IMG/VR virus record: IMGVR_UViG_3300030116_003118
Location: 20,495 to 84,494 of that record
Reading direction: 5' to 3' (one strand)
From: a virus
Length of the DNA stretch: 64,000 bases
Below, one piece after another: positions 1 to 64,000 of this stretch. The stretch's first letter is position 1. Each line of letters starts with the position of its first letter. The position numbers were made by a program, and so were the translations under genes. The notes under the pieces are model-generated. The model was not told where the DNA came from. It saw nothing but the letters and a program-made list of their open reading frames with translations, and ran no database searches.

Positions 1-1279
1 TTTTTGGACTTGCAGTAGCATCTCTTCTAAGTCTTTCTCTTTCTTCATCTTCTTGTATTTCCTGTAAGGCAATACCCTGTTTTGATTTGTAGTCTTTAAT
101 ATTATTTTGAAGTCCTTCATAATGTTCTCTAAGGTCGGCAAGATATTCAAAATTAGTAACTGATTCCGCAACTCTTTTATCGCCGTTCTCATTAATAATT
201 TGTTCTAATTTATCTATAGCAGACTTAGTATTCATAATTTTAGCATATTCTTTTTCTACTTCTTTAATAAGTTTGACTAAATAGTTTCCTGCATATTCTT
301 GAAAGTCTTCTCCTTCTTTTTCTGACTCACTTTTAACATCCCAGTCCCTACGAATACTTGCAGCAATTTCATCGAGAGACCAATTTCTATCTCCATCAAC
401 ATCTTCAATAAAGTCTTCAATTAAATCATAAAAGTCTGCATCTGCACTTGTGTTTGCATTTAAATTATTTACTAATTTGTTTAAATGTATTGCTGAGTTT
501 TTATTAAATTTATATTCATCTGCGTTTAATGTCTTAATTAAAGAAGGTACAGTAGATTTATCTACTCTCTTTTGTTCAATTCTTTGTGCTACTCTTCTCA
601 GTTTGTCTGCTCTAGTAATACTTCTATTAAATTCTGATTTTAAAAATCTTTCAAATTTTCTATATAAGTCTGTAACATTTCTTTTACCGTCTGAATCTAC
701 TCTAACTAACTTCGACACAATTGCAGGATGAATCTTTTTCTTATCATTCCAGACAGATTCATTTAGACCCACTAAGAATTTTGATGTTATTATTTTTCTC
801 TCCTTTAAATCAGATTTAGTTTTATCAGTTATCCTTTGGTCTTCTTCTAAATCTATCAAAACTTCATTAAGTGTTTTTTCTTGGAGACTCATTTTTCTTT
901 CTACTTTGGTTGTTTTAGTATCTTGTAGAAATACATCAATAACTTTTAGTATGGTTTCTTTATCTTTCTCTTCAGCATATCTCATTATATTTTGTAAAGA
1001 AGATTTTATAAATTCAAATGAACTTACCTTCCAACCCTCAGGGCGTTGTCTATCTTTGAAAGAAGTCTTAAGTTGAGAACTAGTCCAAGTAATTTGAGGC
1101 TTTGGATTTATTTCATCTTTGTTCCTCTCAATATACTTGGAGATAGTTCTTCTTATTGCATACTGAACTTCTTTTAAAGTTAAATCATTTTCTGCCAATT
1201 TTTTAGCATTATCTTTTTTTCTTAAAATTCTGTAAAGTTCCACTTCGGCGGTAACCTGTTTAAGTAACAGTTCCACCAT
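1..1279 (-). CDS. Long helical/coiled-coil virion-module protein, 3' end outside window
   Basis: The reading frame starts at ATG 1279 on the minus strand, a few bases after the SD-like GGTGAT, and stays open to base 1, so the C-terminus is missing. About 426 codons are visible. The product is highly charged and almost entirely predicted alpha-helix, rich in K, E, D and R with long heptad-like stretches. It carries a possible Asp-rich loop, DVDGDRNW, in its middle part. It is the next gene after the portal cluster in the leftward operon, where scaffold, protease or head proteins are often encoded, but no protease or capsid motif is visible. It lacks the N-terminal tryptophan tag of its neighbours. 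Function unknown. Confidence 0.7.
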   Translation of the reverse strand, partial: MVELLLKQVTAEVELYRILRKKDNAKKLAENDLTLKEVQYAIRRTISKYIERNKDEINPKPQITWTSSQLKTSFKDRQRPEGWKVSSFEFIKSSLQNIMRYAEEKDKETILKVIDVFLQDTKTTKVERKMSLQEKTLNEVLIDLEEDQRITDKTKSDLKERKIITSKFLVGLNESVWNDKKKIHPAIVSKLVRVDSDGKRNVTDLYRKFERFLKSEFNRSITRADKLRRVAQRIEQKRVDKSTVPSLIKTLNADEYKFNKNSAIHLNKLVNNLNANTSADADFYDLIEDFIEDVDGDRNWSLDEIAASIRRDWDVKSESEKEGEDFQEYAGNYLVKLIKEVEKEYAKIMNTKSAIDKLEQIINENGDKRVAESVTNFEYLADLREHYEGLQNNIKDYKSKQGIALQEIQEDEERERLRRDATASPK

Positions 1280-1288
1280 TAAATCACC

Positions 1289-1498
1289 TTACCACGGAAT
1301 ATTTTCGTGTCTCTTATTGTCCAGTTTTTTTGCTTTCTTAAATTGCACAACACCCGGAACATGGTCTGGTTGTTCGCGCTTTAATGTTGCCGGGTCATTT
1401 CCGACAATATCATGTCTCTTACTGACATCTTTCTTCATTGCATTTACTTCCTTGTTAATCTCCTTAACAAGTTCTTTTTTCTTATCTATTGTTGTCAT
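1289..1498 (-). CDS. Small charged protein
   Basis: A 69-residue Lys/Glu-rich protein starting MTTIDKKKELV. Its start overlaps the end of the upstream gene (ATGA-type overlap at 1495-1498), which suggests coupled translation. The N-terminal half is a predicted amphipathic helix and the rest is extended and polar. No known domain. It lies in the leftward virion operon between the tagged 222-residue protein and the long helical protein. Confidence 0.6.
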   Translation of the reverse strand: MTTIDKKKELVKEINKEVNAMKKDVSKRHDIVGNDPATLKREQPDHVPGVVQFKKAKKLDNKRHENIPW

Positions 1499-2163
1499 TT
1501 TCTTTCACTCTCAAGATATTCTATTCCTCTATATTTTATAGGAATCTTTTTACCGCTACTTAATAATTTATCTACTTCTCTCCACTCTTTAAAGTTTATT
1601 ACAGAAAAAGAATATGGTACTCCGGGCATTGTATATCCTGTACCTCTTCTTTTATCCTCTGATTTATATCCTGTCTCTCTAACTACATTAAGGTCAAACC
1701 AACCTAGTTTTCTAAAAAGAGGATTTAATTTCTCTATTATGTCATTTTGCGCCCAAGTTCTTAAGTCATCCCAAGTCTGCCATCTTCTGTTAAATTCTTC
1801 GCTTGGAAATGTTGATACTCTTTCTCTATGAAATCTTTGTCTTCCTCCAAAAAATTCACCAGTCATTGCAGGGCGATTGTATCTTTTTGTACTAAAAAAC
1901 CTATTTAAAAAATGAAAGAAATGTGCAGGGCTACCAAAGGGTTCGGGTCGTGTAGGTGAATGCCAATAACTTTTACCATATCTTTTTTTAGATGCATTTT
2001 TCCAAATTGTTGTATAAGCCTCATCTATCTCTTCTTTGTACTTATGCCATTTAGGTTTAAGTTGGTCTAAATCTCTTGAAAAGTCTCTATCATCAAACGG
2101 TGAACCTTGTTCATCTCTTGGTAAACCAACTTCTACTTTCTTAATAGTTTGTTGCCAATTCAT
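1495..2163 (-). CDS. Tagged virion-module protein, unknown function
   Basis: A 222-residue protein whose N-terminus, MNWQQTIKK, fits the short tryptophan tag shared by many genes of this operon. The body is rich in aromatic and basic residues (many W, F, Y and R) and has no recognised motif. It follows the portal gene with a 4-base overlap and precedes a small charged protein. A head-tail connector or internal virion role is plausible from position alone. Confidence 0.65.
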   Translation of the reverse strand: MNWQQTIKKVEVGLPRDEQGSPFDDRDFSRDLDQLKPKWHKYKEEIDEAYTTIWKNASKKRYGKSYWHSPTRPEPFGSPAHFFHFLNRFFSTKRYNRPAMTGEFFGGRQRFHRERVSTFPSEEFNRRWQTWDDLRTWAQNDIIEKLNPLFRKLGWFDLNVVRETGYKSEDKRRGTGYTMPGVPYSFSVINFKEWREVDKLLSSGKKIPIKYRGIEYLESERK

Positions 2164-3806
2164 CCAACTCGCCTCTCTGTTCTTGAATCAACATTCTTAT
2201 TACCTGCTTCCCTCGGTAAACCAGTAAATCTTTTATCTGGGCCAGTTTCAGAAGATGGTTTATTTCTGGTTGCTGGCGGATTTTCTTGTGGAGTAGTTCT
2301 TTCTTGTTGCCCCTGTTGTTCCATAATTTGACCCATTTGACTTGCATCTATATTTGTACCAGCATAGGGGTCACGTTCAATTTGTTTGTCTTGTCCCTTA
2401 GGTGCTTTACCTTCTTCTGGTTTTGGTTTATGATAAGAAAACCTTCCCTTATCATCCATTTCTACTTCAAAGCCTAAGTTTTTAATAGACGCAGCAATTT
2501 GCACTTCTAGTTCTCTTAACCTTATTTTGGCTAACTCATCTTCTTCTTCAGAAGGAGGTAACTTTAATTTCCAATCTGTGATTCCAAATTGTTCTGTAAT
2601 AAATGGTAAAACATAATCATTCCAAATAGTTTGTGCCATTTCAACTGCACGGTTTGTAACAAGAATTTGCATACCTTCATTATTCAATCCACCACTGGCG
2701 GAATTGTCTGCCATGAAAATTTTAGATACACCATAGAACGCAGAAATTCTATCTCTTAAATCTTCTTTAACAGCAACATAATCCATTTCTTTTAGGCTAT
2801 CTAAAAACTTTATCCACTCAATAGAACCTTTACCATTTTCTGCTTCTATTCCCATAACAGGAATAAAGTGAGGGTCTTGCTCCATTTTTTCTTTAACGCC
2901 TCTCCAGAAATTTTTCATAGAATCAATATTTCTGGTTTGAACTGCAAGTAATCCTCTTGGCATTCTGCTCTTTGAATAAGAAGAATTTACATAATTTTCC
3001 ATAGCAATCAACGTAGTAATGTGATTCCAAAGAGTAAGTATTGGAGACAAACCATAAAGTCTACTTGGATTATATTTACTAAAGTGTAGAACTTCTCCCT
3101 TAATATAATACTGTTCTTCTCCATGCGCTCTATTTACATAATGAATTGGATAAGTAGGGCCACCGCATTCTTCACATCTTTCAGCAGGGTCATCCGATTT
3201 GAAATCTCTATGTCTGATACAGGTAAATCCTTCTTTTCCTTTTGTTCCTTTTTCATCAGAATAAATTGCCATGCTTACAGGGTCTCCCCTATACATTTCT
3301 TTTATTCTGTGCATTTTTATTTCGCCGTTGCCATCTAAGAAATATTCTTTAACTAGAATAACATAGGCATCATCCATGATGTTTAAATCATCTTCCATTT
3401 CTTTTAGAATATCAATAAACATTTGCTCAGATTCATTTACATACCTGTGTAAAAATTTCTTAGCATAAACTAATTGGTCTTTGTTAGGCTTTTTTAAATC
3501 TGGGCTACCGCATTCTTGACAAGCGGGAGTAGGAGACTTATGTTCATTACCACAAGAGTTACATTTTAATGCAAACTTTTCTTCCCAATGATAACCTCTT
3601 CTAAATATCTCCGTCTTTAATTGACTAGTGCAGGTTCTTACTATTACTGATTGTTGTGCAACATGATATACCACTGGTGCAGTAATCATGTATGAAGTAT
3701 CTTTTTCTTGGATACCCGGATTGAAAACTTTTCTATCAGCAGGTTTAGGAGTTCTTCTCCTAAATACATTGCGAATAGAAAATCTTCTTTGTTCTTCTTC
3801 TACCAT
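2160..3806 (-). CDS. Portal protein with two zinc-binding insertions
   Basis: A 548-residue protein adjacent to the terminase region. It has portal-like features: a central segment with RLYGLSPI, followed by SKSRMPRGLL and a FYGVSKIFM region, an acidic/basic helical section, and a disordered polar C-terminus. The portal would form the dodecameric DNA channel at one capsid vertex and dock the terminase. Two cysteine clusters lie in the N-terminal part: C82/C85/C96/C99 and C196/H199/C211/C214, both zinc-ribbon-like, which is uncommon for a portal. It overlaps the next gene by 4 bases. The assignment rests on these motifs, length and gene order. Confidence 0.8.
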   Translation of the reverse strand: MVEEEQRRFSIRNVFRRRTPKPADRKVFNPGIQEKDTSYMITAPVVYHVAQQSVIVRTCTSQLKTEIFRRGYHWEEKFALKCNSCGNEHKSPTPACQECGSPDLKKPNKDQLVYAKKFLHRYVNESEQMFIDILKEMEDDLNIMDDAYVILVKEYFLDGNGEIKMHRIKEMYRGDPVSMAIYSDEKGTKGKEGFTCIRHRDFKSDDPAERCEECGGPTYPIHYVNRAHGEEQYYIKGEVLHFSKYNPSRLYGLSPILTLWNHITTLIAMENYVNSSYSKSRMPRGLLAVQTRNIDSMKNFWRGVKEKMEQDPHFIPVMGIEAENGKGSIEWIKFLDSLKEMDYVAVKEDLRDRISAFYGVSKIFMADNSASGGLNNEGMQILVTNRAVEMAQTIWNDYVLPFITEQFGITDWKLKLPPSEEEDELAKIRLRELEVQIAASIKNLGFEVEMDDKGRFSYHKPKPEEGKAPKGQDKQIERDPYAGTNIDASQMGQIMEQQGQQERTTPQENPPATRNKPSSETGPDKRFTGLPREAGNKNVDSRTERRVG

Positions 3807-3809
3807 TTA

Positions 3810-5135
3810 TCATACATCCATTTTTGAATTTGCTTCCAACTTACTAATCCCATCTATATCAATGTCCCATTCATTCCAATTGAAATTAGTGTTGTCTTTG
3901 TGATTGTGATATTTCATAAGTTTAAATAACTCATCTTTTCTGTCTTTGTACCAATCTGCTTTTTTATTCTCTTTCTTTATTTTAATTAGTTCTAGCAAAA
4001 CTTTTGCATTTGGCCCTTTCATTCTAAAGTGTGGTAAACAATTTTTTAATAGTTTAGTAATATCTTTTCCAGAATAGAAATTTAATCTGTTAACAGGTCT
4101 AGTGTCTTGTGGTGACTTTTGGTCTAAATGTAATCTTCCAATGCTTCCTAATGATTTATACATTTCCATCATAAATGCTTTTCCTCTATCTCCTGTCGCA
4201 ACTAAACCTACTCTTGGATTATGATTTTTGTCCATTGTAATATATCCATCAGAGTCTATGAATGCTGCTGTGTATGCCCATATATTCTTTTTTATTTCAT
4301 CATTAAATTTATAATAAGCACCATTGACCCCAGTTATATTTTCTTCCTTTGCTAGTTTAGCAATTATTGCAGTAGAAGTTTTATCGTATAGATTCTTTTC
4401 TAAAGAATCATGAATTTCTCTTGCAGAAATACCCGGATTATTACAAACTGCTTTTAAGATTTCACTCTTCAAGACTGACTTGGGGCTAGGGTTTATAGAG
4501 GTTTCCTTTAGAATTGCTTTAAATTCTTTTTTGGCTTCTGTTGCTTTCTTTAGATTAGAAGCATACTCTTTACCAAATGAAAGTTCTTTCATATCTAAAT
4601 TTGCTTCCCAATTTTTACAAAGCGAATCCACTACTCTTCTTCTAGTATCTTCTTCACTTATTTTACTTAGTTTTAGTAAATCGCTTTCAGAACAAGTCAT
4701 ACTTTGTAAAGGAACCTTATATTTCTTTACCCAATAAATAGATTCTATACATTTGTTAAGATAATCAGAATAACCATCAATTAGATTATCAATAGCCTTC
4801 GTAAATTTAATTTTTGGTTCTCCTTTTAATGTCCTTCGATAATTTCTCATTTCTTTAACTACCATAGGAATACTATTACCCTGAATCTCATATGCCTGAG
4901 GATAAACATCTAATGCCTTTTTAGCATCTGTTAAATTCATTCCAAACTCTTCTGCATAATCTTTTGTTATATCATCATGGCTTCTTATTGGTTTGTTTTC
5001 TAACCAACTTGCGTTTTTCATGCCATCAGTTAAGTTTTCCATTTGTTCAGTTAACTTAGCCTTTTCACGCATAATTTTTGATTGTGCTTCTAATTCATCA
5101 GCCTGTTCTTCTTCTAAATCTGATTCATTTGTCAT
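3810..5135 (-). CDS. LAGLIDADG endonuclease-domain fusion between terminase and portal
   Basis: A 441-residue protein with three parts. Residues 1-215 are a charged helical region. Residues about 222-277 look like a winged-helix domain. From about residue 287 there is a LAGLIDADG-like motif (AFIDSDGYIT, ending at residue 300) followed by a compact alpha/beta region typical of this homing-endonuclease fold. There is one clear motif, so it would act as a dimer, or it may be a domesticated DNA-binding version. It is an intact in-operon gene, not an intron insertion, which argues for a structural or packaging-linked role. No further family was recognised for the N-terminal half. Confidence 0.65.
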   Translation of the reverse strand: MTNESDLEEEQADELEAQSKIMREKAKLTEQMENLTDGMKNASWLENKPIRSHDDITKDYAEEFGMNLTDAKKALDVYPQAYEIQGNSIPMVVKEMRNYRRTLKGEPKIKFTKAIDNLIDGYSDYLNKCIESIYWVKKYKVPLQSMTCSESDLLKLSKISEEDTRRRVVDSLCKNWEANLDMKELSFGKEYASNLKKATEAKKEFKAILKETSINPSPKSVLKSEILKAVCNNPGISAREIHDSLEKNLYDKTSTAIIAKLAKEENITGVNGAYYKFNDEIKKNIWAYTAAFIDSDGYITMDKNHNPRVGLVATGDRGKAFMMEMYKSLGSIGRLHLDQKSPQDTRPVNRLNFYSGKDITKLLKNCLPHFRMKGPNAKVLLELIKIKKENKKADWYKDRKDELFKLMKYHNHKDNTNFNWNEWDIDIDGISKLEANSKMDV

Positions 5136-5149
5136 CTTTTACACCCGAC

Positions 5150-6586
5150 CTAAAAATTTAAACCTATCATTCCCGTATTTTGCTCAAATAGAGGCGTTTC
5201 AGGCTCATCGAATAGTTCCATGTCATCGAGGAGCATAAACGCTTCTGTCGGCGTTTGTGAGGCCGCATTTGCTAAGGCTAGGCCCATAACCAAGTCGTCA
5301 TGCGCACCGACTCCCTCAAACTTACCAGATTGAGTAATTGAGAACATAGATAATTCTTCTAATAGTGCTTGAGTCATCTTTCTGCTGTTATTATCTCCAT
5401 ACGGAAGATGTAATTTGTTGTTTTCAAAGTTCATTTGTAGATTTAATATAATTTCTTGCTTCTTTCTACGGGTTGTATCAAAATCCCTTACATTTAAGTC
5501 GGATACAGCCCTTAACTCTTGTGTAAACGCCTTTGCGAATGTATTTGTTTCGTAAAGTATGACTTCCGGCTCAAACACTTGACCAATTAGACGTAATTTA
5601 TCAATATTTTCTCTAAATTGAACATTTTTACTTCTATCTACATGAACAATGCTTTTATTTTTCTCATCATCTACTTCTAAAACCATAATTACGTTATAAT
5701 CGCCGTCTGTAGAGATAGCAGGGTCAACACCTACATAATATTTGTATCCTTTATCTTTTCTGTGACCTAATTTAAGAATTAAATCTCTATTTTTTGCATT
5801 TTCTAAGTGTTCTTGTCCAAAAAGTGCTGTTCCTGTTGAAACTGGTATACATAGATACTCCCTAGTAAACTTTAATGAACCAATTTCTGCCTTCCTTTGC
5901 ATCAGAGCATCAAAATCCCATCTTTCAGGCCATAAGGGTTCATTCATTGAATCTAAACAGGGATATTTTCTAACTGTATAGGCTTCGTTTTCTTCTAGTT
6001 GTGAGAAAATATCAGTATAAGTAAAAGGAGTCCCTATCATTCTAAGATTAGCAGTGTGGTGAAGTGTAGGAATCATATCTCCGAAGAACCAATCAGTAAC
6101 TCTTTGAATACCAGTTAAACTAAACTCTTTCAAAGGGTCATCAATAATAATTTCTTGCGGGTGAAGACCACGAATCTGTGAACCTACTGACCTTTCAAGA
6201 ATTGAGTTGCCATTCGTTAATGTTATGTTTCCAATAGCCCATCCTCTTGTTGGTCTAAACTTTTTTAACTGTGGTAAATTAAAATATCTATCTATCTCTC
6301 TCATGTGAACAAGAGTCTGCTTTTGGTTCGATGAAATGTATAGCATCTGATATGGTGGTTCTTGGAACACTAAATTCCAAACTACCCAAGAATGCATAAA
6401 AACAGATTTTCCGTGGTCACGACTACAGACTATTACGGTTCTATCTGTGTTTGACATAGTATCTAGCCATTCTTGCATATAGGCAGGATACATCATACCT
6501 AATACATTTTGAAAGAAATAAGGAAATGAATCTTTTGACATTTGCATATCCATCTGATGAGCAAAGTTTAATTCTTCTAATTCCAT
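5150..6586 (-). CDS. terL: Terminase large subunit
   Basis: A 478-residue DNA-packaging motor. The N-terminal ATPase has Walker A CSRDHGKS (residues 54-61), Walker B EIIIDDPL (145-152) and a coupling motif MIGTP around 183-187. The C-terminal RNase H-like nuclease shows VGVDPA with D288, a probable acidic residue near E346, and HDDLVMG with D430/D431. Length and order of motifs match T4 gp17-like terminases. The enzyme would translocate DNA through the portal and cut concatemers. It precedes the LAGLIDADG-fusion and portal genes in the leftward operon and lacks the tryptophan tag. Confidence 0.93.
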   Translation of the reverse strand: MELEELNFAHQMDMQMSKDSFPYFFQNVLGMMYPAYMQEWLDTMSNTDRTVIVCSRDHGKSVFMHSWVVWNLVFQEPPYQMLYISSNQKQTLVHMREIDRYFNLPQLKKFRPTRGWAIGNITLTNGNSILERSVGSQIRGLHPQEIIIDDPLKEFSLTGIQRVTDWFFGDMIPTLHHTANLRMIGTPFTYTDIFSQLEENEAYTVRKYPCLDSMNEPLWPERWDFDALMQRKAEIGSLKFTREYLCIPVSTGTALFGQEHLENAKNRDLILKLGHRKDKGYKYYVGVDPAISTDGDYNVIMVLEVDDEKNKSIVHVDRSKNVQFRENIDKLRLIGQVFEPEVILYETNTFAKAFTQELRAVSDLNVRDFDTTRRKKQEIILNLQMNFENNKLHLPYGDNNSRKMTQALLEELSMFSITQSGKFEGVGAHDDLVMGLALANAASQTPTEAFMLLDDMELFDEPETPLFEQNTGMIGLNF

Positions 6587-7185
6587 TATTTCTTTCTCCT
6601 TAATGATGCGTTAATTTTATTCCATTTCTTTGCCATTGGTACAGGTAAATAAATAACAAAATCCTGCCCTTTACTTGCCGCCATTTCTGCATGTTCATCC
6701 ACGACCTTCTTTGGTATAAAGTCATAGTAACTTTCTAAGTTATCTGGGTTTGTCATCCAAAATTTTCTCTTGAAAGAATCAGCCCAAGCAGTGCCTCCTA
6801 ATGTAGTATTATTGATTAAACCTATTCCGGGCTTAGAAGCCATCTTATCCATTTTTTCATTCTGTAGTTTTCTACTAATTCCTGAAAAACCTTTAGAGCC
6901 ACCACGCCTATAATCAGGATGAACTCTTGTACCTGCTAATACCCAATAGGTTCCATAATCTTGCCAACCACTATAACCAATCATTCTATTATTATCCCAT
7001 GCAGTAAGATAATCCCCTTCAAAAGTATATGGGTTTAGATTATTAGGACTTTCTCTTCGTGCAATTCTTGGATTATCTGGATTTGATTCGTTCCAAATTT
7101 CAACAATCTCTTCTTCAGAAAAAGCCCTAACAGGAAAAGTTATTCCTTTGTATCCTGTTTGTTTAAGCAAGTCAAACCAATTCAA
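6586..7185 (-). CDS. Tagged GNAT-family acetyltransferase-like protein
   Basis: A 199-residue protein starting with a TTG codon and the tag MNWFDLLK, preceded by the SD-like GGTGG. After the tag, residues about 55-110 resemble the GNAT core: a beta hairpin, then a motif A-like segment VHPDYRRGG (88-96) that would bind the acetyl-CoA pyrophosphate. The enzyme would acetylate a small molecule or protein; the substrate is unknown. The tag in front of an enzyme domain suggests delivery or incorporation into the particle. The stop overlaps the terL start. Confidence 0.6.
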   Translation of the reverse strand: MNWFDLLKQTGYKGITFPVRAFSEEEIVEIWNESNPDNPRIARRESPNNLNPYTFEGDYLTAWDNNRMIGYSGWQDYGTYWVLAGTRVHPDYRRGGSKGFSGISRKLQNEKMDKMASKPGIGLINNTTLGGTAWADSFKRKFWMTNPDNLESYYDFIPKKVVDEHAEMAASKGQDFVIYLPVPMAKKWNKINASLRRKK

Positions 7186-7249
7186 AATCCCACCACCTAA
7201 ATCTTGTTAATTTAATTTTTTTCAATGGAAGATTTTTCTTTTTTTTCAT
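7172..7249 (-). CDS. Very short basic peptide
   Basis: A 25-codon frame beginning at ATG 7249, directly after the stop of the upstream gene. It ends inside the start of the GNAT-like gene. The peptide is strongly basic (it opens with four lysines after Met) and ends with two tryptophans. It may be a real mini-gene or simply a translational bridge that couples the TTG-started downstream gene. Support is gene spacing only. Confidence 0.3.
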   Translation of the reverse strand: MKKKKNLPLKKIKLTRFRWWDFELV

Positions 7250-7534
7250 TTAATAACCCATGTCCATTTTACTTGGCCCTGACAGTTCTCTAACTTTTTG
7301 ACAACAGAGCCTAATTTTTTGAGTTGATTGTAGGTTCCAAAAAGCATCCTTCTCCATCCTAAATTTCTTTTCTATGTAAGCACATAATTCTTTTCTTGTC
7401 ATTGCTTCAAAATCAGCATCTATTTTTGTCCCTAGAATTGGCCCTGTTTCTGGTGGCAATCTTGAATCTAAAATGACATATATTCTACCCATCAAATCAA
7501 TGAGTTTACTAATTACTTTGTGTCTAAGTTTCAT
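7250..7534 (-). CDS. Small virion-operon protein
   Basis: A 94-residue protein starting MKLRHKVISKLI with an ATGA overlap with the upstream 52-residue tagged protein. It is helical, with a possible amphipathic N-terminus and a double cysteine near the C-terminus (IRLCCQK). It lacks the tryptophan tag. No known domain was recognised; its role is inferred only from the leftward structural operon. Confidence 0.6.
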   Translation of the reverse strand: MKLRHKVISKLIDLMGRIYVILDSRLPPETGPILGTKIDADFEAMTRKELCAYIEKKFRMEKDAFWNLQSTQKIRLCCQKVRELSGPSKMDMGY

Positions 7535-7689
7535 TTCTCATCAACTACCTTGTGTTCAAATAAATAATCCGATGCATCATCTACGGATGACCAATCATGT
7601 TCATCTAAATCATATTTATCTGCGACTTCCTCTAAATCATCTATTGCCTCATCAACTGGCTTTTTCTTTACAATGTCAAACCACTTCAT
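7531..7689 (-). CDS. Tagged acidic mini-protein
   Basis: A 52-residue protein starting MKWFDIVKKK, an excellent match to the operon's shared N-terminal tag. The remainder is acidic, with many D and E residues. It starts and ends in ATGA overlaps with both neighbours, which fixes the start. Since almost nothing but the tag and an acidic tail is encoded, this gene shows the tag functioning as the main conserved part of a product. Confidence 0.65.
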   Translation of the reverse strand: MKWFDIVKKKPVDEAIDDLEEVADKYDLDEHDWSSVDDASDYLFEHKVVDEK

Positions 7690-8108
7690 GCAGTGTAACC
7701 TCCGGGTTCATCAGTTTCTATAAACATCTCAAGAATTTCTTTTCCCTTTTCAACATCTATTTTTTCTGGTCTAGGTACTCCCATCATGTCTACCATAAAA
7801 TCAGGTATCATCTTAAATCCTTCATCTGCCGCATCCCACTTTACTTTGGTTAAATAATGATAAAGAAATTCAGGGTTTGGTTCTGGTACATCAACGACAT
7901 CGCTTATTAATTTATAATTATGTTTTTGTCTCTCTATCATGTCCCTCAGTTTACTAGGAGCCATAAAAGCATCGCCAGTTCTTTCCTCTTGTTTTAATGC
8001 TAGTTTATACAGAGCCTCTACAAATTCTAAACTCTGTAATGTTTGTTTTACCATCATAAGCCCTACATCTTTTATAGGGTTTCTTTTTGTGATTTCAAAC
8101 CAACTCAT
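7686..8108 (-). CDS. Tagged virion-module protein
   Basis: A 140-residue protein beginning with the tag MSWFEITK. The body is mixed helix and polar coil with an acidic C-terminus and no recognised domain. Four-base overlaps on both sides indicate tightly coupled translation within the leftward operon. Confidence 0.65.
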   Translation of the reverse strand: MSWFEITKRNPIKDVGLMMVKQTLQSLEFVEALYKLALKQEERTGDAFMAPSKLRDMIERQKHNYKLISDVVDVPEPNPEFLYHYLTKVKWDAADEGFKMIPDFMVDMMGVPRPEKIDVEKGKEILEMFIETDEPGGYTA

Positions 8109-10657
8109 CGGAACACCGCCTTTACATGATAAACAACGTCTTCGTTCACACCGTACTTATTAGCAATACTATTCATGCTTTCAAATTCATTAACTATACC
8201 TACAATATCGGTTGCTGTTAGTTCAGTTTTATATTGACTCTTAATTAATTCTATAGTATCATTTATGTTATCAAAATCATCAAGTCTACCATAGCCTTCA
8301 TAAGTTGGTTTATTTAACATTTTTCTTATTTCATCATGAACAACAAGTACGGCTCTTTCAGGTACAGATAATCTTATCATGTCTCCTCTCTCAGTATGTA
8401 GCGACATAAAAGTTTTCATTTGATTACTCTTATTAGCATCCTTTTGGAATAACTTAGACTTGGCTGCAATAAACGCAATTAAATATTTATACATTGGTTG
8501 AGGCTTACCCTCATTATTATACTCGTCTGCAAGACGTTGTACGCTCTCGCCTCTTATTTTTAGTTGTCCTATGTTGACATTTCTATTTGTTCTAGCAATC
8601 CTTTCAAGGATAGAAGCGAAGTATTTTTTGTCTATAGATATATCATCAGTGAAATCTTCTACTATATCTAACACATCTTCTGTTGTATTTATCAATAGTT
8701 TTTCAGATGGTGATGTAGTAGTCAATGCTTTTCTATAATTATTGATTTGTATTAAATCATTCTTATCTATCAAGCCTATACCAACTGTTAAGAACTGTGT
8801 AAATAGTTGTGCTATTAATTGGTTTGGTGCGCCCCTTCCTGTAAACTGTGCTAGTTCCTGTGAGCGCAAAAATTTAGGAGTGTCTCTAAACACCATAAAT
8901 TCTCCATAAGAAGGCTTGACATAATATTCTTGTATTGCTACTAATAGGTTTTCTATTGCCTCTTCAAACTCTCCCAAGTCTTCTCTTAGTGAACCTAAGT
9001 GTCCTAATCTGAATCTGCTCATAATGTGGTAGTGTTGTTTAGTATCTTCTGTTATTTTCTTTTGGCCTCTTTCTGCATCTCCACCAGTAGGCATATCTGC
9101 TTGTTCCCATATTTCAGGCATCGTTGTTCTATTGAGAGGTTCTTCTATTAGTTCGCCTACGGCCTCCAATAAATCTAAATGGAATTTTTCCAAAGATTCA
9201 TAATTTGGTACTTTGATTTCTTTATTTTGTTTATCTTCAAAACCTAAACTTTCATCATAGAAATTATACACTTCTTGGGTAAATGGTAAATAAAACCAGT
9301 CTCTTGAAACATCAGCAACTTGTTCTCTTCTTTCTTCATGTTCATCTAAAAGTTCTTGTAGGTCTTCTGCAACGCCACTATCAATTTCATTTTCTTCTTG
9401 AATTTCTTGCTTTAGTATTTCTAAAAACTTTATGTAAGCAGTTTTACTGAATGGGTCTTTTACTATTCCTTTTTGGGCAGCGATACCATATATCGGGTCA
9501 ACCTGTGAAATTCTAGTAATATTGTCTATTTGCTTTCTAAAGTTTTCAGCCGCAATTTGTGGTGCGCCGGATTGACCTACTCCAAATTCTGCTTCAGCCG
9601 CACCTCTTTGTGAATCTCCTTCTTCCGAACCATATCCTTCATAAATATCTATATCTTCTTCATCTATTTCAAACTCTTCATCTTGTTCTTCGATGCTTCT
9701 TAAAGAATCGCCTTCATCAAAGATATCTTTTATTTTTTCTATTATGGCATTATGAACATTCATAAGAGTTTCTTCATCATCATCGCTTGCTACAGGATAA
9801 TAGATTGACCTAGATTTAATGACATAGTTCTTATCATCCATGTCCTGATACAAATCATACAGTTTCTTTAACTCACCGTCTAATTCTGTAAAGAATGTTT
9901 CCGATTCTTTCAGCCCTATTATCTTTACATCTTCAGAACCATCATCTAATTTATCTATTTGTTTTTCGATTCCTTCCCATTCTATTAGGACTTTTTGAAT
10001 GGCTCCTCTTAAATCATCAAACTTATCGTAAACCTTTTCCCAGTGGTCATAAAATTTCTTTCTTGACTTAACCATTCTTGGGTCTATTATTCCTAACAAC
10101 TCTCCTTCATCGAAATTTTGTATTTTCAATTTCTTTTTTCTAGCAGTTGATTCAAGAGAATTTGCTAGTGATGTTAGCCCTAAAGCATAATGTGACATAA
10201 CATCTAATCCCTTAGTTGTATTAATCATATCAGTAATAAACTTCTTGTTTTCATCTGAGTTATTTAATACTTCTAAATCATCCAACTCTAATGCACTCTT
10301 TAAATCATTAGGTTGAAGTTTTCTATTTCTATATCTAAATTCAGAAATGATATTTTTTATCATATTCTTACTTGTTTTTCCTCTATCGGTTCCTACCGAT
10401 AATGCAGCCATGTAATCTTTAATATATTGTTCCGAGAATCTTTTCTTTTGTAAAAGAGATTTGATGTTTTCTAACTCTTTATCTTTATTAAGAGTTTCAC
10501 TGATAAGTAATTTATGTGTGTTTGAAATATGTCCTTCTTCAAACTGCGTGTTCTTCATCTCTCTTATCTTTGCAATATATTCTTTACTGTCTACTTCATA
10601 CTTCTCAGTATATGCCCGCCGGGACAGGGTAATGTAATCCTGAATTTCTTGAGTCAT
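8105..10657 (-). CDS. Very large alpha-helical protein
   Basis: An 850-residue highly charged, mainly helical protein starting MTQEIQDYITLSRR; it lacks the tryptophan tag. It contains an acidic low-complexity stretch (EEQDEEFEIDEEDID) in the middle and several coiled-coil-like segments. It overlaps both neighbours by 4 bases. Size and helicity would suit a tape-measure or a large internal virion protein, but there are no transmembrane segments or tape-measure repeats to decide. Confidence 0.65.
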   Translation of the reverse strand: MTQEIQDYITLSRRAYTEKYEVDSKEYIAKIREMKNTQFEEGHISNTHKLLISETLNKDKELENIKSLLQKKRFSEQYIKDYMAALSVGTDRGKTSKNMIKNIISEFRYRNRKLQPNDLKSALELDDLEVLNNSDENKKFITDMINTTKGLDVMSHYALGLTSLANSLESTARKKKLKIQNFDEGELLGIIDPRMVKSRKKFYDHWEKVYDKFDDLRGAIQKVLIEWEGIEKQIDKLDDGSEDVKIIGLKESETFFTELDGELKKLYDLYQDMDDKNYVIKSRSIYYPVASDDDEETLMNVHNAIIEKIKDIFDEGDSLRSIEEQDEEFEIDEEDIDIYEGYGSEEGDSQRGAAEAEFGVGQSGAPQIAAENFRKQIDNITRISQVDPIYGIAAQKGIVKDPFSKTAYIKFLEILKQEIQEENEIDSGVAEDLQELLDEHEERREQVADVSRDWFYLPFTQEVYNFYDESLGFEDKQNKEIKVPNYESLEKFHLDLLEAVGELIEEPLNRTTMPEIWEQADMPTGGDAERGQKKITEDTKQHYHIMSRFRLGHLGSLREDLGEFEEAIENLLVAIQEYYVKPSYGEFMVFRDTPKFLRSQELAQFTGRGAPNQLIAQLFTQFLTVGIGLIDKNDLIQINNYRKALTTTSPSEKLLINTTEDVLDIVEDFTDDISIDKKYFASILERIARTNRNVNIGQLKIRGESVQRLADEYNNEGKPQPMYKYLIAFIAAKSKLFQKDANKSNQMKTFMSLHTERGDMIRLSVPERAVLVVHDEIRKMLNKPTYEGYGRLDDFDNINDTIELIKSQYKTELTATDIVGIVNEFESMNSIANKYGVNEDVVYHVKAVFR

Positions 10658-12675
10658 TCTTGTACCTCCTTAACTAGACCTTCATCAGATAATCTTCCCA
10701 TAAGTTTATACAATTTATCTTCGCCACCTTTAATTTCTAATTGTAACAACTGTAGATATTGTGATGTGTTATCAATAATATCTTGAACCTTTTGTTTAAC
10801 GGATTCTACTAAGCCATCCATAATAGTAGAAAAGGAAGATTGCGCTTCCGTTAATAATTGGTTAAATAGTTTCTTTTCTTCTTCTTCATCATCTTCTTCT
10901 TCTGCGTCATACATGTCGTTTCTTATGGCATTTAGTTCTCTAGTCCCATAATAGAAATCTAAACTTATTAACAACCTTAACATTTCTACAGGTGAAGACT
11001 CTCCCGAATGAGTGCCTGTTGCCTTTAGTTCTCTTAATAGGTCTGATACAGTATCTCCCTCTGTCATAGAAATGTTAATCATTTCAGAATCTTTTCTTAG
11101 TAGTTTGATTTGGTTCACAAACTCCTTTGCTAATTCTACAGGGATTCCTTCATAATTTAACTTGTTAGCATTTTCTCTTATACTAGTAAATAAATCAGCA
11201 CTTCCTTCCTTAGCATTGAATATTTCTTCAACGCTAAATGCAAGTTCTAATAGGTCATCTTTCTCATAGAACTCAGACAGTGCTTGGTTAATTTCTAACT
11301 CATCTTTACCTCTTAATTTTTTGAACATCTCTACTTCATCATCAGTAAATAAGTTAGTTCCTTGTCCTCTGTAATAATTTTCTAGTGCTTTAAAATCATC
11401 TCTCAAAGCAACAGCATCATCCTTCTTAGAACCAGTTATGTATTTGTAAAACTTGGGAAATTCCTCAGATTGTCTCCTATAGATTTCTTGAAGTTCCTGT
11501 ATTTTTTCTTTAGATACTCCTGAAGGGTGGTCTTCACTTACCTTTTCTTTTACTTTATCTTTAAGGTCTTCTCTTCTATAATACTTAGATTGTTTGTCTA
11601 CATCTTTTTCTAATAATGAAACGAGTTTTTTAGGAACATTTCTGCTTAGTTTAATTTCTTCACCTGACTCAATCATCTGTTTTAGATTTAGTGAAGGACT
11701 CTTCAATAGAGTTTCTAAACTTGTACTAACGGTGACGTTGTTACCTAACAAAGAAGACCTAGCATTTTGTAAAGCCTTTTTACTTTTTGTCTTAGGGGTA
11801 GGCATAAACTCCATTTTCTTTCTCCAGCCTTTTAACCCTAATAGTTTCAAATAGTTTAATGCATCTTCTGCATCCGTTACTTGATTCTCATAAGTTTTTG
11901 ATTCAGAAACATCTATTTCTCTTTGAACTCTATCAGATATCTCTGTGTCTCCAAACAAATCTAGTAAGGCAGATTTTTTGAATCCACCTGTTCTAGTAAA
12001 TCTAATTCTTTGTCCAGTCTTTCTTTGCTCAAGTCTATTGATAACATCTCTTACTTGATTAAACATATCAGGACTTATTTTCTCAGGTAGTGTAACTGTA
12101 ACTTCATCATCTGTCTTTGTTACTTCTGCTCCTTCTAATGCCTCTTTGATTTCATCGAAGGCTTCTACTTGTGTAGTTTTGTAAACTTTATCTGTACTGT
12201 AATATAACAAATCAACATCGTCTTTATCTATTGCCTCTATTATTTCTGACTTGTTTTGCATTAGCAAGTCTTTCTTTTTAGTTCTAGTTTTACCACTCCA
12301 ACTTCTAAGTCCCTTTCCTACAAACGCCTTTAGCGGGCCTGTGTCTCCTTCTTTGAGAGATTCTAAAATCTTATCAAACTTTGAACTTACAGTACCCTTT
12401 TGTTGCGCTCTTACGTTTTCTTCAGTAAGAATTTCATTCAATACATTTACAAGTTTTAATGCGTTTGCTGCAATCTCATCTTCTTTGTCCTTGAACTCTT
12501 GAGGGATTTGTTTCTTATTTGATAAAGCAGTTACTTTATTCTTAACTCTTATGATATTCTTTTTATCATCTTTCTTTGCTTCACCTTCGATATATGCTAC
12601 GCCCTGTTCTGTGGTTAGTAAACCAGCAACATTGTCTGGTTTTGGTAATGCTTTCAAAACAGTTTCCCAAGTCAT
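10654..12675 (-). CDS. Large tagged alpha-helical protein
   Basis: A 673-residue protein with N-terminal tag MTWETVLK. The rest is Lys/Glu-rich, helical and probably elongated, with an acidic run (EEEDDEEEEKK) near the C-terminus. Its composition resembles the adjacent 850-residue protein, so the two may act together. No enzymatic motif was seen. Confidence 0.65.
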   Translation of the reverse strand: MTWETVLKALPKPDNVAGLLTTEQGVAYIEGEAKKDDKKNIIRVKNKVTALSNKKQIPQEFKDKEDEIAANALKLVNVLNEILTEENVRAQQKGTVSSKFDKILESLKEGDTGPLKAFVGKGLRSWSGKTRTKKKDLLMQNKSEIIEAIDKDDVDLLYYSTDKVYKTTQVEAFDEIKEALEGAEVTKTDDEVTVTLPEKISPDMFNQVRDVINRLEQRKTGQRIRFTRTGGFKKSALLDLFGDTEISDRVQREIDVSESKTYENQVTDAEDALNYLKLLGLKGWRKKMEFMPTPKTKSKKALQNARSSLLGNNVTVSTSLETLLKSPSLNLKQMIESGEEIKLSRNVPKKLVSLLEKDVDKQSKYYRREDLKDKVKEKVSEDHPSGVSKEKIQELQEIYRRQSEEFPKFYKYITGSKKDDAVALRDDFKALENYYRGQGTNLFTDDEVEMFKKLRGKDELEINQALSEFYEKDDLLELAFSVEEIFNAKEGSADLFTSIRENANKLNYEGIPVELAKEFVNQIKLLRKDSEMINISMTEGDTVSDLLRELKATGTHSGESSPVEMLRLLISLDFYYGTRELNAIRNDMYDAEEEDDEEEEKKLFNQLLTEAQSSFSTIMDGLVESVKQKVQDIIDNTSQYLQLLQLEIKGGEDKLYKLMGRLSDEGLVKEVQE

Positions 12676-12679
12676 TTAA

Positions 12680-13528
12680 TCACGCTACAAACCAGTCATC
12701 TTCCTTTATTCCTTCTGGAATAAATAGGAAGTCATCATTCGGATTTTCTATCACTTGTTCTTTGAACCCTGTAACGAAATCCGGCTTATCCATGTCTGGT
12801 GCGGCGGCTCTACCTCTAGGCGTAACTTCTGGGAATCCCTTTAGATTGTCATCTTTTAATCGTTGTCTATTTAATCTAAATAGTCCCTTCTCCACCAAAC
12901 TCATAATTATGGGGTTTTCGCCTTGTTTTATATTTACTAAATCTCCTAATCCAAAATCAGCAAATAGTTTCCTTTGTTGCTTTAATGCTGCGCCACCAGT
13001 ATCATAATACGTTCTTATGTATAGTGCTGCGGCTTCTGCATTTGTTAATGGCACTATCTCAGGCATGTATATGAAATTAGTATCTGCTGGAATATCTATT
13101 ATTACAGATTGATAAGGTCTCCTTACATCCTCTATAATAGAAACACCTAATTCATCTGGGTTTAAAGTCCAAGTAGCCCTACCGCTACCAACATCTCTAA
13201 TATCTGGTATTTGAGAAGCCCTATCCATTTCTCCCCAAATAGCCTCATCATATTCTACATCTCTTTCTCTTAACTGCCAGTTATTGATGTTAACTTTTCC
13301 ATACAATCCTCTAGCAGTATTACTAACAAGTCGTGGTCTAAAGATGTTATTCTTTCTTTTGAACCACCTTACCATCGTTCTCTCTTTATTGAATCTGTCC
13401 ATCCACTTTCCAGATTCATTGAAGACTAAATCTTCTAATTCTGGAAACGCTGCTAAATTAAAGTATCCATACTTTTCACCTTGCATCGTAGTAGGCATCT
13501 TCAATACTTTTTCCCAAAGTTCATCCAT
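12680..13528 (-). CDS. Tagged virion-module protein
   Basis: The start is placed at ATG 13528, which follows the SD-like GGTGA with a six-base spacer; an in-frame GTG lies three codons upstream. The N-terminus MDELWEKVLK is a shifted version of the shared tag. The 282-residue body has no recognised motif and contains beta-type segments rather than long coiled coils. It sits between a large helical protein and a zinc-finger protein. Confidence 0.65.
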   Translation of the reverse strand: MDELWEKVLKMPTTMQGEKYGYFNLAAFPELEDLVFNESGKWMDRFNKERTMVRWFKRKNNIFRPRLVSNTARGLYGKVNINNWQLRERDVEYDEAIWGEMDRASQIPDIRDVGSGRATWTLNPDELGVSIIEDVRRPYQSVIIDIPADTNFIYMPEIVPLTNAEAAALYIRTYYDTGGAALKQQRKLFADFGLGDLVNIKQGENPIIMSLVEKGLFRLNRQRLKDDNLKGFPEVTPRGRAAAPDMDKPDFVTGFKEQVIENPNDDFLFIPEGIKEDDWFVA

Positions 13529-13537
13529 TTTTTTCAC

Positions 13538-13945
13538 CTAATCTATTTGACTTCTATCTTGTCTAAATTCACCTGCTTGACCTGCATTACAATCCCACGG
13601 TTGAAAGTTATGAACTGTTTTAGCACTCCTTCCTGAAGTTGGTGACACAAATGATTCTAATATTTCTTTGTGTATATCACATGATTGATGACCACAGTTT
13701 CTACACTTGTATGTTGCCCTCATGTTACACATTGGATTACGACATTCACATTCATCTTTTGTTTGTGGTGCGACATCAGTGGCATCTTCCGTTGAATCCT
13801 CCTGTTCTGTTCTATCACCCATTTGACGGGTATCTTTCGTTTTACTCCTAGTCCTGTCTAACTTAGGCGGGGGGTCTCGCAATAAAGGTTGGGGGCCACT
13901 TGGACTTCTATCAAAAATCTTAACGATATCCTTCCAATCATTCAT
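13538..13945 (-). CDS. Tagged zinc-finger protein
   Basis: A 135-residue protein with tag MNDWKDIVK, a polar disordered middle, and a C-terminal cysteine/histidine cluster (CECRNPMC, CRNCGHQSC, DIH) resembling a B-box or A20-like zinc finger. A related C/H pattern occurs in the tagged protein at 21474-21773, so the two may be paralogues. Nucleic-acid or protein binding is inferred from the zinc pattern. Confidence 0.65.
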   Translation of the reverse strand: MNDWKDIVKIFDRSPSGPQPLLRDPPPKLDRTRSKTKDTRQMGDRTEQEDSTEDATDVAPQTKDECECRNPMCNMRATYKCRNCGHQSCDIHKEILESFVSPTSGRSAKTVHNFQPWDCNAGQAGEFRQDRSQID

Positions 13946-14114
13946 ATTTGAACCTCTTATTTAATGCGTCTTTTCTCCTATTACAACCGCAGTCTTTACC
14001 CGTCTTTTCTGAAACATAATCAACTGCTTTCTTTATTCCTGTAGCAGTAGTAATTCTTTCAATAGTATCTCCTAAACCTTTATCTTCTTTTAAAAGTTTA
14101 TCTTTCCAACTCAT
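13938..14114 (-). CDS. Tagged short conserved phage-type protein
   Basis: A 58-residue protein beginning MSWKDKLLK. Its middle reads GLGDTIERITTATGIKKAV and its end has a DCGCNRRKDALN motif, a pattern I recognise from short hypothetical proteins of marine T4-like phages. ATG 14114 gives the tag and the stop overlaps the start of the zinc-finger gene. It is easily missed because of its length. Function unknown. Confidence 0.65.
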   Translation of the reverse strand: MSWKDKLLKEDKGLGDTIERITTATGIKKAVDYVSEKTGKDCGCNRRKDALNKRFKYE

Positions 14115-14125
14115 TGTAACCTCTC

Positions 14126-14311
14126 CTATGCATTCTCTTGTTGAAATTCCATCTCTCTTAACATATCAGGAGTGCAATCGTGATTAGCAAAATCTTCTTC
14201 GTTATCACTTTCATAACCACATAATTGACAACGATACTTATCTTCTTGAACACCGTGTTTAAAATTACCTAATTCGTATCTTTTTGCCTTTAGCATATCT
14301 TGCCAACTCAT
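14126..14311 (-). CDS. Tagged C2H2-like zinc finger protein
   Basis: A 61-residue protein consisting of the tag MSWQDMLK followed by a compact zinc finger (CQLCGYESDNEEDFANHDC). The Cys-x2-Cys and His/Cys spacing suits a C2H2-type or rubredoxin-like knuckle. Probably binds nucleic acid or a partner protein inside the particle. Confidence 0.65.
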   Translation of the reverse strand: MSWQDMLKAKRYELGNFKHGVQEDKYRCQLCGYESDNEEDFANHDCTPDMLREMEFQQENA

Positions 14312-14313
14312 AA

Positions 14314-14634
14314 TTATAACCTCTCAAATGTTCCTAATGTTGGTTGTCTAGGGTCAGGTACTTGCGTTTTTACTTCGGCTAATGTGGTCTGTGTTTTAGG
14401 AACTTTAGGAACCTTTTCTAATGCTCTTAATTGAGAAGTCATTTGCCCTGCGTTAGATATTATTCTATTAATCCACCTATCTTCTATTTCTTTGGCTTCC
14501 ATACTAAGCCCCTTTCTTTCTAATACGTTCATAAATGAATCAATCTTTTCAAATTCATCTTTTACATTGTTCCATCGAGGGTTCTTAGAAAACCTCATCA
14601 ATGGTTGTCTTTTAACTATATCTTCCCAATTCAT
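14314..14634 (-). CDS. Tagged small protein
   Basis: A 106-residue protein with tag MNWEDIVK, a central helical region and a proline- and threonine-rich C-terminus. Start and stop form tight junctions with the neighbours. No recognised domain. Confidence 0.6.
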   Translation of the reverse strand: MNWEDIVKRQPLMRFSKNPRWNNVKDEFEKIDSFMNVLERKGLSMEAKEIEDRWINRIISNAGQMTSQLRALEKVPKVPKTQTTLAEVKTQVPDPRQPTLGTFERL

Positions 14635-15710
14635 GTTGTTCTTGGCTCCCTTAAAAAATTATTTAAATCTGTAAGTGCAGTAGTTAGGGCTTCTTCCCTT
14701 TGTTCTCTTCGGGTTTCATAATCTTTCATTTCTTGTGCTGTTGGCCCTGCTTCTCTCGCTTCTGTTTTTCTATCTTCTTCAACATCTTTGTCTTCTTCTT
14801 GTTGTAATTCATTTAATAACTTAGCAGACTGTTCAGATATGTTTCCTGATGCCCTCTGTCTTTCTAAATTTTGAATTAGTTTTTGATTTGATGCCCTTCT
14901 TTGTTCAGCAGTTAATGTAGCCAATGGTTGGTTTGCTTTAAATCCGGGTTGTAATCCTGCTTCTTGTGCTTCTGCTGATGTCATCGCTGGTTGTCTTTGT
15001 TCTGTAGCATCTGTTGGTTTTCCTCTAACAGTTTGAACATTTCTTCCTAAAGTCTGTCTCCATGTTTCTCCTATCTTTCCACCAGAACCTATTCTTAATC
15101 TTTCTAAAGGAGATAGTTTTGTTTCGCCTCTTCCTTGAACTGCTTCTCTTTCTGCGCCTCTAACGTTTCCAAACATTCTATCTTGTCTTTGAGGGTCATT
15201 AACATAATCACTTACTGCTTGTCGCTGTCTTGCATTTTCTTCTGCTTCTCTTACTTTTGCCCTATCTCTTTCTATTTTCGCTTTGCCTTGTTGAGTGTCA
15301 ACTCTTGCTTGTCTTTCTCTTAGTTTTTGTTTTCTATCAATAGCCGCCTGTTCCCTCTTTCTTTCTTGTTCTTTGGCTCTTAATTGTCTTTGATAATCAG
15401 CCCTATCCTTTTGGTCTTCTTGTTCTTTTTGTCGTTGTTCAAAGAACTTAAAATTTTCATCTTGTTCTTTTCCTCTTGCTTCGTCTGCTTGAGCAGATAA
15501 TTCAGAACCTCTTGATTCAAGAACATTTTTCCTTTGTTGTTCTTTCATCTCTTTTGCCTTGCTTTCTTCTACTCCTCTTTGATATCTTCTTTGTGCGCTA
15601 TCAGTAGATATTTTCTTATCTCGCTGTTTTATCTTTCTTCTACTGCCAGCAACAAACCCCGGTTTCATAGGGGCTTTAGCAAGTTCAAACCAAGCAGCAG
15701 TTGCGTTCAT
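14631..15710 (-). CDS. Tagged Arg/Gln/Glu-rich coiled-coil protein
   Basis: A 359-residue protein with a shifted tag (AWFELAK at residues 6-12) preceded by SD-like GGTGAT. The body is extremely rich in R, Q, E and K and almost entirely predicted coiled coil or long single helix. Such composition suits a scaffold-like or DNA-contacting internal protein. It overlaps the next gene by 4 bases. Confidence 0.65.
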   Translation of the reverse strand: MNATAAWFELAKAPMKPGFVAGSRRKIKQRDKKISTDSAQRRYQRGVEESKAKEMKEQQRKNVLESRGSELSAQADEARGKEQDENFKFFEQRQKEQEDQKDRADYQRQLRAKEQERKREQAAIDRKQKLRERQARVDTQQGKAKIERDRAKVREAEENARQRQAVSDYVNDPQRQDRMFGNVRGAEREAVQGRGETKLSPLERLRIGSGGKIGETWRQTLGRNVQTVRGKPTDATEQRQPAMTSAEAQEAGLQPGFKANQPLATLTAEQRRASNQKLIQNLERQRASGNISEQSAKLLNELQQEEDKDVEEDRKTEAREAGPTAQEMKDYETRREQREEALTTALTDLNNFLREPRTT

Positions 15711-15714
15711 TATA

Positions 15715-16029
15715 TCACCTTTCTTTTTCTCTTAGTTTATTTTGCCACGAAGAATCAAAAAATTCTGGTGAGGCTCTATCATCTGGTTTACCACCGAATT
15801 GCGCCCCTCGCATCTTAGGCATCTTTGTTGCCTTTTCTTTATCCCTTACAAGTTTTAATCTATATAATACTACAAACTTATTACAGTCGTCACAAACTCT
15901 GCCATCAATTAAAGGTCTACCATTGTTTCCAAATTTTCCGTATGGTTTACCACACAAAGCACAGGTTTTACCTCTGTCTTCCATGTCATCATTTTGTCTG
16001 ACTGTTTTGAAAATATCATCCCAATTCAT
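15715..16029 (-). CDS. Tagged zinc-ribbon protein
   Basis: Start chosen at ATG 16029, which gives the tag MNWDDIFK and an ATGA overlap with the upstream gene; an upstream in-frame Met would remove that arrangement. The 104-residue product has a zinc-ribbon-like cluster (CALCGKPYG ... CDDCNK) and a basic, disordered C-terminus. Function unknown. Confidence 0.65.
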   Translation of the reverse strand: MNWDDIFKTVRQNDDMEDRGKTCALCGKPYGKFGNNGRPLIDGRVCDDCNKFVVLYRLKLVRDKEKATKMPKMRGAQFGGKPDDRASPEFFDSSWQNKLREKER

Positions 16030-16685
16030 GCCATTTTCTCCTCCATCTTTCGTTTCACATCTAACCAAACTTGTGGATGATTTTGTGCTAATACCTCTTG
16101 AACAATCTGCATTTGCGCTACTATGATTGTATCCTGTCTCTTATGAACTAACTTGCCCTTAAACTCCATAAGATATCGTAGACTCTCTCTAATCTCTTTT
16201 GCTAGTTTAGTTAAACTATCTATGTATTTAGGATGTAATGGCTCATCGCTATCGAAAAGCGTATCTATTTTCATTTCTAACCGTGTTATATTTTTAGACA
16301 GACTCTCAATTTCGTCTACCTCCTTCACCGCTATTATATTTGCCGCAGACTTCTGAACCAATGGTTGAAGATGTTTCCTCATGTGTCGCTTTACTTGTTC
16401 TTCTGAACATTTCAAAAGCATTGAAACACCTTTTGGTGTTACCGAACCTTCACTTAATTCTTTCTCTAAATGACCTCTTAACTCATGCGTACAAAAGGCA
16501 CACCTCGGATTAGATGCATCAACATAATCTCCCATATGATTTCTTTGATGCCTTGCTGATGTTCCGCTAGGCCAATCCATTTGCCTATCCAAATCATCAG
16601 GCGCAATAGCCATTGTTTCTAATTGCGCTTCTAAATCATCACGGTCTTCGTGATTACATAATTTACATCGTCTTCTCTTTACCAT
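16026..16685 (-). CDS. Zinc/HTH protein, candidate terminase small subunit
   Basis: A 219-residue protein starting MVKRRRCKLC (ATG 16685, overlapping the upstream stop by 7 bases). It has two similar N-terminal units, each with a Cys-x2-Cys knuckle, a helix and a basic RHxRNHM or RHMRKHL segment, i.e. a duplicated zinc/helix DNA-binding module. A long coiled coil follows. DNA-binding head plus oligomerisation helix is the build of terminase small subunits, but the gene is far from terL, so this is only a candidate. Confidence 0.5.
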   Translation of the reverse strand: MVKRRRCKLCNHEDRDDLEAQLETMAIAPDDLDRQMDWPSGTSARHQRNHMGDYVDASNPRCAFCTHELRGHLEKELSEGSVTPKGVSMLLKCSEEQVKRHMRKHLQPLVQKSAANIIAVKEVDEIESLSKNITRLEMKIDTLFDSDEPLHPKYIDSLTKLAKEIRESLRYLMEFKGKLVHKRQDTIIVAQMQIVQEVLAQNHPQVWLDVKRKMEEKMA

Positions 16686-17848
16686 GCTAATACACTCTTC
16701 CAACTCTTTTTAACTTCTTTCTTTTTCTTTTCTACAGGTTTAGGCTTTGCTACCCCCGGCATGAATACAGTTTCTTTACCGGGTGTTCTCTTACACTTAC
16801 CTGTTAAAATGGCTAGATTTTTTGTCTGCCTTCTTGAAATGTTTACTGAAATCCCTTTTACTTCTCCTATGAACTTATCATAGTCTGCTACTCTTTTAAC
16901 AGTCTTACTGTCTTTTACACCAATATCTATAAATGTAAATGCCTTGAGCCTATTGTTAACATGGGTGTCTCTGAACATACCTGTTGTCTTATTAATGCCC
17001 CAACCGGGAGCCTGTGGTGTTCCAACGCATTCTGCCATGTATTCCTTGATGGCATCTATAGTCATCAATTCTGGAGCAGTTACGCCTTTTCCAGAATCCA
17101 CAATCTTTAGTTTCAAATGCTCAAAACTAACATCTTCCTCTAATGCCTTTACAGTTTCACTTAGAATATAAACTAAACCATTGCTAACCAATTGTTGCTT
17201 TAAGATTATACTCTTTTTAACTTCATATAACGTACCATCACCTGCAAACAATGCTTGCCACATTGGAGGCTCGGCAGTATTTTTACTTGTATTATACCAA
17301 TCAGAAGAAACCGCCTTTATTGACTCCTCTTTTCCTCCAAACAATTTTGCTTTTAGATTTCTATATTTAACATAATCAGTGGTTCTATAATGACCATATA
17401 CTTCTTTAGTATCTGTCTCTTCATCATAGTCTGCATTCTTTCTATTTACCTTTCTAAAAATAGGTACTGTGAAAACAATGTTTCTTGGGTCTGCTTCGGT
17501 ATTCTGCATGTTCTTTAATTTAGTATATACCTTAGTAACATTCTTTTTATCTTCCTCAGTTATACCATCTGTTAAATCTAACAAAGCATCCAGTAACTCC
17601 ACTACGTTACCTGCACCGTCATCTAACGGGTCATCAGTATATGGCCTAGCAACTTGTGTATCTCCATGTGCGGCAACTAAATCTAATAATGTTTTATCAG
17701 AAGTAATTCCCATTTGCTCTCCACTAACACTACTACATTGGTCTTTCCATTCTTCATAAGCCTCCTTAAACTTAGAAGAATCAAAAGTTTGTGTTCCCTG
17801 AGAGCCGTCTATAGAGACTCCAACATTTGCCTTCTTTTCTTTTGCCAT
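16679..17848 (-). CDS. Virion-module protein with tag-like C-terminus
   Basis: A 389-residue protein of mixed alpha/beta character starting MAKEKKANVGVSI. It lacks the N-terminal tag but ends in a lysine-rich linker followed by SWKSVLAW, closely resembling the operon's tag transferred to the C-terminus. No recognised domain. The stop overlaps the start of the next gene, while the upstream junction is TAATG. Confidence 0.65.
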   Translation of the reverse strand: MAKEKKANVGVSIDGSQGTQTFDSSKFKEAYEEWKDQCSSVSGEQMGITSDKTLLDLVAAHGDTQVARPYTDDPLDDGAGNVVELLDALLDLTDGITEEDKKNVTKVYTKLKNMQNTEADPRNIVFTVPIFRKVNRKNADYDEETDTKEVYGHYRTTDYVKYRNLKAKLFGGKEESIKAVSSDWYNTSKNTAEPPMWQALFAGDGTLYEVKKSIILKQQLVSNGLVYILSETVKALEEDVSFEHLKLKIVDSGKGVTAPELMTIDAIKEYMAECVGTPQAPGWGINKTTGMFRDTHVNNRLKAFTFIDIGVKDSKTVKRVADYDKFIGEVKGISVNISRRQTKNLAILTGKCKRTPGKETVFMPGVAKPKPVEKKKKEVKKSWKSVLAW

Positions 17849-18093
17849 TACTCTTCCTCTTCATCATTATCCATTGTGTGAATAGATAGGTCTTTCTTTC
17901 TATTATCCACACCCCCTTCATCATCTAGGTTTTGCGACATACCCCCTGCTACGGCTGTTGCACCTGCACCTATTATTGGAGCGATAACTTTCTCCAAATC
18001 TTTCTTCTTCTTTCCGTATAATGGTCTTGCCTCTATACCCCCTGTATTAGACATGACTGCACCTGAATCTTTTATTACATTCCACCACTTCAT
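17848..18093 (-). CDS. Tagged small Gly/Ala-containing protein
   Basis: An 81-residue protein with tag MKWWNVIK. Its middle has a glycine/alanine-rich hydrophobic stretch (IIGAGATAVAGGM) that could insert in or contact a membrane, followed by an acidic tail. No family recognised. Confidence 0.6.
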   Translation of the reverse strand: MKWWNVIKDSGAVMSNTGGIEARPLYGKKKKDLEKVIAPIIGAGATAVAGGMSQNLDDEGGVDNRKKDLSIHTMDNDEEEE

Positions 18094-18299
18094 AGTTTTT
18101 TTACCTCCTTCAATAAATCTGCATAGTAACTGCTTTTTCGATTATAAAATATTCTTACTAATTTTACTTTGTCGTTTGCTCCCATAAATATAGGGTCATT
18201 TTTCTTAACACCATATTCTTCCATTTGGCGAATTTCCTTATCTGTTTTGATTTCCTCTAACTGAACATCATACTTTTGTTTGAATATTTTAAACCACAT
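18090..18299 (-). CDS. Tagged small basic protein
   Basis: A 69-residue protein starting MWFKIFKQK, a tag variant in which Trp directly follows Met. The remainder is basic with scattered aromatics. ATGA overlap with the next gene. Function unknown. Confidence 0.6.
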   Translation of the reverse strand: MWFKIFKQKYDVQLEEIKTDKEIRQMEEYGVKKNDPIFMGANDKVKLVRIFYNRKSSYYADLLKEVKKL

Positions 18300-18300
18300 A

Positions 18301-18969
18301 CTATTCTTCTCCTTCTGGTAGTTCTGGTAATTTCTTAAGTGCTTTAACTATTTCTTTATATGCAGGATGTTTAGTAAATAATGTAATGTAAAATATCTTA
18401 TCATCCTTTGTAGGTGGCTTGAATTTATAAGGTTGTGGTGGTCTTTCTGTAGAAGTATCTTTAGTTATTTTAACAGAAGTTCTTTCTTCTTCTTCTTCTT
18501 CTAACCCCATAGCATCATAGTATGCTTGACGGTCTCCTTCTTCCCAAAAATCAAATGTAACTAATTTTGGTTTCCCCATAAACTTTAGATTTTTATTTGC
18601 TAACTCTAGCCCAAATTTTGCTAAATCTCTAACTACTTCTCTTAATTTATTTTTACCAGCAGAACCAACATGTGACGGGTGAGTATTATATGTGAATTCA
18701 TATGGCTCATCTGCATTAAAATTATCTTTTATCTGTTTCATGGTAAAGTTATCTTTAGATTGATTTAACATTGTTGGAGATAAAGTTTTGAGACCTATCC
18801 AAGCAAGCGGTAATCTTCCGCTTCCTCTACCTTCCATTGTATACCCATCACCTGTTGCTTTAACAATGTCTATCATATTAGGTCTACTTTCATAGTTTTC
18901 AATAGCCTCATTTATTTCTGATTCAGTTGGCATCAAACGCTCTCTTTTAAGAAGGCTTTCCCACATCAT
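18301..18969 (-). CDS. Tagged virion-module protein
   Basis: A 222-residue protein with tag MMWESLLK. It is mixed alpha/beta and has an acidic run (LEEEEEERTS) before a proline-rich segment. The two adjacent ATGs make the exact start uncertain by one codon. No known domain. Confidence 0.6.
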   Translation of the reverse strand: MMWESLLKRERLMPTESEINEAIENYESRPNMIDIVKATGDGYTMEGRGSGRLPLAWIGLKTLSPTMLNQSKDNFTMKQIKDNFNADEPYEFTYNTHPSHVGSAGKNKLREVVRDLAKFGLELANKNLKFMGKPKLVTFDFWEEGDRQAYYDAMGLEEEEEERTSVKITKDTSTERPPQPYKFKPPTKDDKIFYITLFTKHPAYKEIVKALKKLPELPEGEE

Positions 18970-19694
18970 CTTCTTCTCACCCCATCTAAATCTCTAAGTT
19001 GTTTCTTCCATCTTGGTCTTTTTTTCTTAGGAGAAACTTGTTCATCCTTCCAATCTCTATGTTTTTCTCTATATCTTTCAGATGGCTTCATTTCAGAAGG
19101 AGCCAATTTACCTTCCATCCTAGCACCCTCTTCTTCATCAATAGTTAAATCTTCATTGTCTTTCATGTAAGTTGTTTTACACAATTGCCATTGTTCTTGA
19201 ACATACTTCATTCCATCTAAATTCATAATGTCTATACCAAAGAGAGTTATGTCCTCCCCTCTATCTGGTTCCATTAAGTTGTTGATAGTTTTACAATCAT
19301 AGTCCATAATTGTACGGAATACTTTCTTTCTTCTTGCAGGAGTTAGTTTGTAAAGATTTTCATTTTCATTCATATATTCAATAACTTCTTCTAATAATAA
19401 TTCTTTTGCCCCTTCACAGCAAGGGTCATCATCTGGATTTACTTGGCCGTCTTCTGCCATTGTAAAACTAGGAGAAACCCTACTAATAATATCTTTAGAC
19501 ATTCCACCCCTTTGACTGTATTCTTCCTCTTCATCATCATCAGAAGAAGGCGCACCTCCCCCGCCTCTATTTGGGCCACCGCCTCCACCGCCAAAACCGC
19601 TTTGTCTATCTAATTCAGATTCTCTTTCCCTATTAACCCACTTACCAGTTTTAGGGTCTTTTGTCCTAACCTTTAGAATCTTATTCCAATCCAT
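18966..19694 (-). CDS. Tagged protein with Gly-rich linker
   Basis: A 242-residue protein with tag MDWNKILK, then a glycine-rich low-complexity linker (residues about 33-50), an acidic run and a structured C-terminal half containing paired cysteines (DPCCEG) and ending in a basic tail. The flexible linker between tag and body fits a tag that acts as a separate targeting element. Confidence 0.6.
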   Translation of the reverse strand: MDWNKILKVRTKDPKTGKWVNRERESELDRQSGFGGGGGGPNRGGGGAPSSDDDEEEEYSQRGGMSKDIISRVSPSFTMAEDGQVNPDDDPCCEGAKELLLEEVIEYMNENENLYKLTPARRKKVFRTIMDYDCKTINNLMEPDRGEDITLFGIDIMNLDGMKYVQEQWQLCKTTYMKDNEDLTIDEEEGARMEGKLAPSEMKPSERYREKHRDWKDEQVSPKKKRPRWKKQLRDLDGVRRR

Positions 19695-19696
19695 AA

Positions 19697-20056
19697 CTAC
19701 ACCTTGTAATATGTTTTCTTTCCGTTCCTTCCAACGCCGCGTTCTTGTTTTGTTGTAATGTTCATTGTTTCTAATCTCTTTCTTAAGAAAGACGTAAGGT
19801 TTTCATCACTATCTTTTAACTTGGGATTTTGTTCTCTTAGTGATTTTATTATATCGTCTATTGTATTCCAATCGTTATTAGTTTGTAAATATTTTGTAAT
19901 CTGTGATTCTAAAGAATCATAAAATTCAGTGCTTCTTTTTCCGTGTTTCTTTCTTAGATAATCTAAATGTTTCATATCATCAGACTTTGCATACTTTTCA
20001 GCAAGCATCTCAAACTCTTTGAGTTCATCAGATTTAATTAATTCAAACCAAGTCAT
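19697..20056 (-). CDS. Tagged protein with winged-helix-like C-terminus
   Basis: A 119-residue protein with tag MTWFELIK. Residues about 55-119 resemble a winged-helix fold: helices, then a beta hairpin near the end with a basic glycine turn (GVGRNGKKTYYKV). DNA binding is plausible but not shown. Confidence 0.6.
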   Translation of the reverse strand: MTWFELIKSDELKEFEMLAEKYAKSDDMKHLDYLRKKHGKRSTEFYDSLESQITKYLQTNNDWNTIDDIIKSLREQNPKLKDSDENLTSFLRKRLETMNITTKQERGVGRNGKKTYYKV

Positions 20057-20060
20057 TCAA

Positions 20061-20336
20061 TCACCAATCTCTACACGCCATACATCTAGCAGAATAATCT
20101 CCTTTTCCGCACGTTGAACATTTATGTCTTGCTCTAAAGGATTTCTTTCTCTTAGTGTTTCCACTCTTACCTGTCACTTTAACTCCTGATTGACCCCAAT
20201 GAACTTTCTTATACTTGCCTTTCTTTCCTGATGGAACACAAGCCATCCATTTCTTTCCACTTCTTGTTGATTTGGTTTTACCTGTTCTTTTGGTACACCT
20301 ACCAGACTTACACAGGTTATCAAACCAAGCATCCAT
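20061..20336 (-). CDS. Tagged basic Cys-rich protein
   Basis: Start taken at ATG 20336, giving the shifted tag MDAWFDNLCK; an in-frame TTG lies three codons upstream. The 91-residue product is strongly basic (K, R, S, G) with two cysteine pairs near the C-terminus (CSTCGKGDYSARCMAC). The lysine/glycine-rich body resembles small DNA-binding proteins of phages and large viruses. It neighbours two other basic Cys-containing tagged proteins. Confidence 0.65.
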   Translation of the reverse strand: MDAWFDNLCKSGRCTKRTGKTKSTRSGKKWMACVPSGKKGKYKKVHWGQSGVKVTGKSGNTKRKKSFRARHKCSTCGKGDYSARCMACRDW

Positions 20337-20337
20337 T

Positions 20338-20706
20338 TTATTCAATCCTTGTAGTATCCTTACTTAAATGTCTTAAGTATTTATCATCTAATTCATAGAA
20401 GTGAAATAGTTTTTTACTCTTGCCTTCTACATGTTCTTTACCAGACATTAAAGTTCCATCGGGGTGTTTGTGGGTTTCACCAGTCCACTGAACAGGTTTA
20501 CCATCTTCAATATAGAAATGTCTTTCTCCCTTTCCTTTCCTAAGATTCTTAAAATCTTCTCCCGTTATTTTACCATCATCATTGGTGTCAATTTCATGCT
20601 GGTCACCAACGAGTTTTTTCTCCTCCATTACAACAACAGGCCCGTATGTTTTACACGGATTTTGCCCACAGCCGCAATGTCTCTTTATTACTTCTTCCCA
20701 AGTCAT
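20338..20706 (-). CDS. Tagged EF-hand-like calcium-binding protein
   Basis: A 122-residue protein with tag MTWEEVIK, a small Cys cluster (CGCGQNPC), and a canonical 12-residue EF-hand or dockerin-type loop DTNDDGKITGED (residues 40-51), where D40, N42, D44 and D51 are the expected ligands. The C-terminal part is rich in H and K. Calcium binding is inferred from the loop. Confidence 0.65.
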   Translation of the reverse strand: MTWEEVIKRHCGCGQNPCKTYGPVVVMEEKKLVGDQHEIDTNDDGKITGEDFKNLRKGKGERHFYIEDGKPVQWTGETHKHPDGTLMSGKEHVEGKSKKLFHFYELDDKYLRHLSKDTTRIE

Positions 20707-20966
20707 CTTTTTCCTTTTCTCCTTTTATATGTTTTACACGCTGCACATGTTGGTCTACATCTTCTCTTTTTACCTTTTGAAGCATCTTTTCTACCACAAG
20801 GTTTAGGCCCACCCTTTCTTCCACAAGTTGAACAATCAATCCATCCTCCCTGTGTTTTACCTCCTTTGGTTTCTTTTCCGCCTCTTCTTGAAAACCATCC
20901 ATGTAATCCTTCATCTTTTTCGCGCTTGAATTTGTCTCCGCCTTTAACTACTTCAAACCAACTCAT
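20703..20966 (-). CDS. Tagged basic Cys-rich protein
   Basis: An 87-residue protein with tag MSWFEVVK and a very basic, glycine-rich body holding several cysteines (CSTCGRKGGPKPC, CRPTCAAC). Probably binds zinc and DNA. It overlaps both neighbours by 4 bases and belongs with the adjacent genes at 20061-20336 and 20963-21148 as a set of small basic proteins. Confidence 0.65.
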   Translation of the reverse strand: MSWFEVVKGGDKFKREKDEGLHGWFSRRGGKETKGGKTQGGWIDCSTCGRKGGPKPCGRKDASKGKKRRCRPTCAACKTYKRRKGKR

Positions 20967-21148
20967 TTTGATTTACCCCAATTAGCACAACCTACCTTTC
21001 TACAACGCACTACTGCACCGGAAGCATAAGCAGAAGGCCAAACTGAATATCTTGCTTTTACCTTTCTAGTACAGCAATCATCTGTGTTTTTCTTTTTCTT
21101 ACGCCTTCGCGCTTTTTTCTTCTTGGCCTTTACAACTTCAAACCACAT
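20963..21148 (-). CDS. Tagged DUF5872-like basic protein
   Basis: A 61-residue protein: tag MWFEVVK, a run of K and R, then a conserved segment containing VKARYSVWPSAYASGAVV and CRKVG. I recognise this segment from small basic proteins of marine phages and large DNA viruses (DUF5872-like). Likely binds DNA, given its charge. The family name is from memory. Confidence 0.65.
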   Translation of the reverse strand: MWFEVVKAKKKKARRRKKKKNTDDCCTRKVKARYSVWPSAYASGAVVRCRKVGCANWGKSK

Positions 21149-21462
21149 TATTTCTGCCCCACATATAAAAACTTCATACCATTGCGTTCATAGATTATTC
21201 GCATATTACCTAGTCTAGCCTCTCTTTTGAGAAATGCCCTTAATTCTCCATCAGTAGGCATAGCCCTTCTAAGAGGAGATTTTGGTTTACCGGAAGCATC
21301 TAACACTCTACCTGCGGCTCTTTCTTTGTTGTCTTTTTCAATAGCAGTTCTAACCATAGACATTATTTGTGCTACGTCTAATGGCCTGTCAACATACTTA
21401 ATGGTGTCTGAAACAATTTGATGTAGTTGTTTTTTCTTTTTTACTATATCTTCCCAACCCAT
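21148..21462 (-). CDS. Tagged small protein, possible winged helix
   Basis: A 104-residue protein with tag MGWEDIVK, helical middle (AQIMSMVRTAIEKD) and a C-terminal beta-type end (RNGMKFLYVG) that together could form a winged helix, as in the gene at 19697-20056. SD-like GAGGTG precedes the start. Function unknown. Confidence 0.6.
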   Translation of the reverse strand: MGWEDIVKKKKQLHQIVSDTIKYVDRPLDVAQIMSMVRTAIEKDNKERAAGRVLDASGKPKSPLRRAMPTDGELRAFLKREARLGNMRIIYERNGMKFLYVGQK

Positions 21463-21473
21463 AATTTAGCACC

Positions 21474-21773
21474 TCATAGTTTTACCATGTTATTGTGACC
21501 ATCCATGCCACTGTCTTTATGCTCATCACACCATTGCGCTCCACATTCAGCACAAGCCCACGTTGCTTTATTTTTACAACCTCTGCCAAAAGGTTGCCAA
21601 GAGGAACACGCATCTTTTGGGAAATCTGCAATGTTAAAATCTGCCATAGTGTCTTTACCAGTCCTACGCTGAAAACCCTTAAACTCCTTAGGTTTCTTTT
21701 CTGGTGTTTTTGGGTCAGGCTTTTTCCCCCCTCTATTCGGATTAAATACTTTAACGAGTTCTTCCCATGACAT
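21474..21773 (-). CDS. Tagged zinc-finger protein
   Basis: A 99-residue protein with tag MSWEELVK, a proline/lysine-rich linker and a C-terminal zinc cluster (CKNKATWACAECGAQWC, DEH). The Cys/His order resembles that of the tagged gene at 13538-13945, suggesting duplication. Role unknown; protein or nucleic-acid binding is inferred. Confidence 0.65.
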   Translation of the reverse strand: MSWEELVKVFNPNRGGKKPDPKTPEKKPKEFKGFQRRTGKDTMADFNIADFPKDACSSWQPFGRGCKNKATWACAECGAQWCDEHKDSGMDGHNNMVKL

Positions 21774-21777
21774 AGGG

Positions 21778-23331
21778 TTACCTCCAATCCAGCATAGGAA
21801 GCAGTTTAGTCTTAAGGTCTGCGGGCAAGTTGGTATTGCTATAGAACAGATATCCTAATTTTAACACCATCTTGTCATTCTTGCGTATGCCCAAAGTATT
21901 AATCAAAACGTCACTAGAACTTGCCTGTGCCTTTTTCCACGCATAATATCTTACAATATAATATTGGTCATCTATTCTGGTTTCAACGGTTTTCTGCCTC
22001 CATTTGCGGGGCTTATCAAATTGAGTATCATATTTATTTTCTAAGTCTTCAATAACCATTAGTTCTCTTGGCCTGAGTTCTTTCTTCCATTTATCATAAT
22101 CACCGACTCTTTTATACCAGCCCTTCATATTGCCACTTAGAATCATATCTGCTCTTGAGACTACATAAGCCTCCCTTCCTGCACTTGGGTCTAATGTTCT
22201 TTCAGGTACATCTTCTGGAGATTTTGTTTTTGCTTTTTTACCACTCCATAAATCACCGTTTTCATCTAACGGCCCAAAGACATCTTTTTTACCAAAGGGT
22301 TCATTGGTGAGTTTTCTAAGTGCAATACAAGCAATTATCTCTGGAATATCATCTATAAATTTATAATTAGTAAAATACGGTTGAGCAATAGGATTTTCAA
22401 AATTACTGCCGCTTTCAGTCAAACCTAACTGTCTTCTAACTTTAGGGTCATCCGCTTGCTTTTTTCTTTCTTCTTCAATTAAATTAAGAGCATCTTGCAT
22501 TTTATCATTAATGCCAAAAATGTTTATTCTAGAACCCATATCTTTTTTCATTTTATCCCAGTAATTTGACATTTCTTTTCTACACTTATCATCTCTTAAT
22601 CCTTCTGTAGTATATGCTTCGTGAACATCTTCTATTTTGGTATCTGAAAACAATTGTGATTCAGGTTCATCTTCTCTTCCAAGACCGGGGCCAGCCGCAA
22701 GTGCTGTATTTAAATTACCTACCTGTTTACCCATTTTATTATAATACTGTAATAACCTACCTGTTAACCACTCGGCATATTTATCTAAATTTCCTTCTGG
22801 TGATTGAGCATGCATAAACATTTTTAACGCTAGAGAATATCTTATATTGTAATAATCCTGACTATCATTTAATTGACCCTGACTTTGAGACCTATCTCGC
22901 TCAGTATCCCTAAAGAACCATCCATAATGTAGCCTATTAGCAAACTGATGGAAAAAGGAACTTACACTTGGATGTTCTATATCTCCCTCCATTTCATTAT
23001 CTTTCATTATCTCAATTAAATCTCTAACATCCATAAAACTATTAGGAAGTACATAATCACCCTGCCTCTCTAATATAAGATTTAATACCTTTGTCTTCCA
23101 TTCGGAATTAAGTTGGTCGGTGTTTCTACCACGAAGAAAAATCGAAGCATCAAAATACGGTCTTTGCAAATAACTAAAAGGAGAGTAATTAAAAATTCTT
23201 TGTCCTCTTAATATCTGAGATAATGCTTCTACTGATGATGCATAATATTGGCTTACATTAGAAGGAATATATATTTTCTTTATCTCATCTTTCTCATCAG
23301 TAGGAATTCTTGCTATTTCTCTCCAACTCAT
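21778..23331 (-). CDS. Large tagged virion-module protein
   Basis: A 517-residue protein whose N-terminus MSWREIAR is a diverged form of the tag. The body is alpha-rich with many aromatics and no recognised motif. It is nearly the first gene of the long leftward operon, preceded only by a small membrane protein, so it may be expressed highly. Confidence 0.65.
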   Translation of the reverse strand: MSWREIARIPTDEKDEIKKIYIPSNVSQYYASSVEALSQILRGQRIFNYSPFSYLQRPYFDASIFLRGRNTDQLNSEWKTKVLNLILERQGDYVLPNSFMDVRDLIEIMKDNEMEGDIEHPSVSSFFHQFANRLHYGWFFRDTERDRSQSQGQLNDSQDYYNIRYSLALKMFMHAQSPEGNLDKYAEWLTGRLLQYYNKMGKQVGNLNTALAAGPGLGREDEPESQLFSDTKIEDVHEAYTTEGLRDDKCRKEMSNYWDKMKKDMGSRINIFGINDKMQDALNLIEEERKKQADDPKVRRQLGLTESGSNFENPIAQPYFTNYKFIDDIPEIIACIALRKLTNEPFGKKDVFGPLDENGDLWSGKKAKTKSPEDVPERTLDPSAGREAYVVSRADMILSGNMKGWYKRVGDYDKWKKELRPRELMVIEDLENKYDTQFDKPRKWRQKTVETRIDDQYYIVRYYAWKKAQASSSDVLINTLGIRKNDKMVLKLGYLFYSNTNLPADLKTKLLPMLDWR

Positions 23332-23423
23332 TTACTAAACCTTCCTAAAGATGATGCCGCCCGCCAAATAAAGAAAACAATGTACGTTACTATTAATACA
23401 CCTATTGTTGCTATTGTTGACAT
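23328..23423 (-). CDS. Small single-span membrane protein
   Basis: A 31-codon frame from ATG 23423 whose stop overlaps the next start (ATGA). Residues 3-19 are hydrophobic (ATIGVLIVTYIVFFIW) and followed by a basic end, so it would be a single-pass membrane peptide, possibly holin-like. It is the first gene of the leftward operon. Confidence 0.55.
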   Translation of the reverse strand: MSTIATIGVLIVTYIVFFIWRAASSLGRFSK

Positions 23424-24045
23424 GTATGTTCGCCCGGACTAATTTGTTAAACACTTAAAATCGAAAATTTGGCCCGTAATTTATTTGCCACTTGCGTTTT
23501 TTTTCTACCTGTTTTAATTACATTCCCAGAATAAAAATGTTTTTATCATTCTTTTAGTGGTAAAAGAGACCATTAGTTTTGTATTCTTTACTTCGCGACC
23601 CCGTTTTTACAGTACATTAATTACAGGCTTTACTTTTGGTCGCTCTGTATATAGATATCACAGGTGCGGGTACTATTTAGATATACTACTAGCAGGTATT
23701 AAGATTTTAAGCCTGCTGCGACTAAATAAAACAAATAAAAATCAAAGAAAAAAAATCGTTCCAAAGCATATGGTCATGCAAATATATTTGACCCGTAAGG
23801 AATATCATTCAATCACGAATGTAATCTTCTACGCACAATTGCTGATTGCAGCAATTGTAGGTACTATGTACCTGTAGAATTATACCGCGATTTACTTCCC
23901 TTCCATATGGTCATGTAAATACATGCACCCGTCAGGAAATTCTTCCAACAACGATTGTCGTATTCAGTGTTCAGTGGAGCATAGTAGTGATAACACTTAC
24001 TATTACCCTATTTCTCTGAATACGTCATCTTATGTTTTCATCCTT
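23424..24045. other. Non-coding region with hairpins and a 37-nt direct repeat
   Basis: This stretch upstream of the leftward operon has no convincing gene. A 37-nt imperfect direct repeat starts CATATGGTCATG at 23767-23803 and 23904-23940. Strong inverted repeats are ACAATTGC/GCAATTGT (23835-23842 with 23851-23858), AGGTAC/GTACCT (23859-23864 with 23868-23873) and GTATTCAG/CTGAATAC around 23968-24023. The leftward operon promoter should lie near 23430-23520, but I could not single out a TATA box. Confidence 0.55.
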
Positions 24046-24184
24046 CCATATGGTTCGGAGGTGAAACACGGCGGATTAACACGCATTATGAGTTATACTT
24101 CACTCATCATCGTCATAGAAAATATCCACGTTTTCACCTCCATACGAACCCGGCGGGTTGCACAACTTGTGACAACCATATGGT
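24046..24184 (+). other. Structured palindrome-bounded element
   Basis: Bounded by CCATATGG at 24046 and ACCATATGGT at 24175. Stem 1 pairs GGTTCG (24052-24057) with CGAACC (24145-24150) and GAGGTGAAA (24058-24066) with TTTCACCTC (24132-24140), enclosing ATGAGT/ACTCAT. A small hairpin AACCC/GGGTT (24147-24159) overlaps it, and GGTTG (24156-24160) can instead pair with CAACC (24173-24177) at the palindrome. Orientation is set by the AACC arm entering the palindrome. Confidence 0.6.
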
Positions 24185-24210
24185 AATGCCTGTGCTTTGC
24201 AAACAGAATG

Positions 24211-24223
24211 CCCGATAAACGGG
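24211..24223 (-). terminator. Small hairpin after the leftward small-gene cluster
   Basis: CCCG and CGGG form a short GC stem with a 5-base loop, lying 3 bases beyond the stop of the last leftward gene of the cluster (24226-24330). Position suggests transcript end or 3' protection; there is no clear U-tract. Confidence 0.35.
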
Positions 24224-24225
24224 AC

Positions 24226-24330
24226 TTACTTCATTGTTACGATTTTACAGCAATTACCCATCTTTACTCTAAAATCGCCTAATTCCATTCCGCAGGTTTC
24301 ACATATTTTAATCATTATTTTTACATCCAT
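24226..24330 (-). CDS. Mini zinc-ribbon protein
   Basis: A 34-codon frame starting at ATG 24330 inside the end of the preceding mini-gene. It encodes CETCG and a later Cys pair (NCCKI), a half zinc-ribbon pattern. Last gene of the small leftward cluster within the structured array. Support is the motif and overlapping gene arrangement. Confidence 0.45.
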   Translation of the reverse strand: MDVKIMIKICETCGMELGDFRVKMGNCCKIVTMK

Positions 24331-24391
24331 TAAACCAGCACCAATAGAACGAGGATTCACAATCATTACAGGAGGGAAGGGTATTTCTCAT
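24308..24391 (-). CDS. Mini Cys-rich peptide
   Basis: A 27-codon frame starting two bases after the stop of the 24393-25121 gene. It encodes CNDCESSFYWCWFNGC, a compact four-Cys pattern that could bind one zinc. Coupled by overlap to the next mini-gene. Short length keeps confidence low. Confidence 0.4.
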   Translation of the reverse strand: MRNTLPSCNDCESSFYWCWFNGCKNND

Positions 24392-24392
24392 A

Positions 24393-25121
24393 CTAATCCT
24401 CCAATACCTGTTTAGTAGTCTCAGGCGTACATTCGTAATTAGCCTCGCTTTTTATACTTGTCTCACAATCAACCTCTATCATTACAACATCATCTGAATA
24501 CTTCTGTAATATATCTGTAACTGTTTTGCGCATCTTCTTCATTGTGGATAGTGGTGTTTCTACTAGCATAAACTCAATGTTCTTTCTATCGGTCACTGAT
24601 TCGGCTTCGTAAGTGATTACCATTTTTAGAGTAAAAGAACCACCGTATCCTTGTTCAAATTTGGTCTTCATTGTAGTGCCATCTTCAAACAATACTTTGC
24701 CCATAGCACCAGCAGATATTTGTTCTGCTCCTTCTGGTAATTCAAAGACTTCTTCATCCACTACTAGATATTCGCCTCTTACTCTCTTCCAATCATGGCT
24801 GCTTGTTTTGGTATAATTGGTAGCAATAGTGGCTTCAATACCATATTCATCTAATCCTTCTATTGCTCTATCAGCCTGTGAACTGTAAGCAAGAGTCATC
24901 ATAATTTGATTGTTATCATCAACAATGCTGTATGTAGTTTCTTCATCTATTATTTCTTGAAAACCATAGTTCTCTGCGCTCGGAGTTCCATAAGCGTAAC
25001 TAGCAGTTAGTGCCAAACCCTTATCAAATAGGTCTGATTGCACCTTTCTGTTCAATTTCTTGTGGTCTCTAAAACTATCACTCTTGAATTTGATTGCCAT
25101 CTTTCTTTCATATATTGTCAT
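24393..25121 (-). CDS. Unknown protein inside the structured array
   Basis: A 242-residue protein starting MTIYERKMAIKF, possibly from the later Met 8. It is beta-rich in the middle with an acidic, Cys-containing C-terminus (VDCETS, ECTPE). No known domain. It immediately follows the 62-residue gene (TAAATG junction) and is flanked by palindrome elements, so it may be co-regulated with the array genes. Confidence 0.65.
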   Translation of the reverse strand: MTIYERKMAIKFKSDSFRDHKKLNRKVQSDLFDKGLALTASYAYGTPSAENYGFQEIIDEETTYSIVDDNNQIMMTLAYSSQADRAIEGLDEYGIEATIATNYTKTSSHDWKRVRGEYLVVDEEVFELPEGAEQISAGAMGKVLFEDGTTMKTKFEQGYGGSFTLKMVITYEAESVTDRKNIEFMLVETPLSTMKKMRKTVTDILQKYSDDVVMIEVDCETSIKSEANYECTPETTKQVLED

Positions 25122-25310
25122 TTACTCATCTCCTATTTGTTCAACATAATCATTCAATGCTGACTTCATATCTTTCATTACATCTTCTAGGTTATCACCA
25201 GATACCTTTAGTTTGCTAATACACAATACTAGGGCAGACCCAGATTTCATGTGCTTAACCTCTAACACGTATTTTGGCTCGTTAATTATTGTTGCGTCAT
25301 TTGTTTCCAT
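25122..25310 (-). CDS. Small protein, probably leaderless mRNA
   Basis: Start placed at METNDATI (ATG 25310). A longer in-frame start at 25355 would run through the TATA box. The 62-residue product has an alternating hydrophobic pattern (YVLEVKHM, ALVLCISKL) followed by a helix, like a small alpha/beta fold. It is translationally linked to the next gene. No family recognised. Confidence 0.6.
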   Translation of the reverse strand: METNDATIINEPKYVLEVKHMKSGSALVLCISKLKVSGDNLEDVMKDMKSALNDYVEQIGDE

Positions 25311-25331
25311 ACATCTTATTAGTTTTATCAG

Positions 25332-25341
25332 AATATATAGG
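25332..25341 (-). promoter_or_regulatory. TATA box for the 25310 leftward gene
   Basis: Minus-strand CTATATATTC is a good archaeal TATA-like element. It lies about 22-31 bases before ATG 25310, the spacing expected if transcription begins at or next to the start codon, implying a leaderless transcript. Confidence 0.5.
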
Positions 25342-25363
25342 GTGAGTGTTAGCAAAGCACACT

Positions 25364-25390
25364 ACCATATGGTTTGCTTTGCGTTAAACC
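25364..25390 (-). other. Palindrome-linked closing stem, minus orientation
   Basis: On the minus strand GGTTT (25390-25386) pairs with AAACC (25375-25371), the latter running into ACCATATGGT (25364-25373); the loop contains GCAAAGC. This is the same closing-stem design as the rightward elements, but inverted. It follows the 3' end of the 25420-25965 gene as the copy at 28611-28651 follows the 28012-28521 gene. Confidence 0.6.
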
Positions 25391-25397
25391 CGGATGG

Positions 25398-25426
25398 AGA
25401 ATAGGGGGTAATTACCCCCCTATTCT
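25398..25426 (-). terminator. Strong hairpin overlapping the stop of the 25420-25965 gene
   Basis: AGAATAGGGGG and CCCCCCTATTCT form an almost perfect inverted repeat around TAATTA, and the TAG stop of the upstream leftward gene lies in one arm. A likely transcript-end or stability hairpin, mirrored by the hairpin at the end of the paralogous gene (28506-28533). Confidence 0.6.
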
Positions 25427-25965
25427 TCTTCCCCTCCGTCAATGAAGGATACAACAGGGTATCCCTCAGAATCGTAAGAGCCATCCCAATGATACTTCTT
25501 GGAAGTGTCATTGTTTGCGTGGGCGTTAAATGCACCATTCAGGAATGTGCGCTCCTTCTTGGTCATTTCCTTTGCGTATGCCTCTGCACCATCGGCCATA
25601 TCTCTGTAAAGAAGGCCACCGGACTTTCCGTGCGTTCTTAGGGTTGCGTAAATTGCGGGGTAAACCACATCTCTGCAAGCCACGAAATACACTTCATTGA
25701 GGTATAGGTCGAATTGAGACTTGGTTGCGATATCCATCAAGGATTTGCGGCCTTGTCCAATTGGAGAGTTAGCGACATCGGTGAATACACCGACTATGCT
25801 GTTCCAATATCTCTTTCGGGTGCTTGGGTTAGCGTCACCGAGAGTGAACATTGAACGAACCATTGCGGCCAAATCCGATTGTTCGGGGTTAGCCGCAAAC
25901 CACTCTTCCAAGTCTGCTTTCTTTGCGTTCCATCTGTTATCATCTATGCTGTTATCTGTTGCCAT
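25420..25965 (-). CDS. Array-flanking paralogue A
   Basis: A 181-residue soluble, mostly helical protein. It shares with the 28012-28521 product a Leu-Ala-x-Met ... GD-x-N-x-STR ... NSI block and a later LR-x-HGKS-x-G block followed by a DA/GAEAYA-like helix, so the two are diverged paralogues. GGAGAT precedes the start. The C-terminus is acidic. Base composition looks more GC-rich than neighbouring genes. The pair flanks the densest part of the structured array, suggesting function with it. No known family recognised. Confidence 0.7.
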   Translation of the reverse strand: MATDNSIDDNRWNAKKADLEEWFAANPEQSDLAAMVRSMFTLGDANPSTRKRYWNSIVGVFTDVANSPIGQGRKSLMDIATKSQFDLYLNEVYFVACRDVVYPAIYATLRTHGKSGGLLYRDMADGAEAYAKEMTKKERTFLNGAFNAHANNDTSKKYHWDGSYDSEGYPVVSFIDGGEEE

Positions 25966-26034
25966 AAATCATCATCTCCGTTGATTAGTAGGGTAGTACC
26001 CCCTATTATCTCCGTTCTATTAAATGCTACAGAA

Positions 26035-26044
26035 CATATATGGT
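26035..26044 (-). promoter_or_regulatory. Promoter of array-flanking paralogue A
   Basis: Minus-strand ACCATATATG lies 70-79 bases before ATG 25965 and about 20 bases after an ACCATATGGT copy (26066-26075) in the transcription direction. The paralogous gene at 28012 has the same pairing of ACCATATGGT and ACCATATATAT upstream, which supports a shared promoter/operator design. Confidence 0.45.
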
Positions 26045-26049
26045 TTTTA

Positions 26050-26077
26050 TTTCACAAAGTATAACACCATATGGTTA
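26050..26077. repeat. 28-bp direct repeat including the palindrome (copy 1)
   Basis: The stretch beginning TTTCACAAAGTAT and ending with ACCATATGGTTA recurs at 27136-27163 with a single mismatch. In copy 1 it forms the upstream part of the leftward promoter for the 25420-25965 gene, so copy 2 may carry a related leftward promoter or a protein-binding site. Confidence 0.65.
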
Positions 26078-26381
26078 TGAAGTAGGCTACAAAAGAGTTC
26101 AGGCTACAGCCACTCGCACTCTATAGTGCGAATCTAAATGTGGTGAGATGTGCCTGAAATCTATTGTAGTCGCTCAATACCCCAAATCGGGTTTTGTCCG
26201 ACTCAAACAATAATAGACGGTAAATCAAGTTTTAGACTTAACCAATGCTGCTTTCGCTTAGGCTAGATACATTGTGTATCTTAGCAGCCTTAGAGCCTTC
26301 TTATTGATGTAGTTAATTTTAACAACATCAATAATTAAAACATGATAAACCATCTATTAACTCATCGGACAACCATATGGT
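26078..26381 (+). other. Structured module A
   Basis: Domain I is a stacked hairpin: CTACAA/TTGTAG (26087-26092, 26164-26169), TTCAGGC/GCCTGAA (26098-26104, 26152-26158) and CGCACT/AGTGCG (26115-26130), followed by AATCTAAATGT, also found in module E. Then ACCC/GGGT. Domain II is closed by TTGTCCGA/TCGGACAA (26194-26201, 26365-26372) and TAATAGACGGT/ACCATCTATTA (26211-26221, 26349-26359, one mismatch). It encloses GCTGCT/AGCAGC, GATACA/TGTATC and the 10-bp stem TTATTGATGT/ACATCAATAA. The 3' end abuts the palindrome at 26372. Confidence 0.65.
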
Positions 26382-26681
26382 TGAGTTTAGATAATAGTAG
26401 AACTTTCGAAACGTAAAGGAGGGCTTTCGAAAGTGCATACCTAGCGTGGTAATTCTCAATTACAGCCAAAGTGATAGCGTAGTATGCAGTATCGAAAGAA
26501 CGAGTTTAGGTTTCGAAAGGCTACTTATCATAAACGACACCCTATTTCTTTTGTCGGGTATAAACCTTTACGCTGCGTTATACGAGCAGCACATCCTTCG
26601 TGACGCTTTGGCTCTTATTATGAATAATCACTTCAATTGTACTGCCGTATAACGCGCTCTTTTTGTTTATTACCATATGGT
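26372..26681 (+). other. Structured module B
   Basis: Domain I is closed by a near-perfect 20-bp stem between 26397-26417 and 26505-26524 containing TTTCGAAA on both sides. Inside are CTTTCGA/TCGAAAG, GCATAC/GTATGC and GTAATT/AATTAC with a 3-base loop. Domain II is closed by GGTATAAAC (26557-26565) with GTTTATTACC (26665-26674), one bulge, then GCGTTATACG/CGTATAACGC (26575-26584, 26646-26655, perfect). The last C-C of the closing arm is part of the palindrome at 26672. Confidence 0.65.
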
Positions 26682-27161
26682 TTTGCTTTGCGAATAAACC
26701 AGATTTCAAATTGAAGGATGCGAGTGATTATTGATTATGGGGGCAAATCTTCGGCATCACCTTAATTCCCCTCACTCGACTTATTTCCTTCAATGGGCTT
26801 GAATCTGAATGGGTTTTGTTTTGTGCTTTCCTAAGGCACTCTCAGACCCGACTGAGTAAATGAAAGTGTAGGGGAGATTATGTTTCCACATCTTCCCAAT
26901 TCCGAATGCGTGTTAGTTTTAAGAAAATTTGCTAAGTTTCTTATTAACGCCGGAATACCAGATTATGACCCCGCTAAGGGTTGTGTAGTGTGGTATCTTT
27001 TTCTTCAATCCCACTCCCTGCCCACTATAGGCTCTAATCTGTGCCTTACACCCTAACAACGGTGTTATTCAGCCACTACTTACCGGGTTGCACTCCCGGC
27101 ATTAGTAGGTAAGTAACCGAATATATGAGGTGTTCTTTCACAAAGTATCACACCATATGGT
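26672..27161. other. Structured module C (longer, possibly double)
   Basis: It begins with the palindrome, whose GGTTT can pair with AAACC (26696-26700). A long hairpin follows: CAGATTTCAA/TTGAATCTG (26700-26709, 26799-26807), TTGAAGGA/TCCTTCAA (26711-26718, 26786-26793), CGAGTGA/TCACTCG (26721-26727, 26772-26778) and a G-run/C-run pair. Further hairpins include TTCCG/CGGAA around 26900-26955 with TAAGAAA/TTTCTTA, ATACCA/TGGTAT with ACCC/GGGT near 26956-26996, and ACTTACC/GGTAAGT near 27077-27113. The transcribed strand is uncertain. Confidence 0.55.
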
Positions 27162-27163
27162 TA
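27136..27163. repeat. 28-bp direct repeat including the palindrome (copy 2)
   Basis: It matches 26050-26077 at 27 of 28 positions and includes ACCATATGGT at 27152-27161. On the minus strand it is followed by CATATATTC, so a leftward promoter like that of the 25420-25965 gene may be present. Confidence 0.65.
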
Positions 27164-27466
27164 CATAGTGTGAGTTTACGCCTAAGGCTGTATTTTGGGT
27201 CTCTTTCAATAAGAGAGTCCAAACGTGGCCAAAAGCCAGCGTTAGGCGTAAAGGAACCTTGATAACCTGACGGGTTGTCTTTTGTATTTGTAAGGCTGTC
27301 TTCGTTCAATTCAAATGGCAATCATAAAGTTTTACCTTGTTGTAACGCTTAGGCTCACTGTAATGACAGTGTACTAAGGCCGCGCACTGATTTGCGCTGG
27401 CCTGTAAAACATTATGTTACCATCTTCATCTTGCCAGCCTTTTGTTTTGTAAGACAACCATATGGT
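27152..27466 (+). other. Structured module D
   Basis: Domain I: perfect 11-bp stem TTTACGCCTAA/TTAGGCGTAAA (27175-27185, 27242-27252) enclosing GGCT/AGCC and an inner stem with TCTCTT/AAGAGA. A small hairpin AACC-tgac-GGGTT (27264-27276) follows. Domain II closing stem GGTTGTC/GACAACC (27273-27279, 27453-27459) is continued by AAGGCTG/CAGCCTT (27292-27298, 27435-27441). The AACC of the 3' arm is the start of the palindrome at 27457. The GGTT segment is shared by the small hairpin and the closing stem. Confidence 0.65.
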
Positions 27467-27732
27467 AAGGATAAACGTATGCTGGTGGTATAGGCTCTCT
27501 AAAGAGCCAATCTAAATGTTAAATACTTCCAGCATACGGAGATACACCAGATTTCTGGTCGGGTATTATGGAAAGTTTCGCTTAACTAGGGTGATAAACG
27601 GCGCAGGAAGGGTAAAGTTCTACGAAGCGTAAAACGTGTTGACTTGTATCTTGGATACATTTACTCTTTACCACTCCTGCGACCAGTTTCTCACTCCTAT
27701 TTAAGACTCAACTATTTCCTAAACCATATGGT
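27457..27732 (+). other. Structured module E
   Basis: Domain I: perfect CGTATGCTGG/CCAGCATACG (27476-27485, 27529-27538) enclosing GGCTCT/AGAGCC, then AATCTAAATGT as in module A. A hairpin ACCAG/CTGGT follows. Domain II is closed by GGGTATTATGGAAAGTT (27561-27577) with AACTATTTCCTAAACC (27710-27725), with small bulges. Inside lies CGCAGGAAGGGTAAAG/CTTTACCACTCCTGCG (27602-27617, 27666-27681), which contains TGTATC-ttg-GATACA. The arm ends in the palindrome at 27723. Confidence 0.65.
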
Positions 27733-27934
27733 ACGATTAATTGAACAGATAGATGCCTTAATCGCTTCTGTTAAAAGTAGGCAACTGGGAAATCGAAACT
27801 GCCTACCTCCGTTTCGACTGGAAGTGTAAAAATTACACCTTCGCTCCGAAAAAAACGGCTTGTTTTTCCTTCTCGGCTTTCCAGACCCCTGAAAAACGCT
27901 ATCATTACCATATGGTTCGGCTTTGTATAGAACC
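27723..27934 (+). other. Structured module F, upstream of paralogue B
   Basis: Shorter module: GTAGGCA/TGCCTAC (27777-27783, 27800-27806), GTGTAA/TTACAC (27824-27829, 27833-27838) and GTTTTTC/GAAAAAC (about 27861-27897). After the palindrome at 27907 a closing-type stem GGTTC/GAACC (27914-27918, 27930-27934) runs directly into the TATA-like ATATATATAC. Confidence 0.5.
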
Positions 27935-27944
27935 ATATATATAC
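27935..27944 (+). promoter_or_regulatory. Promoter of array-flanking paralogue B
   Basis: ATATATATAC preceded by GAACC, 68-77 bases before ATG 28012. ACCATATGGT lies 19 bases upstream. The same order is found before the paralogous leftward gene. The start codon has its own SD-like GGTGAT about 6 bases upstream, so the transcript likely has a leader. Confidence 0.5.
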
Positions 27945-28011
27945 TCGATGACCTTGCCAAGAATGCCCCCGAACAGAGGCAACGAATGATAAAAACAATA
28001 GGTGATAAAAG

Positions 28012-28521
28012 ATGGAAGATATTGAGTGGGATTCAGTAAAGATAAAAGTAAACACTATGCTTGAAGGAAACGCAGAAGTAGGTGACATACCTTCTGATGT
28101 CGTTACCCTAGCACAGATGTTAATAACGACAGGAGATAATAACTCCTCAACAAGAGATAGCCTGACTAACAGCATTAAGGACATGCTAAAGCCATACGCA
28201 GGATATCCGTGGAAGAGAGGCAATCAGGGCATTCTACCAGCCGCAGCCCGCGCTGTAGTAGATTCTGCAACTGATAACATCAGAGAAGCAGCAAGAACGT
28301 TCTTTAACGAGACTTCGCAGTATTCTCAGCCACTTCTGCGAAAGCACGGTAAGAGCAAGGGTTCCCCTGTTTACGCCGATGCTGACGAGTATGCAAACGA
28401 ACTTGCATCAAAGGCTCGTAAGGCAGCAACACAACTCTTCAAGGATGGAGAGTGGGATGGTTCGCTATCCGGCCTTGCTGCTTGTGCGGCTTATGATGAC
28501 GTAACTACGGAGGATGAGTGA
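28012..28521 (+). CDS. Array-flanking paralogue B
   Basis: A 169-residue helical protein homologous to the 25420-25965 product. Shared features are a GD-x-N-x-STR block near residues 41-50, NSI, and LRKHGKSKG followed by an EYANEL helix. GGTGAT precedes the start. The gene ends in a strong hairpin and then a closing-stem/palindrome element, as does its paralogue. No known family; possibly an RNA- or DNA-binding partner of the array, inferred only from position. Confidence 0.7.
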   Translation: MEDIEWDSVKIKVNTMLEGNAEVGDIPSDVVTLAQMLITTGDNNSSTRDSLTNSIKDMLKPYAGYPWKRGNQGILPAAARAVVDSATDNIREAARTFFNETSQYSQPLLRKHGKSKGSPVYADADEYANELASKARKAATQLFKDGEWDGSLSGLAACAAYDDVTTEDE

Positions 28522-28533
28522 TTATCCTCCGTA
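28506..28533 (+). terminator. Hairpin overlapping the stop of paralogue B
   Basis: A perfect 10-bp inverted repeat TACGGAGGAT/ATCCTCCGTA (28506-28515, 28524-28533) with the TGA stop in the loop. It matches the arrangement at the end of the paralogous gene. Likely transcript end or 3' stabiliser. Confidence 0.6.
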
Positions 28534-28544
28534 GCCTATAGTTC

Positions 28545-28651
28545 GGGTGCATTTTCTCGGAGAGTGGGAATAGGGTCTTTAATGGCCTTATTCCCCTCTC
28601 CCTCTTTTCAGGTTCTTATTTCCGAGCAAAGCAGAAATAGAACCATATGGT
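28545..28651 (+). other. Structured element after paralogue B
   Basis: Hairpin GGGAATAGG/CCTTATTCCC (28566-28574, 28586-28595) extended by GAGAG/CTCTC, followed by the closing stem GGTTCTTATTTC/GAAATAGAACC (28611-28622, 28634-28644), which runs into ACCATATGGT at 28642-28651. The loop contains GCAAAGC, as in the inverted copy at 25364-25390. A minimal version of the array module. Confidence 0.6.
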
Positions 28652-29126
28652 ATTAGGTTCATTATGAGAGGTGGGGCGCGAGGTGTGCCGCACCATTTAT
28701 ATGTTCTCAAGAATCCTATGGAATGCTAATCAGTATTGTCAGTATTTGAGACAGGAAAGTGCATAGTTTTCTAATGACAGTATATGAAAGAATCTAAATT
28801 AATGGCGTAAAATATTCTAGCCGTTAAAACAGATAGAAACTCTGGGTGGAGAATGTGGTTCTATATGATATATTATATCCATTATCAATACCCATATCTA
28901 TATGACATATCCTATATGATATGATAAGGAGGATTCCCTCTGAGTAAAAGAAGTCACGATATGTCATGTTTCTACTCTTTCTAGTTAGCGATAATAACGA
29001 AGTTGGGATGATGTGTTAGGAAATGAATAAGAAGTTAGTATATTGTATATTATTATATTTTTATTATTATTATACTATTATATTACCCACCACCACCACC
29101 ACCACTCGGTATGGGGGGGTGTAAAA
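28652..29126 (+). promoter_or_regulatory. Non-coding AT-rich leader and promoter region of the rightward genes
   Basis: No gene is seen. A hairpin GGTGGGGC/GCCGCACC (28670-28677, 28687-28694, one mismatch) abuts a TATA-like TTTATATG (28696-28703). AATCTAAAT recurs near 28785. Between 28860 and 28935 there are several ATATGATAT/CATATCC repeats, and 29030-29085 is almost pure A/T, with a CACx6 run just before the first gene. Probably holds the main rightward promoter(s). Confidence 0.45.
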
Positions 29127-29258
29127 ATGAGAAAAATAGAAAGATATCAGAAGGATGCACAAGATGCTCACTTTACGGGAATATGTGGGCATATTATCTT
29201 TATTTCTCAGGTAGAAATTCGTGAGAATAAACCGAGGACACTTTTAACAGGTGAATAA
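29127..29258 (+). CDS. Small basic protein
   Basis: A 43-residue protein starting MRKIERYQK after the SD-like GGTGTAAAA; the upstream in-frame His-rich extension comes from the CAC repeat and is unlikely to be translated. A histidine- and isoleucine-containing core (ICGHIIFISQVEI) has a beta pattern. First gene of the rightward block. Function unknown. Confidence 0.45.
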   Translation: MRKIERYQKDAQDAHFTGICGHIIFISQVEIRENKPRTLLTGE

Positions 29259-29259
29259 A

Positions 29260-29862
29260 ATGAGAGTAAATTGGAACAAAAAGGATGAAAAGAAGATAGT
29301 TTCCCTTTGGAATAAAGGAACTAAAATAAAGGATATCGTTAAAGCGTTTCCAGAAAGAACCATTGGTTCAGTAACGAATAAGATATACCGTATGCAAAGT
29401 GAGGGGATTTTGGTTAGCCGACATAAAGATGGCAAGAATCCACCCTCGTTAAATCAAACAAAGAAAGGTAAAAAATCAAAGTTACCTGCCACGATTGAAG
29501 AGGCAATGAAGAAAAACATGCCTTATCTTGAGCAGGAGAGAAACTTCAGCACTAAGGATTTTACTGATTTCTTTTCTAAGGCTGATAGAGTGATGGAAAA
29601 CGATGAGTCTTCCATTTCTATCATAGCAGTAGTTAGAGAAATCGAGCAATTTTTACTGAGCAAGAACGCACAGTACGGAGATAGTGCGCTAAATCCTATT
29701 CGTGTATTTTCAAAAGCAGACAAATCTGAGCAATTGAAAGTAAGAATAGATGATAAACTTAATAGGTTAATGCAAGGCAACGCTGATTTGGAGTCAGATG
29801 AAGATGTCATCAAAGACTTAATCGGCTATTTGATTTTGTTATTAATTCATTTAAGAGAATAA
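29260..29862 (+). CDS. HTH protein with nucleotide-modification-associated (Nmad1-like) domain
   Basis: A 200-residue protein. ATG 29260 follows GGTGAATAA. Residues 3-45 form a SANT/GcrA-like helix-turn-helix (WNKKDEKKIVSLW). The C-terminal part contains NAQYGDSALNPIRVFSK, RIDDKLNRL and DLIGYLILL, the pattern of the DUF1599/Nmad1 family found in phages and linked to nucleotide metabolism or base modification. Fusion to a DNA-binding domain suggests regulation or DNA targeting. Family recalled from motif memory. Confidence 0.65.
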   Translation: MRVNWNKKDEKKIVSLWNKGTKIKDIVKAFPERTIGSVTNKIYRMQSEGILVSRHKDGKNPPSLNQTKKGKKSKLPATIEEAMKKNMPYLEQERNFSTKDFTDFFSKADRVMENDESSISIIAVVREIEQFLLSKNAQYGDSALNPIRVFSKADKSEQLKVRIDDKLNRLMQGNADLESDEDVIKDLIGYLILLLIHLRE

Positions 29863-30126
29863 GACTCCCCGCAAGGAGACAGGGTTTGTATGAATAAAAA
29901 CGGTAAAGTTACCTCCTATCCTATGGTAGTGGAATCTACCAATACAAGGGAATTTTCGCTTTCCCTACCGTTCCCATCAATTCCCAATCAAAGGCGTGAA
30001 GCAGATAATCCAATGCTTTCGGCACATAATGTGTGGAATTATCAATTGCCCCGCCACGTTCACGGAAGCAGACAATTAAATTTTAAACATGTTAATACAT
30101 GTTAGTGTGGTTTTAACCGAGTAATA
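29863..30126 (+). other. Non-coding stretch with small hairpins
   Basis: A 71-codon frame is open here but has weak protein character. Instead there are hairpins: CTCC/GGAG just after the upstream stop, GGTAG/CTACC near 29930, and ACATG/CATGT near 30090-30105. Continuous with the larger structured element that precedes the tRNA. Confidence 0.4.
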
Positions 30127-30365
30127 AAAGATACTTTGCTGGGCAGCAAATCTTATTTCCTTCAAAAGGTTGTGTATCTTTTTCCACAATTAAACTCTTC
30201 GGAGCAAGGGTGTAACGAATAAAAGAATTGGCTAAAGATAGGTTTGTGTTTCGGTAAGTCTATCCTTCATCAAGTTACAAAGGCACACAGTTTTTCGTTT
30301 TGCTGTTCATATTTCCGATAACCTTATTCTAGGTTTCAAATCGGGCCTTTGCCTGCCCTTGCTCC
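30127..30365 (+). ncRNA. Candidate structured RNA upstream of tRNA-Leu
   Basis: Domain I: AAAGATAC/GTATCTTT (30127-30134, 30174-30181) enclosing TTTGCTG/CAGCAAA (30135-30150). Domain II: perfect GGAGCAAGGG/CCCTTGCTCC (30201-30210, 30356-30365) enclosing TGTAAC/GTTACA (30211-30216, 30274-30279), GATAG/CTATC and AACC/GGTT (30320-30335). This two-domain plan matches the modules at 26-28 kb, without the bounding palindrome. It ends 6 bases before the tRNA, so the two may be co-transcribed. Confidence 0.5.
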
Positions 30366-30371
30366 TTTCAA

Positions 30372-30458
30372 TGCGGGATTCCCAAGTATGGTCAAAGGGG
30401 CCGGACTTAAGATTCGGTGCGTAGTGCTTCGGGGGTTCAAATCCCCCTCCCGCAACCA
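30372..30458 (+). tRNA. tRNA-Leu (UAA)
   Basis: All cloverleaf parts can be paired: acceptor TGCGGGA (30372-30378) with TCCCGCA (30448-30454), U8, a CCC/GGG D-stem, anticodon stem CCGGA/TTCGG around loop CTTAAGA (anticodon TAA), a long variable arm as expected for leucine, and T-stem GGGGG/CCCCC around TTCAAAT. The 3' CCA is encoded (30456-30458). It would decode UUA, a common codon in this AT-rich genome. Confidence 0.92.
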
Positions 30459-30482
30459 TTCAAAATAATAGATGTGATAACA

Positions 30483-31013
30483 ATGAATATATTTGTATTA
30501 GATGAAAACCCAAAAACAGCAGCACAAATGATGAACGACAAACATGTGGTAAAAATGCCATTAGAAAGTTTACAGATGATTTCAACATGTATGACTTTAC
30601 GAGGATTCAATGGCCCTTATCGCAAGTCATTTGCTTATCATCCTTGTACCATATGGGCAAGACAAACAAGTGAGAATCTTGTTTGGTTGATTGAGCATTT
30701 CAAAGCATTGTGCGAAGAATATACGTTGAGATATAACAAAGTTCACAAGTGTCAAAAGACCTTTGAACAATCAGAAGATGAGGTAAAGAAATTGATTGAG
30801 TATTTACCTAAAGATGGACTTACACCATTCGCTATTGCAATCAGCCCTGATATGTTTTGCAGAAAGGTAGAAGGCTTTGATAGTCTTTCTGCTGTAGATA
30901 AATATCGTTTGTATTATCTACATGACAAAAAACATATTGCTGATTGGAAAACAAAACCGCCTCAATGGTGGACAGACTTTTACAAGATGGAGGAAGAATA
31001 TGGGTTGCAATAA
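30483..31013 (+). CDS. Conserved phage-type protein with DKHVVKMPLES motif
   Basis: A 176-residue protein starting MNIFVLDENP after SD-like GTGAT. It contains DKHVVKMPLESLQM, HPCTIWARQT and a C-terminal YRLYYLHDKKHIADW stretch. I recognise the combination from a widespread family of phage and marine virus proteins of unknown function. Conserved H, D, K, C and W residues suggest an enzyme, possibly a nucleic-acid enzyme. No firmer name can be given. Confidence 0.65.
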   Translation: MNIFVLDENPKTAAQMMNDKHVVKMPLESLQMISTCMTLRGFNGPYRKSFAYHPCTIWARQTSENLVWLIEHFKALCEEYTLRYNKVHKCQKTFEQSEDEVKKLIEYLPKDGLTPFAIAISPDMFCRKVEGFDSLSAVDKYRLYYLHDKKHIADWKTKPPQWWTDFYKMEEEYGLQ

Positions 31014-31173
31014 GTGTATTAATGGAGTAATAATGAAACAAATTAGTTTGGCTGAATTTGTTCCAGAACCGTGTGATTGCGTAGTTGAGGATTGGTTTAA
31101 ATCCCTACGCAAGAGTTATAGCCAAGATGAAGCAGGAGAGAAACAGAATGACGAGTTGGAAAAAGACCAATAA
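31000..31173 (+). CDS. Small Cys-containing protein
   Basis: A 57-residue protein starting MGCNKCINGV at ATG 31000, overlapping the preceding gene's end. CNKC and CDC could form a zinc site. A highly charged C-terminus follows. Function unknown. Confidence 0.5.
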   Translation: MGCNKCINGVIMKQISLAEFVPEPCDCVVEDWFKSLRKSYSQDEAGEKQNDELEKDQ

Positions 31174-31534
31174 GACAATGTTAAGAATCCATTATTCAAT
31201 GGATAAATATAGAGAGAATGAAGAAGGAATGCCTATTGAAACGCTAGAAGGTGAGTTGGCTTATGTTAACTTACCATTTGCTTCTACGTTTCTAAACATA
31301 GAAGATAAGGATGGTAAGATGTATAGTATATCAAGAGATTGTATCTTTAAGATTGATTGGCTATCACTGCCAAAGTGGACTAAGTTAACAGAATCCCATG
31401 TAGTTGATTCAGCAAAGATGAGATTAAAGAATCTAAGCAGAGAGATTGAAGAGGAACAAAAGAGATTTAATTCTCAAGAGGCTCTCGATGATATGCTTGA
31501 CGACCATGCTAAGAAAGGAATTGAAACTACATGA
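31148..31534 (+). CDS. Unknown small protein
   Basis: Start chosen at ATG 31148 because GGAGAG lies 7-8 bases upstream; a later Met at 31178 is possible. The 128-residue product has a beta-rich first half (LAYVNLPFASTFLNI, KMYSISRDCIFKI) and a helical, charged C-terminus. Overlaps the previous gene by 26 bases. Confidence 0.55.
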   Translation: MTSWKKTNKTMLRIHYSMDKYRENEEGMPIETLEGELAYVNLPFASTFLNIEDKDGKMYSISRDCIFKIDWLSLPKWTKLTESHVVDSAKMRLKNLSREIEEEQKRFNSQEALDDMLDDHAKKGIETT

Positions 31535-31629
31535 ATATGTATAAGGCATTAAGAAGATATGGTAAGAAACCTAGAATAAGAGATTATTTACTAGGTGGCG
31601 AAACAAGCGAATGTAGTTCAGGTGATTAA
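31531..31629 (+). CDS. Mini-protein, 32 residues
   Basis: ATG 31531 overlaps the preceding stop (ATGA). Basic N-terminal half (YKALRRYGKKPRIRDY) and a Cys/Ser-containing end. The tight spacing to both neighbours supports it as a real mini-gene. Confidence 0.45.
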   Translation: MNMYKALRRYGKKPRIRDYLLGGETSECSSGD

Positions 31630-31630
31630 A

Positions 31631-31777
31631 ATGATAGAGATATTAAATATGGATTGGATAAAAGAAATGGAATATACTTGGAGCGACTTTAATAGTGTGT
31701 TCTTTGTATATGCAATAGGTGTAGCGGCATGTGTTGCTGTTGCAGTTTATTATAATGTAGAAATAGAAGAGTGGTAA
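31631..31777 (+). CDS. Small membrane protein
   Basis: A 48-residue protein from ATG 31631, preceded by GGTGATTAAA. One hydrophobic segment (VFFVYAIGVAACVAVAVYY, about residues 22-40) and short acidic flanks predict a single-pass membrane protein. Role unknown. Confidence 0.55.
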   Translation: MIEILNMDWIKEMEYTWSDFNSVFFVYAIGVAACVAVAVYYNVEIEEW

Positions 31778-31778
31778 T

Positions 31779-32048
31779 ATGAGAATGGAACCAATAGAAA
31801 CAGTTAAGAGAGAAATAGAATTTTCCTTAGTTGATGATGAGGACATGCCTCCTATTATCATTACTATGGATAGAGATGATAACCCCAAAGTAGTAATTAA
31901 TCGAAATTATGACATATGGTTGAGTCTGCACCGTAAAACCATTGGTGGTTGTGCAGAAGCATTGTATGGTAAAATAGATGATTTACTAACAGCCCATCTT
32001 AGAGACCAAAGAATGTATGAAAAGATGGATAGAGATATGGGGGCTTAA
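31779..32048 (+). CDS. Unknown small protein, possible frameshift product
   Basis: An 89-residue protein starting MRMEPIETVK with a beta-type first half (PIIITMDRDDNPKVVIN) and helical second half. Its last codons ATG-GGG-GCT-TAA contain a run of five G. The overlapping -1 frame stays open and adds a zinc-finger-like segment (see 32033-32161). Confidence 0.55.
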   Translation: MRMEPIETVKREIEFSLVDDEDMPPIIITMDRDDNPKVVINRNYDIWLSLHRKTIGGCAEALYGKIDDLLTAHLRDQRMYEKMDRDMGA

Positions 32049-32161
32049 ACATCAGTGGCATCGTTACAGTTAGATGCGAAACGTGTGATAAATGGATAGC
32101 ACAAGGACTAAGATGGTGCAAAGAATGTATAGAAAAACAAATAGAAGAGGAATCAAAATGA
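32033..32161 (+). CDS. Zinc-finger-like frame without canonical start
   Basis: After a stop at 32030-32032 this frame is open to TGA 32159-32161. It encodes VRCETCDKWIAQGLRWCKEC, a clear Cys-x2-Cys ... Cys-x2-Cys pattern, but has no ATG, GTG or TTG before the first cysteine. Either a rare start codon is used or it is reached by -1 frameshift from the upstream gene at the G-run. Real coding is suggested by the zinc pattern alone. Confidence 0.35.
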   Translation, partial: RYGGLNISGIVTVRCETCDKWIAQGLRWCKECIEKQIEEESK

Positions 32162-32337
32162 TGGAATTTAAAACAAAACAAGGAACAACAAGTTTCAATA
32201 GAGAATGTATATGTGCTTATACAGTATATGTAAACAGTCAGAACCAAAGACTAGTTGATGTGCATATAAACGGTGGTTCAATATTTACCGTTTTAGCAGG
32301 GTCAACAAAGGATTTTTTGGGGTGGATGAATGAGTAG
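32158..32337 (+). CDS. Small beta-type protein
   Basis: A 59-residue protein from ATG 32158, preceded by GAGG. Pattern of alternating hydrophobics (ICAYTVYVN, RLVDVHI, SIFTVLAGS) suggests a small beta barrel or sheet. It overlaps the next gene. Function unknown. Confidence 0.55.
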   Translation: MMEFKTKQGTTSFNRECICAYTVYVNSQNQRLVDVHINGGSIFTVLAGSTKDFLGWMNE

Positions 32338-32620
32338 ATGGTTATTAGCAATGGATGGTAGCCCGGCGGCTAAAGATAAATTGATAACAAGTCTTCTTAA
32401 AGGAGAAAAGAAGGCTAAGAATGTTATAAGAGAAATAGACCACATAGCCAGTACGCTTGAACCCTACCTACGATGTGATAAGTCACATATTCTTCTCAAC
32501 GAAATATACCAATTAACTAGGCCATATATTCGTAATAAGTCTGTGGAGGAACAAATACTTGAGTTAAAGGAACAAGTCAAGACATTGGAAAAGACTATTG
32601 ATATGATGGAGGAAGAATAA
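32330..32620 (+). CDS. Small helical protein with C-terminal coiled coil
   Basis: A 96-residue protein starting MSRWLLAMDGS, with a helical body and a C-terminal heptad repeat (ILELKEQVKTLEKTIDMM). The TAATG junction with the next mini-gene implies coupling. Unknown function. Confidence 0.6.
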   Translation: MSRWLLAMDGSPAAKDKLITSLLKGEKKAKNVIREIDHIASTLEPYLRCDKSHILLNEIYQLTRPYIRNKSVEEQILELKEQVKTLEKTIDMMEEE

Positions 32621-32724
32621 TGGCTAAGTTTTATTGTGAAGTATGTGGCTTTGGTATACCATTTGGTTCAATACACAAAGGCCGCAACGGTTGTGCTAAA
32701 TGCAGAAAGGAGATGAATAGATGA
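32620..32724 (+). CDS. Mini zinc-ribbon protein
   Basis: A 34-residue protein from ATG 32620 (TAATG overlap). It has CEVCG and CAKC, a minimal four-cysteine zinc ribbon. Its stop overlaps the next start. One of many small zinc proteins in the rightward block. Confidence 0.55.
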   Translation: MAKFYCEVCGFGIPFGSIHKGRNGCAKCRKEMNR

Positions 32725-33023
32725 GAAAGTTTGTAGCGTTAGCATGGGAAGATGGTAAGGCTAGGGATTTGAAGCAGTATATCTATGTTAATAATATTAC
32801 AATGGATATTCTTCATTTCCCGTATAACGAAATGTTATTTAAGGAATTAGGTATGAAACCTGAAACCCCTGTAACATTATTTGAGGTAAAAGGAGAAAAA
32901 TATATCAAGTTGGCAGAAACCTTTGAGAACATTTATAAAATGTATCGTGGAGGTCTGTTAGACGAGATACCCGATGAAATTAACCTTGACAAGCGAGATG
33001 TGAAAAATGATGGGGATGAGTAA
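32721..33023 (+). CDS. Glutaredoxin-like paralogue without catalytic cysteines
   Basis: A 100-residue protein sharing with the next gene a C-terminal block (ENIYKMYRGGLLDE compared with NEIYKMLGAGLLED) and overall size. It has no CxxC, so it cannot act as a dithiol redox protein. It may be a structural partner or regulator. Tandem duplication with loss of the active site is the simplest reading. Confidence 0.55.
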   Translation: MRKFVALAWEDGKARDLKQYIYVNNITMDILHFPYNEMLFKELGMKPETPVTLFEVKGEKYIKLAETFENIYKMYRGGLLDEIPDEINLDKRDVKNDGDE

Positions 33024-33314
33024 ATGAGAGAACTATTGGTGTTTTCAACAGAAAACTGTGAACCATGCAAGCAATTGTATAGTTACTGCCAATCAAATAA
33101 CAAATCGTGGGAGTTTGTATATCCATCTGCTTATGCAGACTTATACAGAGAGTTAAACGTAAAAACTGCTCCGACTCTTGTAGAAAAGAAAAATGGAAAC
33201 TACAGTGTTCTTGCTGTAGGACTAAATGAAATCTATAAGATGCTTGGTGCAGGACTATTAGAAGACACATGGGAAGTAGAATTAAGAGATAAAAAGGTGA
33301 ATGAAGATGAGTAG
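33024..33314 (+). CDS. Glutaredoxin/thioredoxin-like protein
   Basis: A 96-residue protein with the redox motif CEPC (residues 11-14) after a first beta strand (ELLVFSTEN), and a TAPTLVEKK segment with the cis-proline expected of the thioredoxin fold. It could reduce the class II ribonucleotide reductase encoded at 35834. It sits just downstream of its Cys-less paralogue. Confidence 0.75.
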   Translation: MRELLVFSTENCEPCKQLYSYCQSNNKSWEFVYPSAYADLYRELNVKTAPTLVEKKNGNYSVLAVGLNEIYKMLGAGLLEDTWEVELRDKKVNEDE

Positions 33315-33447
33315 TAAAACAGTATATCAATCAGATGATGGCCCTGTAATGACCATGAGTTTAAAGGAATATCATAAGATGGTTAAAGAATTAAACTATC
33401 TTAGAGTAGAAGTAAAGAAGTTGGAGAGTCAATTAAATGGCTCCTAA
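33307..33447 (+). CDS. Small coiled-coil protein
   Basis: A 46-residue protein from ATG 33307, overlapping the stop of the glutaredoxin-like gene. The second half is a heptad-type helix (LNYLRVEVKKLESQL). Overlaps the next gene's start. Unknown role. Confidence 0.5.
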   Translation: MSSKTVYQSDDGPVMTMSLKEYHKMVKELNYLRVEVKKLESQLNGS

Positions 33448-33712
33448 ACTTAAACCACCAAGAATATGTAGAATATGTGGTTTATCTGAACACACAAACG
33501 GTGTTTGGTGTGATAGATTTAACCCAATCTATTTCAGTGATAAAGTGTATTATGCTAACAATGAAGCATCAGAAGGACACGCTATCTGTCTAAAGTTAGA
33601 AGCACAGGCCAAGTTATATGGTAGAAGTTCAGTTCTAACAAAGGCAAAAGATAAATATAGAAATGATAAATGGGTGTATGTGAATAGAATGCATATATCC
33701 GAAGAAGAATAA
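33437..33712 (+). CDS. Zinc-finger-like small protein
   Basis: A 91-residue protein with CRICGLSEHTNGVWC and a later Cys near residue 51, a likely zinc site in the first half, and a helical, basic second half. Function unknown. Confidence 0.6.
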   Translation: MAPKLKPPRICRICGLSEHTNGVWCDRFNPIYFSDKVYYANNEASEGHAICLKLEAQAKLYGRSSVLTKAKDKYRNDKWVYVNRMHISEEE

Positions 33713-33731
33713 AAATAGGGAGAACGAGAAA

Positions 33732-34898
33732 ATGACAGATTTAATACCAAAGCGAGCATTAGGAAATGGTCGTTGGGATAGAAAACTAAAAGAAAGAATG
33801 ACAAACTTATCAAAGGCTGATAATTATGATGATGCTAAACATGAGTGGATTGCTACCGGAAAGGTTTGGTGGCATGAAATAGGTGATGAAGATAATCCAC
33901 CTGATTGGGTTGCACAACACCAGAACAAGTGTTTATGTGGTCACGATATTGTTTATCATTTTGAAATTCATAACACTGAAACTGATGTTAGAGAATGTGT
34001 GGGTTCAGACCACATAAACTCTTATCTGATTCTTCGTGCTATTCGTGAAGAAACAGGACTAGAAGATGATTACATTACTGACGAGATGATTGAGGAATGG
34101 ATTACCGTCAGAGTTGAAGCATTGAAAAAGAATGCTTGGTGGAATATGCATGGTGAACATTTCACTAGTATGTTTGATGCAGTCAAAGATATTGACCTTA
34201 GAGTTAATGTTAGAAGAACAGGTAAGAAATACTACGATAATGTTCTAAGAATGTATAGAGACAAAACACAGATAAGAAAGCGTAGTGAAGGTAACTACGG
34301 AGAACCGGGTTATAAGATGGCTTCTATTGTATGGCGATGGAATCACCCTGATAACCCAAAGGCTCAAATTAACAAGAAAGGATGGCCTAACAAGAAACTG
34401 TATAATGACACAATGATGTTCTTTTACACACTTGAGAAGGCTAAGGCCATCATCAAAAAAGAGGATGATTTTGTCAAGGAGCGACTTGAAGATATAAGAA
34501 AAGCCGATGAAATTCAGGAGAACAGAAAGAAGGCGGCAATAGAAAGACGCAAAAGAGTTGTTGAAACCGTTGAAGAGATTACACATCAGCCTAAATTTTT
34601 GGAGATGTGTGAGTATTACGGTCTAGAACCTTTCGTTCCAGAACAAGGAAAGGACAATTGGGAGGAAAGATTCTTAACAGATATCAAACACAAGATGGTT
34701 AGAGGCAACCCATTAACAGATAAACAACTGAATAAACTATGGGAAATACTTGATAAAACAAAAAGAGATGCGACTCCCGCAACTCAAAAACAAAAAGATT
34801 ACTTAATTCGACTAGGATATGAAGGGGATATTGATAACATCAGTAAATCAGATGCTAGTGATGAAATAAGTAGAATAAGAAAGGAGAGAACACAATGA
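33732..34898 (+). CDS. Early protein with N-terminal zinc motif and C-terminal DUF3072-like segment
   Basis: A 388-residue protein. Around residues 67-95 is a CLCGHDIVYHFEI ... CVGSDHI motif, like small zinc domains of phage proteins. The middle is a long charged helical region. The last 40 residues (ATQKQKDYLIRLGYEGDI then a Ser/Ala-Ser-x-x-Ile helix) resemble the short SAP-like DUF3072 module. Likely DNA-associated. Full-length family not recognised. Confidence 0.6.
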   Translation: MTDLIPKRALGNGRWDRKLKERMTNLSKADNYDDAKHEWIATGKVWWHEIGDEDNPPDWVAQHQNKCLCGHDIVYHFEIHNTETDVRECVGSDHINSYLILRAIREETGLEDDYITDEMIEEWITVRVEALKKNAWWNMHGEHFTSMFDAVKDIDLRVNVRRTGKKYYDNVLRMYRDKTQIRKRSEGNYGEPGYKMASIVWRWNHPDNPKAQINKKGWPNKKLYNDTMMFFYTLEKAKAIIKKEDDFVKERLEDIRKADEIQENRKKAAIERRKRVVETVEEITHQPKFLEMCEYYGLEPFVPEQGKDNWEERFLTDIKHKMVRGNPLTDKQLNKLWEILDKTKRDATPATQKQKDYLIRLGYEGDIDNISKSDASDEISRIRKERTQ

Positions 34899-35107
34899 GT
34901 GATGATAAGAAGAAAACTAAGGCTGACTTAGAGAAGGAATTGGAAGAGACAACTACACAGTTGCAACAGGTAAGCGGTGCTTATCAGCAACTTTTAGTGG
35001 CTAACCAAAATCTAAATCTATTAGTTAGCAAATATGAAGAAACAATAAACCTGCTTACCGCTAGAGTCCTAGAGGCTCGACAATCCGCGCAACAGCAGCA
35101 AGGTTGA
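34895..35107 (+). CDS. Small coiled-coil protein
   Basis: A 70-residue protein, K/E/Q-rich, almost entirely one coiled coil (ELEETTTQLQQVSGAYQQLL and onward), ending in a polyglutamine-like tail. GGAGAG precedes the start, which overlaps the upstream stop. Unknown role. Confidence 0.55.
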   Translation: MSDDKKKTKADLEKELEETTTQLQQVSGAYQQLLVANQNLNLLVSKYEETINLLTARVLEARQSAQQQQG

Positions 35108-35160
35108 TAAGTCCGGGGCAACTAGAACGGTTCCCGGCAAGAAAAAGAAGGTGTAAAAAT

Positions 35161-35361
35161 ATGTTATTGACTATAATGAATGATACTGGACACACGACCT
35201 TAGAAGTTACGGCTGAAGAGGTTATAGACCAAATTAACGACCATCCGACCCACTGGGTTTTTATTGATGGAGAGATTACTTCAAGAGAAACAATCTCAGA
35301 AGTTAATTGGGATTCTGTTGAGTCTGTTGACTTGACACAGGCTATTGTTGGCGGCTACTAA
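35161..35361 (+). CDS. Possible ubiquitin-like/MoaD-like small protein
   Basis: A 66-residue protein from ATG 35161, preceded by GGTGTAAAAAT. The predicted order is strand-strand-helix (TAEEVIDQI)-strand (WVFIDGEI)-strand (VDLTQAIVGG) and it ends in Gly-Gly-Tyr. Size, pattern and a near-terminal GG are reminiscent of beta-grasp ubiquitin-like proteins, which would pair with the E1-like and JAMM genes at 40901 and 42214. This is suggestive only; one C-terminal residue would need removal. Confidence 0.4.
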   Translation: MLLTIMNDTGHTTLEVTAEEVIDQINDHPTHWVFIDGEITSRETISEVNWDSVESVDLTQAIVGGY

Positions 35362-35447
35362 GCCCCTTCAATACGTCTAAATTTTTTATGAAGGTAGCAG
35401 GGCGTACCCCTTGCGCTCTGCTCCTTCGCCCTAATGGGGGTGTAAAT
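35362..35447 (+). promoter_or_regulatory. Hairpin leader before the 35448 gene
   Basis: An 86-base spacer holding GAAG...CTTC and GCAGGGCG/CGCTCTGC-type pairing around 35391-35428, after a run of six T, followed by GGGGGTGTAAAT before the ATG. It could be a terminator for upstream genes or a 5' leader structure. Confidence 0.35.
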
Positions 35448-35834
35448 ATGATAAGTGAAGATAATTTTAATTTCATAACCACATCTTATTTTCCTAAGAT
35501 GATGGAAATTTTTGGATGGTCTGTAAAGGATTATAATACATATAATAATCTAGCAATAGTGCGAGCAGACTTTTATCCCATCGGACACATACTAGGTTTT
35601 AGTAAGAAAGCAGTAATAGTATGTGATGGGAATATGCTATTTGTTTATAATGGCAAAGAATATGAAGACTTTTCACAACTTTATGAAGAACTGGGGGATA
35701 AAGCGTATGATACGTTTCCTGACTGGGATATTAAGGTTGAGAAAGAATGGCTAATAAAAGGGCTTAACGGAGAGTGGATTTATTCATTTTCTAATCTAGT
35801 CCAAATGCCGTATAGAACACAGGTGAAGTGCTAA
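35448..35834 (+). CDS. Unknown protein upstream of ribonucleotide reductase
   Basis: Start chosen at ATG 35448 after GGTGTAAAT; an earlier in-frame ATG would translate the hairpin leader. The 128-residue product is rich in aromatics with alternating hydrophobic segments (FSKKAVIVCDGNMLFVY), like a small alpha/beta protein. Its stop overlaps the start of the reductase gene, implying coupling. Confidence 0.55.
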   Translation: MISEDNFNFITTSYFPKMMEIFGWSVKDYNTYNNLAIVRADFYPIGHILGFSKKAVIVCDGNMLFVYNGKEYEDFSQLYEELGDKAYDTFPDWDIKVEKEWLIKGLNGEWIYSFSNLVQMPYRTQVKC

Positions 35835-37708
35835 TGAAACAAGAAGAGACAGCGAGAAATATAATGAGTGGAATAACTCATTATCTAAAATATGCAAAAT
35901 ATATAGGAGCAGAACAGCGAAAGGAGACATGGGAAGAAACTGTTAATAGAAACAGAAACATGCATCTAAAGAAGATGGGTCATTTAGGCCCAGAAGTCTT
36001 TAATGAGATAAATCGTATTTACGATGATTTCGTTATGACAAGAAAGGTTTTACCTTCGATGCGCTCCATGCAGTATGCGGGGAAACCGATTGAAATTGCA
36101 CCCAACAGTATTTACAATTGTGCTTATTTGCCAATTGATGATATTGCTTGTTTCCATGAGATATTCTTTTTATTACTCAATGGAACAGGTGTAGGATTTT
36201 CAGTCCAACGACATCATACTATTCATTTGCCGGAGATTAGAAAGCCTAATCCAAAGCGAAGTAGAAAGATAGTTGTTCAGGATTCTATCGTAGGTTGGGC
36301 AGATGCTATCAAGGAGTTATTCCGTTCTTACACAGGAGAACTAACTCAAAGCCCCCGCTTTATTTACGATGATATTAGACCTATGGGTGCGCCTTTGAAA
36401 ACAAGAGGCGGAAAAGCCCCCGGCCCTGAACCTTTAATTGAATGCATGACTATTGTAGAAAACATGCTTAGAGTTAAAGAAGATGGAGATAGGTTGACTC
36501 CGCTAGAATGCCATGATATTATTTGTCATATGGCTAATGCAGTTACAGCAGGTGGAAATAGACGAGCCGCATTGATATCATTATTCAGTGCTGATGACCA
36601 TGAGATGCAAACTTGCAAGTCTGGACAATGGTGGGATGGTAATTCACAAAGAGCAAGAAGTAATAACTCAGCAGTTATTTTGAGAAGTAAAGTAACAAAG
36701 GATTACTTTAATCAGTTGTGGGATAAAATAGAAGAATCTGGTTCTGGAGAACCCGGAATCTATTTTACGCATGATAAAGATTGGGGAACTAATCCTTGCT
36801 GTGAAATCGCTCTTAGACCCTATCAGTTCTGTAATCTTACAGAAATAAATGCTAATACTGTAGAAGACGATAAAGACCTGTATGAAAGAGTAGAAGCCGC
36901 AACAATACTAGGAACATTACAAGCATCCTATACTGACTTTTATTATCTAAGAGATATATGGAGAGAAACAACAGAACGTGATGCTTTGTTGGGTGTATCT
37001 ATGACAGGTATCGCATCTCAAAAAACTGATTTGTTAGATGTAACAGGTGCGGCTTTGAAGGCTAAAGAAATAAACAAGAAGTGGGCAGATATACTAGGAA
37101 TAAATCCTGCTTCAAGAATTACTTGTGTAAAGCCTTCAGGAACTTCTTCAATGGTATTGGGAACGTCAAGTGGTATTCATGCTTGGCATTCTGAATACTA
37201 TATTAGAAGAATTAGAATTGGTAAGGAAGAACCAATTTATAATTATCTACTTCAAAATCATCCTGAATTGATTGATGATGAAGATGGTAATCCGGCGGGT
37301 GCAGTAATTGAGATACCTCAAAAAGCCCCAGACCATGCATTAACTGCCGATAAAGAGAATGCATTTGAGTTCCTAGAAAGAGTAAAGAACATGACTATTA
37401 GATGGGTTAACCCCGGACACAGTGATGGTCAAAATACTCACAACATTTCTGCGACTGTCTATATTAAGGATGGTCAATGGGATGAAGTTGGAGAATGGAT
37501 GTGGTTAAACAGACATTACTACAACGGCCTTTCATGTTACCCGGAGTTTGCTGTTTACAAGCAAGCACCGTTTGAAGCATGTGATAAGGCAACGTATGAA
37601 AAGATGCTTCAATCTTTGAAAGACGTAGATTTAACTAAGATTGTAGAATTTGATGATTCTACTGATTTTAGTGACCCCGCATGTGGTGGCGGTGGATGTG
37701 ACATCTAA
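35834..37708 (+). CDS. nrdJ: Class II (adenosylcobalamin-dependent) ribonucleotide reductase
   Basis: A 624-residue single-chain reductase that converts ribonucleotides to deoxyribonucleotides for viral DNA synthesis. The central NPCCEIALRP segment (N320 to P329) holds the finger-loop cysteine and glutamate, an N-terminal NCAYLPI supplies a redox cysteine, and the C-terminal pair C617/C622 in ACGGGGCDI would shuttle electrons from glutaredoxin. No class I radical partner or class III glycyl motif is seen nearby, which supports class II. ATG 35834 overlaps the upstream stop (TAATG). The glutaredoxin-like gene at 33024 is a plausible reductant. Confidence 0.88.
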   Translation: MKQEETARNIMSGITHYLKYAKYIGAEQRKETWEETVNRNRNMHLKKMGHLGPEVFNEINRIYDDFVMTRKVLPSMRSMQYAGKPIEIAPNSIYNCAYLPIDDIACFHEIFFLLLNGTGVGFSVQRHHTIHLPEIRKPNPKRSRKIVVQDSIVGWADAIKELFRSYTGELTQSPRFIYDDIRPMGAPLKTRGGKAPGPEPLIECMTIVENMLRVKEDGDRLTPLECHDIICHMANAVTAGGNRRAALISLFSADDHEMQTCKSGQWWDGNSQRARSNNSAVILRSKVTKDYFNQLWDKIEESGSGEPGIYFTHDKDWGTNPCCEIALRPYQFCNLTEINANTVEDDKDLYERVEAATILGTLQASYTDFYYLRDIWRETTERDALLGVSMTGIASQKTDLLDVTGAALKAKEINKKWADILGINPASRITCVKPSGTSSMVLGTSSGIHAWHSEYYIRRIRIGKEEPIYNYLLQNHPELIDDEDGNPAGAVIEIPQKAPDHALTADKENAFEFLERVKNMTIRWVNPGHSDGQNTHNISATVYIKDGQWDEVGEWMWLNRHYYNGLSCYPEFAVYKQAPFEACDKATYEKMLQSLKDVDLTKIVEFDDSTDFSDPACGGGGCDI

Positions 37709-38045
37709 ACACCACATAATAAAAAACTCTAAACAATTAGATGCTATTTGGCCCATGATTTATGAAAAGGCAAAAGAAGAGGTAAAGATACCAACGTCTA
37801 CCTATGTAGGACATTATAGGGATGAATATTTGTATCATAATAGAGACACCGCTTTGAATGCCCTTTGTAGATATTACGAAGATACAGTAAGTGGATTAGA
37901 AAGCATAAAGAGTTTTTTGGGGTATGTCCGAAGACTATTTATAGTATCAGGAATAGTACCCTATGATAGTGAGTTCGATAAATTAATTGAACTGTATAAC
38001 GATATTGGAATATATATAGAAGTGAATGAAAATGATGATTTGTAA
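37698..38045 (+). CDS. Small unknown protein
   Basis: A GTG start at 37698 with upstream GGCGGTGGA gives 115 residues and an 11-base overlap with nrdJ; the exact start is uncertain. The protein is helical with many tyrosines and aspartates. No known domain. Confidence 0.5.
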   Translation: MTSKHHIIKNSKQLDAIWPMIYEKAKEEVKIPTSTYVGHYRDEYLYHNRDTALNALCRYYEDTVSGLESIKSFLGYVRRLFIVSGIVPYDSEFDKLIELYNDIGIYIEVNENDDL

Positions 38046-38448
38046 ATGTGGAAACAACAATTTTGAACTAATGATGAACGCCAAACTTAAATGCACTAGT
38101 TGCGGTAAGTTTTGGAATCCTTTTTCTAACCAAGAACACAAGGTAATGGAAAAGGATGGCTTCCATTTCTTTTGGGTAGTGATGAGAAATCATTTCCTAG
38201 AGAGATGGGACAGACAATTACCAGACCTAGAAGAAGAAGACTTGTTAAAAGACTGTATTCAACTAAAGAATGTCAGTAAACAAAACAAGGCTTACTTTAC
38301 ACCCTATCGTGGTGGACACCTTTTCTGGAAGTTTAAGTTTAACAGAAAGTTAAAGAGACTAGAACTGGAATTGATTACGATTACTTCAACTAAGGTAACT
38401 GAATTGAAGTATGAAAAGAATCCTAAAAAGATGGATATAAAATTTTGA
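38026..38448 (+). CDS. Zinc-ribbon protein
   Basis: A 140-residue protein whose N-terminus holds CKCGNNNFELMMNAKLKCTSCGK, a typical zinc ribbon, followed by an alpha/beta region with basic C-terminus. An internal Met (MICKCG) may be the true start. Role unknown; nucleic-acid binding is plausible. Confidence 0.6.
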   Translation: MKMMICKCGNNNFELMMNAKLKCTSCGKFWNPFSNQEHKVMEKDGFHFFWVVMRNHFLERWDRQLPDLEEEDLLKDCIQLKNVSKQNKAYFTPYRGGHLFWKFKFNRKLKRLELELITITSTKVTELKYEKNPKKMDIKF

Positions 38449-38457
38449 GGAATAAAT

Positions 38458-38790
38458 ATGAATGATGATGCAGTATTAAAGTTGTATGAAGAATTGAATA
38501 AGACCCAGATAATTAACGCATATAAAAAGTATCTTGAGGATAATAAAAGATATAGAAAAAAGAATGACGGATTCAAGGGAAGAGGTCAACCAAAGTTAGA
38601 GCGACCCAAAATATCTAACGTTACTTTATCTTGGAGAGAGTTTAGAAGATTACCCAAAGCATCTGTTATAGTGCATACTTTTAGCGAAGGCTGTGATACT
38701 TTGTATCTAACAAGTCTTAAGAACAAAGGTTTCTTTAAAGAAACTAGAGAGTGGCATCGTAATTATGAGGGTGATGCTGATGCTAAGTAA
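38458..38790 (+). CDS. Basic small protein
   Basis: A 110-residue protein with a helical N-terminal third, a Lys/Arg-rich middle (KKNDGFKGRGQPK) and a C-terminal segment with HTFSEGCDTLYLT. Probably contacts nucleic acid because of charge. Overlaps the next gene. Confidence 0.55.
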   Translation: MNDDAVLKLYEELNKTQIINAYKKYLEDNKRYRKKNDGFKGRGQPKLERPKISNVTLSWREFRRLPKASVIVHTFSEGCDTLYLTSLKNKGFFKETREWHRNYEGDADAK

Positions 38791-40120
38791 TTATGAATAT
38801 AAGCAAGCGTGTACCGTAGTTATTAACTCGGCAGACGACAATGCTAGTAGTAAACAAATTACTGACATTGATATATATTCTACCTATGAATTGGGAGAAA
38901 GAACCTATGTGCGCACAAGACCTGCTTTCAGAAGAGAAATAACTTGTCACTTGACACGTTCAAGAAAGAAGGGCGACCCTTTAGTTATGGGTATTGCTGA
39001 TGCTCTATCGGGTTTCTTAAAGATAAATGGTAACAATGGAAGAAGTTATTGGTCTCCGCCAAAGAAGTTTAAGATAGCAATAGTATTCCCAAACGTTGTT
39101 GATGAGGCCAATGGCGGGCCAATGATTCTAACAATAGAAAAGAAAGACCCATACTATTATCTGATGAATAACAGAATGACCAAGAAGAATATGATGGTCA
39201 CAATTGCGAGAACAGTTTATCGTTCTTGTTTTGAAGATAATGCTATCACATTAATGCAATACATGTTTAACATGATTATATTGCCTGAGAATGTAAAGTA
39301 TGCATTGGAGAACCGTACTCCTTATTTCTTTATTCGTGACCCTTTTAACAAAGAGGGAATGCGTGAAAGAATAGAAGTAAGATTAAACACTGAAATGATT
39401 TCACCATCAGAAGCGGCATTAGAAATATCTGATGGAGTTTGGGCTCCAATTTCTGTAAAGGACTTAGATATATTCATTAACTTTCATTACCATAATCATA
39501 AGCGTTCTACCAAATGGATGTTAAGTCCCAAAGGTCTTTGGAAGAAACTAATTGGTTCTGAACCCACAGAATCACAAGTCCATCTTATGATGGAGTTTCT
39601 AACACAAAACCGTACTTCTGATTTGATTGAAGAAAGAGCGCAACAGTTGATGAAAGATTTGGTAACAAAATATCCTGATAGAATTAGAATTGTAAAGTAT
39701 CTAAACCACAAGAAGAAAGAGATAACTGCAATGTTGGTTCGTGGAAAGATGGCAGATTGGATTATCATAGACTCTGAATATAAAACTCAGATTCAAAAGG
39801 TAAAGACATATGTGTATATCTCAAGCGAAGTAATTCAATATGATTTGGATAATAACTACAGACATGACCACAATGAGTTTGAAAGTGGTGTTTTGCGTGG
39901 GCCAATCTGTATTGACAATGTTCACACAAATACTAGTTTGGGAGACCAATATGCGGCTAGAGCATTAGCACTTCTAAACGATAAGATGACTGTTAAGTTG
40001 GTTAACACCATTGCTAGATATATTCCAAAGATTATGCTAGACGGTGACCGTGAATCGAGATTCCAGTTTGAGGAAATAACTGGTGAAATGCTAAATGATA
40101 AATTAGGAAGTGTTAGATGA
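38780..40120 (+). CDS. Unknown 446-residue early protein
   Basis: ATG 38780 is preceded by GGTGAT. The protein is alpha/beta with basic surface residues (RSRKKGDP, HYHNHKRSTKW) and no motif that I recognise. It sits directly before the TFIIB-like gene, overlapping it by 4 bases, so a transcription- or replication-related role is possible. Confidence 0.6.
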   Translation: MLSNYEYKQACTVVINSADDNASSKQITDIDIYSTYELGERTYVRTRPAFRREITCHLTRSRKKGDPLVMGIADALSGFLKINGNNGRSYWSPPKKFKIAIVFPNVVDEANGGPMILTIEKKDPYYYLMNNRMTKKNMMVTIARTVYRSCFEDNAITLMQYMFNMIILPENVKYALENRTPYFFIRDPFNKEGMRERIEVRLNTEMISPSEAALEISDGVWAPISVKDLDIFINFHYHNHKRSTKWMLSPKGLWKKLIGSEPTESQVHLMMEFLTQNRTSDLIEERAQQLMKDLVTKYPDRIRIVKYLNHKKKEITAMLVRGKMADWIIIDSEYKTQIQKVKTYVYISSEVIQYDLDNNYRHDHNEFESGVLRGPICIDNVHTNTSLGDQYAARALALLNDKMTVKLVNTIARYIPKIMLDGDRESRFQFEEITGEMLNDKLGSVR

Positions 40121-40908
40121 ATTGTATTAATTGTAGTAGCAACATCATAGATTATGATGAGTTTTTAGATGAGTTTGTATGTGGGGAATGTAGGCTTGTA
40201 TTGGTAAATAGAATCCATGAGGATGTGATACCAATCACCTACAAACCCAATGTAACAGAAGTTAGAAAAACTATGGACAGGCTACAAACAGAGGTAAATA
40301 TGATTACGTCTGAGTATGTATTAAGTTCCGAAGTCCAAGAGGATTTATATTGGATAATGAAAGAACATACAGAAAGAGACTCTTCATATTTGTCTGAAAA
40401 TTTTGTTGATGTAATGGCAAAAGCAATAGTGCATCATGTGTTTAAGTTACACATGATACCTAACGACATAAAAAAATCAATGTATAACTATGAGAAAAAA
40501 CATTTCAAGAGATATCTAAAAGACGTTAAAAGATATATTGATACTCCGTGGTGGAGACATAATAGCCCGGAACGTTCTCTTGACCCTATACTTTCAAATC
40601 TCTATATGTTCAAAGAGTCTTACAAAGACCGAGCAAAGCAATTAATATTCTATATGGATAGAGTGCTTCAAGATGAAGGTATAGGTCAACTGATGTCAAA
40701 CTACGCTATGATGGTGTATGTTCATATTCAGTTGGATAGAGAAATGCAAAATTGGATTGTAATAGATGAGATTGCTAGGGTTTTCTTTACAACCCCACAG
40801 GCAATAAAAAACAGATGGAAAAATTATATGAATTTATTCCATGTTTCAAAGGAAGGCTTTCAGAACTTAACCTTTGAAGAATTTATACTAGGTGTAAGAT
40901 ATGAATGA
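40117..40908 (+). CDS. TFIIB-like transcription initiation factor
   Basis: A 263-residue protein with an N-terminal zinc ribbon (C3, C6, C22, C25) and a helical body of cyclin-like type. A C-terminal helix-turn-helix at about residues 213-238 (VIDEIARVFFTTPQAIKNRW) matches the end of a TFB cyclin repeat. A viral TFB could recruit host RNA polymerase to viral promoters such as those with CATATATA boxes. It is shorter than cellular TFB (about 300 residues) and diverged, so repeat boundaries are unclear. Confidence 0.7.
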   Translation: MNCINCSSNIIDYDEFLDEFVCGECRLVLVNRIHEDVIPITYKPNVTEVRKTMDRLQTEVNMITSEYVLSSEVQEDLYWIMKEHTERDSSYLSENFVDVMAKAIVHHVFKLHMIPNDIKKSMYNYEKKHFKRYLKDVKRYIDTPWWRHNSPERSLDPILSNLYMFKESYKDRAKQLIFYMDRVLQDEGIGQLMSNYAMMVYVHIQLDREMQNWIVIDEIARVFFTTPQAIKNRWKNYMNLFHVSKEGFQNLTFEEFILGVRYE

Positions 40909-41491
40909 AAATAAAAGAAAAATAATGATAATAGGTGTAGGAGGGATAGGTAGTTATCTAGCCCCTCTTTTGAAAAAGGTTGGTATATACTCAATGTATT
41001 TGGCTGACCCTGATATAGTAGAGGATAAGAATCTGTTGTATCAAAACTTTAGTAAGGCTACTGTAGGCCAAAAGAAGGTTGATTCTCTTTCGGGAATTAG
41101 TGTTGGTCATGTAAGAAGCCCTTACAATATATTGACAGATGCACAAATCAAAGGTTCTAAATCTGATTTGGTAGTATGCTGTGCAGACAACTTAGACATT
41201 AGAAGACTTTTGTACCGACAAGGATTTCAAGATGATGCTAAAGTTAAGTGGTTAGATTTAAGAGCGCAAGGTAGAAATGGGGCATTGATTAGTTATTTAA
41301 CTGACCCCAAGTTTAGCGATATGTTCTTACAAGGGCCGGATGGTTCTTTCTCCTGTCAAGGAGACCAAGAAGAAATAACACCAGAAACCGTACATTTTAC
41401 CCATGTTGCAGTAGCAGGTATGGCCGCACAATGGATTCAAAGATGGTTTAATGGTGAAGAAGTAAAAGATAAAATGGTGATAAATATATGA
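40901..41491 (+). CDS. ThiF/E1-like adenylyltransferase
   Basis: A 196-residue Rossmann-type protein with the nucleotide loop GVGGIGS (residues 12-18), an acidic strand end LADPDIVEDKNL (D36), and CCADNLDIRR, as in E1/ThiF/MoeB enzymes that adenylate the C-terminal Gly of ubiquitin-like or sulfur-carrier proteins. A lone Cys in SFSCQG could be catalytic. It lacks the zinc CxxC pairs of MoeB. A JAMM gene lies two genes downstream. Confidence 0.8.
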   Translation: MNENKRKIMIIGVGGIGSYLAPLLKKVGIYSMYLADPDIVEDKNLLYQNFSKATVGQKKVDSLSGISVGHVRSPYNILTDAQIKGSKSDLVVCCADNLDIRRLLYRQGFQDDAKVKWLDLRAQGRNGALISYLTDPKFSDMFLQGPDGSFSCQGDQEEITPETVHFTHVAVAGMAAQWIQRWFNGEEVKDKMVINI

Positions 41492-42213
41492 GTTGGAAAT
41501 GGACAAAAGAAGAAAAGGACTTTCTGTGGAAGATTGCACATAGTAAGATGGATGACGGTAAATTACTACCAGACCCATTAGTGGTGCATTTTTACAATCA
41601 GAAATTCCATGATAGAAAAAGAAGTGTAAAAGCAATTGACCATCAGTTGCGAAAACTAAATAAAGAAAAGGAAAATCTAATGAAGATTGAAAAGAAAGTC
41701 ATGGGAAGTAACCATGAAAAGATAGAAAAAGAGGTAAAGAAGATGACAGAAAAACAGTTTCCTACAATGGAAAAAGTAAGAAAGAAACACCCGCGTCACT
41801 ATCCTACGCAGAATAGTGGTATGGGTTGGACTCCTTCTGATGATAAGTATTTGTTGGCTAATTGGTCAGCAAATGACGCAAAAAGAAATTCTACTGCAAA
41901 GCATCTAGGTAGAACACTACATGCTTGTAGAAGCAGACTTTTGAAAATCAGAAAGAATCCTGAATACATGAATAGCATATTGGTTCAAAGCCATGAAGTT
42001 ACCATGCAGGATAAGGGAGTATATTTGGGTTCAGCAGAAATGAATCCAGTGAACTTTAATGACACAAAGAAAGAAGTTAAAGTTAGCAACAGTGCTAGAA
42101 AGCCCGGTCTGCTAGAGCGACTGCTCGATTGGTTGATTCATCGAGGGGAGCGAAAGCATGAGAAGAAGATTCAAAAGGCTGAAGCCAAGTTGCTAAGATT
42201 GCGTGGTGAATGA
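41488..42213 (+). CDS. Protein with two SANT/Myb-like DNA-binding domains
   Basis: A 241-residue protein. SANT-like repeats lie at residues 2-55 (WKWTKEEKDFLW) and about 111-155 (GWTPSDDKYLLANW then TAKHLGRTLHACRSRLLKI), each with spaced tryptophans and a recognition helix. The middle and C-terminus are basic and helical. Probably a DNA-binding regulator. The start MSWKW is part of the SANT fold, not the structural-gene tag. Confidence 0.65.
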   Translation: MSWKWTKEEKDFLWKIAHSKMDDGKLLPDPLVVHFYNQKFHDRKRSVKAIDHQLRKLNKEKENLMKIEKKVMGSNHEKIEKEVKKMTEKQFPTMEKVRKKHPRHYPTQNSGMGWTPSDDKYLLANWSANDAKRNSTAKHLGRTLHACRSRLLKIRKNPEYMNSILVQSHEVTMQDKGVYLGSAEMNPVNFNDTKKEVKVSNSARKPGLLERLLDWLIHRGERKHEKKIQKAEAKLLRLRGE

Positions 42214-42705
42214 ATGATGAGTAATGTTGACGGCTTAGAAATCAGAATCCCTGATTGGAAAGATAAGATAGAATTTTCATACCGTGTGAATACACAACAA
42301 GGATTCCATGATTCTATATGGAACATGTCACAATATGCGTTTGATATTCCCAGAGAGGTTCAAGTGGTGATTGATGACAATGATAAACTTCATATCAGTG
42401 TCGGAACCCCCGGATTTGTATCCTTTGATGGGCAATTCCCAACAGGAATGAAGTTACCGCTAAAAGAGTGGATTCACACACATCCATTCGGTCAAGCGTA
42501 TTTTAGTGCGACTGATAAGAACACGGTGAACATATGGCATTCTAAACTAAACTCTGCTACGGTACTTGGAAAGTATCAAAAAGCAGTTTTAAGATTTAGA
42601 TATAATGATGAAGGTCATCATCTATACACGTTTTCTGAGCGTGAGAATAGATGGAATACTGTCAATAGCGTTATGGAAACGCTTTGGAATGAAGAAGAAG
42701 AGTGA
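42214..42705 (+). CDS. JAMM/JAB-domain metalloprotease-like protein
   Basis: A 163-residue protein with the JAMM signature H88-x-H90-P91 ... S98-x2-D101 (IHTHPFGQAYFSATD), the zinc-binding motif of JAB/MPN deubiquitinase-like proteases. In phages and prokaryotic operons these process or remove ubiquitin-like proteins. The nearby E1-like gene (40901) makes a small conjugation system plausible. Confidence 0.75.
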   Translation: MMSNVDGLEIRIPDWKDKIEFSYRVNTQQGFHDSIWNMSQYAFDIPREVQVVIDDNDKLHISVGTPGFVSFDGQFPTGMKLPLKEWIHTHPFGQAYFSATDKNTVNIWHSKLNSATVLGKYQKAVLRFRYNDEGHHLYTFSERENRWNTVNSVMETLWNEEEE

Positions 42706-42709
42706 TAAG

Positions 42710-42898
42710 ATGTTTGGACAAGAAGCAAGCAAAGTAAAGGTGGAAGACGTTGATTGTGGTGATGAAACCATTCTACGTCTGATGCGTGATGGCGAAGTAT
42801 TCGCTCACGTTACAATAAAAAAGAGTGGGAATTCCCACACGTTTGATGTAATGCAAAGAAACATTACATCAGATAATGGAAGTGGAACGGATGAGTAA
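42710..42898 (+). CDS. Small beta-type protein
   Basis: A 62-residue protein from ATG 42710, with AGTGAT upstream. Alternating hydrophobics (ILRLMRDGEVFAHVTI, SHTFDVMQ) suggest a small beta sheet; ends in a Ser/Gly/Asp tail. A longer upstream frame overlapping the JAMM gene is less likely. It overlaps the lipoprotein gene start. Confidence 0.5.
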   Translation: MFGQEASKVKVEDVDCGDETILRLMRDGEVFAHVTIKKSGNSHTFDVMQRNITSDNGSGTDE

Positions 42899-43331
42899 AG
42901 TAAACCTAGTAGTATTGTTGATGTTATCAACAGTAATAGCAGGTTGTGCTGAAGCAATTCCTGACCCTCCAACGGTTGTTGAAGGAGCAAATGCCCCAGA
43001 GTGGGAATATCTTAATGCAACATATACAGTAATGGTTGATGATAATAATTCAACCGTTCCTGTAGTTGTTCTTGGTAACAACAGCACATGGCTACAGGTT
43101 GATTCCTTTAGGCTAAATGCTACGCACATGAGTTTTGTGACAGAAGACAATGCTATTGTCTTTAACAATAAGTCCTTTACTCTAAGTGGGTATCTATCCC
43201 AAGACGGGATAATTTGGGAAGATGGGTATGCACCTATGATGGGTAACAGTACCCTTTTCTTTCCTAAGTTCCCATATGATATAACTGTAGAATATTCGGT
43301 TGTATATCGTGAATGGACAGGCATGGAGTGA
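42891..43331 (+). CDS. Secreted lipoprotein-like glycoprotein candidate
   Basis: A 146-residue protein from ATG 42891. Residues 1-19 form a signal peptide with lipobox VIAGC (C19), predicting membrane anchoring on the outer face. The mature part carries six N-x-S/T sequons (for example NAT, NNST, NKS), which archaeal cells can glycosylate. It may modify the infected cell surface, for example in superinfection exclusion; that role is inference. Confidence 0.65.
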   Translation: MSKVNLVVLLMLSTVIAGCAEAIPDPPTVVEGANAPEWEYLNATYTVMVDDNNSTVPVVVLGNNSTWLQVDSFRLNATHMSFVTEDNAIVFNNKSFTLSGYLSQDGIIWEDGYAPMMGNSTLFFPKFPYDITVEYSVVYREWTGME

Positions 43332-43335
43332 TAGT

Positions 43336-43755
43336 GTGGCAAAGGCAATAACAGTTAAGTTTCCTGCACCTATGCCCGCAGAAATACCTTGTCCTATTTG
43401 TGCCAAAGGAGATGGTAAAAAAGGATTAGGGTGTGTCGGTTGTGGTTGGGAAGGTAAACTAAAAGTAACTGTTGATGCTAAAATACCAATTCAAAGAGTG
43501 CATATTATACAATATGTCGCTGATAATTTAAGTGCGGTTTCGTCTGAATTAACTCGTTTGTACGGGTTAGTTCCTGAGGTTCATACCTTAGAAGTAATTG
43601 ATGGTGAATTGGGTCAATACGAAATTGTACAAATTAGCAGTTTAGGTGGGGCAGTTTGGATAGCAAATAGACTAGATGAGTTTGAGGCTCCACAATACAT
43701 GTATAACATGAAAGATGTAAATTCCTTTAAGGAGGGTTTGATTCGTGAAAGATGA
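43336..43755 (+). CDS. Zinc-ribbon protein
   Basis: GTG start at 43336 preceded by GGAGTGAT. The 139-residue product has CPICAKGDGKKGLGCVGCGW near the N-terminus, a DnaJ- or zinc-ribbon-like cluster, and an alpha/beta C-terminal part. Function unknown. Confidence 0.55.
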   Translation: MAKAITVKFPAPMPAEIPCPICAKGDGKKGLGCVGCGWEGKLKVTVDAKIPIQRVHIIQYVADNLSAVSSELTRLYGLVPEVHTLEVIDGELGQYEIVQISSLGGAVWIANRLDEFEAPQYMYNMKDVNSFKEGLIRER

Positions 43756-44011
43756 AAGAACAATAGCAAGAATACCAAGAAATGCTTCTGATGAATTAGT
43801 AATCAGAACAGCAAATTTTTGGAATATAGACATAATAGATATGCGTTGGTATAAGAATGGGGAACCAACCCGTAAAGGTTTGAGAGTAAATATGGAAGAG
43901 GGTAAGACTCTTCTGAAAGCAATAAGAAAAGCAATAGGTGATAATGATGATAATAAACAACAAGAAGTTGAATATAACGAGCAAGAACCAAGTGAAGAAG
44001 GTATTGAATGA
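43745..44011 (+). CDS. PC4-like ssDNA-binding/transcription cofactor
   Basis: An 88-residue protein. IIDMRWYKNGEPTRKGLRVNM followed by a helix (TLLKAIRKAI) matches the PC4/Sub1 core, in which the WYK-x-G-E-x-x-P-T-R-K-G hairpin binds ssDNA. PC4 proteins dimerise and act in transcription or replication. The C-terminus is acidic. Overlaps the preceding gene and the next one. Confidence 0.7.
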   Translation: MKDERTIARIPRNASDELVIRTANFWNIDIIDMRWYKNGEPTRKGLRVNMEEGKTLLKAIRKAIGDNDDNKQQEVEYNEQEPSEEGIE

Positions 44012-44207
44012 ATTTCTACCTGATGTATACAAATCTTCTATGGTTTTTGATGAAATAAAAGAATGTATTGAAGACTACGTTATGGCGTTGATGATTTCAA
44101 CCGTAGCCGTTCATGCAGAATCTAGCCGTAAAAAGTTAGATGTAGACCATATACGCTCTGCGGTGGTCTTATTAAAAAGAGGTGATGGACATTTTGAGCA
44201 GAACTGA
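43947..44207 (+). CDS. Histone-fold protein
   Basis: ATG 43947 is preceded by GGTGAT. The 86-residue product shows the histone-fold order: short helix (VKKVLNEFLP), loop, long central helix (FDEIKECIEDYVMALMISTV then AVHAES), then RKKLDVDHIRSAVVLL, corresponding to the RKTV-x-x-EDI-x-x-A end of archaeal histones. It could wrap DNA or pair with host histones. Its frame overlaps the PC4-like gene. Confidence 0.6.
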   Translation: MIINNKKLNITSKNQVKKVLNEFLPDVYKSSMVFDEIKECIEDYVMALMISTVAVHAESSRKKLDVDHIRSAVVLLKRGDGHFEQN

Positions 44208-44331
44208 ATGGTGTATGTGTTGGAGAACCAAATGGGAGTTTGAACACATGGCCGATGATAAGGGCGGTTGTAAACACTGTGGCAAAAAGATTCAGCATTT
44301 CTATATTACAACATATGAGGCGGGACAGTGA
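44185..44331 (+). CDS. Mini zinc-finger protein
   Basis: A 48-residue frame from ATG 44185, or from TTG 44194, which would have better SD spacing. It encodes CMCW ... CKHCGKK, a four-Cys zinc pattern. Overlaps both neighbours by a few bases. Confidence 0.5.
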   Translation: MDILSRTEWCMCWRTKWEFEHMADDKGGCKHCGKKIQHFYITTYEAGQ

Positions 44332-44525
44332 CAGTTTGTTTTAGATGCAATGAAGATAAGGAGCAGTTACTTGCAATAGATAACCCAAGAATAGGGTTCA
44401 AAGATACTGTGTGTTTTGAGTGTGTTGTTACTACACTTAAAGATTATAAAAAGATGCAAGGTATTGAACTAGTAAATAGACTATTCAATTCGGAGAGTGA
44501 GGCAAATGAAGTTCAAAGTGAATGA
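44328..44525 (+). CDS. Small zinc-binding protein
   Basis: GTG start overlapping the previous stop (GTGA). The 65-residue product has CFRCNEDKEQLL and CFECV, a treble-clef-like zinc pattern, followed by a helix. Function unknown. Confidence 0.55.
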   Translation: MTVCFRCNEDKEQLLAIDNPRIGFKDTVCFECVVTTLKDYKKMQGIELVNRLFNSESEANEVQSE

Positions 44526-44682
44526 TTTGTTAGTTAATAGACATACCCATAGAAAGGCTATTGTTGATTCAATAGAAGCAGATTGGCCTATACCAATATA
44601 TGTTCTTGAATATCAAGATGGTAATGGTGGGCAACTTAGAATCAACATGCGCTATGAAAAACATTGGGAGAAGGTTGAATGA
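44506..44682 (+). CDS. Small beta-rich protein
   Basis: A 58-residue protein from ATG 44506, with GAGG upstream. Pattern FKVNDLLVN ... IYVLEYQDGNGGQLRI resembles a small SH3-like barrel. Ends with an overlap into the ligase gene. Unknown function. Confidence 0.5.
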   Translation: MKFKVNDLLVNRHTHRKAIVDSIEADWPIPIYVLEYQDGNGGQLRINMRYEKHWEKVE

Positions 44683-46223
44683 AGTTTTCTGCATTTGCTA
44701 GACTATGTGAAAGTTTGGAGTATGTATCTCCTACTACTAAAGTAAATTTAGTTAGTCAGGCAATGAAAGATATCAATACTAATAATATTATATTGATGAA
44801 AGTTCTTGCATTAGAATTTCCCATTTCCAACATAGGTTCTAAGAGAGTGCAGAAATGGGTTTGTACTGCTCTAGGTATTTTTGATGATGAGTTAGATGAT
44901 TCTATTTATACTTGGGGAGATTTAGCAGAAGCAGTTGCTCAAATAGATGAGGGTAATGAAACTGATTCTAATTATTCTTTGGCGGCAGTTTATTCTATGC
45001 TGTGTTTAGATTATAGTAGAATGGAAGGTAGTAATACTTATGATGTTTTTCAAAAAGCATTCAACTCCTTTAGTGCTAGAGAAAAGAAATGGTTCATTAG
45101 GTACTGGCTGAGAACACCCCGAAATGGTATCAGCAACAAAATACCTTTGAAGATTCTAGGAAAAAGATATCATTATAAACTAAAAGACATAGAATACTTT
45201 AGAATGTTTAATGATGTAGGTACTATAACAGAAGCATTAGAAGGCGGTTATCAACCTGAATGTAAATTAGAACATGGAGTGTTTGTATCTCCAATGCTTG
45301 CTAAACCTAGAAAGGGACAGGAAAGACCAGATAAATATATCATTGATGTAAAGTATGATGGTAACAGATATCAGATTCATAAGAAAGGTGAGGACATTAT
45401 TATTTTTAATCGTAAAGGAAAGATTGTTACAGCGCAGTTTCCTGATGTCGTAGAATCAGTTTCTCATTTTGAGATAGATGATGCAATATTAGATACTGAA
45501 ATATATCCTATTAATCCAAGAGGCGGCGAACCTGCTGAACATAAGTTAATGGCAAAAAGAGTACATAAGAAAAATATTGCAGAAGCAGTAGAACAATGCC
45601 CAGTACAATTAGCAGTTTTTGATGTATTGTCTATCAATGGAGAAGTCTGTATTGATATGGTTTTTTCCGAGAGATTAATACGATTGAAACAATTTGTACC
45701 TGATGTATTTCAAGCAAAGCGATTTGAGTCCGAAAGTATTAAGGCGGCATATAACCTAGCAATTGATTGGGGTTATGAAGGTATTATGATTAAAGATGCT
45801 GATATGGCTTACCAAGCAGGTAAGAGAAGCAAGGGATGGTTAAAGTATAAGCCACCACTAATCGAACTAGATGTTGTCATTACTTCTGCTTCATATGGTG
45901 AAGGCAAAAGAAGTAATGTCTTTGGAACATTTGGTATTTCTGTAAAGGATGGTTCTGACTATGTACCCGTAGGTAAAGTTGGAACAGGATTTTCTGATTG
46001 GGACTTAGATTTCTTAACAAAAGAGTTAAGAAAGAATGTTGATTACTTTGAAGGAGATACCTATTATTTTCTCCCAAGAGTTGTATTGACTGTAAGAAGT
46101 GATTTAGTTTCAACGGATGCTAAAGGAAACATCGGGCTTCGATTTCCAAGAAGCCGCGCTATCCGTCACGACAAGTTTGCTTCTGACGCTGATACGCTGA
46201 CAAGACTACAGGAGATGGCATAA
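44679..46223 (+). CDS. lig: ATP-dependent DNA ligase
   Basis: A 514-residue ligase that seals nicks during viral replication. An N-terminal helical DNA-binding domain (about 1-200) precedes the adenylation domain with motif I KYDGNR (K225 is the AMP acceptor), a DTEIYP motif III-like stretch, EGIMIKD (motif IV) and KYKP (motif V), then an OB-fold domain. Length and domain order match archaeal/eukaryotic ligase I-type enzymes. Confidence 0.92.
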   Translation: MKFSAFARLCESLEYVSPTTKVNLVSQAMKDINTNNIILMKVLALEFPISNIGSKRVQKWVCTALGIFDDELDDSIYTWGDLAEAVAQIDEGNETDSNYSLAAVYSMLCLDYSRMEGSNTYDVFQKAFNSFSAREKKWFIRYWLRTPRNGISNKIPLKILGKRYHYKLKDIEYFRMFNDVGTITEALEGGYQPECKLEHGVFVSPMLAKPRKGQERPDKYIIDVKYDGNRYQIHKKGEDIIIFNRKGKIVTAQFPDVVESVSHFEIDDAILDTEIYPINPRGGEPAEHKLMAKRVHKKNIAEAVEQCPVQLAVFDVLSINGEVCIDMVFSERLIRLKQFVPDVFQAKRFESESIKAAYNLAIDWGYEGIMIKDADMAYQAGKRSKGWLKYKPPLIELDVVITSASYGEGKRSNVFGTFGISVKDGSDYVPVGKVGTGFSDWDLDFLTKELRKNVDYFEGDTYYFLPRVVLTVRSDLVSTDAKGNIGLRFPRSRAIRHDKFASDADTLTRLQEMA

Positions 46224-46224
46224 A

Positions 46225-46722
46225 ATGATTAAAGCGGGTGATATAACGCTAATAAACAATTTGCCGTATAATTGTATTAAAATCGAAGGCGAAACGGCAT
46301 ATTTGAAACTAGTCGGGGAGGAACGTAGGGGTCGTTTCCGAAAGATGGATGCGAAAATGGTTCCCTACCTAGACGAAAATAAAAACTTAATCGTTCCAAA
46401 GGCCAAACCCTTCTCAAGAAGACGTATGTTGAGTTTCAAGTTTATGGATATAGTCAAAGAAGAAGTTGAATTAGGTATATCTCATGATTTGCCTTATGCT
46501 ATAGCCGAATGGTTAGATTCCATCATAAGAGAGTTAGCAACCAAAGCAGAGATAAACGCTCATACGCAACGTAAGAAGGTTATAGATGCAAGTCATTGGT
46601 ATTGGCTAGAAATGAGTCCGACTCAAGGTATAGGTCATTGGCCTGAAAATAGAGAGTATGCTAATGACCATAAAAAATGGCTGATGGAACAAGACAATGA
46701 AATAAAATTTGAGGAAGAATGA
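46225..46722 (+). CDS. Protein with possible second histone fold
   Basis: A 165-residue protein. The first 65 residues are beta-type with a basic patch. Residues about 70-130 show a histone-like helix pattern: a short helix, a long helix (YAIAEWLDSIIRELATKAEI), then AHTQRKKVIDASHWYWL, similar to the end of archaeal histones. A C-terminal acidic tail follows. Histone assignment is tentative. Confidence 0.5.
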   Translation: MIKAGDITLINNLPYNCIKIEGETAYLKLVGEERRGRFRKMDAKMVPYLDENKNLIVPKAKPFSRRRMLSFKFMDIVKEEVELGISHDLPYAIAEWLDSIIRELATKAEINAHTQRKKVIDASHWYWLEMSPTQGIGHWPENREYANDHKKWLMEQDNEIKFEEE

Positions 46723-47121
46723 ATGTTTAGTAAAGGACAGTTAGAAGGAATTTTGTTATCCTTGACAAAACCAGAAGTGCATATGTCAAGGTCTGATGAT
46801 ACCTCTATTGGATATAGAGTTAGAGTTAGAATAAATTTTAGAGGTAGTGAAGAGTTTTTATTGGCTCTTGGCGACACCTTACATAAAAGAGGTATTAAAT
46901 ATACCTTCAAAGAAAAAGAACATAAGAGTAGGCCAAGACCAATATTAACAGTTGGCGGTTTGGTAAACATATGGAAACTTTGTCAGTTAGTACCAGATGA
47001 TTTACCAGACTCAAAAAATATGTGGGCAGACTTTAAAGAAATTATAAGATTAATAGATAATGGTGAACACTTAACCTTAGAAGGGTTTGAAAAGATTTTA
47101 GAACTAAAGGGCGAAATCTAA
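46723..47121 (+). CDS. LAGLIDADG-like domain protein, motif degenerate
   Basis: A 132-residue protein with beta strand-loop-helix layout and the block RPRPILTVGGLVNIWKLCQL followed by LPDSKNMW and LTLEGFEKILELKG. I recognise this from haloarchaeal proteins related to the homing-endonuclease fold. The acidic LAGLIDADG catalytic motif is absent, so it probably only binds DNA. Confidence 0.5.
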   Translation: MFSKGQLEGILLSLTKPEVHMSRSDDTSIGYRVRVRINFRGSEEFLLALGDTLHKRGIKYTFKEKEHKSRPRPILTVGGLVNIWKLCQLVPDDLPDSKNMWADFKEIIRLIDNGEHLTLEGFEKILELKGEI

Positions 47122-47327
47122 TGTTCACAAAACAAGATGTAGAAAAGTTAGCGTGGTTTGCAGAAGACACTATAAAACAAGGATGTCGAGAGTGTAAATA
47201 TGACCAACTTGCATTTACAGCAGCAATCAGTATTGAACCGTTTTCCAGAGTATTTTTTCTGGATATTGATTGTCCTAAATGCGGTGCATCTTATAAAGAA
47301 ATAATGAATATGGAAGAGATTAAATGA
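47121..47327 (+). CDS. Small zinc-ribbon protein
   Basis: A 68-residue protein with CRECKYD and CPKCGASY separated by a beta-type segment, a classical zinc ribbon. Overlaps neighbours on both sides. Function unknown. Confidence 0.55.
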   Translation: MFTKQDVEKLAWFAEDTIKQGCRECKYDQLAFTAAISIEPFSRVFFLDIDCPKCGASYKEIMNMEEIK

Positions 47328-48160
47328 TAGGAATGGAAATAAAAAGACCGATAATTATTGTTGGTAAAGAAGGAACTCCCAAGCAACAGAAGGCTATGGA
47401 GTATCTTAGTGCCGACCCGATTATCAAATATGCTAATGAATATGATGTTGTTGATAATAATAGTATTTCTTTAGAAAGAGGCATCTTAATTAAAGATGTG
47501 ACATACAAACCAAATATAGAATTAATTATTGATTCTATCAATAACTATAGAGGACAGATAGTTATACTATCAAATAACCAAAAAGACGTACCAAAGAAAA
47601 TATTTGAAAAGTGTAAACTAAAGAGAGCAACAAAGAATGTGATGCGTGAAGAAATAGAACAGATTGCACCCGGCTCCAATGATATTGGTGTTGAAAGCCA
47701 AAACATATTTTCTTTGCTTTCTTATTACTGTAAAGAAACTGATAGGGATAGCGTAGTCTCTGAACTCAAATGGAGTAAACCTTTTGATGAGCAGATTTTA
47801 CATTGGGTATCTATGAATATTGGTATTCATAAAGTAGCATACATTGATGCGAAGGTAAAAAGAAGATGGGGCCAAGATTACTTTTATGAGTTGTTAGGTT
47901 ATGCACATGATGGTAAACTAGTATCTAGGCCAAAGTTTCCTGATAGGAAGAAAAAGAACCACAAAGCAGGAATCTGTAGAAAACTAAAACTAAGAACTAG
48001 TGATTATTATTTGCTAGAGCAATTAGTTAAAGATAAAGACTTCGCTAAGTATGCTAGTAAGAAGTTGAATAACTTAGAAAGAAGAGTGCTTAGATTGCCT
48101 GAGCCTGTTAAGAAGAAAAGAAAACTAGTTAGAAAGATTCCAACACTGGGGGATTTTTAA
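47324..48160 (+). CDS. Unknown protein, possible degenerate P-loop
   Basis: A 278-residue protein. It begins with a strand and a glycine loop (IIIVGKEGTPKQQKA) that looks like a Walker A position without the GKT/S, and a later strand IVILSN, recalling clamp-loader-like AAA proteins that lost ATPase activity. The C-terminus is basic. Location two genes before RFC-S would suit a clamp-loader large-subunit-like partner. That is inference. Confidence 0.45.
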   Translation: MIGMEIKRPIIIVGKEGTPKQQKAMEYLSADPIIKYANEYDVVDNNSISLERGILIKDVTYKPNIELIIDSINNYRGQIVILSNNQKDVPKKIFEKCKLKRATKNVMREEIEQIAPGSNDIGVESQNIFSLLSYYCKETDRDSVVSELKWSKPFDEQILHWVSMNIGIHKVAYIDAKVKRRWGQDYFYELLGYAHDGKLVSRPKFPDRKKKNHKAGICRKLKLRTSDYYLLEQLVKDKDFAKYASKKLNNLERRVLRLPEPVKKKRKLVRKIPTLGDF

Positions 48161-48399
48161 TGGCAGGTAAGTTAAAGCATGAACATAGAATTAGAGCCGC
48201 AGAGGAATATGGAAGAAAGTTTAAACAACAGCACTTTCATATCAAAACTCTTGTGGAATGGTGTAATAATTACAAGAGTCAAAGAGGTAAGATTCATAGA
48301 TTTACACAAACAAATAATCAACAGATGGGCAACATATTAAAAATGCATAAGGATTTCGTATATGTGAAACCCTCCACTTGGAAATATGTAGGTGAATAA
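48160..48399 (+). CDS. Basic small protein, possible winged helix
   Basis: A 79-residue protein, basic with many His and Lys residues. Two helices then a beta-type end (KDFVYVKPSTWKYVG) resemble a small winged helix. DNA binding is possible. Confidence 0.5.
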   Translation: MAGKLKHEHRIRAAEEYGRKFKQQHFHIKTLVEWCNNYKSQRGKIHRFTQTNNQQMGNILKMHKDFVYVKPSTWKYVGE

Positions 48400-48606
48400 A
48401 TGACTATTTGGTACTGTGGAGAAAAATCTAAGCACCAAATAGAAACCTGTATAGTTTGCAAACATGAGAACAGACAGTTGTTTGGAATAAGAACCTTTGT
48501 TGAAATAGATAAAGGTTATGTATGTATTCCCTGTATAAATGTATTTGTAAATGATTATATTGTAATGATGAACCCGTGGGATAAATCACTATGGGAGGAA
48601 GAATAA
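48400..48606 (+). CDS. Small zinc-binding protein
   Basis: A 68-residue protein with CIVCKHENRQLFG and CIPCINVF, a four-Cys zinc site. Follows the previous gene directly and has a TAATG junction with the next. Resembles the 44328-44525 protein in layout. Confidence 0.55.
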   Translation: MTIWYCGEKSKHQIETCIVCKHENRQLFGIRTFVEIDKGYVCIPCINVFVNDYIVMMNPWDKSLWEEE

Positions 48607-48998
48607 TGAGAAAAGAGAAACATAAATTTATAATAAGAGAGTTAGAAAGTATGCTAACAGTTATGAAAGATAGATGGGAAAACAAAGAAACAATTAGAAT
48701 GAACGTTGTTTCTGAATATGATAATTTAAAAGATTTAGTTAACGGCTTACCCGATGATTTCATTGGTGTAGACTGGATGAGAGAAAATATACGCACTCAG
48801 AAATCTTTGATTGATGACATGGAAAGAGTTTCAAAGGAACATCTAAAATGGATTGAAAAGTGTGAAGAAGCCGCACAAAGAATTGTGTATTCGATAGACC
48901 TGCATTCACAAGGAGTGTTATCGGAAGCAGAATTGAATGATGTAATATCAATGGAAGGAGAAGTATTAATGTCTTCGATTCCAGAGGAAGGGGTATAA
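48606..48998 (+). CDS. Coiled-coil protein
   Basis: A 130-residue helical protein from ATG 48606 (TAATG overlap), with long heptad-like helices and no motif. It directly precedes the RFC-S gene. Unknown function. Confidence 0.55.
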   Translation: MRKEKHKFIIRELESMLTVMKDRWENKETIRMNVVSEYDNLKDLVNGLPDDFIGVDWMRENIRTQKSLIDDMERVSKEHLKWIEKCEEAAQRIVYSIDLHSQGVLSEAELNDVISMEGEVLMSSIPEEGV

Positions 48999-49000
48999 AT

Positions 49001-49909
49001 ATGCTATGGACAGAAAAATATAGACCACAAAGATTAATAGATATAATAGGACAAGATAAATTTGTAAATGATGCGCAAACATGGAAAGAGCATGGGATGC
49101 CAAATGTATTGTTATACGGCATTGCAGGAACAGGTAAAACTGCGGCAGGTGGTGCATTAGCAAATGAAATACTAGGTGACAATCTATCGGGTAATTACTT
49201 TGAAATAAATGCTTCTGATGACAGAAGACTTGAAACTGTAAGAACCACGATAAAAGAGATTGCTACTTCAATGAAGGTTGGTAATGTACCTCATAAGATT
49301 GTATTGCTTGATGAGATGGATGGGATGACCCCTGATGCTCAAAACGCACTAAAGCGTATAATGGAAAGATATAGTCACAATATTCGTTTTGTGATTACAA
49401 CAAACAATAGAAACAAAATCATTATACCTTTACAATCAAGATGTGCTAACTATTTGTTTAGTAAGTTATCTAATCAAGACATTGAGTATGTATTGAGCAA
49501 AATACTTTCAGAAGAAGATATTGACGGTATTAGCCAAGATGATTTAGAAATGTTTATACCTGTTGTCGGGGGTGACTTGCGTAGGGCAATCACGGAGTTA
49601 CAGGCTTCGGTTGCCAGCAAAACGCCTTTAACAATACAAATAACAAGAATGATGGAACCTTACGACAATATAATGGAACAAATCATTTCTCAACAATATG
49701 AAAATGCACTCAAAGAAATTAATGATTTGCTATCCTTATCGGTAGATATGAAAACAGTTTGTATAAATTTACATGAAAGTGTTATGGGGATGGAGTTAGG
49801 TTCACCAGTTAAATTTAAACTATTAAGAGTTATAGGTGAAGCAGAGTGGAGAAGTAGTAATATGACACCAAAGTTACTAGCCGCTTGGATGGTAGGACAA
49901 ATGATATAA
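49001..49909 (+). CDS. rfcS: Replication factor C small subunit (clamp loader)
   Basis: A 302-residue AAA+ clamp loader. It opens with the RFC box LWTEKYRPQ, Walker A GIAGTGKT (residues 40-47), Walker B VLLDEMD (101-107), sensor 1 ITTNN and the SRC motif (146-148), followed by the lid and a collar domain shortened by a few dozen residues relative to cellular RFC-S. It would load the viral PCNA encoded at 52770. A clear large subunit is not present. Confidence 0.92.
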   Translation: MLWTEKYRPQRLIDIIGQDKFVNDAQTWKEHGMPNVLLYGIAGTGKTAAGGALANEILGDNLSGNYFEINASDDRRLETVRTTIKEIATSMKVGNVPHKIVLLDEMDGMTPDAQNALKRIMERYSHNIRFVITTNNRNKIIIPLQSRCANYLFSKLSNQDIEYVLSKILSEEDIDGISQDDLEMFIPVVGGDLRRAITELQASVASKTPLTIQITRMMEPYDNIMEQIISQQYENALKEINDLLSLSVDMKTVCINLHESVMGMELGSPVKFKLLRVIGEAEWRSSNMTPKLLAAWMVGQMI

Positions 49910-49980
49910 TGGATGGAGTAGTAGTAGTATTCCTTTTGTTTATGTTATGGAGAGCGTTGTTTGGAGGCAAACAGTTTTGA
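49909..49980 (+). CDS. Membrane mini-peptide
   Basis: A 23-codon frame starting in the stop of rfcS (TAATG). A hydrophobic stretch VVVVFLLFMLWRALFG makes a single membrane span. Its stop overlaps the TTG start of the next gene, so it may also couple translation. Confidence 0.4.
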   Translation: MDGVVVVFLLFMLWRALFGGKQF

Positions 49981-50258
49981 GCAGACAAATATTAGATTTT
50001 AATGAAGACGGTAATGTGGATTTGAAAGACATTAAACACTTAATGCTAAGATATGAAATAATTCTATTAGGAGGATTATTATTAATTATACTACCAATAC
50101 TTAATTCGTTAGGTATTATAACGGTAAGCAGTGATACATTTTGGATTTTAGCAGGTGTTGTGATTTCAGCAGAAGCACTATTAGAAATATACTACGAAAA
50201 GAAAAATGCTGAAAGAGCAAAGGAATTGAAGTTTATAAGTGAGGATGAAGAAAGATGA
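49977..50258 (+). CDS. EF-hand-like membrane protein
   Basis: Probable TTG start at 49977 (TTGA overlap), giving 93 residues. An EF-hand or dockerin-like loop DFNEDGNVDLKD begins at residue 7. Two hydrophobic segments follow (ILLGGLLLIILPIL and ILAGVVISAEALL), then a charged cytoplasmic-type tail. A membrane protein with a calcium loop; role unknown. Confidence 0.5.
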   Translation: MSRQILDFNEDGNVDLKDIKHLMLRYEIILLGGLLLIILPILNSLGIITVSSDTFWILAGVVISAEALLEIYYEKKNAERAKELKFISEDEER

Positions 50259-50332
50259 GACAGACAAAGTTAACAGAATTTGGATTAATAATAGACATTA
50301 GACAGGCATCAATATTGGAGTTTGTCGAATGA
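50255..50332 (+). CDS. 25-residue peptide with PIP-box-like motif
   Basis: ATG 50255 overlaps the previous stop. The peptide begins MRQTKLTEFGLI, which fits the PCNA-interacting pattern Q-x-x-L-x-x-F except that the final aromatic is Gly. With a viral PCNA encoded 2.5 kb downstream it could be a clamp ligand or regulator. Short length makes chance similarity possible. Confidence 0.4.
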   Translation: MRQTKLTEFGLIIDIRQASILEFVE

Positions 50333-50394
50333 CATGGGATGAATATAGAAAAAGAGTAATAGAATATAAGAAGAAAAGAACATATTGGAGATGA
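50329..50394 (+). CDS. 21-residue basic peptide
   Basis: ATG 50329 overlaps the previous stop. The peptide MTWDEYRKRVIEYKKK is basic and helical. The opening resembles the virion-operon tag but the gene is in the replication block, so this may be coincidence. Could be just a coupling frame. Confidence 0.3.
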   Translation: MTWDEYRKRVIEYKKKRTYWR

Positions 50395-50399
50395 ATAAA

Positions 50400-51620
50400 A
50401 TGGATGAACATATAAGACAAGAAATTGCTAAGGCCGCACAGGTCTTAGAGATGGAGATAACAGAGGTTGAAGCAAAGTGGGCTGAAATCTGTGATAAAAA
50501 TAATATAACTGCGGAAGAAAGTAAACTGGGTCTAAGTCTATTTAGACAGTGGTTTAGTGGCATGAATGCACTAAAGAACCAACCACAGGCTGAACAAACT
50601 AGTGGTGGTGGTAGTGATTGGATTAAGGAGGCTAGAGGCTTCTTTATTTCAGCAGAAGCCGCAAGAGATATGGGTAAGTGGCAAAATGACCGTGTAAAGG
50701 GTGAATATGACCAAGCACCAGACCAAACATATCAAGCAGGAAAGGTAGCCATTGTGACACAAACACAAGAAGGTTATCAAGCAAAAAGAATGGATGCAGA
50801 AGAAGGAGAGAAGATAGGAATGCTATCAGACCTACCTGAAAACAATTTTGGTGTTGATTTAGATACTTGGATTGTACCTCTGCATGACCGCCATACTTGG
50901 GCTAATGGTGACAAGAACCCTATGTATGGCAAGCCTTTGCCTCATGCACAATGGATGATGGCAGGGGTCTTTGTAGGAGAAGTAGAAGGAAACACAGGAG
51001 TTTATTACTTTTCATACAAGGGAGAGGCTTGTAAGAGTTTTACACCAACTACTTTCAAGTTGTGTACCGTGCCTGTTGTTAAGGACAGAAACCACTCAAA
51101 CAGATTGTATGGTTTCAAGACAGGAACACTAGAAGGACTAGTGTATGAAGAAGATGAAACTAAGTGTCCATCTGTAAGCGAACTACAGTCTTACATTATG
51201 GAACATGCATCTGCTAACTATACTGGTCTTTTGAACCTGAACAGATATCATACAGAGATGCAAAGTTCTGGGAAGAGAAGCCCAGAAAGATTTGCTATTA
51301 CTGATGGTTCTGTTTCTAGTATTAATATGACACCGAACTCTTTCGGAACACGAAGAATGACTATTACAGACATTAACGCTGATTTCGATTATGAAGGCGG
51401 TTCATGGGCAGGAACTACTTGTTGGATTCCTGAACACTTGGACATTGATTTTGGTATCGGTTCAAGCGTTGTTCTAGTTGGTAGAACTTCTCAAAGAAAG
51501 AATGATGACGGTAGTTGGGGAGATGTCTCTCTAAACGTTAGCGGTCTTTTCTGTGTAGAAAACCGTGGCGTACTTGTTGAACCCTTTGAGGCACAAGAAG
51601 AAGACTTAGATTGGTTCTAA
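50400..51620 (+). CDS. Putative single-stranded DNA-binding (RPA/SSB-like) protein
   Basis: ATG 50400 has GGAGAT seven bases upstream. The 406-residue protein has an N-terminal helical part, a central beta-rich region and a C-terminal OB-like section (SSVVLVGRTSQRK). It ends in an acidic tail with terminal aromatic (EEDLDWF), like SSB tails that recruit partners. It lies between the clamp loader and a Sak4-like ATPase. Assigned from context and tail. Confidence 0.5.
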   Translation: MDEHIRQEIAKAAQVLEMEITEVEAKWAEICDKNNITAEESKLGLSLFRQWFSGMNALKNQPQAEQTSGGGSDWIKEARGFFISAEAARDMGKWQNDRVKGEYDQAPDQTYQAGKVAIVTQTQEGYQAKRMDAEEGEKIGMLSDLPENNFGVDLDTWIVPLHDRHTWANGDKNPMYGKPLPHAQWMMAGVFVGEVEGNTGVYYFSYKGEACKSFTPTTFKLCTVPVVKDRNHSNRLYGFKTGTLEGLVYEEDETKCPSVSELQSYIMEHASANYTGLLNLNRYHTEMQSSGKRSPERFAITDGSVSSINMTPNSFGTRRMTITDINADFDYEGGSWAGTTCWIPEHLDIDFGIGSSVVLVGRTSQRKNDDGSWGDVSLNVSGLFCVENRGVLVEPFEAQEEDLDWF

Positions 51621-51683
51621 GCCTAATACTCCTAGCGGTGGTTGTGACCGTCAAAGGGGTGCGATGCCCCCAAAGGTGATAAA

Positions 51684-51926
51684 ATGTTTAAGATAGAAGA
51701 TGGTGTAATTCATGGTAGTAGTTTTGCAGTTAAAATAGAAACTGTAGAATTTCTAACATGGAGATTAAATGAGGAAAGTTCTATGTATTGGGTGAAGTTT
51801 CACTTGCCTTCTGGTAAAGAAATTAGAATACAGGTTGAAGAAGAATCACTTAGAGACATAGTTGATGAATGGGGAAATGGAAATATAGATTTAGATTTGG
51901 TGAATAATAATGGATTGGACTACTGA
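51684..51926 (+). CDS. Small beta-rich protein
   Basis: An 80-residue protein preceded by GGTGAT, with alternating hydrophobic strands (AVKIETVEFLTW, YWVKFHL, EIRIQVEEE). The preceding 60-base spacer includes a GGGG/CCCC hairpin near 51656-51670. Function unknown; overlaps the next gene. Confidence 0.5.
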   Translation: MFKIEDGVIHGSSFAVKIETVEFLTWRLNEESSMYWVKFHLPSGKEIRIQVEEESLRDIVDEWGNGNIDLDLVNNNGLDY

Positions 51927-52773
51927 GAAGAAAGGTAATGCAGTAACTAAGGAAAACTTAGAAACTACTGATAAGATAAAAGAAGAAATTGACAAGGTTA
52001 ATTTTGGTAAGGAACAAGAAGAATGGAACAAGCAATATGCTAAGGCTTTCTTGAAGAAGAGAACCGAAAAGAGCAGAATATGTGTTGGTCTTTGGGGCGA
52101 CCCAAAGAGAGGTAAAACGGGTGTAGCCCTAGATTTTCCTGATAGACCAATCTTTGTATTAGATTGGGATAGAGGGGTAGAATCTATTTGGAGAGAGCAT
52201 CACGATGCAGATGAAAGAATAAAGATATACTGTCCTATCATAAAGGATAAGGACAACATTATTGATATTAATAAGTCTGAAAAGAACTCACTAATGTTTA
52301 TTAACATGGCGAGAGATTTTATGCAAGAAAACCCGGAAGAAAAGCCTGTGTTTGTATTTGATGGAGTAGATACATTTCACGATGCGGCTCTGCTTAAGGT
52401 AAATCCTAATCCACTAGTGGTAACACAGTTAATGCCGTGGCAATATGGTGAAAGAAACAAGACCTTTAACTTCATGTTAGAGTCTGTATATTCTTTGCCT
52501 TGTGATGTAGTATATATTACTCACAAGAAAGAGCGTTATCTTAATAACGCTGTTGTTGGCTATGACCCGGTTTGGAAAGATTGGGGTGGAAAACTAGAGC
52601 AAGAGATTTCTTTCTCAGCACAAGAGAGTAAAGGCGAGATAAAGTACGTTGCTAAGTTATTAGCAAGCAGAACTAATGGTAATCTCGTTGGAACTATTTG
52701 GACTGTTAGAGAAGGTAAGCCTCCTAACACAGTTTGGCACGGAATACCAGAATTAAGAGAGGGAACAATATGA
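51910..52773 (+). CDS. Sak4-like RecA-fold ATPase
   Basis: A 287-residue P-loop ATPase with Walker A GDPKRGKT (63-70), a strand IFVLDWD at 81-87 and Walker B VFVFDGVD (147-154), as in phage Sak4/AAA_24 recombination proteins that help ssDNA annealing or strand exchange. It lies between the SSB-like gene and PCNA. It overlaps the PCNA start. Confidence 0.75.
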   Translation: MDWTTEKKGNAVTKENLETTDKIKEEIDKVNFGKEQEEWNKQYAKAFLKKRTEKSRICVGLWGDPKRGKTGVALDFPDRPIFVLDWDRGVESIWREHHDADERIKIYCPIIKDKDNIIDINKSEKNSLMFINMARDFMQENPEEKPVFVFDGVDTFHDAALLKVNPNPLVVTQLMPWQYGERNKTFNFMLESVYSLPCDVVYITHKKERYLNNAVVGYDPVWKDWGGKLEQEISFSAQESKGEIKYVAKLLASRTNGNLVGTIWTVREGKPPNTVWHGIPELREGTI

Positions 52774-53543
52774 TAGATATAACCGTTAACTTAGATAAAT
52801 TTAAGGAAGCGGTTGAGGCAATTTGGCTTAAAGGCAAGTATAAGTCCTCAACCGTTTCTAAGATAGACTCAATAAATAATTTGGGTGTTATCTTCCTTTA
52901 TAATGATAATACAATAACTCTTGCTAATGCAAATGATACCATTGCCGCAAGCGTTACACTACGAGTATATACTCAAGTAGTTGTAGATGAAGAGAAGATG
53001 ATGATATTTGATATAGAGAAACTAAATAAGTATTTGAAAGTATTCAAGTCAGATAGAATAAATATTAGAATAACAGATGCGATGTTATCACTAAGCAACG
53101 ATGACCAAACTGCTAGAATGCAAATGTCTATAGAACATAGTAATTTAAATGCAATACTTAAGATTCAACAATTTAGCATACCAAGCGAAGGTATGCCCAC
53201 ATTCGGTAAGACCCTGTTAGATACTAAGATATCTATTCAAGGAACAGAACTTGCTAAAGCAATCAAACATTGTAATATTGTTGGAACCGCTACATTCAAA
53301 TTTGATTATAACGGAACACATTTGAAAGTGTCTTCCAGTAACTTTCATCAAACAGAACATTTTGATTGTTTTGTACCTATGGTCTCACACGAAGGCGAAC
53401 CTTCTACCGTTGAGTTTTCTGCACCCCTTGATAAATTTTGTCAAGACGGAGTTATGTTTCTTTATCTGAAAGATGACAAGCCTGTTTTACTCATAGGCCC
53501 AAACAGAAAACTAGTGGTAGCCCCATACATAAGAGCGAATTAA
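52770..53543 (+). CDS. pcn: PCNA sliding clamp
   Basis: A 257-residue protein with PCNA-like repeated alpha/beta topology. The segment VDEEKMMIFDIEKLNKYLKV resembles the end of domain 1, a linker follows near the middle, and the end PVLLIGPNRKLVVAPYI matches the C-terminal strand of PCNA. It would tether PolB and the ligase to DNA. ATG 52770 overlaps the upstream stop (ATGA). Confidence 0.85.
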   Translation: MIDITVNLDKFKEAVEAIWLKGKYKSSTVSKIDSINNLGVIFLYNDNTITLANANDTIAASVTLRVYTQVVVDEEKMMIFDIEKLNKYLKVFKSDRINIRITDAMLSLSNDDQTARMQMSIEHSNLNAILKIQQFSIPSEGMPTFGKTLLDTKISIQGTELAKAIKHCNIVGTATFKFDYNGTHLKVSSSNFHQTEHFDCFVPMVSHEGEPSTVEFSAPLDKFCQDGVMFLYLKDDKPVLLIGPNRKLVVAPYIRAN

Positions 53544-53544
53544 T

Positions 53545-55203
53545 ATGATAATAACAACCCTAAATAGAACAAATGAAATAGCAATGAGATGGAGAGAAGG
53601 AGAAGAGAGAAAAGAAAATCTTGTATCCTTCAATGATTTCAGTCCCTACTTTTTTATTGAAGAAGAGACTAGAGAACCGAGTTTTCTCCGTGTAAAACTT
53701 GGTCACTATTCTCAACCTCAACGAGTAGAAATAAAATATGAGTCTGGGGATTGGGTTTCTCTTGAAGGTAAAAAACTAAAGAAGGTATCGTGGAATCCAC
53801 CGTTACCTGAATATAATAAAATTATAAGAAAAAATTGGGACAATACCTATGAAGCAGACGTACCCTTTGTGTATAGATATACTGTTGATAAACTTACTTC
53901 TATTCCTGAATATAATTTGAAGAAATGGTATTGGGATATGGAGTGGCAACAGGGTGGGGAATATGATGGTGCTATTACTTGCATAATAAAATATGACAGT
54001 TATGTTGAAGACTATACAGTATATGCTTGGTATCCTGAACCTTACATTCAAAATGGTATAACTATATTTGATACTGAGAAAAAAATGCTAGAGGCTTTCC
54101 TAAAAGATTTAACTGAAAGCGACCCTGATATGCTTATCTCTTGGTTCGGGTCAAAGTTCGATTTGCCGAAACTTATCGAAAGATTACTGCACAACGACTT
54201 AGACCCAAGAAAACTTTCTCCATACAATGAAGTAAAAGGGATTTACTTTGACGACAAAGAAATGAAACTCAAGATGACAAAAAAGGTTAACAATTATTCC
54301 CCAATCGAACAACCTGTCAAGGGAAGAATATTACTAAATCTTGATGTTGCATTTGAAAGACAATGGAATGATTCTCAAAGAGGAACGTTACCTTCACTTG
54401 CATTAGATTATGTTGCAGAATTATTGCTTGATGAGAAAAAGTTAGTAAGCGAAAAGTTTCCTGATAAGAACGAATTCTTTGCTAAAGGTTGGCTTGAGGA
54501 TGCAGAGACATATCTTGAATATGCAAAGAAAGATGTTGAGTTGCTTGTTAGGATAGATGAGAAAAATTATCTATCCGAATCTATAATAGCCCTACAAAGA
54601 TTACTAGTTGCCCCTTTCGATGCTTGTTTTTATGCAAGCAATATGGGAAGCATATATTTTATGAGAAATGCAGATTGGAAGGCTCCTACTGGTAAGGATG
54701 GGCCAAAGGTAACTTATGAAGGTGCTATGATATATGACCCTTCTAATGAAGGTACACATGGACTACATGAAAATGTTGCGGCTTTTGATTTCGCAGGGCT
54801 GTATCCTTCAATTACTGTAGCACTCAATATTAGTTGGGAAACTAAAACAAACGAGGAAACTGGGTTTGGAATAAATATTCTAACTCCTAGAGACTTTAGT
54901 GAAGAAACCCAAAAAGATATGCGATATTACAAAACAGACAAATTAGGTATGTTGCCGAAAGCAGTTTTAGAACTAAAGACTCTTAGAAACCAATATAAGA
55001 AAAACATGAAAGAGGCTGAGACTGAGGATGAATATTATAAATGGTATAACAATCAGATGGCTGTTAAAAGATTGATGGCTTCTTTTTATGGTATCATCGG
55101 GTATCAGGGTTTTTCTTGGGCTGATATAGATATGGCCGCAAGTATCACAGCAGGTGCGAGAAAAGCAATTAGAAGTGCGGCATTCAAGGTGATGGAATTA
55201 TGA
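53545..55203 (+). CDS. polB: DNA polymerase B, N-terminal part (exonuclease and palm motifs A, B)
   Basis: A 552-residue fragment of a family B polymerase. The 3'-5' exonuclease motifs are intact: D131-M-E133, a segment with D206 and Y326-x3-D330. Palm motif A is DFAGLYPS (D415) and motif B includes K508 and SFYG at 513-516. The frame then stops before motif C, which is encoded by the separate gene at 55483. Two small genes lie between. The two products must assemble to give an active enzyme. Confidence 0.92.
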   Translation: MIITTLNRTNEIAMRWREGEERKENLVSFNDFSPYFFIEEETREPSFLRVKLGHYSQPQRVEIKYESGDWVSLEGKKLKKVSWNPPLPEYNKIIRKNWDNTYEADVPFVYRYTVDKLTSIPEYNLKKWYWDMEWQQGGEYDGAITCIIKYDSYVEDYTVYAWYPEPYIQNGITIFDTEKKMLEAFLKDLTESDPDMLISWFGSKFDLPKLIERLLHNDLDPRKLSPYNEVKGIYFDDKEMKLKMTKKVNNYSPIEQPVKGRILLNLDVAFERQWNDSQRGTLPSLALDYVAELLLDEKKLVSEKFPDKNEFFAKGWLEDAETYLEYAKKDVELLVRIDEKNYLSESIIALQRLLVAPFDACFYASNMGSIYFMRNADWKAPTGKDGPKVTYEGAMIYDPSNEGTHGLHENVAAFDFAGLYPSITVALNISWETKTNEETGFGINILTPRDFSEETQKDMRYYKTDKLGMLPKAVLELKTLRNQYKKNMKEAETEDEYYKWYNNQMAVKRLMASFYGIIGYQGFSWADIDMAASITAGARKAIRSAAFKVMEL

Positions 55204-55334
55204 GCAGAAGAGTTAATATAGAACTATGGGCGCAAGATAATTTTGGTACTCTAGCATTAGCGAGAACAGTTTTTGGCTTAGTAAAAGTTATCATAGCAAT
55301 TGTAATTATGAATGAAATATTAGGGGGAGTATAA
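55200..55334 (+). CDS. Small membrane protein inside the split polB locus
   Basis: A 44-residue protein from ATG 55200, overlapping the stop of the polB N-part. Hydrophobic stretch LVKVIIAIVIMNEIL suggests a membrane segment. Its stop overlaps the next gene's start. Not related to polymerase or endonuclease. Confidence 0.5.
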   Translation: MSRRVNIELWAQDNFGTLALARTVFGLVKVIIAIVIMNEILGGV

Positions 55335-55486
55335 TGAAACCATGTTTTAATTGTAAGACCTTTGATGGTACAAATAATAAGGGAATTATAATCGCTTTAC
55401 AATCTACTAAATATGGTAATCTGTGTCCTAAATGTGTCAATGAGGGTGCAGGACTATTGTGGTTAAAAAAGGTGGGAAAAATATGA
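55334..55486 (+). CDS. Small zinc-ribbon protein inside the split polB locus
   Basis: A 50-residue protein from ATG 55334 (TAATG) with CFNCKTFDG and CPKCVNE, a zinc ribbon. Its stop overlaps the start of the polB C-part. Function unknown. Confidence 0.55.
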   Translation: MKPCFNCKTFDGTNNKGIIIALQSTKYGNLCPKCVNEGAGLLWLKKVGKI

Positions 55487-56385
55487 AGTTAGTATACGGT
55501 CATACAGATTCAATTTATGTTCAAATGCCAATGGAACAGACCGAAGAAATACTTGCTTTACTTAATAACCATGTTAGAAAAGAGTTTCCTAACCTTCTAG
55601 GGTTGGAGGAACATCCTATTGTTTTAGAACACGAAAAGTATTTTCAATCACTAGGAGTAGGAACAACAAAGAATAGAAACGCCGGACTTATTAACTGGAA
55701 AGATGGTAAATATTTAGATGAGCCTGAGTTTGTAATGACGGGCTTTGTAGCAAAGAGAGTAGCAATAACTGAGATTGAAAAGTTTATTCAGATGAAAGTA
55801 TTGAGAATGTGGGTGGAGAAAACACCTGAATCAGAAGTCACTACTTTCTTGAAAACTTGGTATAATAAAGTAATATCTGGAGATATTGAGTTAGAAAAAC
55901 TTACAAACAGAAGTAGATATAAACCAGAAAAACTAACCTTCAAATGTTATAATTGTAATAAGCAATCTACATCTAAAGAGTTGGTAGAATTAGAGATAGA
56001 TTATTGTACCAAGTGTGGTTCAGAAAAAACATTAACTACTTTAGAAGGTAAGAGACCTAGTATTTCTCAAGGAACAGAAGGATTGTTATGGTATAATCAA
56101 CAATCGTTTTCAGAAGAAATAGAAGATTCTTATTTGTATGTTAGAGTTTCAGATATACCAACGAGACCTAGATATAAAAACCCGGTAACAGGAGAATGGA
56201 AAAGACCAAGATATGTTTCTGCCCCCACAAAGAAACTATTGGAAGAAATAGCAACTACACCAGATTATCATCATTATGGTAATGCATTGGTGAAGAAAGC
56301 CGAACCTATTTATCGAGCAATGGGTTGGGATTTAGATAAAGTAAAGTTCGATATAAACCAAAAAACATTAGATGAGTGGTGGTAA
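55483..56385 (+). CDS. polB: DNA polymerase B, C-terminal part (motif C, thumb, PIP box)
   Basis: A 300-residue protein starting at the motif C strand: YGHTDSIY, with D9 as the conserved catalytic Asp and His replacing the first Asp of DTDS. A KKR/T-like segment (GVGTTKNRN) and thumb helices follow. A four-Cys zinc ribbon (C155, C158, C175, C178) is inserted in the thumb region. The last eight residues QKTLDEWW form a canonical PIP box for PCNA. GGTGGGAAAAAT precedes the start. Confidence 0.9.
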   Translation: MKLVYGHTDSIYVQMPMEQTEEILALLNNHVRKEFPNLLGLEEHPIVLEHEKYFQSLGVGTTKNRNAGLINWKDGKYLDEPEFVMTGFVAKRVAITEIEKFIQMKVLRMWVEKTPESEVTTFLKTWYNKVISGDIELEKLTNRSRYKPEKLTFKCYNCNKQSTSKELVELEIDYCTKCGSEKTLTTLEGKRPSISQGTEGLLWYNQQSFSEEIEDSYLYVRVSDIPTRPRYKNPVTGEWKRPRYVSAPTKKLLEEIATTPDYHHYGNALVKKAEPIYRAMGWDLDKVKFDINQKTLDEWW

Positions 56386-56386
56386 A

Positions 56387-56674
56387 ATGAGTTTTGAAGA
56401 ATATAAAGAAAATATGTATTCTGCGCAAGCAGGTAGTCATGGAATACCCGGCAATAGATGCTGTGGTAATTCATTAGCAGGAATATTATCTGACGCTGAA
56501 TGGGGATTATTTGGCCCTAATGCAACAGAAGAAGATAAAGAGATTGCTGCCAATATAGTTAAGTTACTAGAGGTACTAGAAACAGTAGGAATGGAAGCAG
56601 GTATTGATTATGCTATTAACCAGATGGCGTATCAAACTTCTGTGTATCATTATGTAAAGGAGGAAGAAGAGTGA
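56387..56674 (+). CDS. Small acidic protein
   Basis: A 95-residue protein preceded by GGTGG. It has adjacent Cys (NRCCGNS) and acidic helical segments, ending in a Glu-rich tail. The stop overlaps the next gene. Unknown function. Confidence 0.55.
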   Translation: MSFEEYKENMYSAQAGSHGIPGNRCCGNSLAGILSDAEWGLFGPNATEEDKEIAANIVKLLEVLETVGMEAGIDYAINQMAYQTSVYHYVKEEEE

Positions 56675-57522
56675 AGGAATATACTTACCAATGGAATCAT
56701 GAAGAAGAAGAACCTGTATTGAAGATAACAAAATCTTCATATGGTTCTTTTAAGTGGTGTCCTAAGAAATATGAGTTTTCTTATATTGAAAGATTGCCAC
56801 AAGATACTACAGATGCCATGATTAAAGGAACTGTAGTTCACAATACTAGAGAGGATTTTTTTAACACATTTGATGTGCAAAAAGCAGAAAGTATGTCATA
56901 CGATGAATTAGTCCAATATAATATAGGGCTACATCCTGTTGATGATTATGGTGATATTTATGCAACGATGTCTAGTTTTGAAGCACAGCGTTTTGTTGAT
57001 GCTAGACAAAAAGACCAGTTACAAGACTATCTTCCTGTTATTAATGAGATTATGTTAGATGCGGAAATAACTATTCCTCATGACACAAATTCTAAATTCA
57101 TTTTACTACGAGATTATACTGTGCATTTGCAAGGTATTATTGACAGAATGTTTAGACAAGGTGACAATTACATCCCAATAGAATTGAAGACAGGGCCGTG
57201 GAAAGACTACAAACTAACTACAATGAGAGCAGAAATGTCTTTTTACAAACTACTTATGGATAATGCTACTGACGAAGAATTAAGAAACAAAGGCATTGAA
57301 AGACAAGAAATAACACATTGGGGTTGGTATTATCCTGTATCTAATTATATTCAGGTTGAACCAGTAAAGAAAACCAGCATCAATGCAGTAAAGAAAGGAA
57401 TAGCACAACTGTTGTATTCATATGAAAGAAATGCATTCCCAGAAAAATATTATTACAAGACTTGTAACTTTTGTAGTTTTAAACCACTTTGTCCTGCGGC
57501 ACAAGAGGCGGAATTTATATGA
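56671..57522 (+). CDS. Cas4/RecB-like nuclease with iron-sulfur cysteines
   Basis: A 283-residue PD-(D/E)xK nuclease. Four cysteines (C30 and C264, C267, C273) are placed as in Cas4/AddB-type Fe-S nucleases. The active-site line has H57 (GTVVHNT), D158 (IIDR), and E171/K173 (IELKTG). Likely a 5'-3' ssDNA exonuclease for recombination or end processing. There are no cas1 or cas2 genes or CRISPR repeats in the window, so it belongs to replication. Confidence 0.82.
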   Translation: MKEYTYQWNHEEEEPVLKITKSSYGSFKWCPKKYEFSYIERLPQDTTDAMIKGTVVHNTREDFFNTFDVQKAESMSYDELVQYNIGLHPVDDYGDIYATMSSFEAQRFVDARQKDQLQDYLPVINEIMLDAEITIPHDTNSKFILLRDYTVHLQGIIDRMFRQGDNYIPIELKTGPWKDYKLTTMRAEMSFYKLLMDNATDEELRNKGIERQEITHWGWYYPVSNYIQVEPVKKTSINAVKKGIAQLLYSYERNAFPEKYYYKTCNFCSFKPLCPAAQEAEFI

Positions 57523-57884
57523 TTAAAGAAAAAGTAATAGATAAGTTAAAAGGAAAAATATGGACATTTGATGAGATTAGTCAAATCAATGTGTTAATAG
57601 AAAAAATTCAAGATGAAATATATGATGAATTGAATGCTAAAGAAAAATTAGACTTAGTATTCAACAAAGAGATACCCGGAGATGGAAGAACATTTGGTGA
57701 GTTTTTCAAAGCAAACGTTGATGTTATTTTATCGGAACAAATAGCAATAATAATAAAAGAGCAATTAAGCCAAGCAAAAATAAATTTTAATGAGGATGAT
57801 AATAATGAAGTTTCCAAGAGAAGTTTGGGCGGGCAGTCACATAAAGAACGCTCCACAAATGAAAAGACAGATAGTAAGAAGTAA
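57519..57884 (+). CDS. Unknown helical protein
   Basis: A 121-residue protein from ATG 57519 (ATGA overlap with the Cas4-like gene). The N-terminal 90 residues are helical and the basic, polar C-terminus overlaps the primase start by about 80 bases. Function unknown. Confidence 0.55.
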   Translation: MIKEKVIDKLKGKIWTFDEISQINVLIEKIQDEIYDELNAKEKLDLVFNKEIPGDGRTFGEFFKANVDVILSEQIAIIIKEQLSQAKINFNEDDNNEVSKRSLGGQSHKERSTNEKTDSKK

Positions 57885-58806
57885 GAAAGAGTTTACTGAT
57901 TGGGTTAATTCTTTTAATGGTGTAATGAACTGTTATACAACAGTATATGATTTTGAGCATTTTGCTGAAACTGCAAAGGTGGATTCTTCTGTTATAATTG
58001 ATAGAGCGTTTTTAGATTTTGATGCGCATGGTGAACCGTTAGAAAAAGCATGGGTTGATTTTAAAAATGTTTATGAAAAGTTATTCATGGAAGGTATAAA
58101 GTTTGATGCATTCTTTTCTGGTAAAGGATTTCACATTATAGTATATGGAGAACAAGTAAATGATATCAGAAGCATTCAAGCATATTTTACCGGGTTGGCT
58201 AAAAATTATCCTACCCTTGATAGAAGCGGTGTTCAAACTAATAGACTTCGCAGAATCCCTAACACAGTAAACCTCAGTAGTGAAGGCCCATATTTTTGTA
58301 TTCCTCTTAATGATAATGATGTTAGTTTTTATAAACTTAAGGCTATCTTAAAATTGGCTGAAAAACCTAGACAAAAACCTAAAAGAGTAACTAGTACATT
58401 AATGAAGTGGCCTAAAGTAAAACCTATTGAAATGGTGGATGTAGAAATAGAAGCACCAAAACCACCGGGAGAGTTACCAATTATACCATGTTTATACAAC
58501 GCAATCATGGTAGAGAATCCCGGACATTATGCGAGAGTGTATTTAACTCAATGGTATAGAGATATATTAGCAATGGGTGAAAGAGAATTACCAACAGAAG
58601 AAAGAGAAAAAATAGTAGGTATAATTATGAATGAGTTCAAAGCAATAGCATCACATGCAAACGTGTGGTTAGATTGGGATGAACAAGTTACATTAAAGCA
58701 CGTTAGATTCATTGTAAATGGAGGATACCATGCACCAAGTTGTAAAGATAAATTAATCCCTCAGGGATATTGTCCCGGTAAATGTTGGAGATATGCAGAT
58801 GGATAA
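57805..58806 (+). CDS. Archaeo-eukaryotic primase, PriS-PriL-like fusion
   Basis: A 333-residue primase starting at ATG 57805 with GAGG upstream. The catalytic N-part has D71-F-D73 (FLDFD), the SGKGFH motif (105-110) and later basic residues. The C-terminal part has cysteines C229, C313, C323 and C327 in a PCLYNAI ... PSC ... GYCPGKCW layout, resembling the iron-sulfur domain of the PriL large subunit. One chain would thus combine both primase roles. Confidence 0.85.
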   Translation: MKFPREVWAGSHIKNAPQMKRQIVRSKKEFTDWVNSFNGVMNCYTTVYDFEHFAETAKVDSSVIIDRAFLDFDAHGEPLEKAWVDFKNVYEKLFMEGIKFDAFFSGKGFHIIVYGEQVNDIRSIQAYFTGLAKNYPTLDRSGVQTNRLRRIPNTVNLSSEGPYFCIPLNDNDVSFYKLKAILKLAEKPRQKPKRVTSTLMKWPKVKPIEMVDVEIEAPKPPGELPIIPCLYNAIMVENPGHYARVYLTQWYRDILAMGERELPTEEREKIVGIIMNEFKAIASHANVWLDWDEQVTLKHVRFIVNGGYHAPSCKDKLIPQGYCPGKCWRYADG

Positions 58807-59479
58807 GTTAGTAATAGATAGCAGAGAAAAATCTGATTTGTGTGCGTTTGTTGAATCAGAAGCATCCAAATTAAATATTCCTTGTCAAAAAGAATGGATT
58901 GAGATTGGTGATTATGTCTATAGAGATGTGTGTTTTGAAGCCAAATCAACTATTGACTTTTTGATGTCAGTTATAAACAAAAGACTTTGGAACCAACTTG
59001 ACAATATGGATAGACATTTTGAACATTCAATAGTAGTGATTCATGGGTCGTTACATCAGTTAGTGGCGTACCCTCAATTTGTAAACATAAACATTCCCGA
59101 ACATACCTTAGTAAATAAGTTCTATGGTGCTATTGGTAAAATAACCTTAGATTATGATGCAAGAGTGTTCTGGACAGAAAGCCCACAAAAAGCAGCAAGA
59201 TTGATAACAACAATAAGTAAGATGAGACCGTTTAATAGAGATGTAATAAGACCAAGTTTATTAAAAAGAATAACAACAGATGATTTAAGAATAGATATGT
59301 TAGCAACAATTAAAGGCGTAAGTGAAAAGAAAGCAAAAATGATTATAGAAAAGTATGGTTCTATTATGGAAATTGGTGAAGCCAATGCCGGGGAACTAAC
59401 CTTGATAGAAGGTATAGGCCCAACAATTGCAGCAAGAATAATAGATACCTTAAATAGTGAAGATAGAGTGGTAGTATGA
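58799..59479 (+). CDS. XPF/ERCC4-type structure-specific nuclease
   Basis: A 226-residue protein: an ERCC4 nuclease domain with D7-x-R9-E10-K, GDY (38-40) and FEAKS (E47, K49), then a helical stretch and a tandem helix-hairpin-helix region at about 150-220 (IKGVSEKKAKMII, IEGIGPTIAARII). It matches the helicase-less short XPF of archaea, which cuts branched or flap DNA with PCNA. Its start overlaps the primase end. Confidence 0.85.
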   Translation: MDKLVIDSREKSDLCAFVESEASKLNIPCQKEWIEIGDYVYRDVCFEAKSTIDFLMSVINKRLWNQLDNMDRHFEHSIVVIHGSLHQLVAYPQFVNINIPEHTLVNKFYGAIGKITLDYDARVFWTESPQKAARLITTISKMRPFNRDVIRPSLLKRITTDDLRIDMLATIKGVSEKKAKMIIEKYGSIMEIGEANAGELTLIEGIGPTIAARIIDTLNSEDRVVV

Positions 59480-60936
59480 ATATAGATAATAATTTTGAAG
59501 ATGAAGCGTTCTATGCTTTTATAGACGATAATAGAATAACGGATAGTAACAAACTTACTATGCCTGAGATAGCAAAGCAATTTACAGAAGATGCTGTAAA
59601 GGCTTCTAACTATAATAACGTACCTGCATCGTTAGCATTTTTTACGATGTTAGGACAACTATGCAAAACAATGATTGCCATCCCTAGCGGAGTAAATAAA
59701 GACGACATACGCCTACATTTCTTGTGGCTTCAAACCTCAGGAACAGGTAAGTCAACTTTAACTAATTGGTTTAAACCAATTGTTGAAAGAGCATTTAAAT
59801 TAATTAACACTAAGTATAATGAAGACTATAATATATTTGATGTAACTGATTATACTGATGCGGCATTGATTGGTTCAATGGAAACTGTTGAAGAACAGGT
59901 TCAACAAGATGATGGGCAAATGATGACAATGAAAGTGGATAGACCTATACCCGGTCAATTAGAAGGTAGTGGTTTAGCCATGTGGGATGAGTTTGAGTAT
60001 TCTGGTATATTCAAGCAGTCGCAACACAAAGAAAATTCAATTGTATATCTGAATACATTTATGAATACTCTTTGGGGTTCTACTTGGATTATCAAGAAGA
60101 AACTAAAATTAGGTGATGAACCTATGGAATGTAAGTGTGAGCGTTCTTCTTTTGCGACAAGTTATATTCCAAAGCAGTTAACTAATGTAATTACAGAAAA
60201 GGGTGTTCTTCAAAGAATGCTTCTTTTTATATGGGAAGTTCCCCAACACCAACAACAACAGATGAGAAGAAGACTAATCTCAGATTGGGGAGAGATAAGA
60301 AGTGCAGATGAGCCTATGCTAAAGTATGCAGATGCTTTCGTTAAGTTATATGAGACTGTCAAAGAAAGATATGAAGAAGTAGATAGTGACCCTTTGAGAG
60401 TTATAACTGTTTCAAAAGAAGCAAACGATGCTTTAGAAAGAGAATGTATTCTAATGGAGGAATATATTACAGATAGTAGACAAGAAGTGTTTGAGGCAAT
60501 GGAGACTTTTATTAATCGTATCCTAAAACATATTCAAAAGTTGGCTGTATTATGTGCTGTTGCAGAAGCACCAAGTATTCCTGATAAGAGTAAAAGATTT
60601 GTTGTAACACAAAAACATGTTATTCAAGCCTCTTCTTTAGTGCGACAGTGTTATAAGTCATTGGTGTCGTGGCTAGATGAAGCCCTAAGAGTGGAACATA
60701 AAACTATGGCAAATCAAGCCAATTATGCTGTGTTTAAAACTGTATGCAGACAAGAATCAGATGATGACGGATGGATGCACAAAACAGAACTCTTTGGAAA
60801 AGTAAGAAAAGAAACTAAAAAGGGTGCGGCAACAATATACAAGTGGTGGCCTAAGGTAAGTGAATATTTTGAAACAAAGAAAGTTGGAAAAACTACATAC
60901 GTTAGATTAAAGGAGGATGTAAAGGATGAAGTATAA
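59476..60936 (+). CDS. Replicative helicase-like P-loop ATPase
   Basis: A 486-residue protein with Walker A QTSGTGKST (86-94), Walker B-like AMWDEFE (168-174), and a C-terminal winged-helix-type domain (about 410-480). Order and size resemble DUF3987/MCM-like viral replicative helicases. It lies between the primase/nuclease pair and a DnaQ-like exonuclease, which supports a replication-fork role. The exact superfamily is uncertain. Confidence 0.7.
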   Translation: MNIDNNFEDEAFYAFIDDNRITDSNKLTMPEIAKQFTEDAVKASNYNNVPASLAFFTMLGQLCKTMIAIPSGVNKDDIRLHFLWLQTSGTGKSTLTNWFKPIVERAFKLINTKYNEDYNIFDVTDYTDAALIGSMETVEEQVQQDDGQMMTMKVDRPIPGQLEGSGLAMWDEFEYSGIFKQSQHKENSIVYLNTFMNTLWGSTWIIKKKLKLGDEPMECKCERSSFATSYIPKQLTNVITEKGVLQRMLLFIWEVPQHQQQQMRRRLISDWGEIRSADEPMLKYADAFVKLYETVKERYEEVDSDPLRVITVSKEANDALERECILMEEYITDSRQEVFEAMETFINRILKHIQKLAVLCAVAEAPSIPDKSKRFVVTQKHVIQASSLVRQCYKSLVSWLDEALRVEHKTMANQANYAVFKTVCRQESDDDGWMHKTELFGKVRKETKKGAATIYKWWPKVSEYFETKKVGKTTYVRLKEDVKDEV

Positions 60937-61150
60937 AACTAAGTATATGGTGTTTGATATAAACAATGGCCCTAAGACTGTTATTGATACTTTAAATGTA
61001 GAAGGAGAAGCAGGATGGCAATTGTCATCAATTATACCAATTGGTGACGGAACCACTCTTTGTGCTTTCTTAACAAAGTCTTGGGAAGATTCAGTAGCAG
61101 ACCCAGAAGAAGACAAGAAAAATGCAATAACACAATTATGGGGTAAGTAA
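60926..61150 (+). CDS. Small unknown protein
   Basis: A 74-residue protein with GGAGGATG upstream and a short overlap with the helicase gene. The pattern KTKYMVFDINNGP ... GWQLSSIIPIG ... TTLCAFLTK is a compact alpha/beta arrangement seen in small DUF4177-like proteins. Function unknown. Confidence 0.55.
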   Translation: MKYKTKYMVFDINNGPKTVIDTLNVEGEAGWQLSSIIPIGDGTTLCAFLTKSWEDSVADPEEDKKNAITQLWGK

Positions 61151-61151
61151 T

Positions 61152-61748
61152 ATGAGTAATGTTATGGCCTTAGATATCGAAACTAAGAATTATTCTTATG
61201 AGATAGGCGGATGGGACAATACTCATATGTTTCAAGTATCTACTGTATGCACTTGGGATGGGGATAAAGGAACCATTTATATTGACAAAGCCGTAGATGA
61301 CCTTAATAAAGGTAACATTGAAGTAAAACCTATCTCTCAATTAAAGTTTGATTTAGATGACCATCTTGAAAAAGGTGGTAAACTATTAGGGCATAACATT
61401 GCAGGGTTTGATTTACCTGTTCTAAGAGATGCTCTTGATATATATTGTATATCTAAATATTTAAACAAGAGAGCCTATATTGACACAAGCAGAGAAATAC
61501 AAAAAACTGCGGGTGAAAGATATAGTCTAAATAATTTAGTAAAACACACACTTGATGAGTCTAAGATAATGGATAGTGCAGATGCACCTAAAGTCTGGAA
61601 AGCAGGAGGCTACTCAGAAGTAGCAGAATACTGTTTAAAAGATTGTCAATTGGTTTATGACCTATGGCAAACAGGTGTAAATGATAAAGTTGTCAAGGGC
61701 TTTTCAAACGAAAAAGAAGAAGAAACAACAATGGAAGTGAACTGGTAA
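61152..61748 (+). CDS. DnaQ-like 3'-5' exonuclease
   Basis: A 198-residue RNase H-fold exonuclease: motif I D8-I-E10, motif II GHNIAGFD (80-87, D87) and motif III Y160-x3-D164. It resembles the stand-alone exonuclease domain of PolA/PolB enzymes and could serve proofreading or nucleotide recycling, although PolB has its own exonuclease. The C-terminal 25 residues are a charged tail. Confidence 0.82.
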   Translation: MSNVMALDIETKNYSYEIGGWDNTHMFQVSTVCTWDGDKGTIYIDKAVDDLNKGNIEVKPISQLKFDLDDHLEKGGKLLGHNIAGFDLPVLRDALDIYCISKYLNKRAYIDTSREIQKTAGERYSLNNLVKHTLDESKIMDSADAPKVWKAGGYSEVAEYCLKDCQLVYDLWQTGVNDKVVKGFSNEKEEETTMEVNW

Positions 61749-61907
61749 ATGGTATCAACATTAGAAGCAGTGCTATGGGTCGTATTTATCCTCGGTGTTA
61801 GTTTGTTATTTTTTGCTGCGTTTGGTTCAGATAGAGTATCTAATCAAACCATTGAAGAATACATGGACAATCTAATTAATGAGGAAAGTGAGTTCCGTGG
61901 CTCTTAG
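61749..61907 (+). CDS. Small membrane protein
   Basis: A 52-residue protein with a hydrophobic segment AVLWVVFILGVSLLFFAAF (about 7-25) and an acidic C-terminus, so a single-pass membrane protein. The start follows the previous stop directly (TAAATG). Role unknown, possibly membrane or lysis related. Confidence 0.55.
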   Translation: MVSTLEAVLWVVFILGVSLLFFAAFGSDRVSNQTIEEYMDNLINEESEFRGS

Positions 61908-62058
61908 AGAAGAATGTCCCTCTTGTGGCATTGAAACTATACCTAAGCGTATCTTAGGTTTTTATGTGGGTTCTCCGCAAAAGGTAAAGATTTGGGAATG
62001 CCGAGAGTGTAATGCTCTTTGGTCTGAAAAAGTCGTACCTTTAGCGGAGGCCCGCTAA
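61897..62058 (+). CDS. Zinc-ribbon mini-protein
   Basis: A GTG start at 61897 gives 53 residues with CPSCGIE and CRECNALW, a clear zinc ribbon. It is the last rightward gene before the convergent gap. Confidence 0.5.
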   Translation: MALREECPSCGIETIPKRILGFYVGSPQKVKIWECRECNALWSEKVVPLAEAR

Positions 62059-62431
62059 CTTTTTTTTGGCTTTTTGCAATTTTGAAAAGTTAAAATTAAA
62101 AAAACGACATTTTTTGTTTCTAGCAAAATTAATTACCAGCAATAAGTTATTTAAGCAAACTTGTTAAAACGACACGTTCGTTGTTGGAGGCGGCAGGGGT
62201 CACTGGTGACTTTTCACGACCCCCGATTCTGAGAAAGAAACACCCCGAAAATGTCCATTTAATCGCTGTCTGAGCGTGTCTTTTCGGGTTCTGATATCGT
62301 TGAAGCCCATGCCGGAAAAGCCCCGCAAACAGGCTCTATAACGAAATCACATGGACTAAAAAGTTCCGCCAATGCTCTGTCAGTTCATATATGCTCGGCG
62401 CATTTTTCTCTACTTTTAACAATCTGCATTA
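62059..62431. other. Convergent non-coding gap with T-tract and hairpins
   Basis: No gene is seen. A run of eight T follows the last rightward stop closely (62061-62068), after a short CGG/CCG stem in the gene end, and may terminate rightward transcripts. Further on, GTCAC/GTGAC, a GGGGT/ACCCC pair near 62195-62223, and CCCGAAAA/TTTTCGGG (about 62253-62260, 62281-62288) form larger stems. The leftward tail genes end at 62432, so bidirectional termination is likely. Confidence 0.45.
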
Positions 62432-62752
62432 TTAGGTTGATTCTGGTTCTGGGAACATTATACCTCTTGGATGGTTTTCAAAGAAAACAGGTTGATATGG
62501 TTGATATTGAGCATAAGAGTTAGGCGGAACATCACCATATATCTCTTGTATAGTTTCAGGCCAATCAAGAAGTGCTTGTCTATAATCAGTTAATTGTTGT
62601 CTTTCTTCATCTGTTAATGAATTCCAAAGCATAGGCTTAGATTGATAATAATCTACATATATCTCTAACATTGAGTTTCTTGTTGCTCTAACCTTTGCCA
62701 TTGCATCTTCCATGCTAATCGTTATTTCTTCTCCGTGTTCTCCTACTGCCAT
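62432..62752 (-). CDS. Tail-fibre assembly/chaperone-like protein
   Basis: A 106-residue protein with VRATRNSMLEIYVDYYQ ... LTDEERQQLTDYRQALLDWPE, the pattern of phage tail assembly chaperone proteins (RN-x-x-L ... L-x-x-E-x-x-x-x-x-YRQAL) encoded just after tail fibres. It follows the large fibre gene in the same leftward operon. SD-like GGTGAT precedes the start. Confidence 0.7.
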   Translation of the reverse strand: MAVGEHGEEITISMEDAMAKVRATRNSMLEIYVDYYQSKPMLWNSLTDEERQQLTDYRQALLDWPETIQEIYGDVPPNSYAQYQPYQPVFFENHPRGIMFPEPEST

Positions 62753-62761
62753 TTAATCACC

Positions 62762-64000
62762 TCATGCTACTGTAAAGTATGCCGTCATTCTTGCAGGCCC
62801 AACTTGTGTATCATTATATCCTGATAACCCTGTTGTTCTCAAGTTAAATGTGTCACCTGCTGAATATGATAAACCGTTACCGCTTAATGATGAAAATGAC
62901 TTAACGAAAGCATTACCACCAGTTCCACTTGCATTATAACTTATTGTGGTTGTAGTGGAAGAGAAGTTCTTGTAAACTGTTAATGTCTGATTGCTAGAAT
63001 TTGTTTCTGAACCTTTATTACCAAATGTTATGTCTATTCTTGATAATGTGCAAGCAACAGGTAAAACAACACCAAAGTCATCACCTGATGAAGACTTAGT
63101 AGTATTTTGCGCCCCATTACCAAATGAGAACTGATACCCATTAGTATTACCCGCAGCCGCCGTAGAGGTGATATAATCATCTGATTCTTCACCAACAATA
63201 ACAAAGGTGTTTGTATCTGTACCACCTGCATTAGCATCAACATATGCTTTAATAGATTGTTGTGTTGCTAGTGCGGTTGCACTATTACTTCCCATTGCAT
63301 CTTCATCTAAGATTGTAGTGACTCTAGCACCACTTGTTCCTAACTGCAAACCACTGCTCGTTATGTTGGCTTGAACTGTTCCTGTGACAGTAGCATCATT
63401 AGCCGCAGCATAGAATTGAACTTTAGTAGCAGCATTACCTTGATTAGTTCCACCACCAACACTTACCTTATTGTCTGTTCCATCTGAATCTCCTACAATT
63501 AAGTTAACATGTTCTTCTGTATTGTGATAATGATGCATTCCTATTCTTGTGAATTTTCTCGTATTATCTGTTAAACTCTTAGCGGAAACATCAGCACCAA
63601 CCACCAATCCAAAAGCATTGTTTGCGTTATCTTGTCTAATATCAAGTGCGCCTTCAGGACTTGCATTGCCTATTCCAATTTGATTAGTACCAGCATCCGA
63701 AAATAAGTTTTCTGAACCGTCATCTGATTTAATCAATACATCCACATTTCTCTCAGAGTTGTTGAAAGTAATTTTGTTAGATGCAAGTCTTAGGTTTTCT
63801 CTTGGAGTACCCATTTCTTGCACAAAGAACTGTAAAGCAGCATTTTCAGTAGCATCAGTTTCATCTTCTATGAATGATTGAATCTCAGCATAAGTTACCT
63901 TCTGGTCTTGGTCATTTTCACCGGAGAACTTGATTGTTCCCATCGCTTCGCTAACAGCAGGGCCGCTATCGTTCTTGTATAAGTCAAGAACAGGTGCTTC
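62762..64000 (-). CDS. Tail fibre protein, N-terminus outside window
   Basis: The frame is open through the right edge (codons before Met at 63943 read EAPVLDLYKNDSGPAV), so the 5' end lies beyond 64000 and about 412 codons are visible. It is rich in G, S, T, N and D with beta-helix-like repeats, and contains DEDAMGSNSATALATQQSI, a stretch typical of marine phage fibre proteins. The C-terminal ~130 residues look like a beta-sandwich tip. It would bind the host surface. Confidence 0.8.
   Translation of the reverse strand, partial: EAPVLDLYKNDSGPAVSEAMGTIKFSGENDQDQKVTYAEIQSFIEDETDATENAALQFFVQEMGTPRENLRLASNKITFNNSERNVDVLIKSDDGSENLFSDAGTNQIGIGNASPEGALDIRQDNANNAFGLVVGADVSAKSLTDNTRKFTRIGMHHYHNTEEHVNLIVGDSDGTDNKVSVGGGTNQGNAATKVQFYAAANDATVTGTVQANITSSGLQLGTSGARVTTILDEDAMGSNSATALATQQSIKAYVDANAGGTDTNTFVIVGEESDDYITSTAAAGNTNGYQFSFGNGAQNTTKSSSGDDFGVVLPVACTLSRIDITFGNKGSETNSSNQTLTVYKNFSSTTTTISYNASGTGGNAFVKSFSSLSGNGLSYSAGDTFNLRTTGLSGYNDTQVGPARMTAYFTVA

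Follow-up and report, generated by a model that had tools for sequence, protein, structure and literature searches.

A tryptophan-containing terminal tag on unrelated late proteins of magrovirus-like viruses and its probable role in capsid targeting

The window analysed here, a stretch of 64,000 nucleotides from an IMG/VR virus record, carries on its minus strand the genes for a portal protein (2160..3806) and a terminase large subunit (5150..6586), both untagged, among a series of leftward genes whose products share a short N-terminal tag. An earlier note had listed 24 such N-termini and, reading the leftward genes directly, we found all 24 in place. All are on the minus strand. The first five are MNWQQTIKK (2137..2163) on a 222-aa protein (gene 1495-2163); NWFDLLK (7162..7185), following the TTG start that was seen in this one tagged gene, on a GNAT-like acetyltransferase (6586-7185); MKWFDIVK (7666..7689) on a 52-aa product (7531-7689) whose homologue in L013 is likewise tagged; MSWFEITK (8085..8108; gene 7686-8108); and MTWETVLK (12652..12675) on a 673-aa protein (10654-12675). 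These are followed by MDELWEKVLK (13499..13528), MNDWKDIVK (13919..13945) on a Cys/His-rich protein (13538-13945), MSWKDKLLK (14088..14114; gene 13938-14114), MSWQDMLK (14288..14311) on a C2H2-like protein (14126-14311), MNWEDIVK (14611..14634; gene 14314-14634), MNATAAWFELAK (15675..15710) on a 359-aa charged, coiled-coil-like protein (14631-15710), and MNWDDIFK (16006..16029).

Further along are MKWWNVIK (18070..18093; gene 17848-18093), MWFKIFK (18279..18299; gene 18090-18299), MMWESLLK (18946..18969; gene 18301-18969), MDWNKILK (19671..19694; gene 18966-19694), MTWFELIK (20033..20056) on a winged-helix-like protein (19697-20056), and MDAWFDNLCK (20307..20336) on a basic protein. The last six are MTWEEVIK (20683..20706) on an EF-hand-like protein (20338-20706), MSWFEVVK (20943..20966) on a basic, Cys-rich one (20703-20966), MWFEVVK (21128..21148) on a very basic one (20963-21148), MGWEDIVK (21439..21462) on another winged-helix-like protein (21148-21462), MSWEELVK (21750..21773) on an AN1-like zinc finger (21474-21773), and MSWREIAR (23308..23331) on a 517-aa protein (21778-23331). 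For the ORFs at 12680, 15715, and 20061, the tagged start was placed inside the longest ORF, at 13528, 16029, and 20336, respectively. A 25th tag, MWEKVILK, lies beyond the window (L008, 19656-19991).

The tag is an eight-residue peptide with the consensus [S/N/T/D]-W-x-[D/E/N]-[I/V]-[L/I/V]-K; MNWQQTIKK, MSWKDKLLK, and MDAWFDNLCK show small departures from its spacing. Among 150 cluster representatives, W3 alone was invariant and M1 and K8 were conserved in more than 90%. In a separate profile of the tag, the K at W+5 is 96% conserved. Conservation begins one residue before the W and stops sharply at the K, the information content falling from 2.94 bits at this position to 0.31 at the following residue. 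Because conservation ends at the K and the other tag codons are free to vary, selection acts on the peptide, which is probably an amphipathic helix of one to two turns. It is barely credible that the motif is instead an element of the nucleic acid at the 5' ends of genes, serving translation initiation or the like, with no peptide function. The codon for Ser at position 2 is AGT in 237 of 247 cases in tagged genes, but AGT is also dominant at codon 2 of untagged genes (111 of 156), the remaining tag codons vary, and copies of the motif at C-termini (see below) refute such an element. Nor does the tag look like a signal or secretion peptide, which would be N-terminal only and have a hydrophobic core: it is a charged 8-mer that is C-terminal too.

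Using the terminase large subunit (5150..6586) as the query for fetching relatives, the tag was found on more than 100 sequenced fragments of related viruses, where it is carried by hundreds of otherwise unrelated proteins. The strict motif W..[ILVT][ILV]K was counted within the first 20 aa of 1454 genes from 80 relatives: 425 were present, where internal sequence predicts 3.5, a positional enrichment of approximately 120-fold. A scan of 20 whole records with the corresponding DNA pattern gave about 150 matches; within each record they shared one strand, with a single exception in all, and a control with the pattern reversed gave none. With an automatic gene caller blind to the tag, 20 of the 30 minus-strand genes at positions 1-23400 of the window were tagged. 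No tag was found in the 10 genes at 23.4-29 kb, the 57 of the rightward, replication-side operon, or the 21 of the head/tail block, nor in segments of the halovirus HVTV-1 (64 genes) and of T4 (57 genes). Across the 80 related IMG/VR loci, 550 tags were on the late strand and 3 on the other. The observation of the earlier note is thus confirmed and extends far beyond what it had listed, and chance or composition is rejected by the N-terminal enrichment, the zero reversed-pattern matches, and the tag-free gene blocks. A broad distribution among phages is rejected as well, as outside the group bearing the prohead protease described below only single pattern matches were seen, in a small membrane protein family and in repeats of very long tape-measure-like proteins. 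A short terminal peptide on many proteins could also direct import into, or localization to, a replication compartment, or be a signal for host-directed localization or degradation; this is highly unlikely, since none of the 57 replication-side genes, the first to need import, is tagged, and since the tag is used at both termini.

The purely N-terminal tag of the earlier note was not borne out, as C-terminal copies had been overlooked. The motif is C-terminal in 55 ORFs, and its C-terminal count was 18 observed against 3.5 expected; a few proteins, two of them identified, are tagged at both ends. In the window, a 389-aa protein (gene 16679-17848, minus strand) ends with the tag SWKSVLAW (16682..16705). 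Its family holds the C-terminal tag though the bodies are only 20-28% identical (homologues end with NWQDMLVRL, DWRTIMK.., SWMDILRN, and DWREIVKAV), and the relative in L247 is N-tagged. In the GNAT family, the tag is N-terminal in the window protein (6586-7185) and in L013, with a decayed C-end, and C-terminal in L205, L275, L283, and L252. AlphaFold places the GNAT tag outside the fold, at a pLDDT below 50. The use of either terminus in this family, together with the doubly tagged proteins, rules out an artifact of translation or of signal peptides, and shows a portable docking peptide.

That the bodies are unrelated, as had been claimed from the window, held on a wider scale: 926 distinct tagged proteins fall into 360 clusters, 243 of them singletons. 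Among the bodies are GNAT, CCA-adding enzyme, pentapeptide repeat, 2H phosphodiesterase, zinc ribbon, and KH proteins; the majority have no known domain. Strongly basic bodies make up 16% of the tagged set and 2.7% of the untagged genes. There are also 265 homologues that apparently lack the tag, in a list with uncertain start sites and contig edges.

The head module holds a Peptidase_S78 prohead protease (Pfam, 3.8e-10), an HK97-type major capsid protein (MCP), the portal, and the terminase. This content agrees with the published description of magroviruses (PMC10160649), a comparison made by description; the nearest cultured protease is haloviral. Genome matches for host assignment were just stray contigs in bacterial MAGs, of Maricaulis and Thioglobus. 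Of the 13 multi-tag records tested, 12 also had the S78 protease, which was found in none of three unrelated phages having one chance tag match. The protease itself and an 82-aa coiled-coil head protein end with M[S/D]W.[D/E]I, in which the W is invariant in the protease and retained in all divergent proteases read. This motif matches the tag in part (W, [DE], and I, without the LK end) and scores only in the top 2-25% of internal W windows. The structure model of the protease is poor (mean pLDDT 47), with a separate short helix beginning at W403. The C-end of a 225-aa zinc/HTH-like protein of the window (16026..16703, minus strand), VWLDVKRKMEEKMA, weakly resembles this scaffold-type W motif.

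An alternative is that the tag is a propeptide: after targeting the protein, it would be removed by the S78 protease through a cut directly behind the conserved K, as in the T4 gp21/CTS (capsid-targeting sequence) system. The conservation of this K and its halt there would fit, as would conserved h-h-K↓[S/A] segments that are candidate cut sites in the MCP (NALLK↓SAG), the protease (ILK↓SDD), and a small head protein (LLMK↓SG). The tag K would suit P1 of the conserved hhK↓S sites, but the residue at P1' departs from them, being S in only 5% and A in 16%. Downstream of the tag there is no enrichment of hhK[S/A] sites, and C-terminal tags retain their K/R so close to the end of the chain that cutting there would not set the cargo free. 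This K↓S preference and the C-terminal K/R disfavor simple cleavage after the tag. We consider a propeptide rather unlikely; the cleavage implied by the earlier note lacks clear support.

From the sequences, we favor the reading that the tag is probably a capsid-targeting docking peptide, loading internal head cargo into the procapsid of a magrovirus-like group. The earlier note had proposed capsid targeting or docking, to which restriction to the late block, use at either terminus, co-occurrence with the protease, and T4-like spacing now lend support; the capsid location we infer. The tagged proteins would be made late, alongside the capsid, the portal, the terminase, and the scaffold/protease. 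Through the W and the +3/+4 hydrophobics, all would bind one common procapsid partner, which is most likely the scaffold core or the shell's inner face. The binding site would coincide with, or lie close to, the one occupied by the W helix that ends the S78 protease-scaffold and the small coiled-coil protein. The cargo, a large and fast-changing set, would be enclosed with the DNA and delivered on infection, as are the T4 internal proteins and Alt and P1 DarB. We infer the packaging, the binding partner, and the ejection of tagged cargo. A head destination is not necessary if the tag docks late proteins to another hub, which could be a virus factory, the terminase/portal complex, or a chaperone or membrane of the host; the sequence by itself yields only a docking peptide common to a late block adjoining terL and portal. 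The similar C-terminal motif on the protease/scaffold, the basic and enzyme-like cargo, and the untagged replication and tail genes make such a hub quite improbable.

The closest parallel in form is the T4 CTS, in which about 10 N-terminal residues are common to unrelated internal proteins (IPI, IPII, IPIII, and Alt). The spacing is also alike, with an aromatic residue followed by an acidic one at +2 and hydrophobic ones at +3/+4 (MKTYQEFI vs. MSWFDIL), as are the many small basic cargos and the nearby prohead protease. The tag and MKTYQEFIAE share this spacing only, not sequence homology, and the scores of the T4 peptides are matched by the top 7-13% of random W windows; no CTS-like motif was seen at the ends of T4 gp21 and gp22. 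Unlike the CTS, the tag has a fixed W, ends in K instead of the gp21 site I-A-E, is placed at either terminus, and is carried by hundreds of cargo families as against a handful, with cleavage unsupported. A further contrast is the C-terminal propeptide of SPN3US gp245, a giant-phage prohead protease, which has 64 residues, is cleaved, and is absent from cargo. Encapsulin cargo-loading peptides are also short and terminal, and anchor cargo to the inside of an HK97-fold shell; by description they differ in being mostly C-terminal, with few cargos, and in serving cellular compartments.

In T4, residues 4 and 7 of the CTS are reported to target, and Alt is reportedly processed at both ends (PMC9026906), which resembles the two doubly tagged proteins found here. 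Phage P1 similarly has an HK97-like head with a prohead protease, and the N-terminal 30 residues of DarB suffice to direct a foreign protein into its capsid (PMC9024508). The Haloarcula virus HVTV-1 has a colinear head module (terL-HNH-portal-...-protease-MCP) and a protease among the closest cultured ones (32-33% identity over 41%). As a tagged relative, this nearest cultured virus was rejected, having no W tag; the proteins neighboring its head module share a different repeat. A literature search with the tag strings found no description of the tag.

In a broader version of the capsid-targeting reading, which we advance tentatively as somewhat less likely than not, the tag would be a general, modular cargo-loading code of an abundant archaeal virus lineage that works at either end, mimics the shell-binding tail of the scaffold, and swaps hundreds of effectors, so that tags alone would predict the injected proteome of uncultured viruses. 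Should the tag label proteins for packaging, the cargo of any uncultured marine archaeal virus of this kind could be read directly from its genome, and would comprise hundreds of families, including a tRNA-repair enzyme, acetyltransferases, and DNA-mimic-like repeats that possibly blunt host defense. It would also mean that capsid-targeting peptides evolved in archaeal viruses to an extent well above that in T4 or P1, and would offer a small, portable tag with which proteins could be loaded into HK97-type shells.

The portal (window positions 2160–3806) and the terminase (5150–6586) belong to a leftward late operon that also encodes, upstream of the two, a block of mostly unknown proteins; the window covers bases 20,495–84,494 of an IMG/VR record totaling 84,494 bp. 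An HNH/homing-endonuclease-like gene (3810–5135) is inserted between terminase and portal, an arrangement also found in HVTV-1. The head genes of the same operon lie beyond the window and encode an 82-aa coiled-coil protein, an 836-aa ATP-dependent DNA ligase, an S78 prohead protease with a scaffold-like coiled coil, and an SU10-type major capsid protein (MCP), followed by the tail genes. In locus L008, which carries them, the MCP is at 13983–15392, the protease at 15403–16650, and the small protein at 19424–19672. The ligase, with large extra domains (16690–19200), is flanked in this head operon by the small protein and the protease, and the equivalent region of HVTV-1 contains a zeta-toxin-like gene.

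All 24 tagged N termini listed in the earlier note proved to be real when read from the leftward genes, and a 25th lies just beyond the window. With gene starts picked without regard to the tag, it was detected in 20 of the 30 late-block genes, but in none of the 57 rightward genes, none of the 21 head and tail genes, and none of the HVTV-1 and T4 control segments. In 80 terminase-matched relatives, the strict motif (W..[ILVT][ILV]K) has 425 occurrences within the first 20 residues and 18 within the last 20, against 3.5 expected in each case, and 39 in 327,145 residues of internal sequence; these counts are not independent because the genomes are related. The tag is thus enriched beyond chance by a wide margin. 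More telling, the 926 distinct tagged proteins, drawn from 160 loci, fall into 360 body clusters; the tagged bodies are indeed unrelated. Low-complexity basic sequence probably inflates cluster 0 (185 members). One A1 member was a false tag, inside the terminase. Recognizable bodies include GNAT, pentapeptide repeats, 2H phosphodiesterase, HTH, zinc ribbons, and KH domains, as well as a CCA-adding tRNA nucleotidyltransferase in locus L269 (tag GWMQILK, domains 30–390). Strongly basic bodies (16% of those tagged vs. 2.7% of untagged genes) recall the basic internal proteins of T4.

Aligned on the tryptophan, the logo reads [S.53 N T D]-W-[F E Q K]-[D E N]-[I.54 V T L]-[L.64 I V]-K.96, with a sharp loss of conservation at the residue after the lysine. 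Codon choice for K, I, V, L, D, and E is as varied in the tag as in the protein bodies, and the AGT bias at serine codon 2 mostly reflects start context in general, so the element is a peptide.

The tag is not exclusively N-terminal: 55 ORFs terminate in W..hh[K/R] with no more than seven residues after it. The GNAT family provides the cleanest swap: The protein in the window and its relative in L013 are N-tagged, with a decayed C-terminal W, and those of loci L205, L275, and L283 (EKSWHLILKRY) and L252 (PEWKKILRGD) are C-tagged only. The window protein has a GNAT fold (Foldseek against PDB acetyltransferases, E ~1e-4), outside which the tag is predicted to lie. In a 389-aa family, the C-terminal tag is kept while the body falls to 20–28% identity, and the L247 relative is N-tagged. 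A protein of loci L054 and L057 bears the tag at each of its ends, and in L277 an N-terminal tag accompanies the C-end KWFNSLRI; L277 and L247 are additions rather than clean swaps because a partial C-terminal motif persists. Use at either end is the behavior of a docking motif rather than of a start-site artifact or secretion signal. The C-end of an 850-aa family (window 8105–10657; VY.[LV]KA.[FY]R-stop) is almost invariant, with bodies down to 20–30% identity, and is possibly a second terminal docking motif.

Of the 13 multi-tag records, 12 have the S78 protease and one, a 36.7-kb fragment, does not; the protease is also absent from three unrelated phages with a single tag match. The earlier note had read the tag as a T4-like capsid-targeting or docking peptide; docking is supported by its use at either end and by this co-occurrence, and capsid targeting is fairly probable. 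The cut by the prohead protease after targeting that its T4 parallel implies is possible but seems unlikely: The tag lysine does resemble the P1 of conserved hhK|[S/A] segments in the MCP (about residue 28), protease (residue 19), and small protein, which are good candidate S78 sites, but S or A rarely follows it directly, and C-terminal tags retain K/R.

The protease and the 82-aa protein themselves end in M[S/D]W.[D/E]I[H/N], whose W is invariant in the protease alignment and retained by every divergent protease inspected; a protease-built model matches the small-protein gene weakly in three records, via the protease C-terminal region (E ~3e-4). This scaffold-type motif shares W, acid, and I with the tag but lacks the terminal LK, and the tag profile places it only in the top 2–25% of random W windows. 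Because the resemblance is partial, we keep binding of the tag to the site of the scaffold tail as a hypothesis separate from capsid targeting, finely balanced but leaning against. The 184,733-bp record IMGVR_UViG_3300021958_000021 (L206, L211) has two S78 proteases ~91 kb apart and is probably an assembly artifact that fuses two related virus genomes. Head genes of the tag-bearing virus group are encoded on contigs placed in Maricaulis IN14 and Thioglobus MAGs (L291–L294), which are likely mis-binned viral contigs.

T4 IPII and IPIII start with MKTYQEFIAE and IPI with MKTFKEFT, in which the aromatic, the acid at +2, and the hydrophobic residues at +3/+4 match the spacing of W-x-D-I-L in the tag. 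For IPIII, targeting depends on residues 4 and 7 and processing on residues 8 and 10 (PMC9026906). The N-terminal packaging signal of P1 DarB shows no shared consensus (PMC9024508), and the C-terminal propeptide of the SPN3US protease has been proposed to bring the enzyme to the core (PMC7411985). By analogy, the tag would work like the T4 capsid-targeting sequence without being homologous to it. HVTV-1 (L290) gp113, gp115, and gp116 (4230–7376, 8623–12564, and 12557–13018) share a repeated ~30-aa module near their ends (VY(V/I)..P.(E/D)APE...V..G..G..YY), a possible halovirus analogue of a cargo tag. Among the papers searched, none contains six typical tag strings, and the magrovirus survey consulted (PMC10160649) does not mention any N-terminal motif. 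Should scaffold mimicry be confirmed, along with packaging at both termini, the path would be open to a broader claim.

Follow-up and report, generated by a model that had tools for sequence, protein, structure and literature searches.

A probable recombining cassette array, bounded by a symmetric 10-bp palindrome, at the junction of two divergent gene arms in marine tailed viruses

We analyzed a 64,000-nt window (positions 20,495 to 84,494) of the IMG/VR record IMGVR_UViG_3300030116_003118, an 84,494-bp (84.5 kb) genome that comes from a tailed virus carrying replication genes of archaeal type; the virus belongs to a marine group, and its portal is nearest to those of haloarchaeal viruses, at ~30% identity. 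At positions 23765..28651 of the window lies an array of 12 intervals set off by 13 copies of a 10-bp palindrome, comprising ten exact copies of ACCATATGGT (at 24175, 25364, 26066, 26372, 26672, 27152, 27457, 27723, 27907 and 28642) and three copies with one mismatch each (23765, 23902 and 24045). The initial annotation of this DNA had noted ten exact palindromes plus near-copies and none elsewhere, and for the exact copies this holds across the whole 84,494-bp record, where each of them falls inside the array. When up to one mismatch is allowed, ACCATATGGT matches 15 times in 64 kb, compared with a mean of 1.85 and a maximum of 5 in shuffled sequences. The reversed string, used as a control, occurs once in the record.

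From left to right, the array begins with three short non-coding modules (23775..24174, with limits at 23765, 23902, 24045 and 24175) whose plus strands fold with z-scores of -4.0 to -6.6, palindromes included. These are followed by two gene cassettes on the minus strand: one at 24185..25363, with CTTTG near both ends and a 242-aa ORF (24393-25121) of protein family 1, and one at 25374..26065, with a 181-aa ORF (25420-25965) encoding a family-0 protein and the CTTTG hairpin GGTTTGCTTTGCGTTAAACC at 25371-25390. Next come a plus-oriented non-coding hairpin module at 26076..26371, with the signature motif CGCTTAGGC at 26255-26263, and a second hairpin module at 26382..26671, with 38-nt inverted repeat arms (26403-26440 and 26482-26519). 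The minus-strand cassette at 26672..27161 is bounded by CTTTG and contains no ORF of at least 75 aa; the TATA-like box CTCATATATTC adjoins its right-hand CTTTG hairpin, and its transcription would probably run leftward. Beyond it lie a plus-oriented non-coding hairpin module at 27162..27456, with CGCTTAGGC at 27346-27354; a hairpin module at 27467..27722 that folds with a z-score of about -10 on both strands; and a non-coding module at 27733..27906, whose final 55-65 bp are 95-97% identical in the related loci L007-L009. The module at 27162..27456 is homologous to L007 5738-6066 and L009 8742-9060, both of which lie elsewhere in their arrays. A plus-strand gene cassette at 27917..28641 closes the array, with a 169-aa family-0 ORF (28012-28521), a CTTTG hairpin (27914-27934) and a TATA-like box (27932-27944). 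The modules had been described as non-coding, which is true of most intervals but not of the three that carry these genes.

Within the ORF-less cassette, the minus strand of 26863-27101 matches the covariance model of the manA RNA motif (RF01745) over its full length (positions 1-192 of 192), with a score of 32 bits and an E-value of 1.5e-5 in a 5-kb search, below the gathering score of 55.2. Homologs in other arrays score about 42-62 bits: L034 reaches 62.5, above the gathering score, and L007, L009, L010, L011 and L041 score 41.9-46.9. Across nine sequences, compensatory changes are found at 37 of 48 predicted pairs, and GU and AC changes stand at 55:6 on the manA strand, which is the minus strand in the window. 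We conclude on sequence grounds that this element is a divergent manA RNA. A blastn search of named phages with the L034 manA stretch returned no match. The manA motif is described as commonly lying in potential 5' UTRs and as occurring in marine sequences and cyanophages (PMC2864571). The window RNA and its homologs resemble known manA RNAs in aligning to the full model, but the window RNA stands in a cassette of its own, which has a TATA-like box, CTTTG on both sides and no ORF of at least 75 aa, rather than in a 5' UTR as is common in that description. A stand-alone manA unit bears on the role of this orphan RNA.

All eight contigs retrieved by protein search alone hold such an array, and protein search and pattern scans together yielded 34 contigs with one (L006 represents the same virus as the window). 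This count leaves out ten pattern-found loci with just two or three CCATATGG copies in the available stretch (L020, L026, L027, L031, L037, L038, L040, L044, L052 and L058), of which the three-copy members did enter the module counts given below for fold z-scores, CTTTG ends, GGT...ACC stems and ORF-less units. Each of 28 records searched contains 4-14 copies of the palindrome, and the reversed-string control is absent from all 28. The conserved palindrome, with the consensus YANWACCATATGGTWNTR, is 10 bp long and symmetric. The units that it delimits are mostly 80-1,600 bp long, and 195 of 298 lack an ORF of at least 75 aa; their lengths are very unequal in every array, unlike the regular repeat spacing of CRISPR arrays. 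In relatives with flanking genes, as in the window, the array sits between two divergent gene arms. We also considered whether the palindrome is lengthened by complementary flanks, either at a single site or between the two ends of a module, and found no excess over expectation in short modules and a weak one in long modules. In cellular genomes, the palindrome-pair pattern returned 11 stretches, none with more than four CCATATGG copies except L070, a 66-bp tandem repeat, and we therefore identified no cellular array and no link to a host.

The units fall into two kinds, plain modules and expressed cassettes, the latter marked by a hairpin with a CTTTG loop that adjoins the palindrome, in most cases at each end. 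The cargo of expressed cassettes consists of family-0 genes, other genes, and one manA-type RNA. Of 61 cassettes with an ORF of at least 130 aa, 48 have CTTTG immediately inside the palindrome at each end, compared with 2 of 120 non-coding modules shorter than 200 bp. The GGT...ACC stems at the CTTTG ends of coding cassettes have 5.9 pairs, versus 2.9 in shuffles, and the hairpins at the two ends of a cassette are inverted relative to each other. A TATA-like pattern is found at 32 of 48 gene 5' ends and at 2 of 48 gene 3' ends. An expressed cassette whose TATA-like box adjoins the 5'-end hairpin of its gene would carry its promoter along whichever way it is turned.

With palindromes included, the z-scores of the window modules, taken for each module and strand, lie between about -3 and -12, while those of seven control stretches lie between about +1 and -2.7. 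The earlier description of modules filled with long inverted repeats is borne out even with the palindromes stripped and G-U pairs disallowed: the median z-score is -2.68 for 174 non-coding modules from many viruses, versus -0.01 for 104 stretches outside arrays. Its further claim, that pairing is preserved while sequence differs, also agrees with our data. Using single-sequence Watson-Crick folds, we counted 329 double changes that keep pairing over all groups, compared with 89 when partners were slid by five; these counts run over all ordered sequence pairs per group and so are not independent events. A count based on pairs common to both-strand consensus folds was dropped, as it excludes wobble by construction for sequence pairs. 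The proposed common plan of a multi-tier hairpin, a small AACC/GGTT hairpin and a long-range stem was not confirmed as such. The long-range stem ending in the palindrome is partly trivial, as any two palindrome copies pair, and in short modules complementarity stops at the palindrome. What recurs instead is, in one cassette class, a terminal GGT-arm-CTTTG-arm'-ACC hairpin and, in many of the other modules, an internal clade-specific signature.

This signature is present in many plain modules, in either orientation, and in three clades it forms a hairpin with a constant loop and variable arms. In one clade, CATTAAG is found in 37 of 53 plain modules and in none of 11 expressed cassettes. Around the constant 5-nt loop of the CATTAAG hairpin we found 31 different arm sequences, mostly one per module, and arm pairs 2, 3 and 4 are Watson-Crick in 38, 34 and 29 of 42 cases. 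The signature is absent from 9/18 and 9/19 plain modules in two of five clades; the window clade's own motif, CGCTTAGGC, has no clear flanking hairpin; and in four further clades we found no equally strong motif.

Comparison of arrays from related viruses revealed that whole units are permuted and singly inverted, with the ends of rearranged units at or near palindromes. The 13 array pairs compared yielded 86 full-length module matches, of which 11 show an inversion and 6 a change of place. L011 and the contig that contains L018 and L012, whose large gene cassettes are 90-98% identical, differ by three inversions and two moves in 11 matches (the 499-bp manA cassette included). Modules persist between contigs at 80-97% identity. 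Arrays that are 100% identical (L017/L039, L016/L030 and window/L006) show no rearrangement, and thus give no evidence of shuffling within a population. A half-module replacement between L007[6] and L008[6] indicates that exchange is not limited to the palindrome. That modules can be permuted and inverted had been missed in the initial annotation.

Neither a tyrosine recombinase (PF00589) nor a serine recombinase (PF00239) was found in 19 records, some of them possibly incomplete. A divergent recombinase could escape these two Pfam models. All 19 records encode an ERCC4-type nuclease, and the window's own genome encodes a Sak4-like annealing protein and ATP-dependent ligases. We consider it probable that the locus is an array of recombining cassettes placed where two divergent gene arms meet, with palindrome-bounded exchange that involves no tyrosine or serine recombinase. 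The palindrome would serve as the exchange boundary; a conserved protein may recognize it, and its symmetry would let units rejoin in either orientation. The substrate of exchange would be folded single-stranded or cruciform DNA, processed by the replication-recombination machinery of the virus, with the ERCC4-type nuclease, the Sak4-like protein and the ligases as candidate components. We put forward more tentatively, as a possibility, that these arrays represent a new class of viral genome element, a library of folded nucleic-acid cassettes that rearranges itself. Each cassette would have symmetric palindromic ends and a hairpin whose loop is constant and whose arms vary; a structure-specific nuclease and annealing proteins of the virus would carry out the exchange without a dedicated recombinase, and the library would serve to vary the order and orientation of the RNA genes, small genes and hairpin elements that it holds at the genome center.

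The array could instead be a set of non-coding RNA genes, in which each plain module is transcribed and processed to a structured RNA and shuffling merely reorders the genes. One cassette does hold a structured RNA (manA), and the modules have an intrinsic direction, given by a signature motif that occurs in either orientation. At pairs 1-5 of the oriented signature stems, summed over three clades, wobble leans to one strand (GT 9 : AC 2), and the signature strand folds better in 13/17 and 22/33 modules of two clades and in 1/10 of another (pooled p 0.77); it is possible that the signature hairpins act as RNA. Over whole modules, however, stem substitutions show no strand preference, at GU 118 : AC 100 with manA groups excluded, compared with 49:10 for a tRNA control counted likewise, in both cases over all ordered sequence pairs per group, which are non-independent events. 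No non-manA group reaches p<0.05 for helices of at least 4 pairs, and one does for helices of at least 8 pairs (K3, 7:0). A TATA-like pattern is present at just 12 of 282 ends of other (non-manA) non-coding modules, and no further Rfam match in the window array has an E-value below 0.8. Since the substitutions are strand-symmetric, unlike those of the tRNA control, folding at the DNA level fits better than an RNA array, and symmetric wobble together with modules in either orientation argues against an array of one-strand RNAs. The original suggestion of an array of viral structured RNAs stands for the manA module at 26863-27101 (-), but we regard an RNA-gene array as a whole as unlikely. Plain modules may act as folded DNA elements, in recombination or at an origin, rather than as single-strand RNAs, a weaker proposal than those above.

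A replication origin or partition site is compatible with the cassette reading. In this view, an initiator or a ParB-like protein would attach to the palindromes, hairpins would melt or fold at initiation, and rearrangement would be secondary. GC skew switches sign at the array, in keeping with the complex origin suggested earlier, and the array lies between divergent arms in relatives as well; but the skew follows the coding strand, and coding orientation alone would give an equal skew. The very irregular palindrome spacing and the genes and manA RNA embedded in the array also speak against an origin or partition site, which we consider somewhat doubtful. Alternatively, the inverted repeats of the plain modules could be a mutational by-product: template switching at palindromes would keep generating perfect hairpins in non-coding DNA that is prone to recombination, and the modules would be unselected. 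This would account for the symmetric wobble, the many double changes and the fast module turnover. We judge it quite improbable, because the constant 5-nt loop with its varied arms and the palindromes conserved over 34 contigs call for selection or copying, and modules persist between contigs.

The cassette array that we favor resembles several known systems. Shufflons and other invertible segments comprise multiple repeat-bounded segments that invert. Segments here likewise invert at fixed sites (11/86 matched modules, with ends at or near palindromes), but the 19 records contain no PF00589 or PF00239 protein, the segments are mostly non-coding, and identical strains show no variation. Integrons, which have reportedly been found in phages, depend on an IntI-type tyrosine recombinase of a kind not found here (PF00589, 0/19 records). 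Integron arrays with attC sites, archaeal ones included, have ORFs generally in the same orientation, as described in PMC9668308; both systems reorder a cassette array by recombination, with folded single strands as substrates (in our array, putatively), but the boundary here is a symmetric 10-bp palindrome and both orientations occur among the units. In T4-type phages, PeSL mobile regulatory cassettes, like a TATA plus inverted-repeat motif in the archaeal myovirus HGTV-1, place a promoter-like element with a hairpin before genes, with proposed roles in transcription and genome shuffling (PMC3950731). The TATA-like box adjoining the CTTTG-loop hairpin at gene 5' ends is similar. Relative to that account, our array differs in having the hairpin at both ends, a 10-bp palindrome delimiting each unit, mostly non-coding units, and directly seen inversion and permutation. 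Cluster O mycobacteriophages have 17-bp dyad repeats, with more than 30 palindromes per genome, many of them intergenic, and indels explained by recombination between copies (PMC4351075). Those palindromes, however, are genome-wide and form no folded-module array, and unit inversion and permutation do not figure in that description.

Our searches of open-access papers turned up no account of such an array. If our reading is correct, it represents a cassette system without a known recombinase, with a cargo of mostly non-coding structure, that is common to many marine virus contigs, and it offers a testable case of structure-driven genome shuffling. A new paralogous protein family, present in 18 of 19 records, is associated with the array. 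Family 1 has seven members in arrays, and its AF2 model (pLDDT 73) has no PDB match at E ≤0.001. The family-0 AF2 model (pLDDT 84, pTM 0.54) likewise has no PDB match at E ≤0.001, family 0 has nothing below E 0.026 in PHROGs, and tBLASTn with the 28012 protein gave no match in named phages. Against BFVD, the family-0 model matched two viral models, with E-values of 9e-5 and 8e-3.

The full 84,494-bp virus record, of which the window spans positions 20,495-84,494, contains ten copies of the palindrome ACCATATGGT, every one within window positions 24,175-28,651, bearing out the initial annotation's claim of ten exact copies with none noticed elsewhere. One gene arm beside this array includes the portal protein, terminase and major capsid protein, and the other a family B DNA polymerase, RFC-like clamp loader, ATP-dependent ligase, ERCC4-type nuclease, Sak4-like protein and ribonucleotide reductase. 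The portal is closest to those of haloarchaeal tailed viruses (~30% identity), and in PMC8651126 marine archaeal viruses are placed around this group. An ATP-dependent DNA ligase domain occurs in two proteins of the virus (window 44679-46223 and one more in the structural arm), and a pyrimidine-dimer glycosylase-like protein (PF03013; 30372-31013) adjoins a tRNA-Leu gene.

Protein searches with the ORF at 28012-28521 yielded eight contigs, all eight with an array, and further contigs came from two scans for palindrome pairs at set distances. These scans are blind to array frequency in relatives with a different palindrome, a bias that only the eight protein-found contigs escape. Among the stretches examined, 34 IMG/VR contigs carry at least four copies of CCATATGG per stretch; the full palindrome is present in 4-14 copies in each of the 28 contigs searched whole, and the reversed string in 0/28. 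The consensus from 356 distinct sites is approximately YANWACCATATGGTWNTR, with weak outer positions. An Erysipelotrichaceae MAG (L070) has CCATATGG 29 times within a 66-bp tandem repeat, a simple repeat seemingly unrelated to the array.

Our comparisons show that whole units between palindromes have changed place or been individually inverted between related viruses. We matched modules between 35 arrays, defining full-length matches as covering at least 85% of both modules. Thirteen array pairs share at least three full-length matches, 86 in total, of which 11 are inverted relative to the majority orientation and six more are out of order; because the pairs partly overlap (L007/L008/L009; L017/L034/L039; L011 and L014 with the contig of L018+L012), independent events are fewer than these counts. 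Comparing L011 with the contig of L018+L012 shows individual inversions of modules 6, 7 and 9, with a manA RNA gene among the inverted modules, and a 693-bp gene cassette that is relocated; the inverted matches stop no more than 15 bases short of either module end, and most extend fully to it. Cassettes carrying genes of the paralogous family 0 are also inverted (L017 versus L034; L014 versus the contig of L018+L012). We found no rearrangement between 100% identical arrays, including those of the window and contig 3300030451_002116, which are identical across 5,001 bases. Rearrangement is thus fast relative to substitution, although we see it between related viruses and not within a population. 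At one position (L007 8755-9044, L008 8750-9048) half a module is replaced, the first half being 97% identical and the second not.

The array works partly like PeSL cassettes and partly like integron or shufflon arrays. Integrons and shufflons are, however, defined by a recombinase, and our profile search for PF00589 and PF00239 found neither in any of 19 records; the same profiles were detected in 14/14 and 10/14 known control genomes, respectively. A divergent recombinase outside the reach of this search may instead drive the exchange. The ERCC4 nuclease is present in 19/19 records, and we propose that folded single strands or cruciforms form at the palindromes and would be cut and rejoined by viral proteins of DNA repair and replication. 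We regard the array as a system of a new kind.

The units are of two classes, plain modules and what appear to be expressed cassettes. Of the 298 units, those with an ORF of at least 130 aa have CTTTG close inside the palindrome at each end in 48 of 61 cases, and those with a 75-129 aa ORF in 25 of 42; for non-coding units the fractions are 16/24 (at least 400 bp), 9/51 (200-399 bp) and 2/120 (under 200 bp). CTTTG sits in a hairpin whose stem starts at the palindrome's GGT and averages 5.9-6.4 pairs (coding, mid and large classes), compared with 2.9 in shuffles; ATTTG replaces it in one clade (L015, L023, L030). In coding cassettes with CTTTG at both ends, a TATA-like pattern follows it at the gene's 5' end in 32/48 and at the 3' end in 2/48. 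Family 0 is the commonest cassette gene, with 41 members in arrays and one to three copies in each of 18/19 records; it includes the paralogues 25420-25965 and 28012-28521 and has no known relatives in PHROGs and structure searches. The left 200 bp of one cassette (24185-24393) is 88-91% identical in L007-L009, compared with only 40-45% for the adjoining protein, and we put it forward as a possible further conserved element or small gene.

The cassette at 26672-27161 lacks a long ORF, and the minus strand of 26863-27101 matches the full length of the Rfam model for manA RNA (32 bits, below gathering score). Homologues score 41.9-46.9 bits in L007, L009, L010, L011 and L041, and 62.5 bits, above gathering score, in L034. 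A record search at E 0.01 placed manA in 10/29 records, none above threshold with that tool, and did not pick up the G001 and G003 copies detected by cmscan. At the same E value, cmscan gave no manA match in L014, L015, L017, L029, L030, L043, L045, L046 or L055; for L043, however, its record (G019) did yield a weak match in the record search. In an alignment of nine sequences, 37 of 48 consensus pairs show compensatory change, and GU:AC is 55:6 on the RNA's strand (minus at the window) and 4:15 on the opposite strand. We rate the array's manA RNA as a divergent member of the known family. PMC2864571 describes manA RNAs as commonly lying in potential 5' UTRs, unlike here, where the RNA forms a cassette of its own.

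Non-coding modules are indeed rich in inverted repeats, as claimed from the sequence: with palindromes removed and G-U pairs disallowed, the median fold z is -2.68 (n=174, 78 below -3) versus -0.01 for stretches outside arrays (n=104, three below -3; Mann-Whitney p 1e-20). In five clades, many plain modules share a clade-specific motif in both orientations that is nearly absent from expressed cassettes of the same viruses: CGCTTAGGC in the window's clade (9/18 plain modules, 0/13 expressed cassettes), ACGCTWAGT (16/21, 1/9), CATTAAG (37/53, 0/11), GCGAATAGC (8/11, 1/5) and CCACCCTC (10/19, 0/4). In three of these clades the motif forms the loop of a hairpin whose complementary arms vary; arm-pairing analysis gave no clear hairpin in the window's own. 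A motif search found none of equal strength in the L010, L017, L024 and L055 clades.

To ask whether the modules fold as RNA or as DNA, we counted substitutions in 29 module groups, with stems from Watson-Crick folding on both strands. Pair-keeping double changes number 329, versus 89 with slid partners, and the counts of GU and AC are 147 and 148. Without the three manA-containing groups (G4, H4, K2) GU:AC is 118:100; a viral tRNA-Leu counted identically gives 49:10. Because substitutions are mostly strand-neutral, and the strand preferred by fold energy is the signature strand in two clades but its opposite in another, we hold DNA-level folding likelier, without proof, than an RNA array for plain modules. 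The initial proposal of structured RNAs holds for the manA cassette and is the less likely reading for the plain modules. Stems oriented by the signature motif have wobble counts of GT 9 and AC 2, and at stems of at least eight pairs the non-manA group K3 is skewed (7:0). At stems of at least four, only the manA group G4 reaches p<0.05 (0:8) and the others look strand-neutral; the G4 skew suggests that the strand test is able to detect RNA in the array setting.
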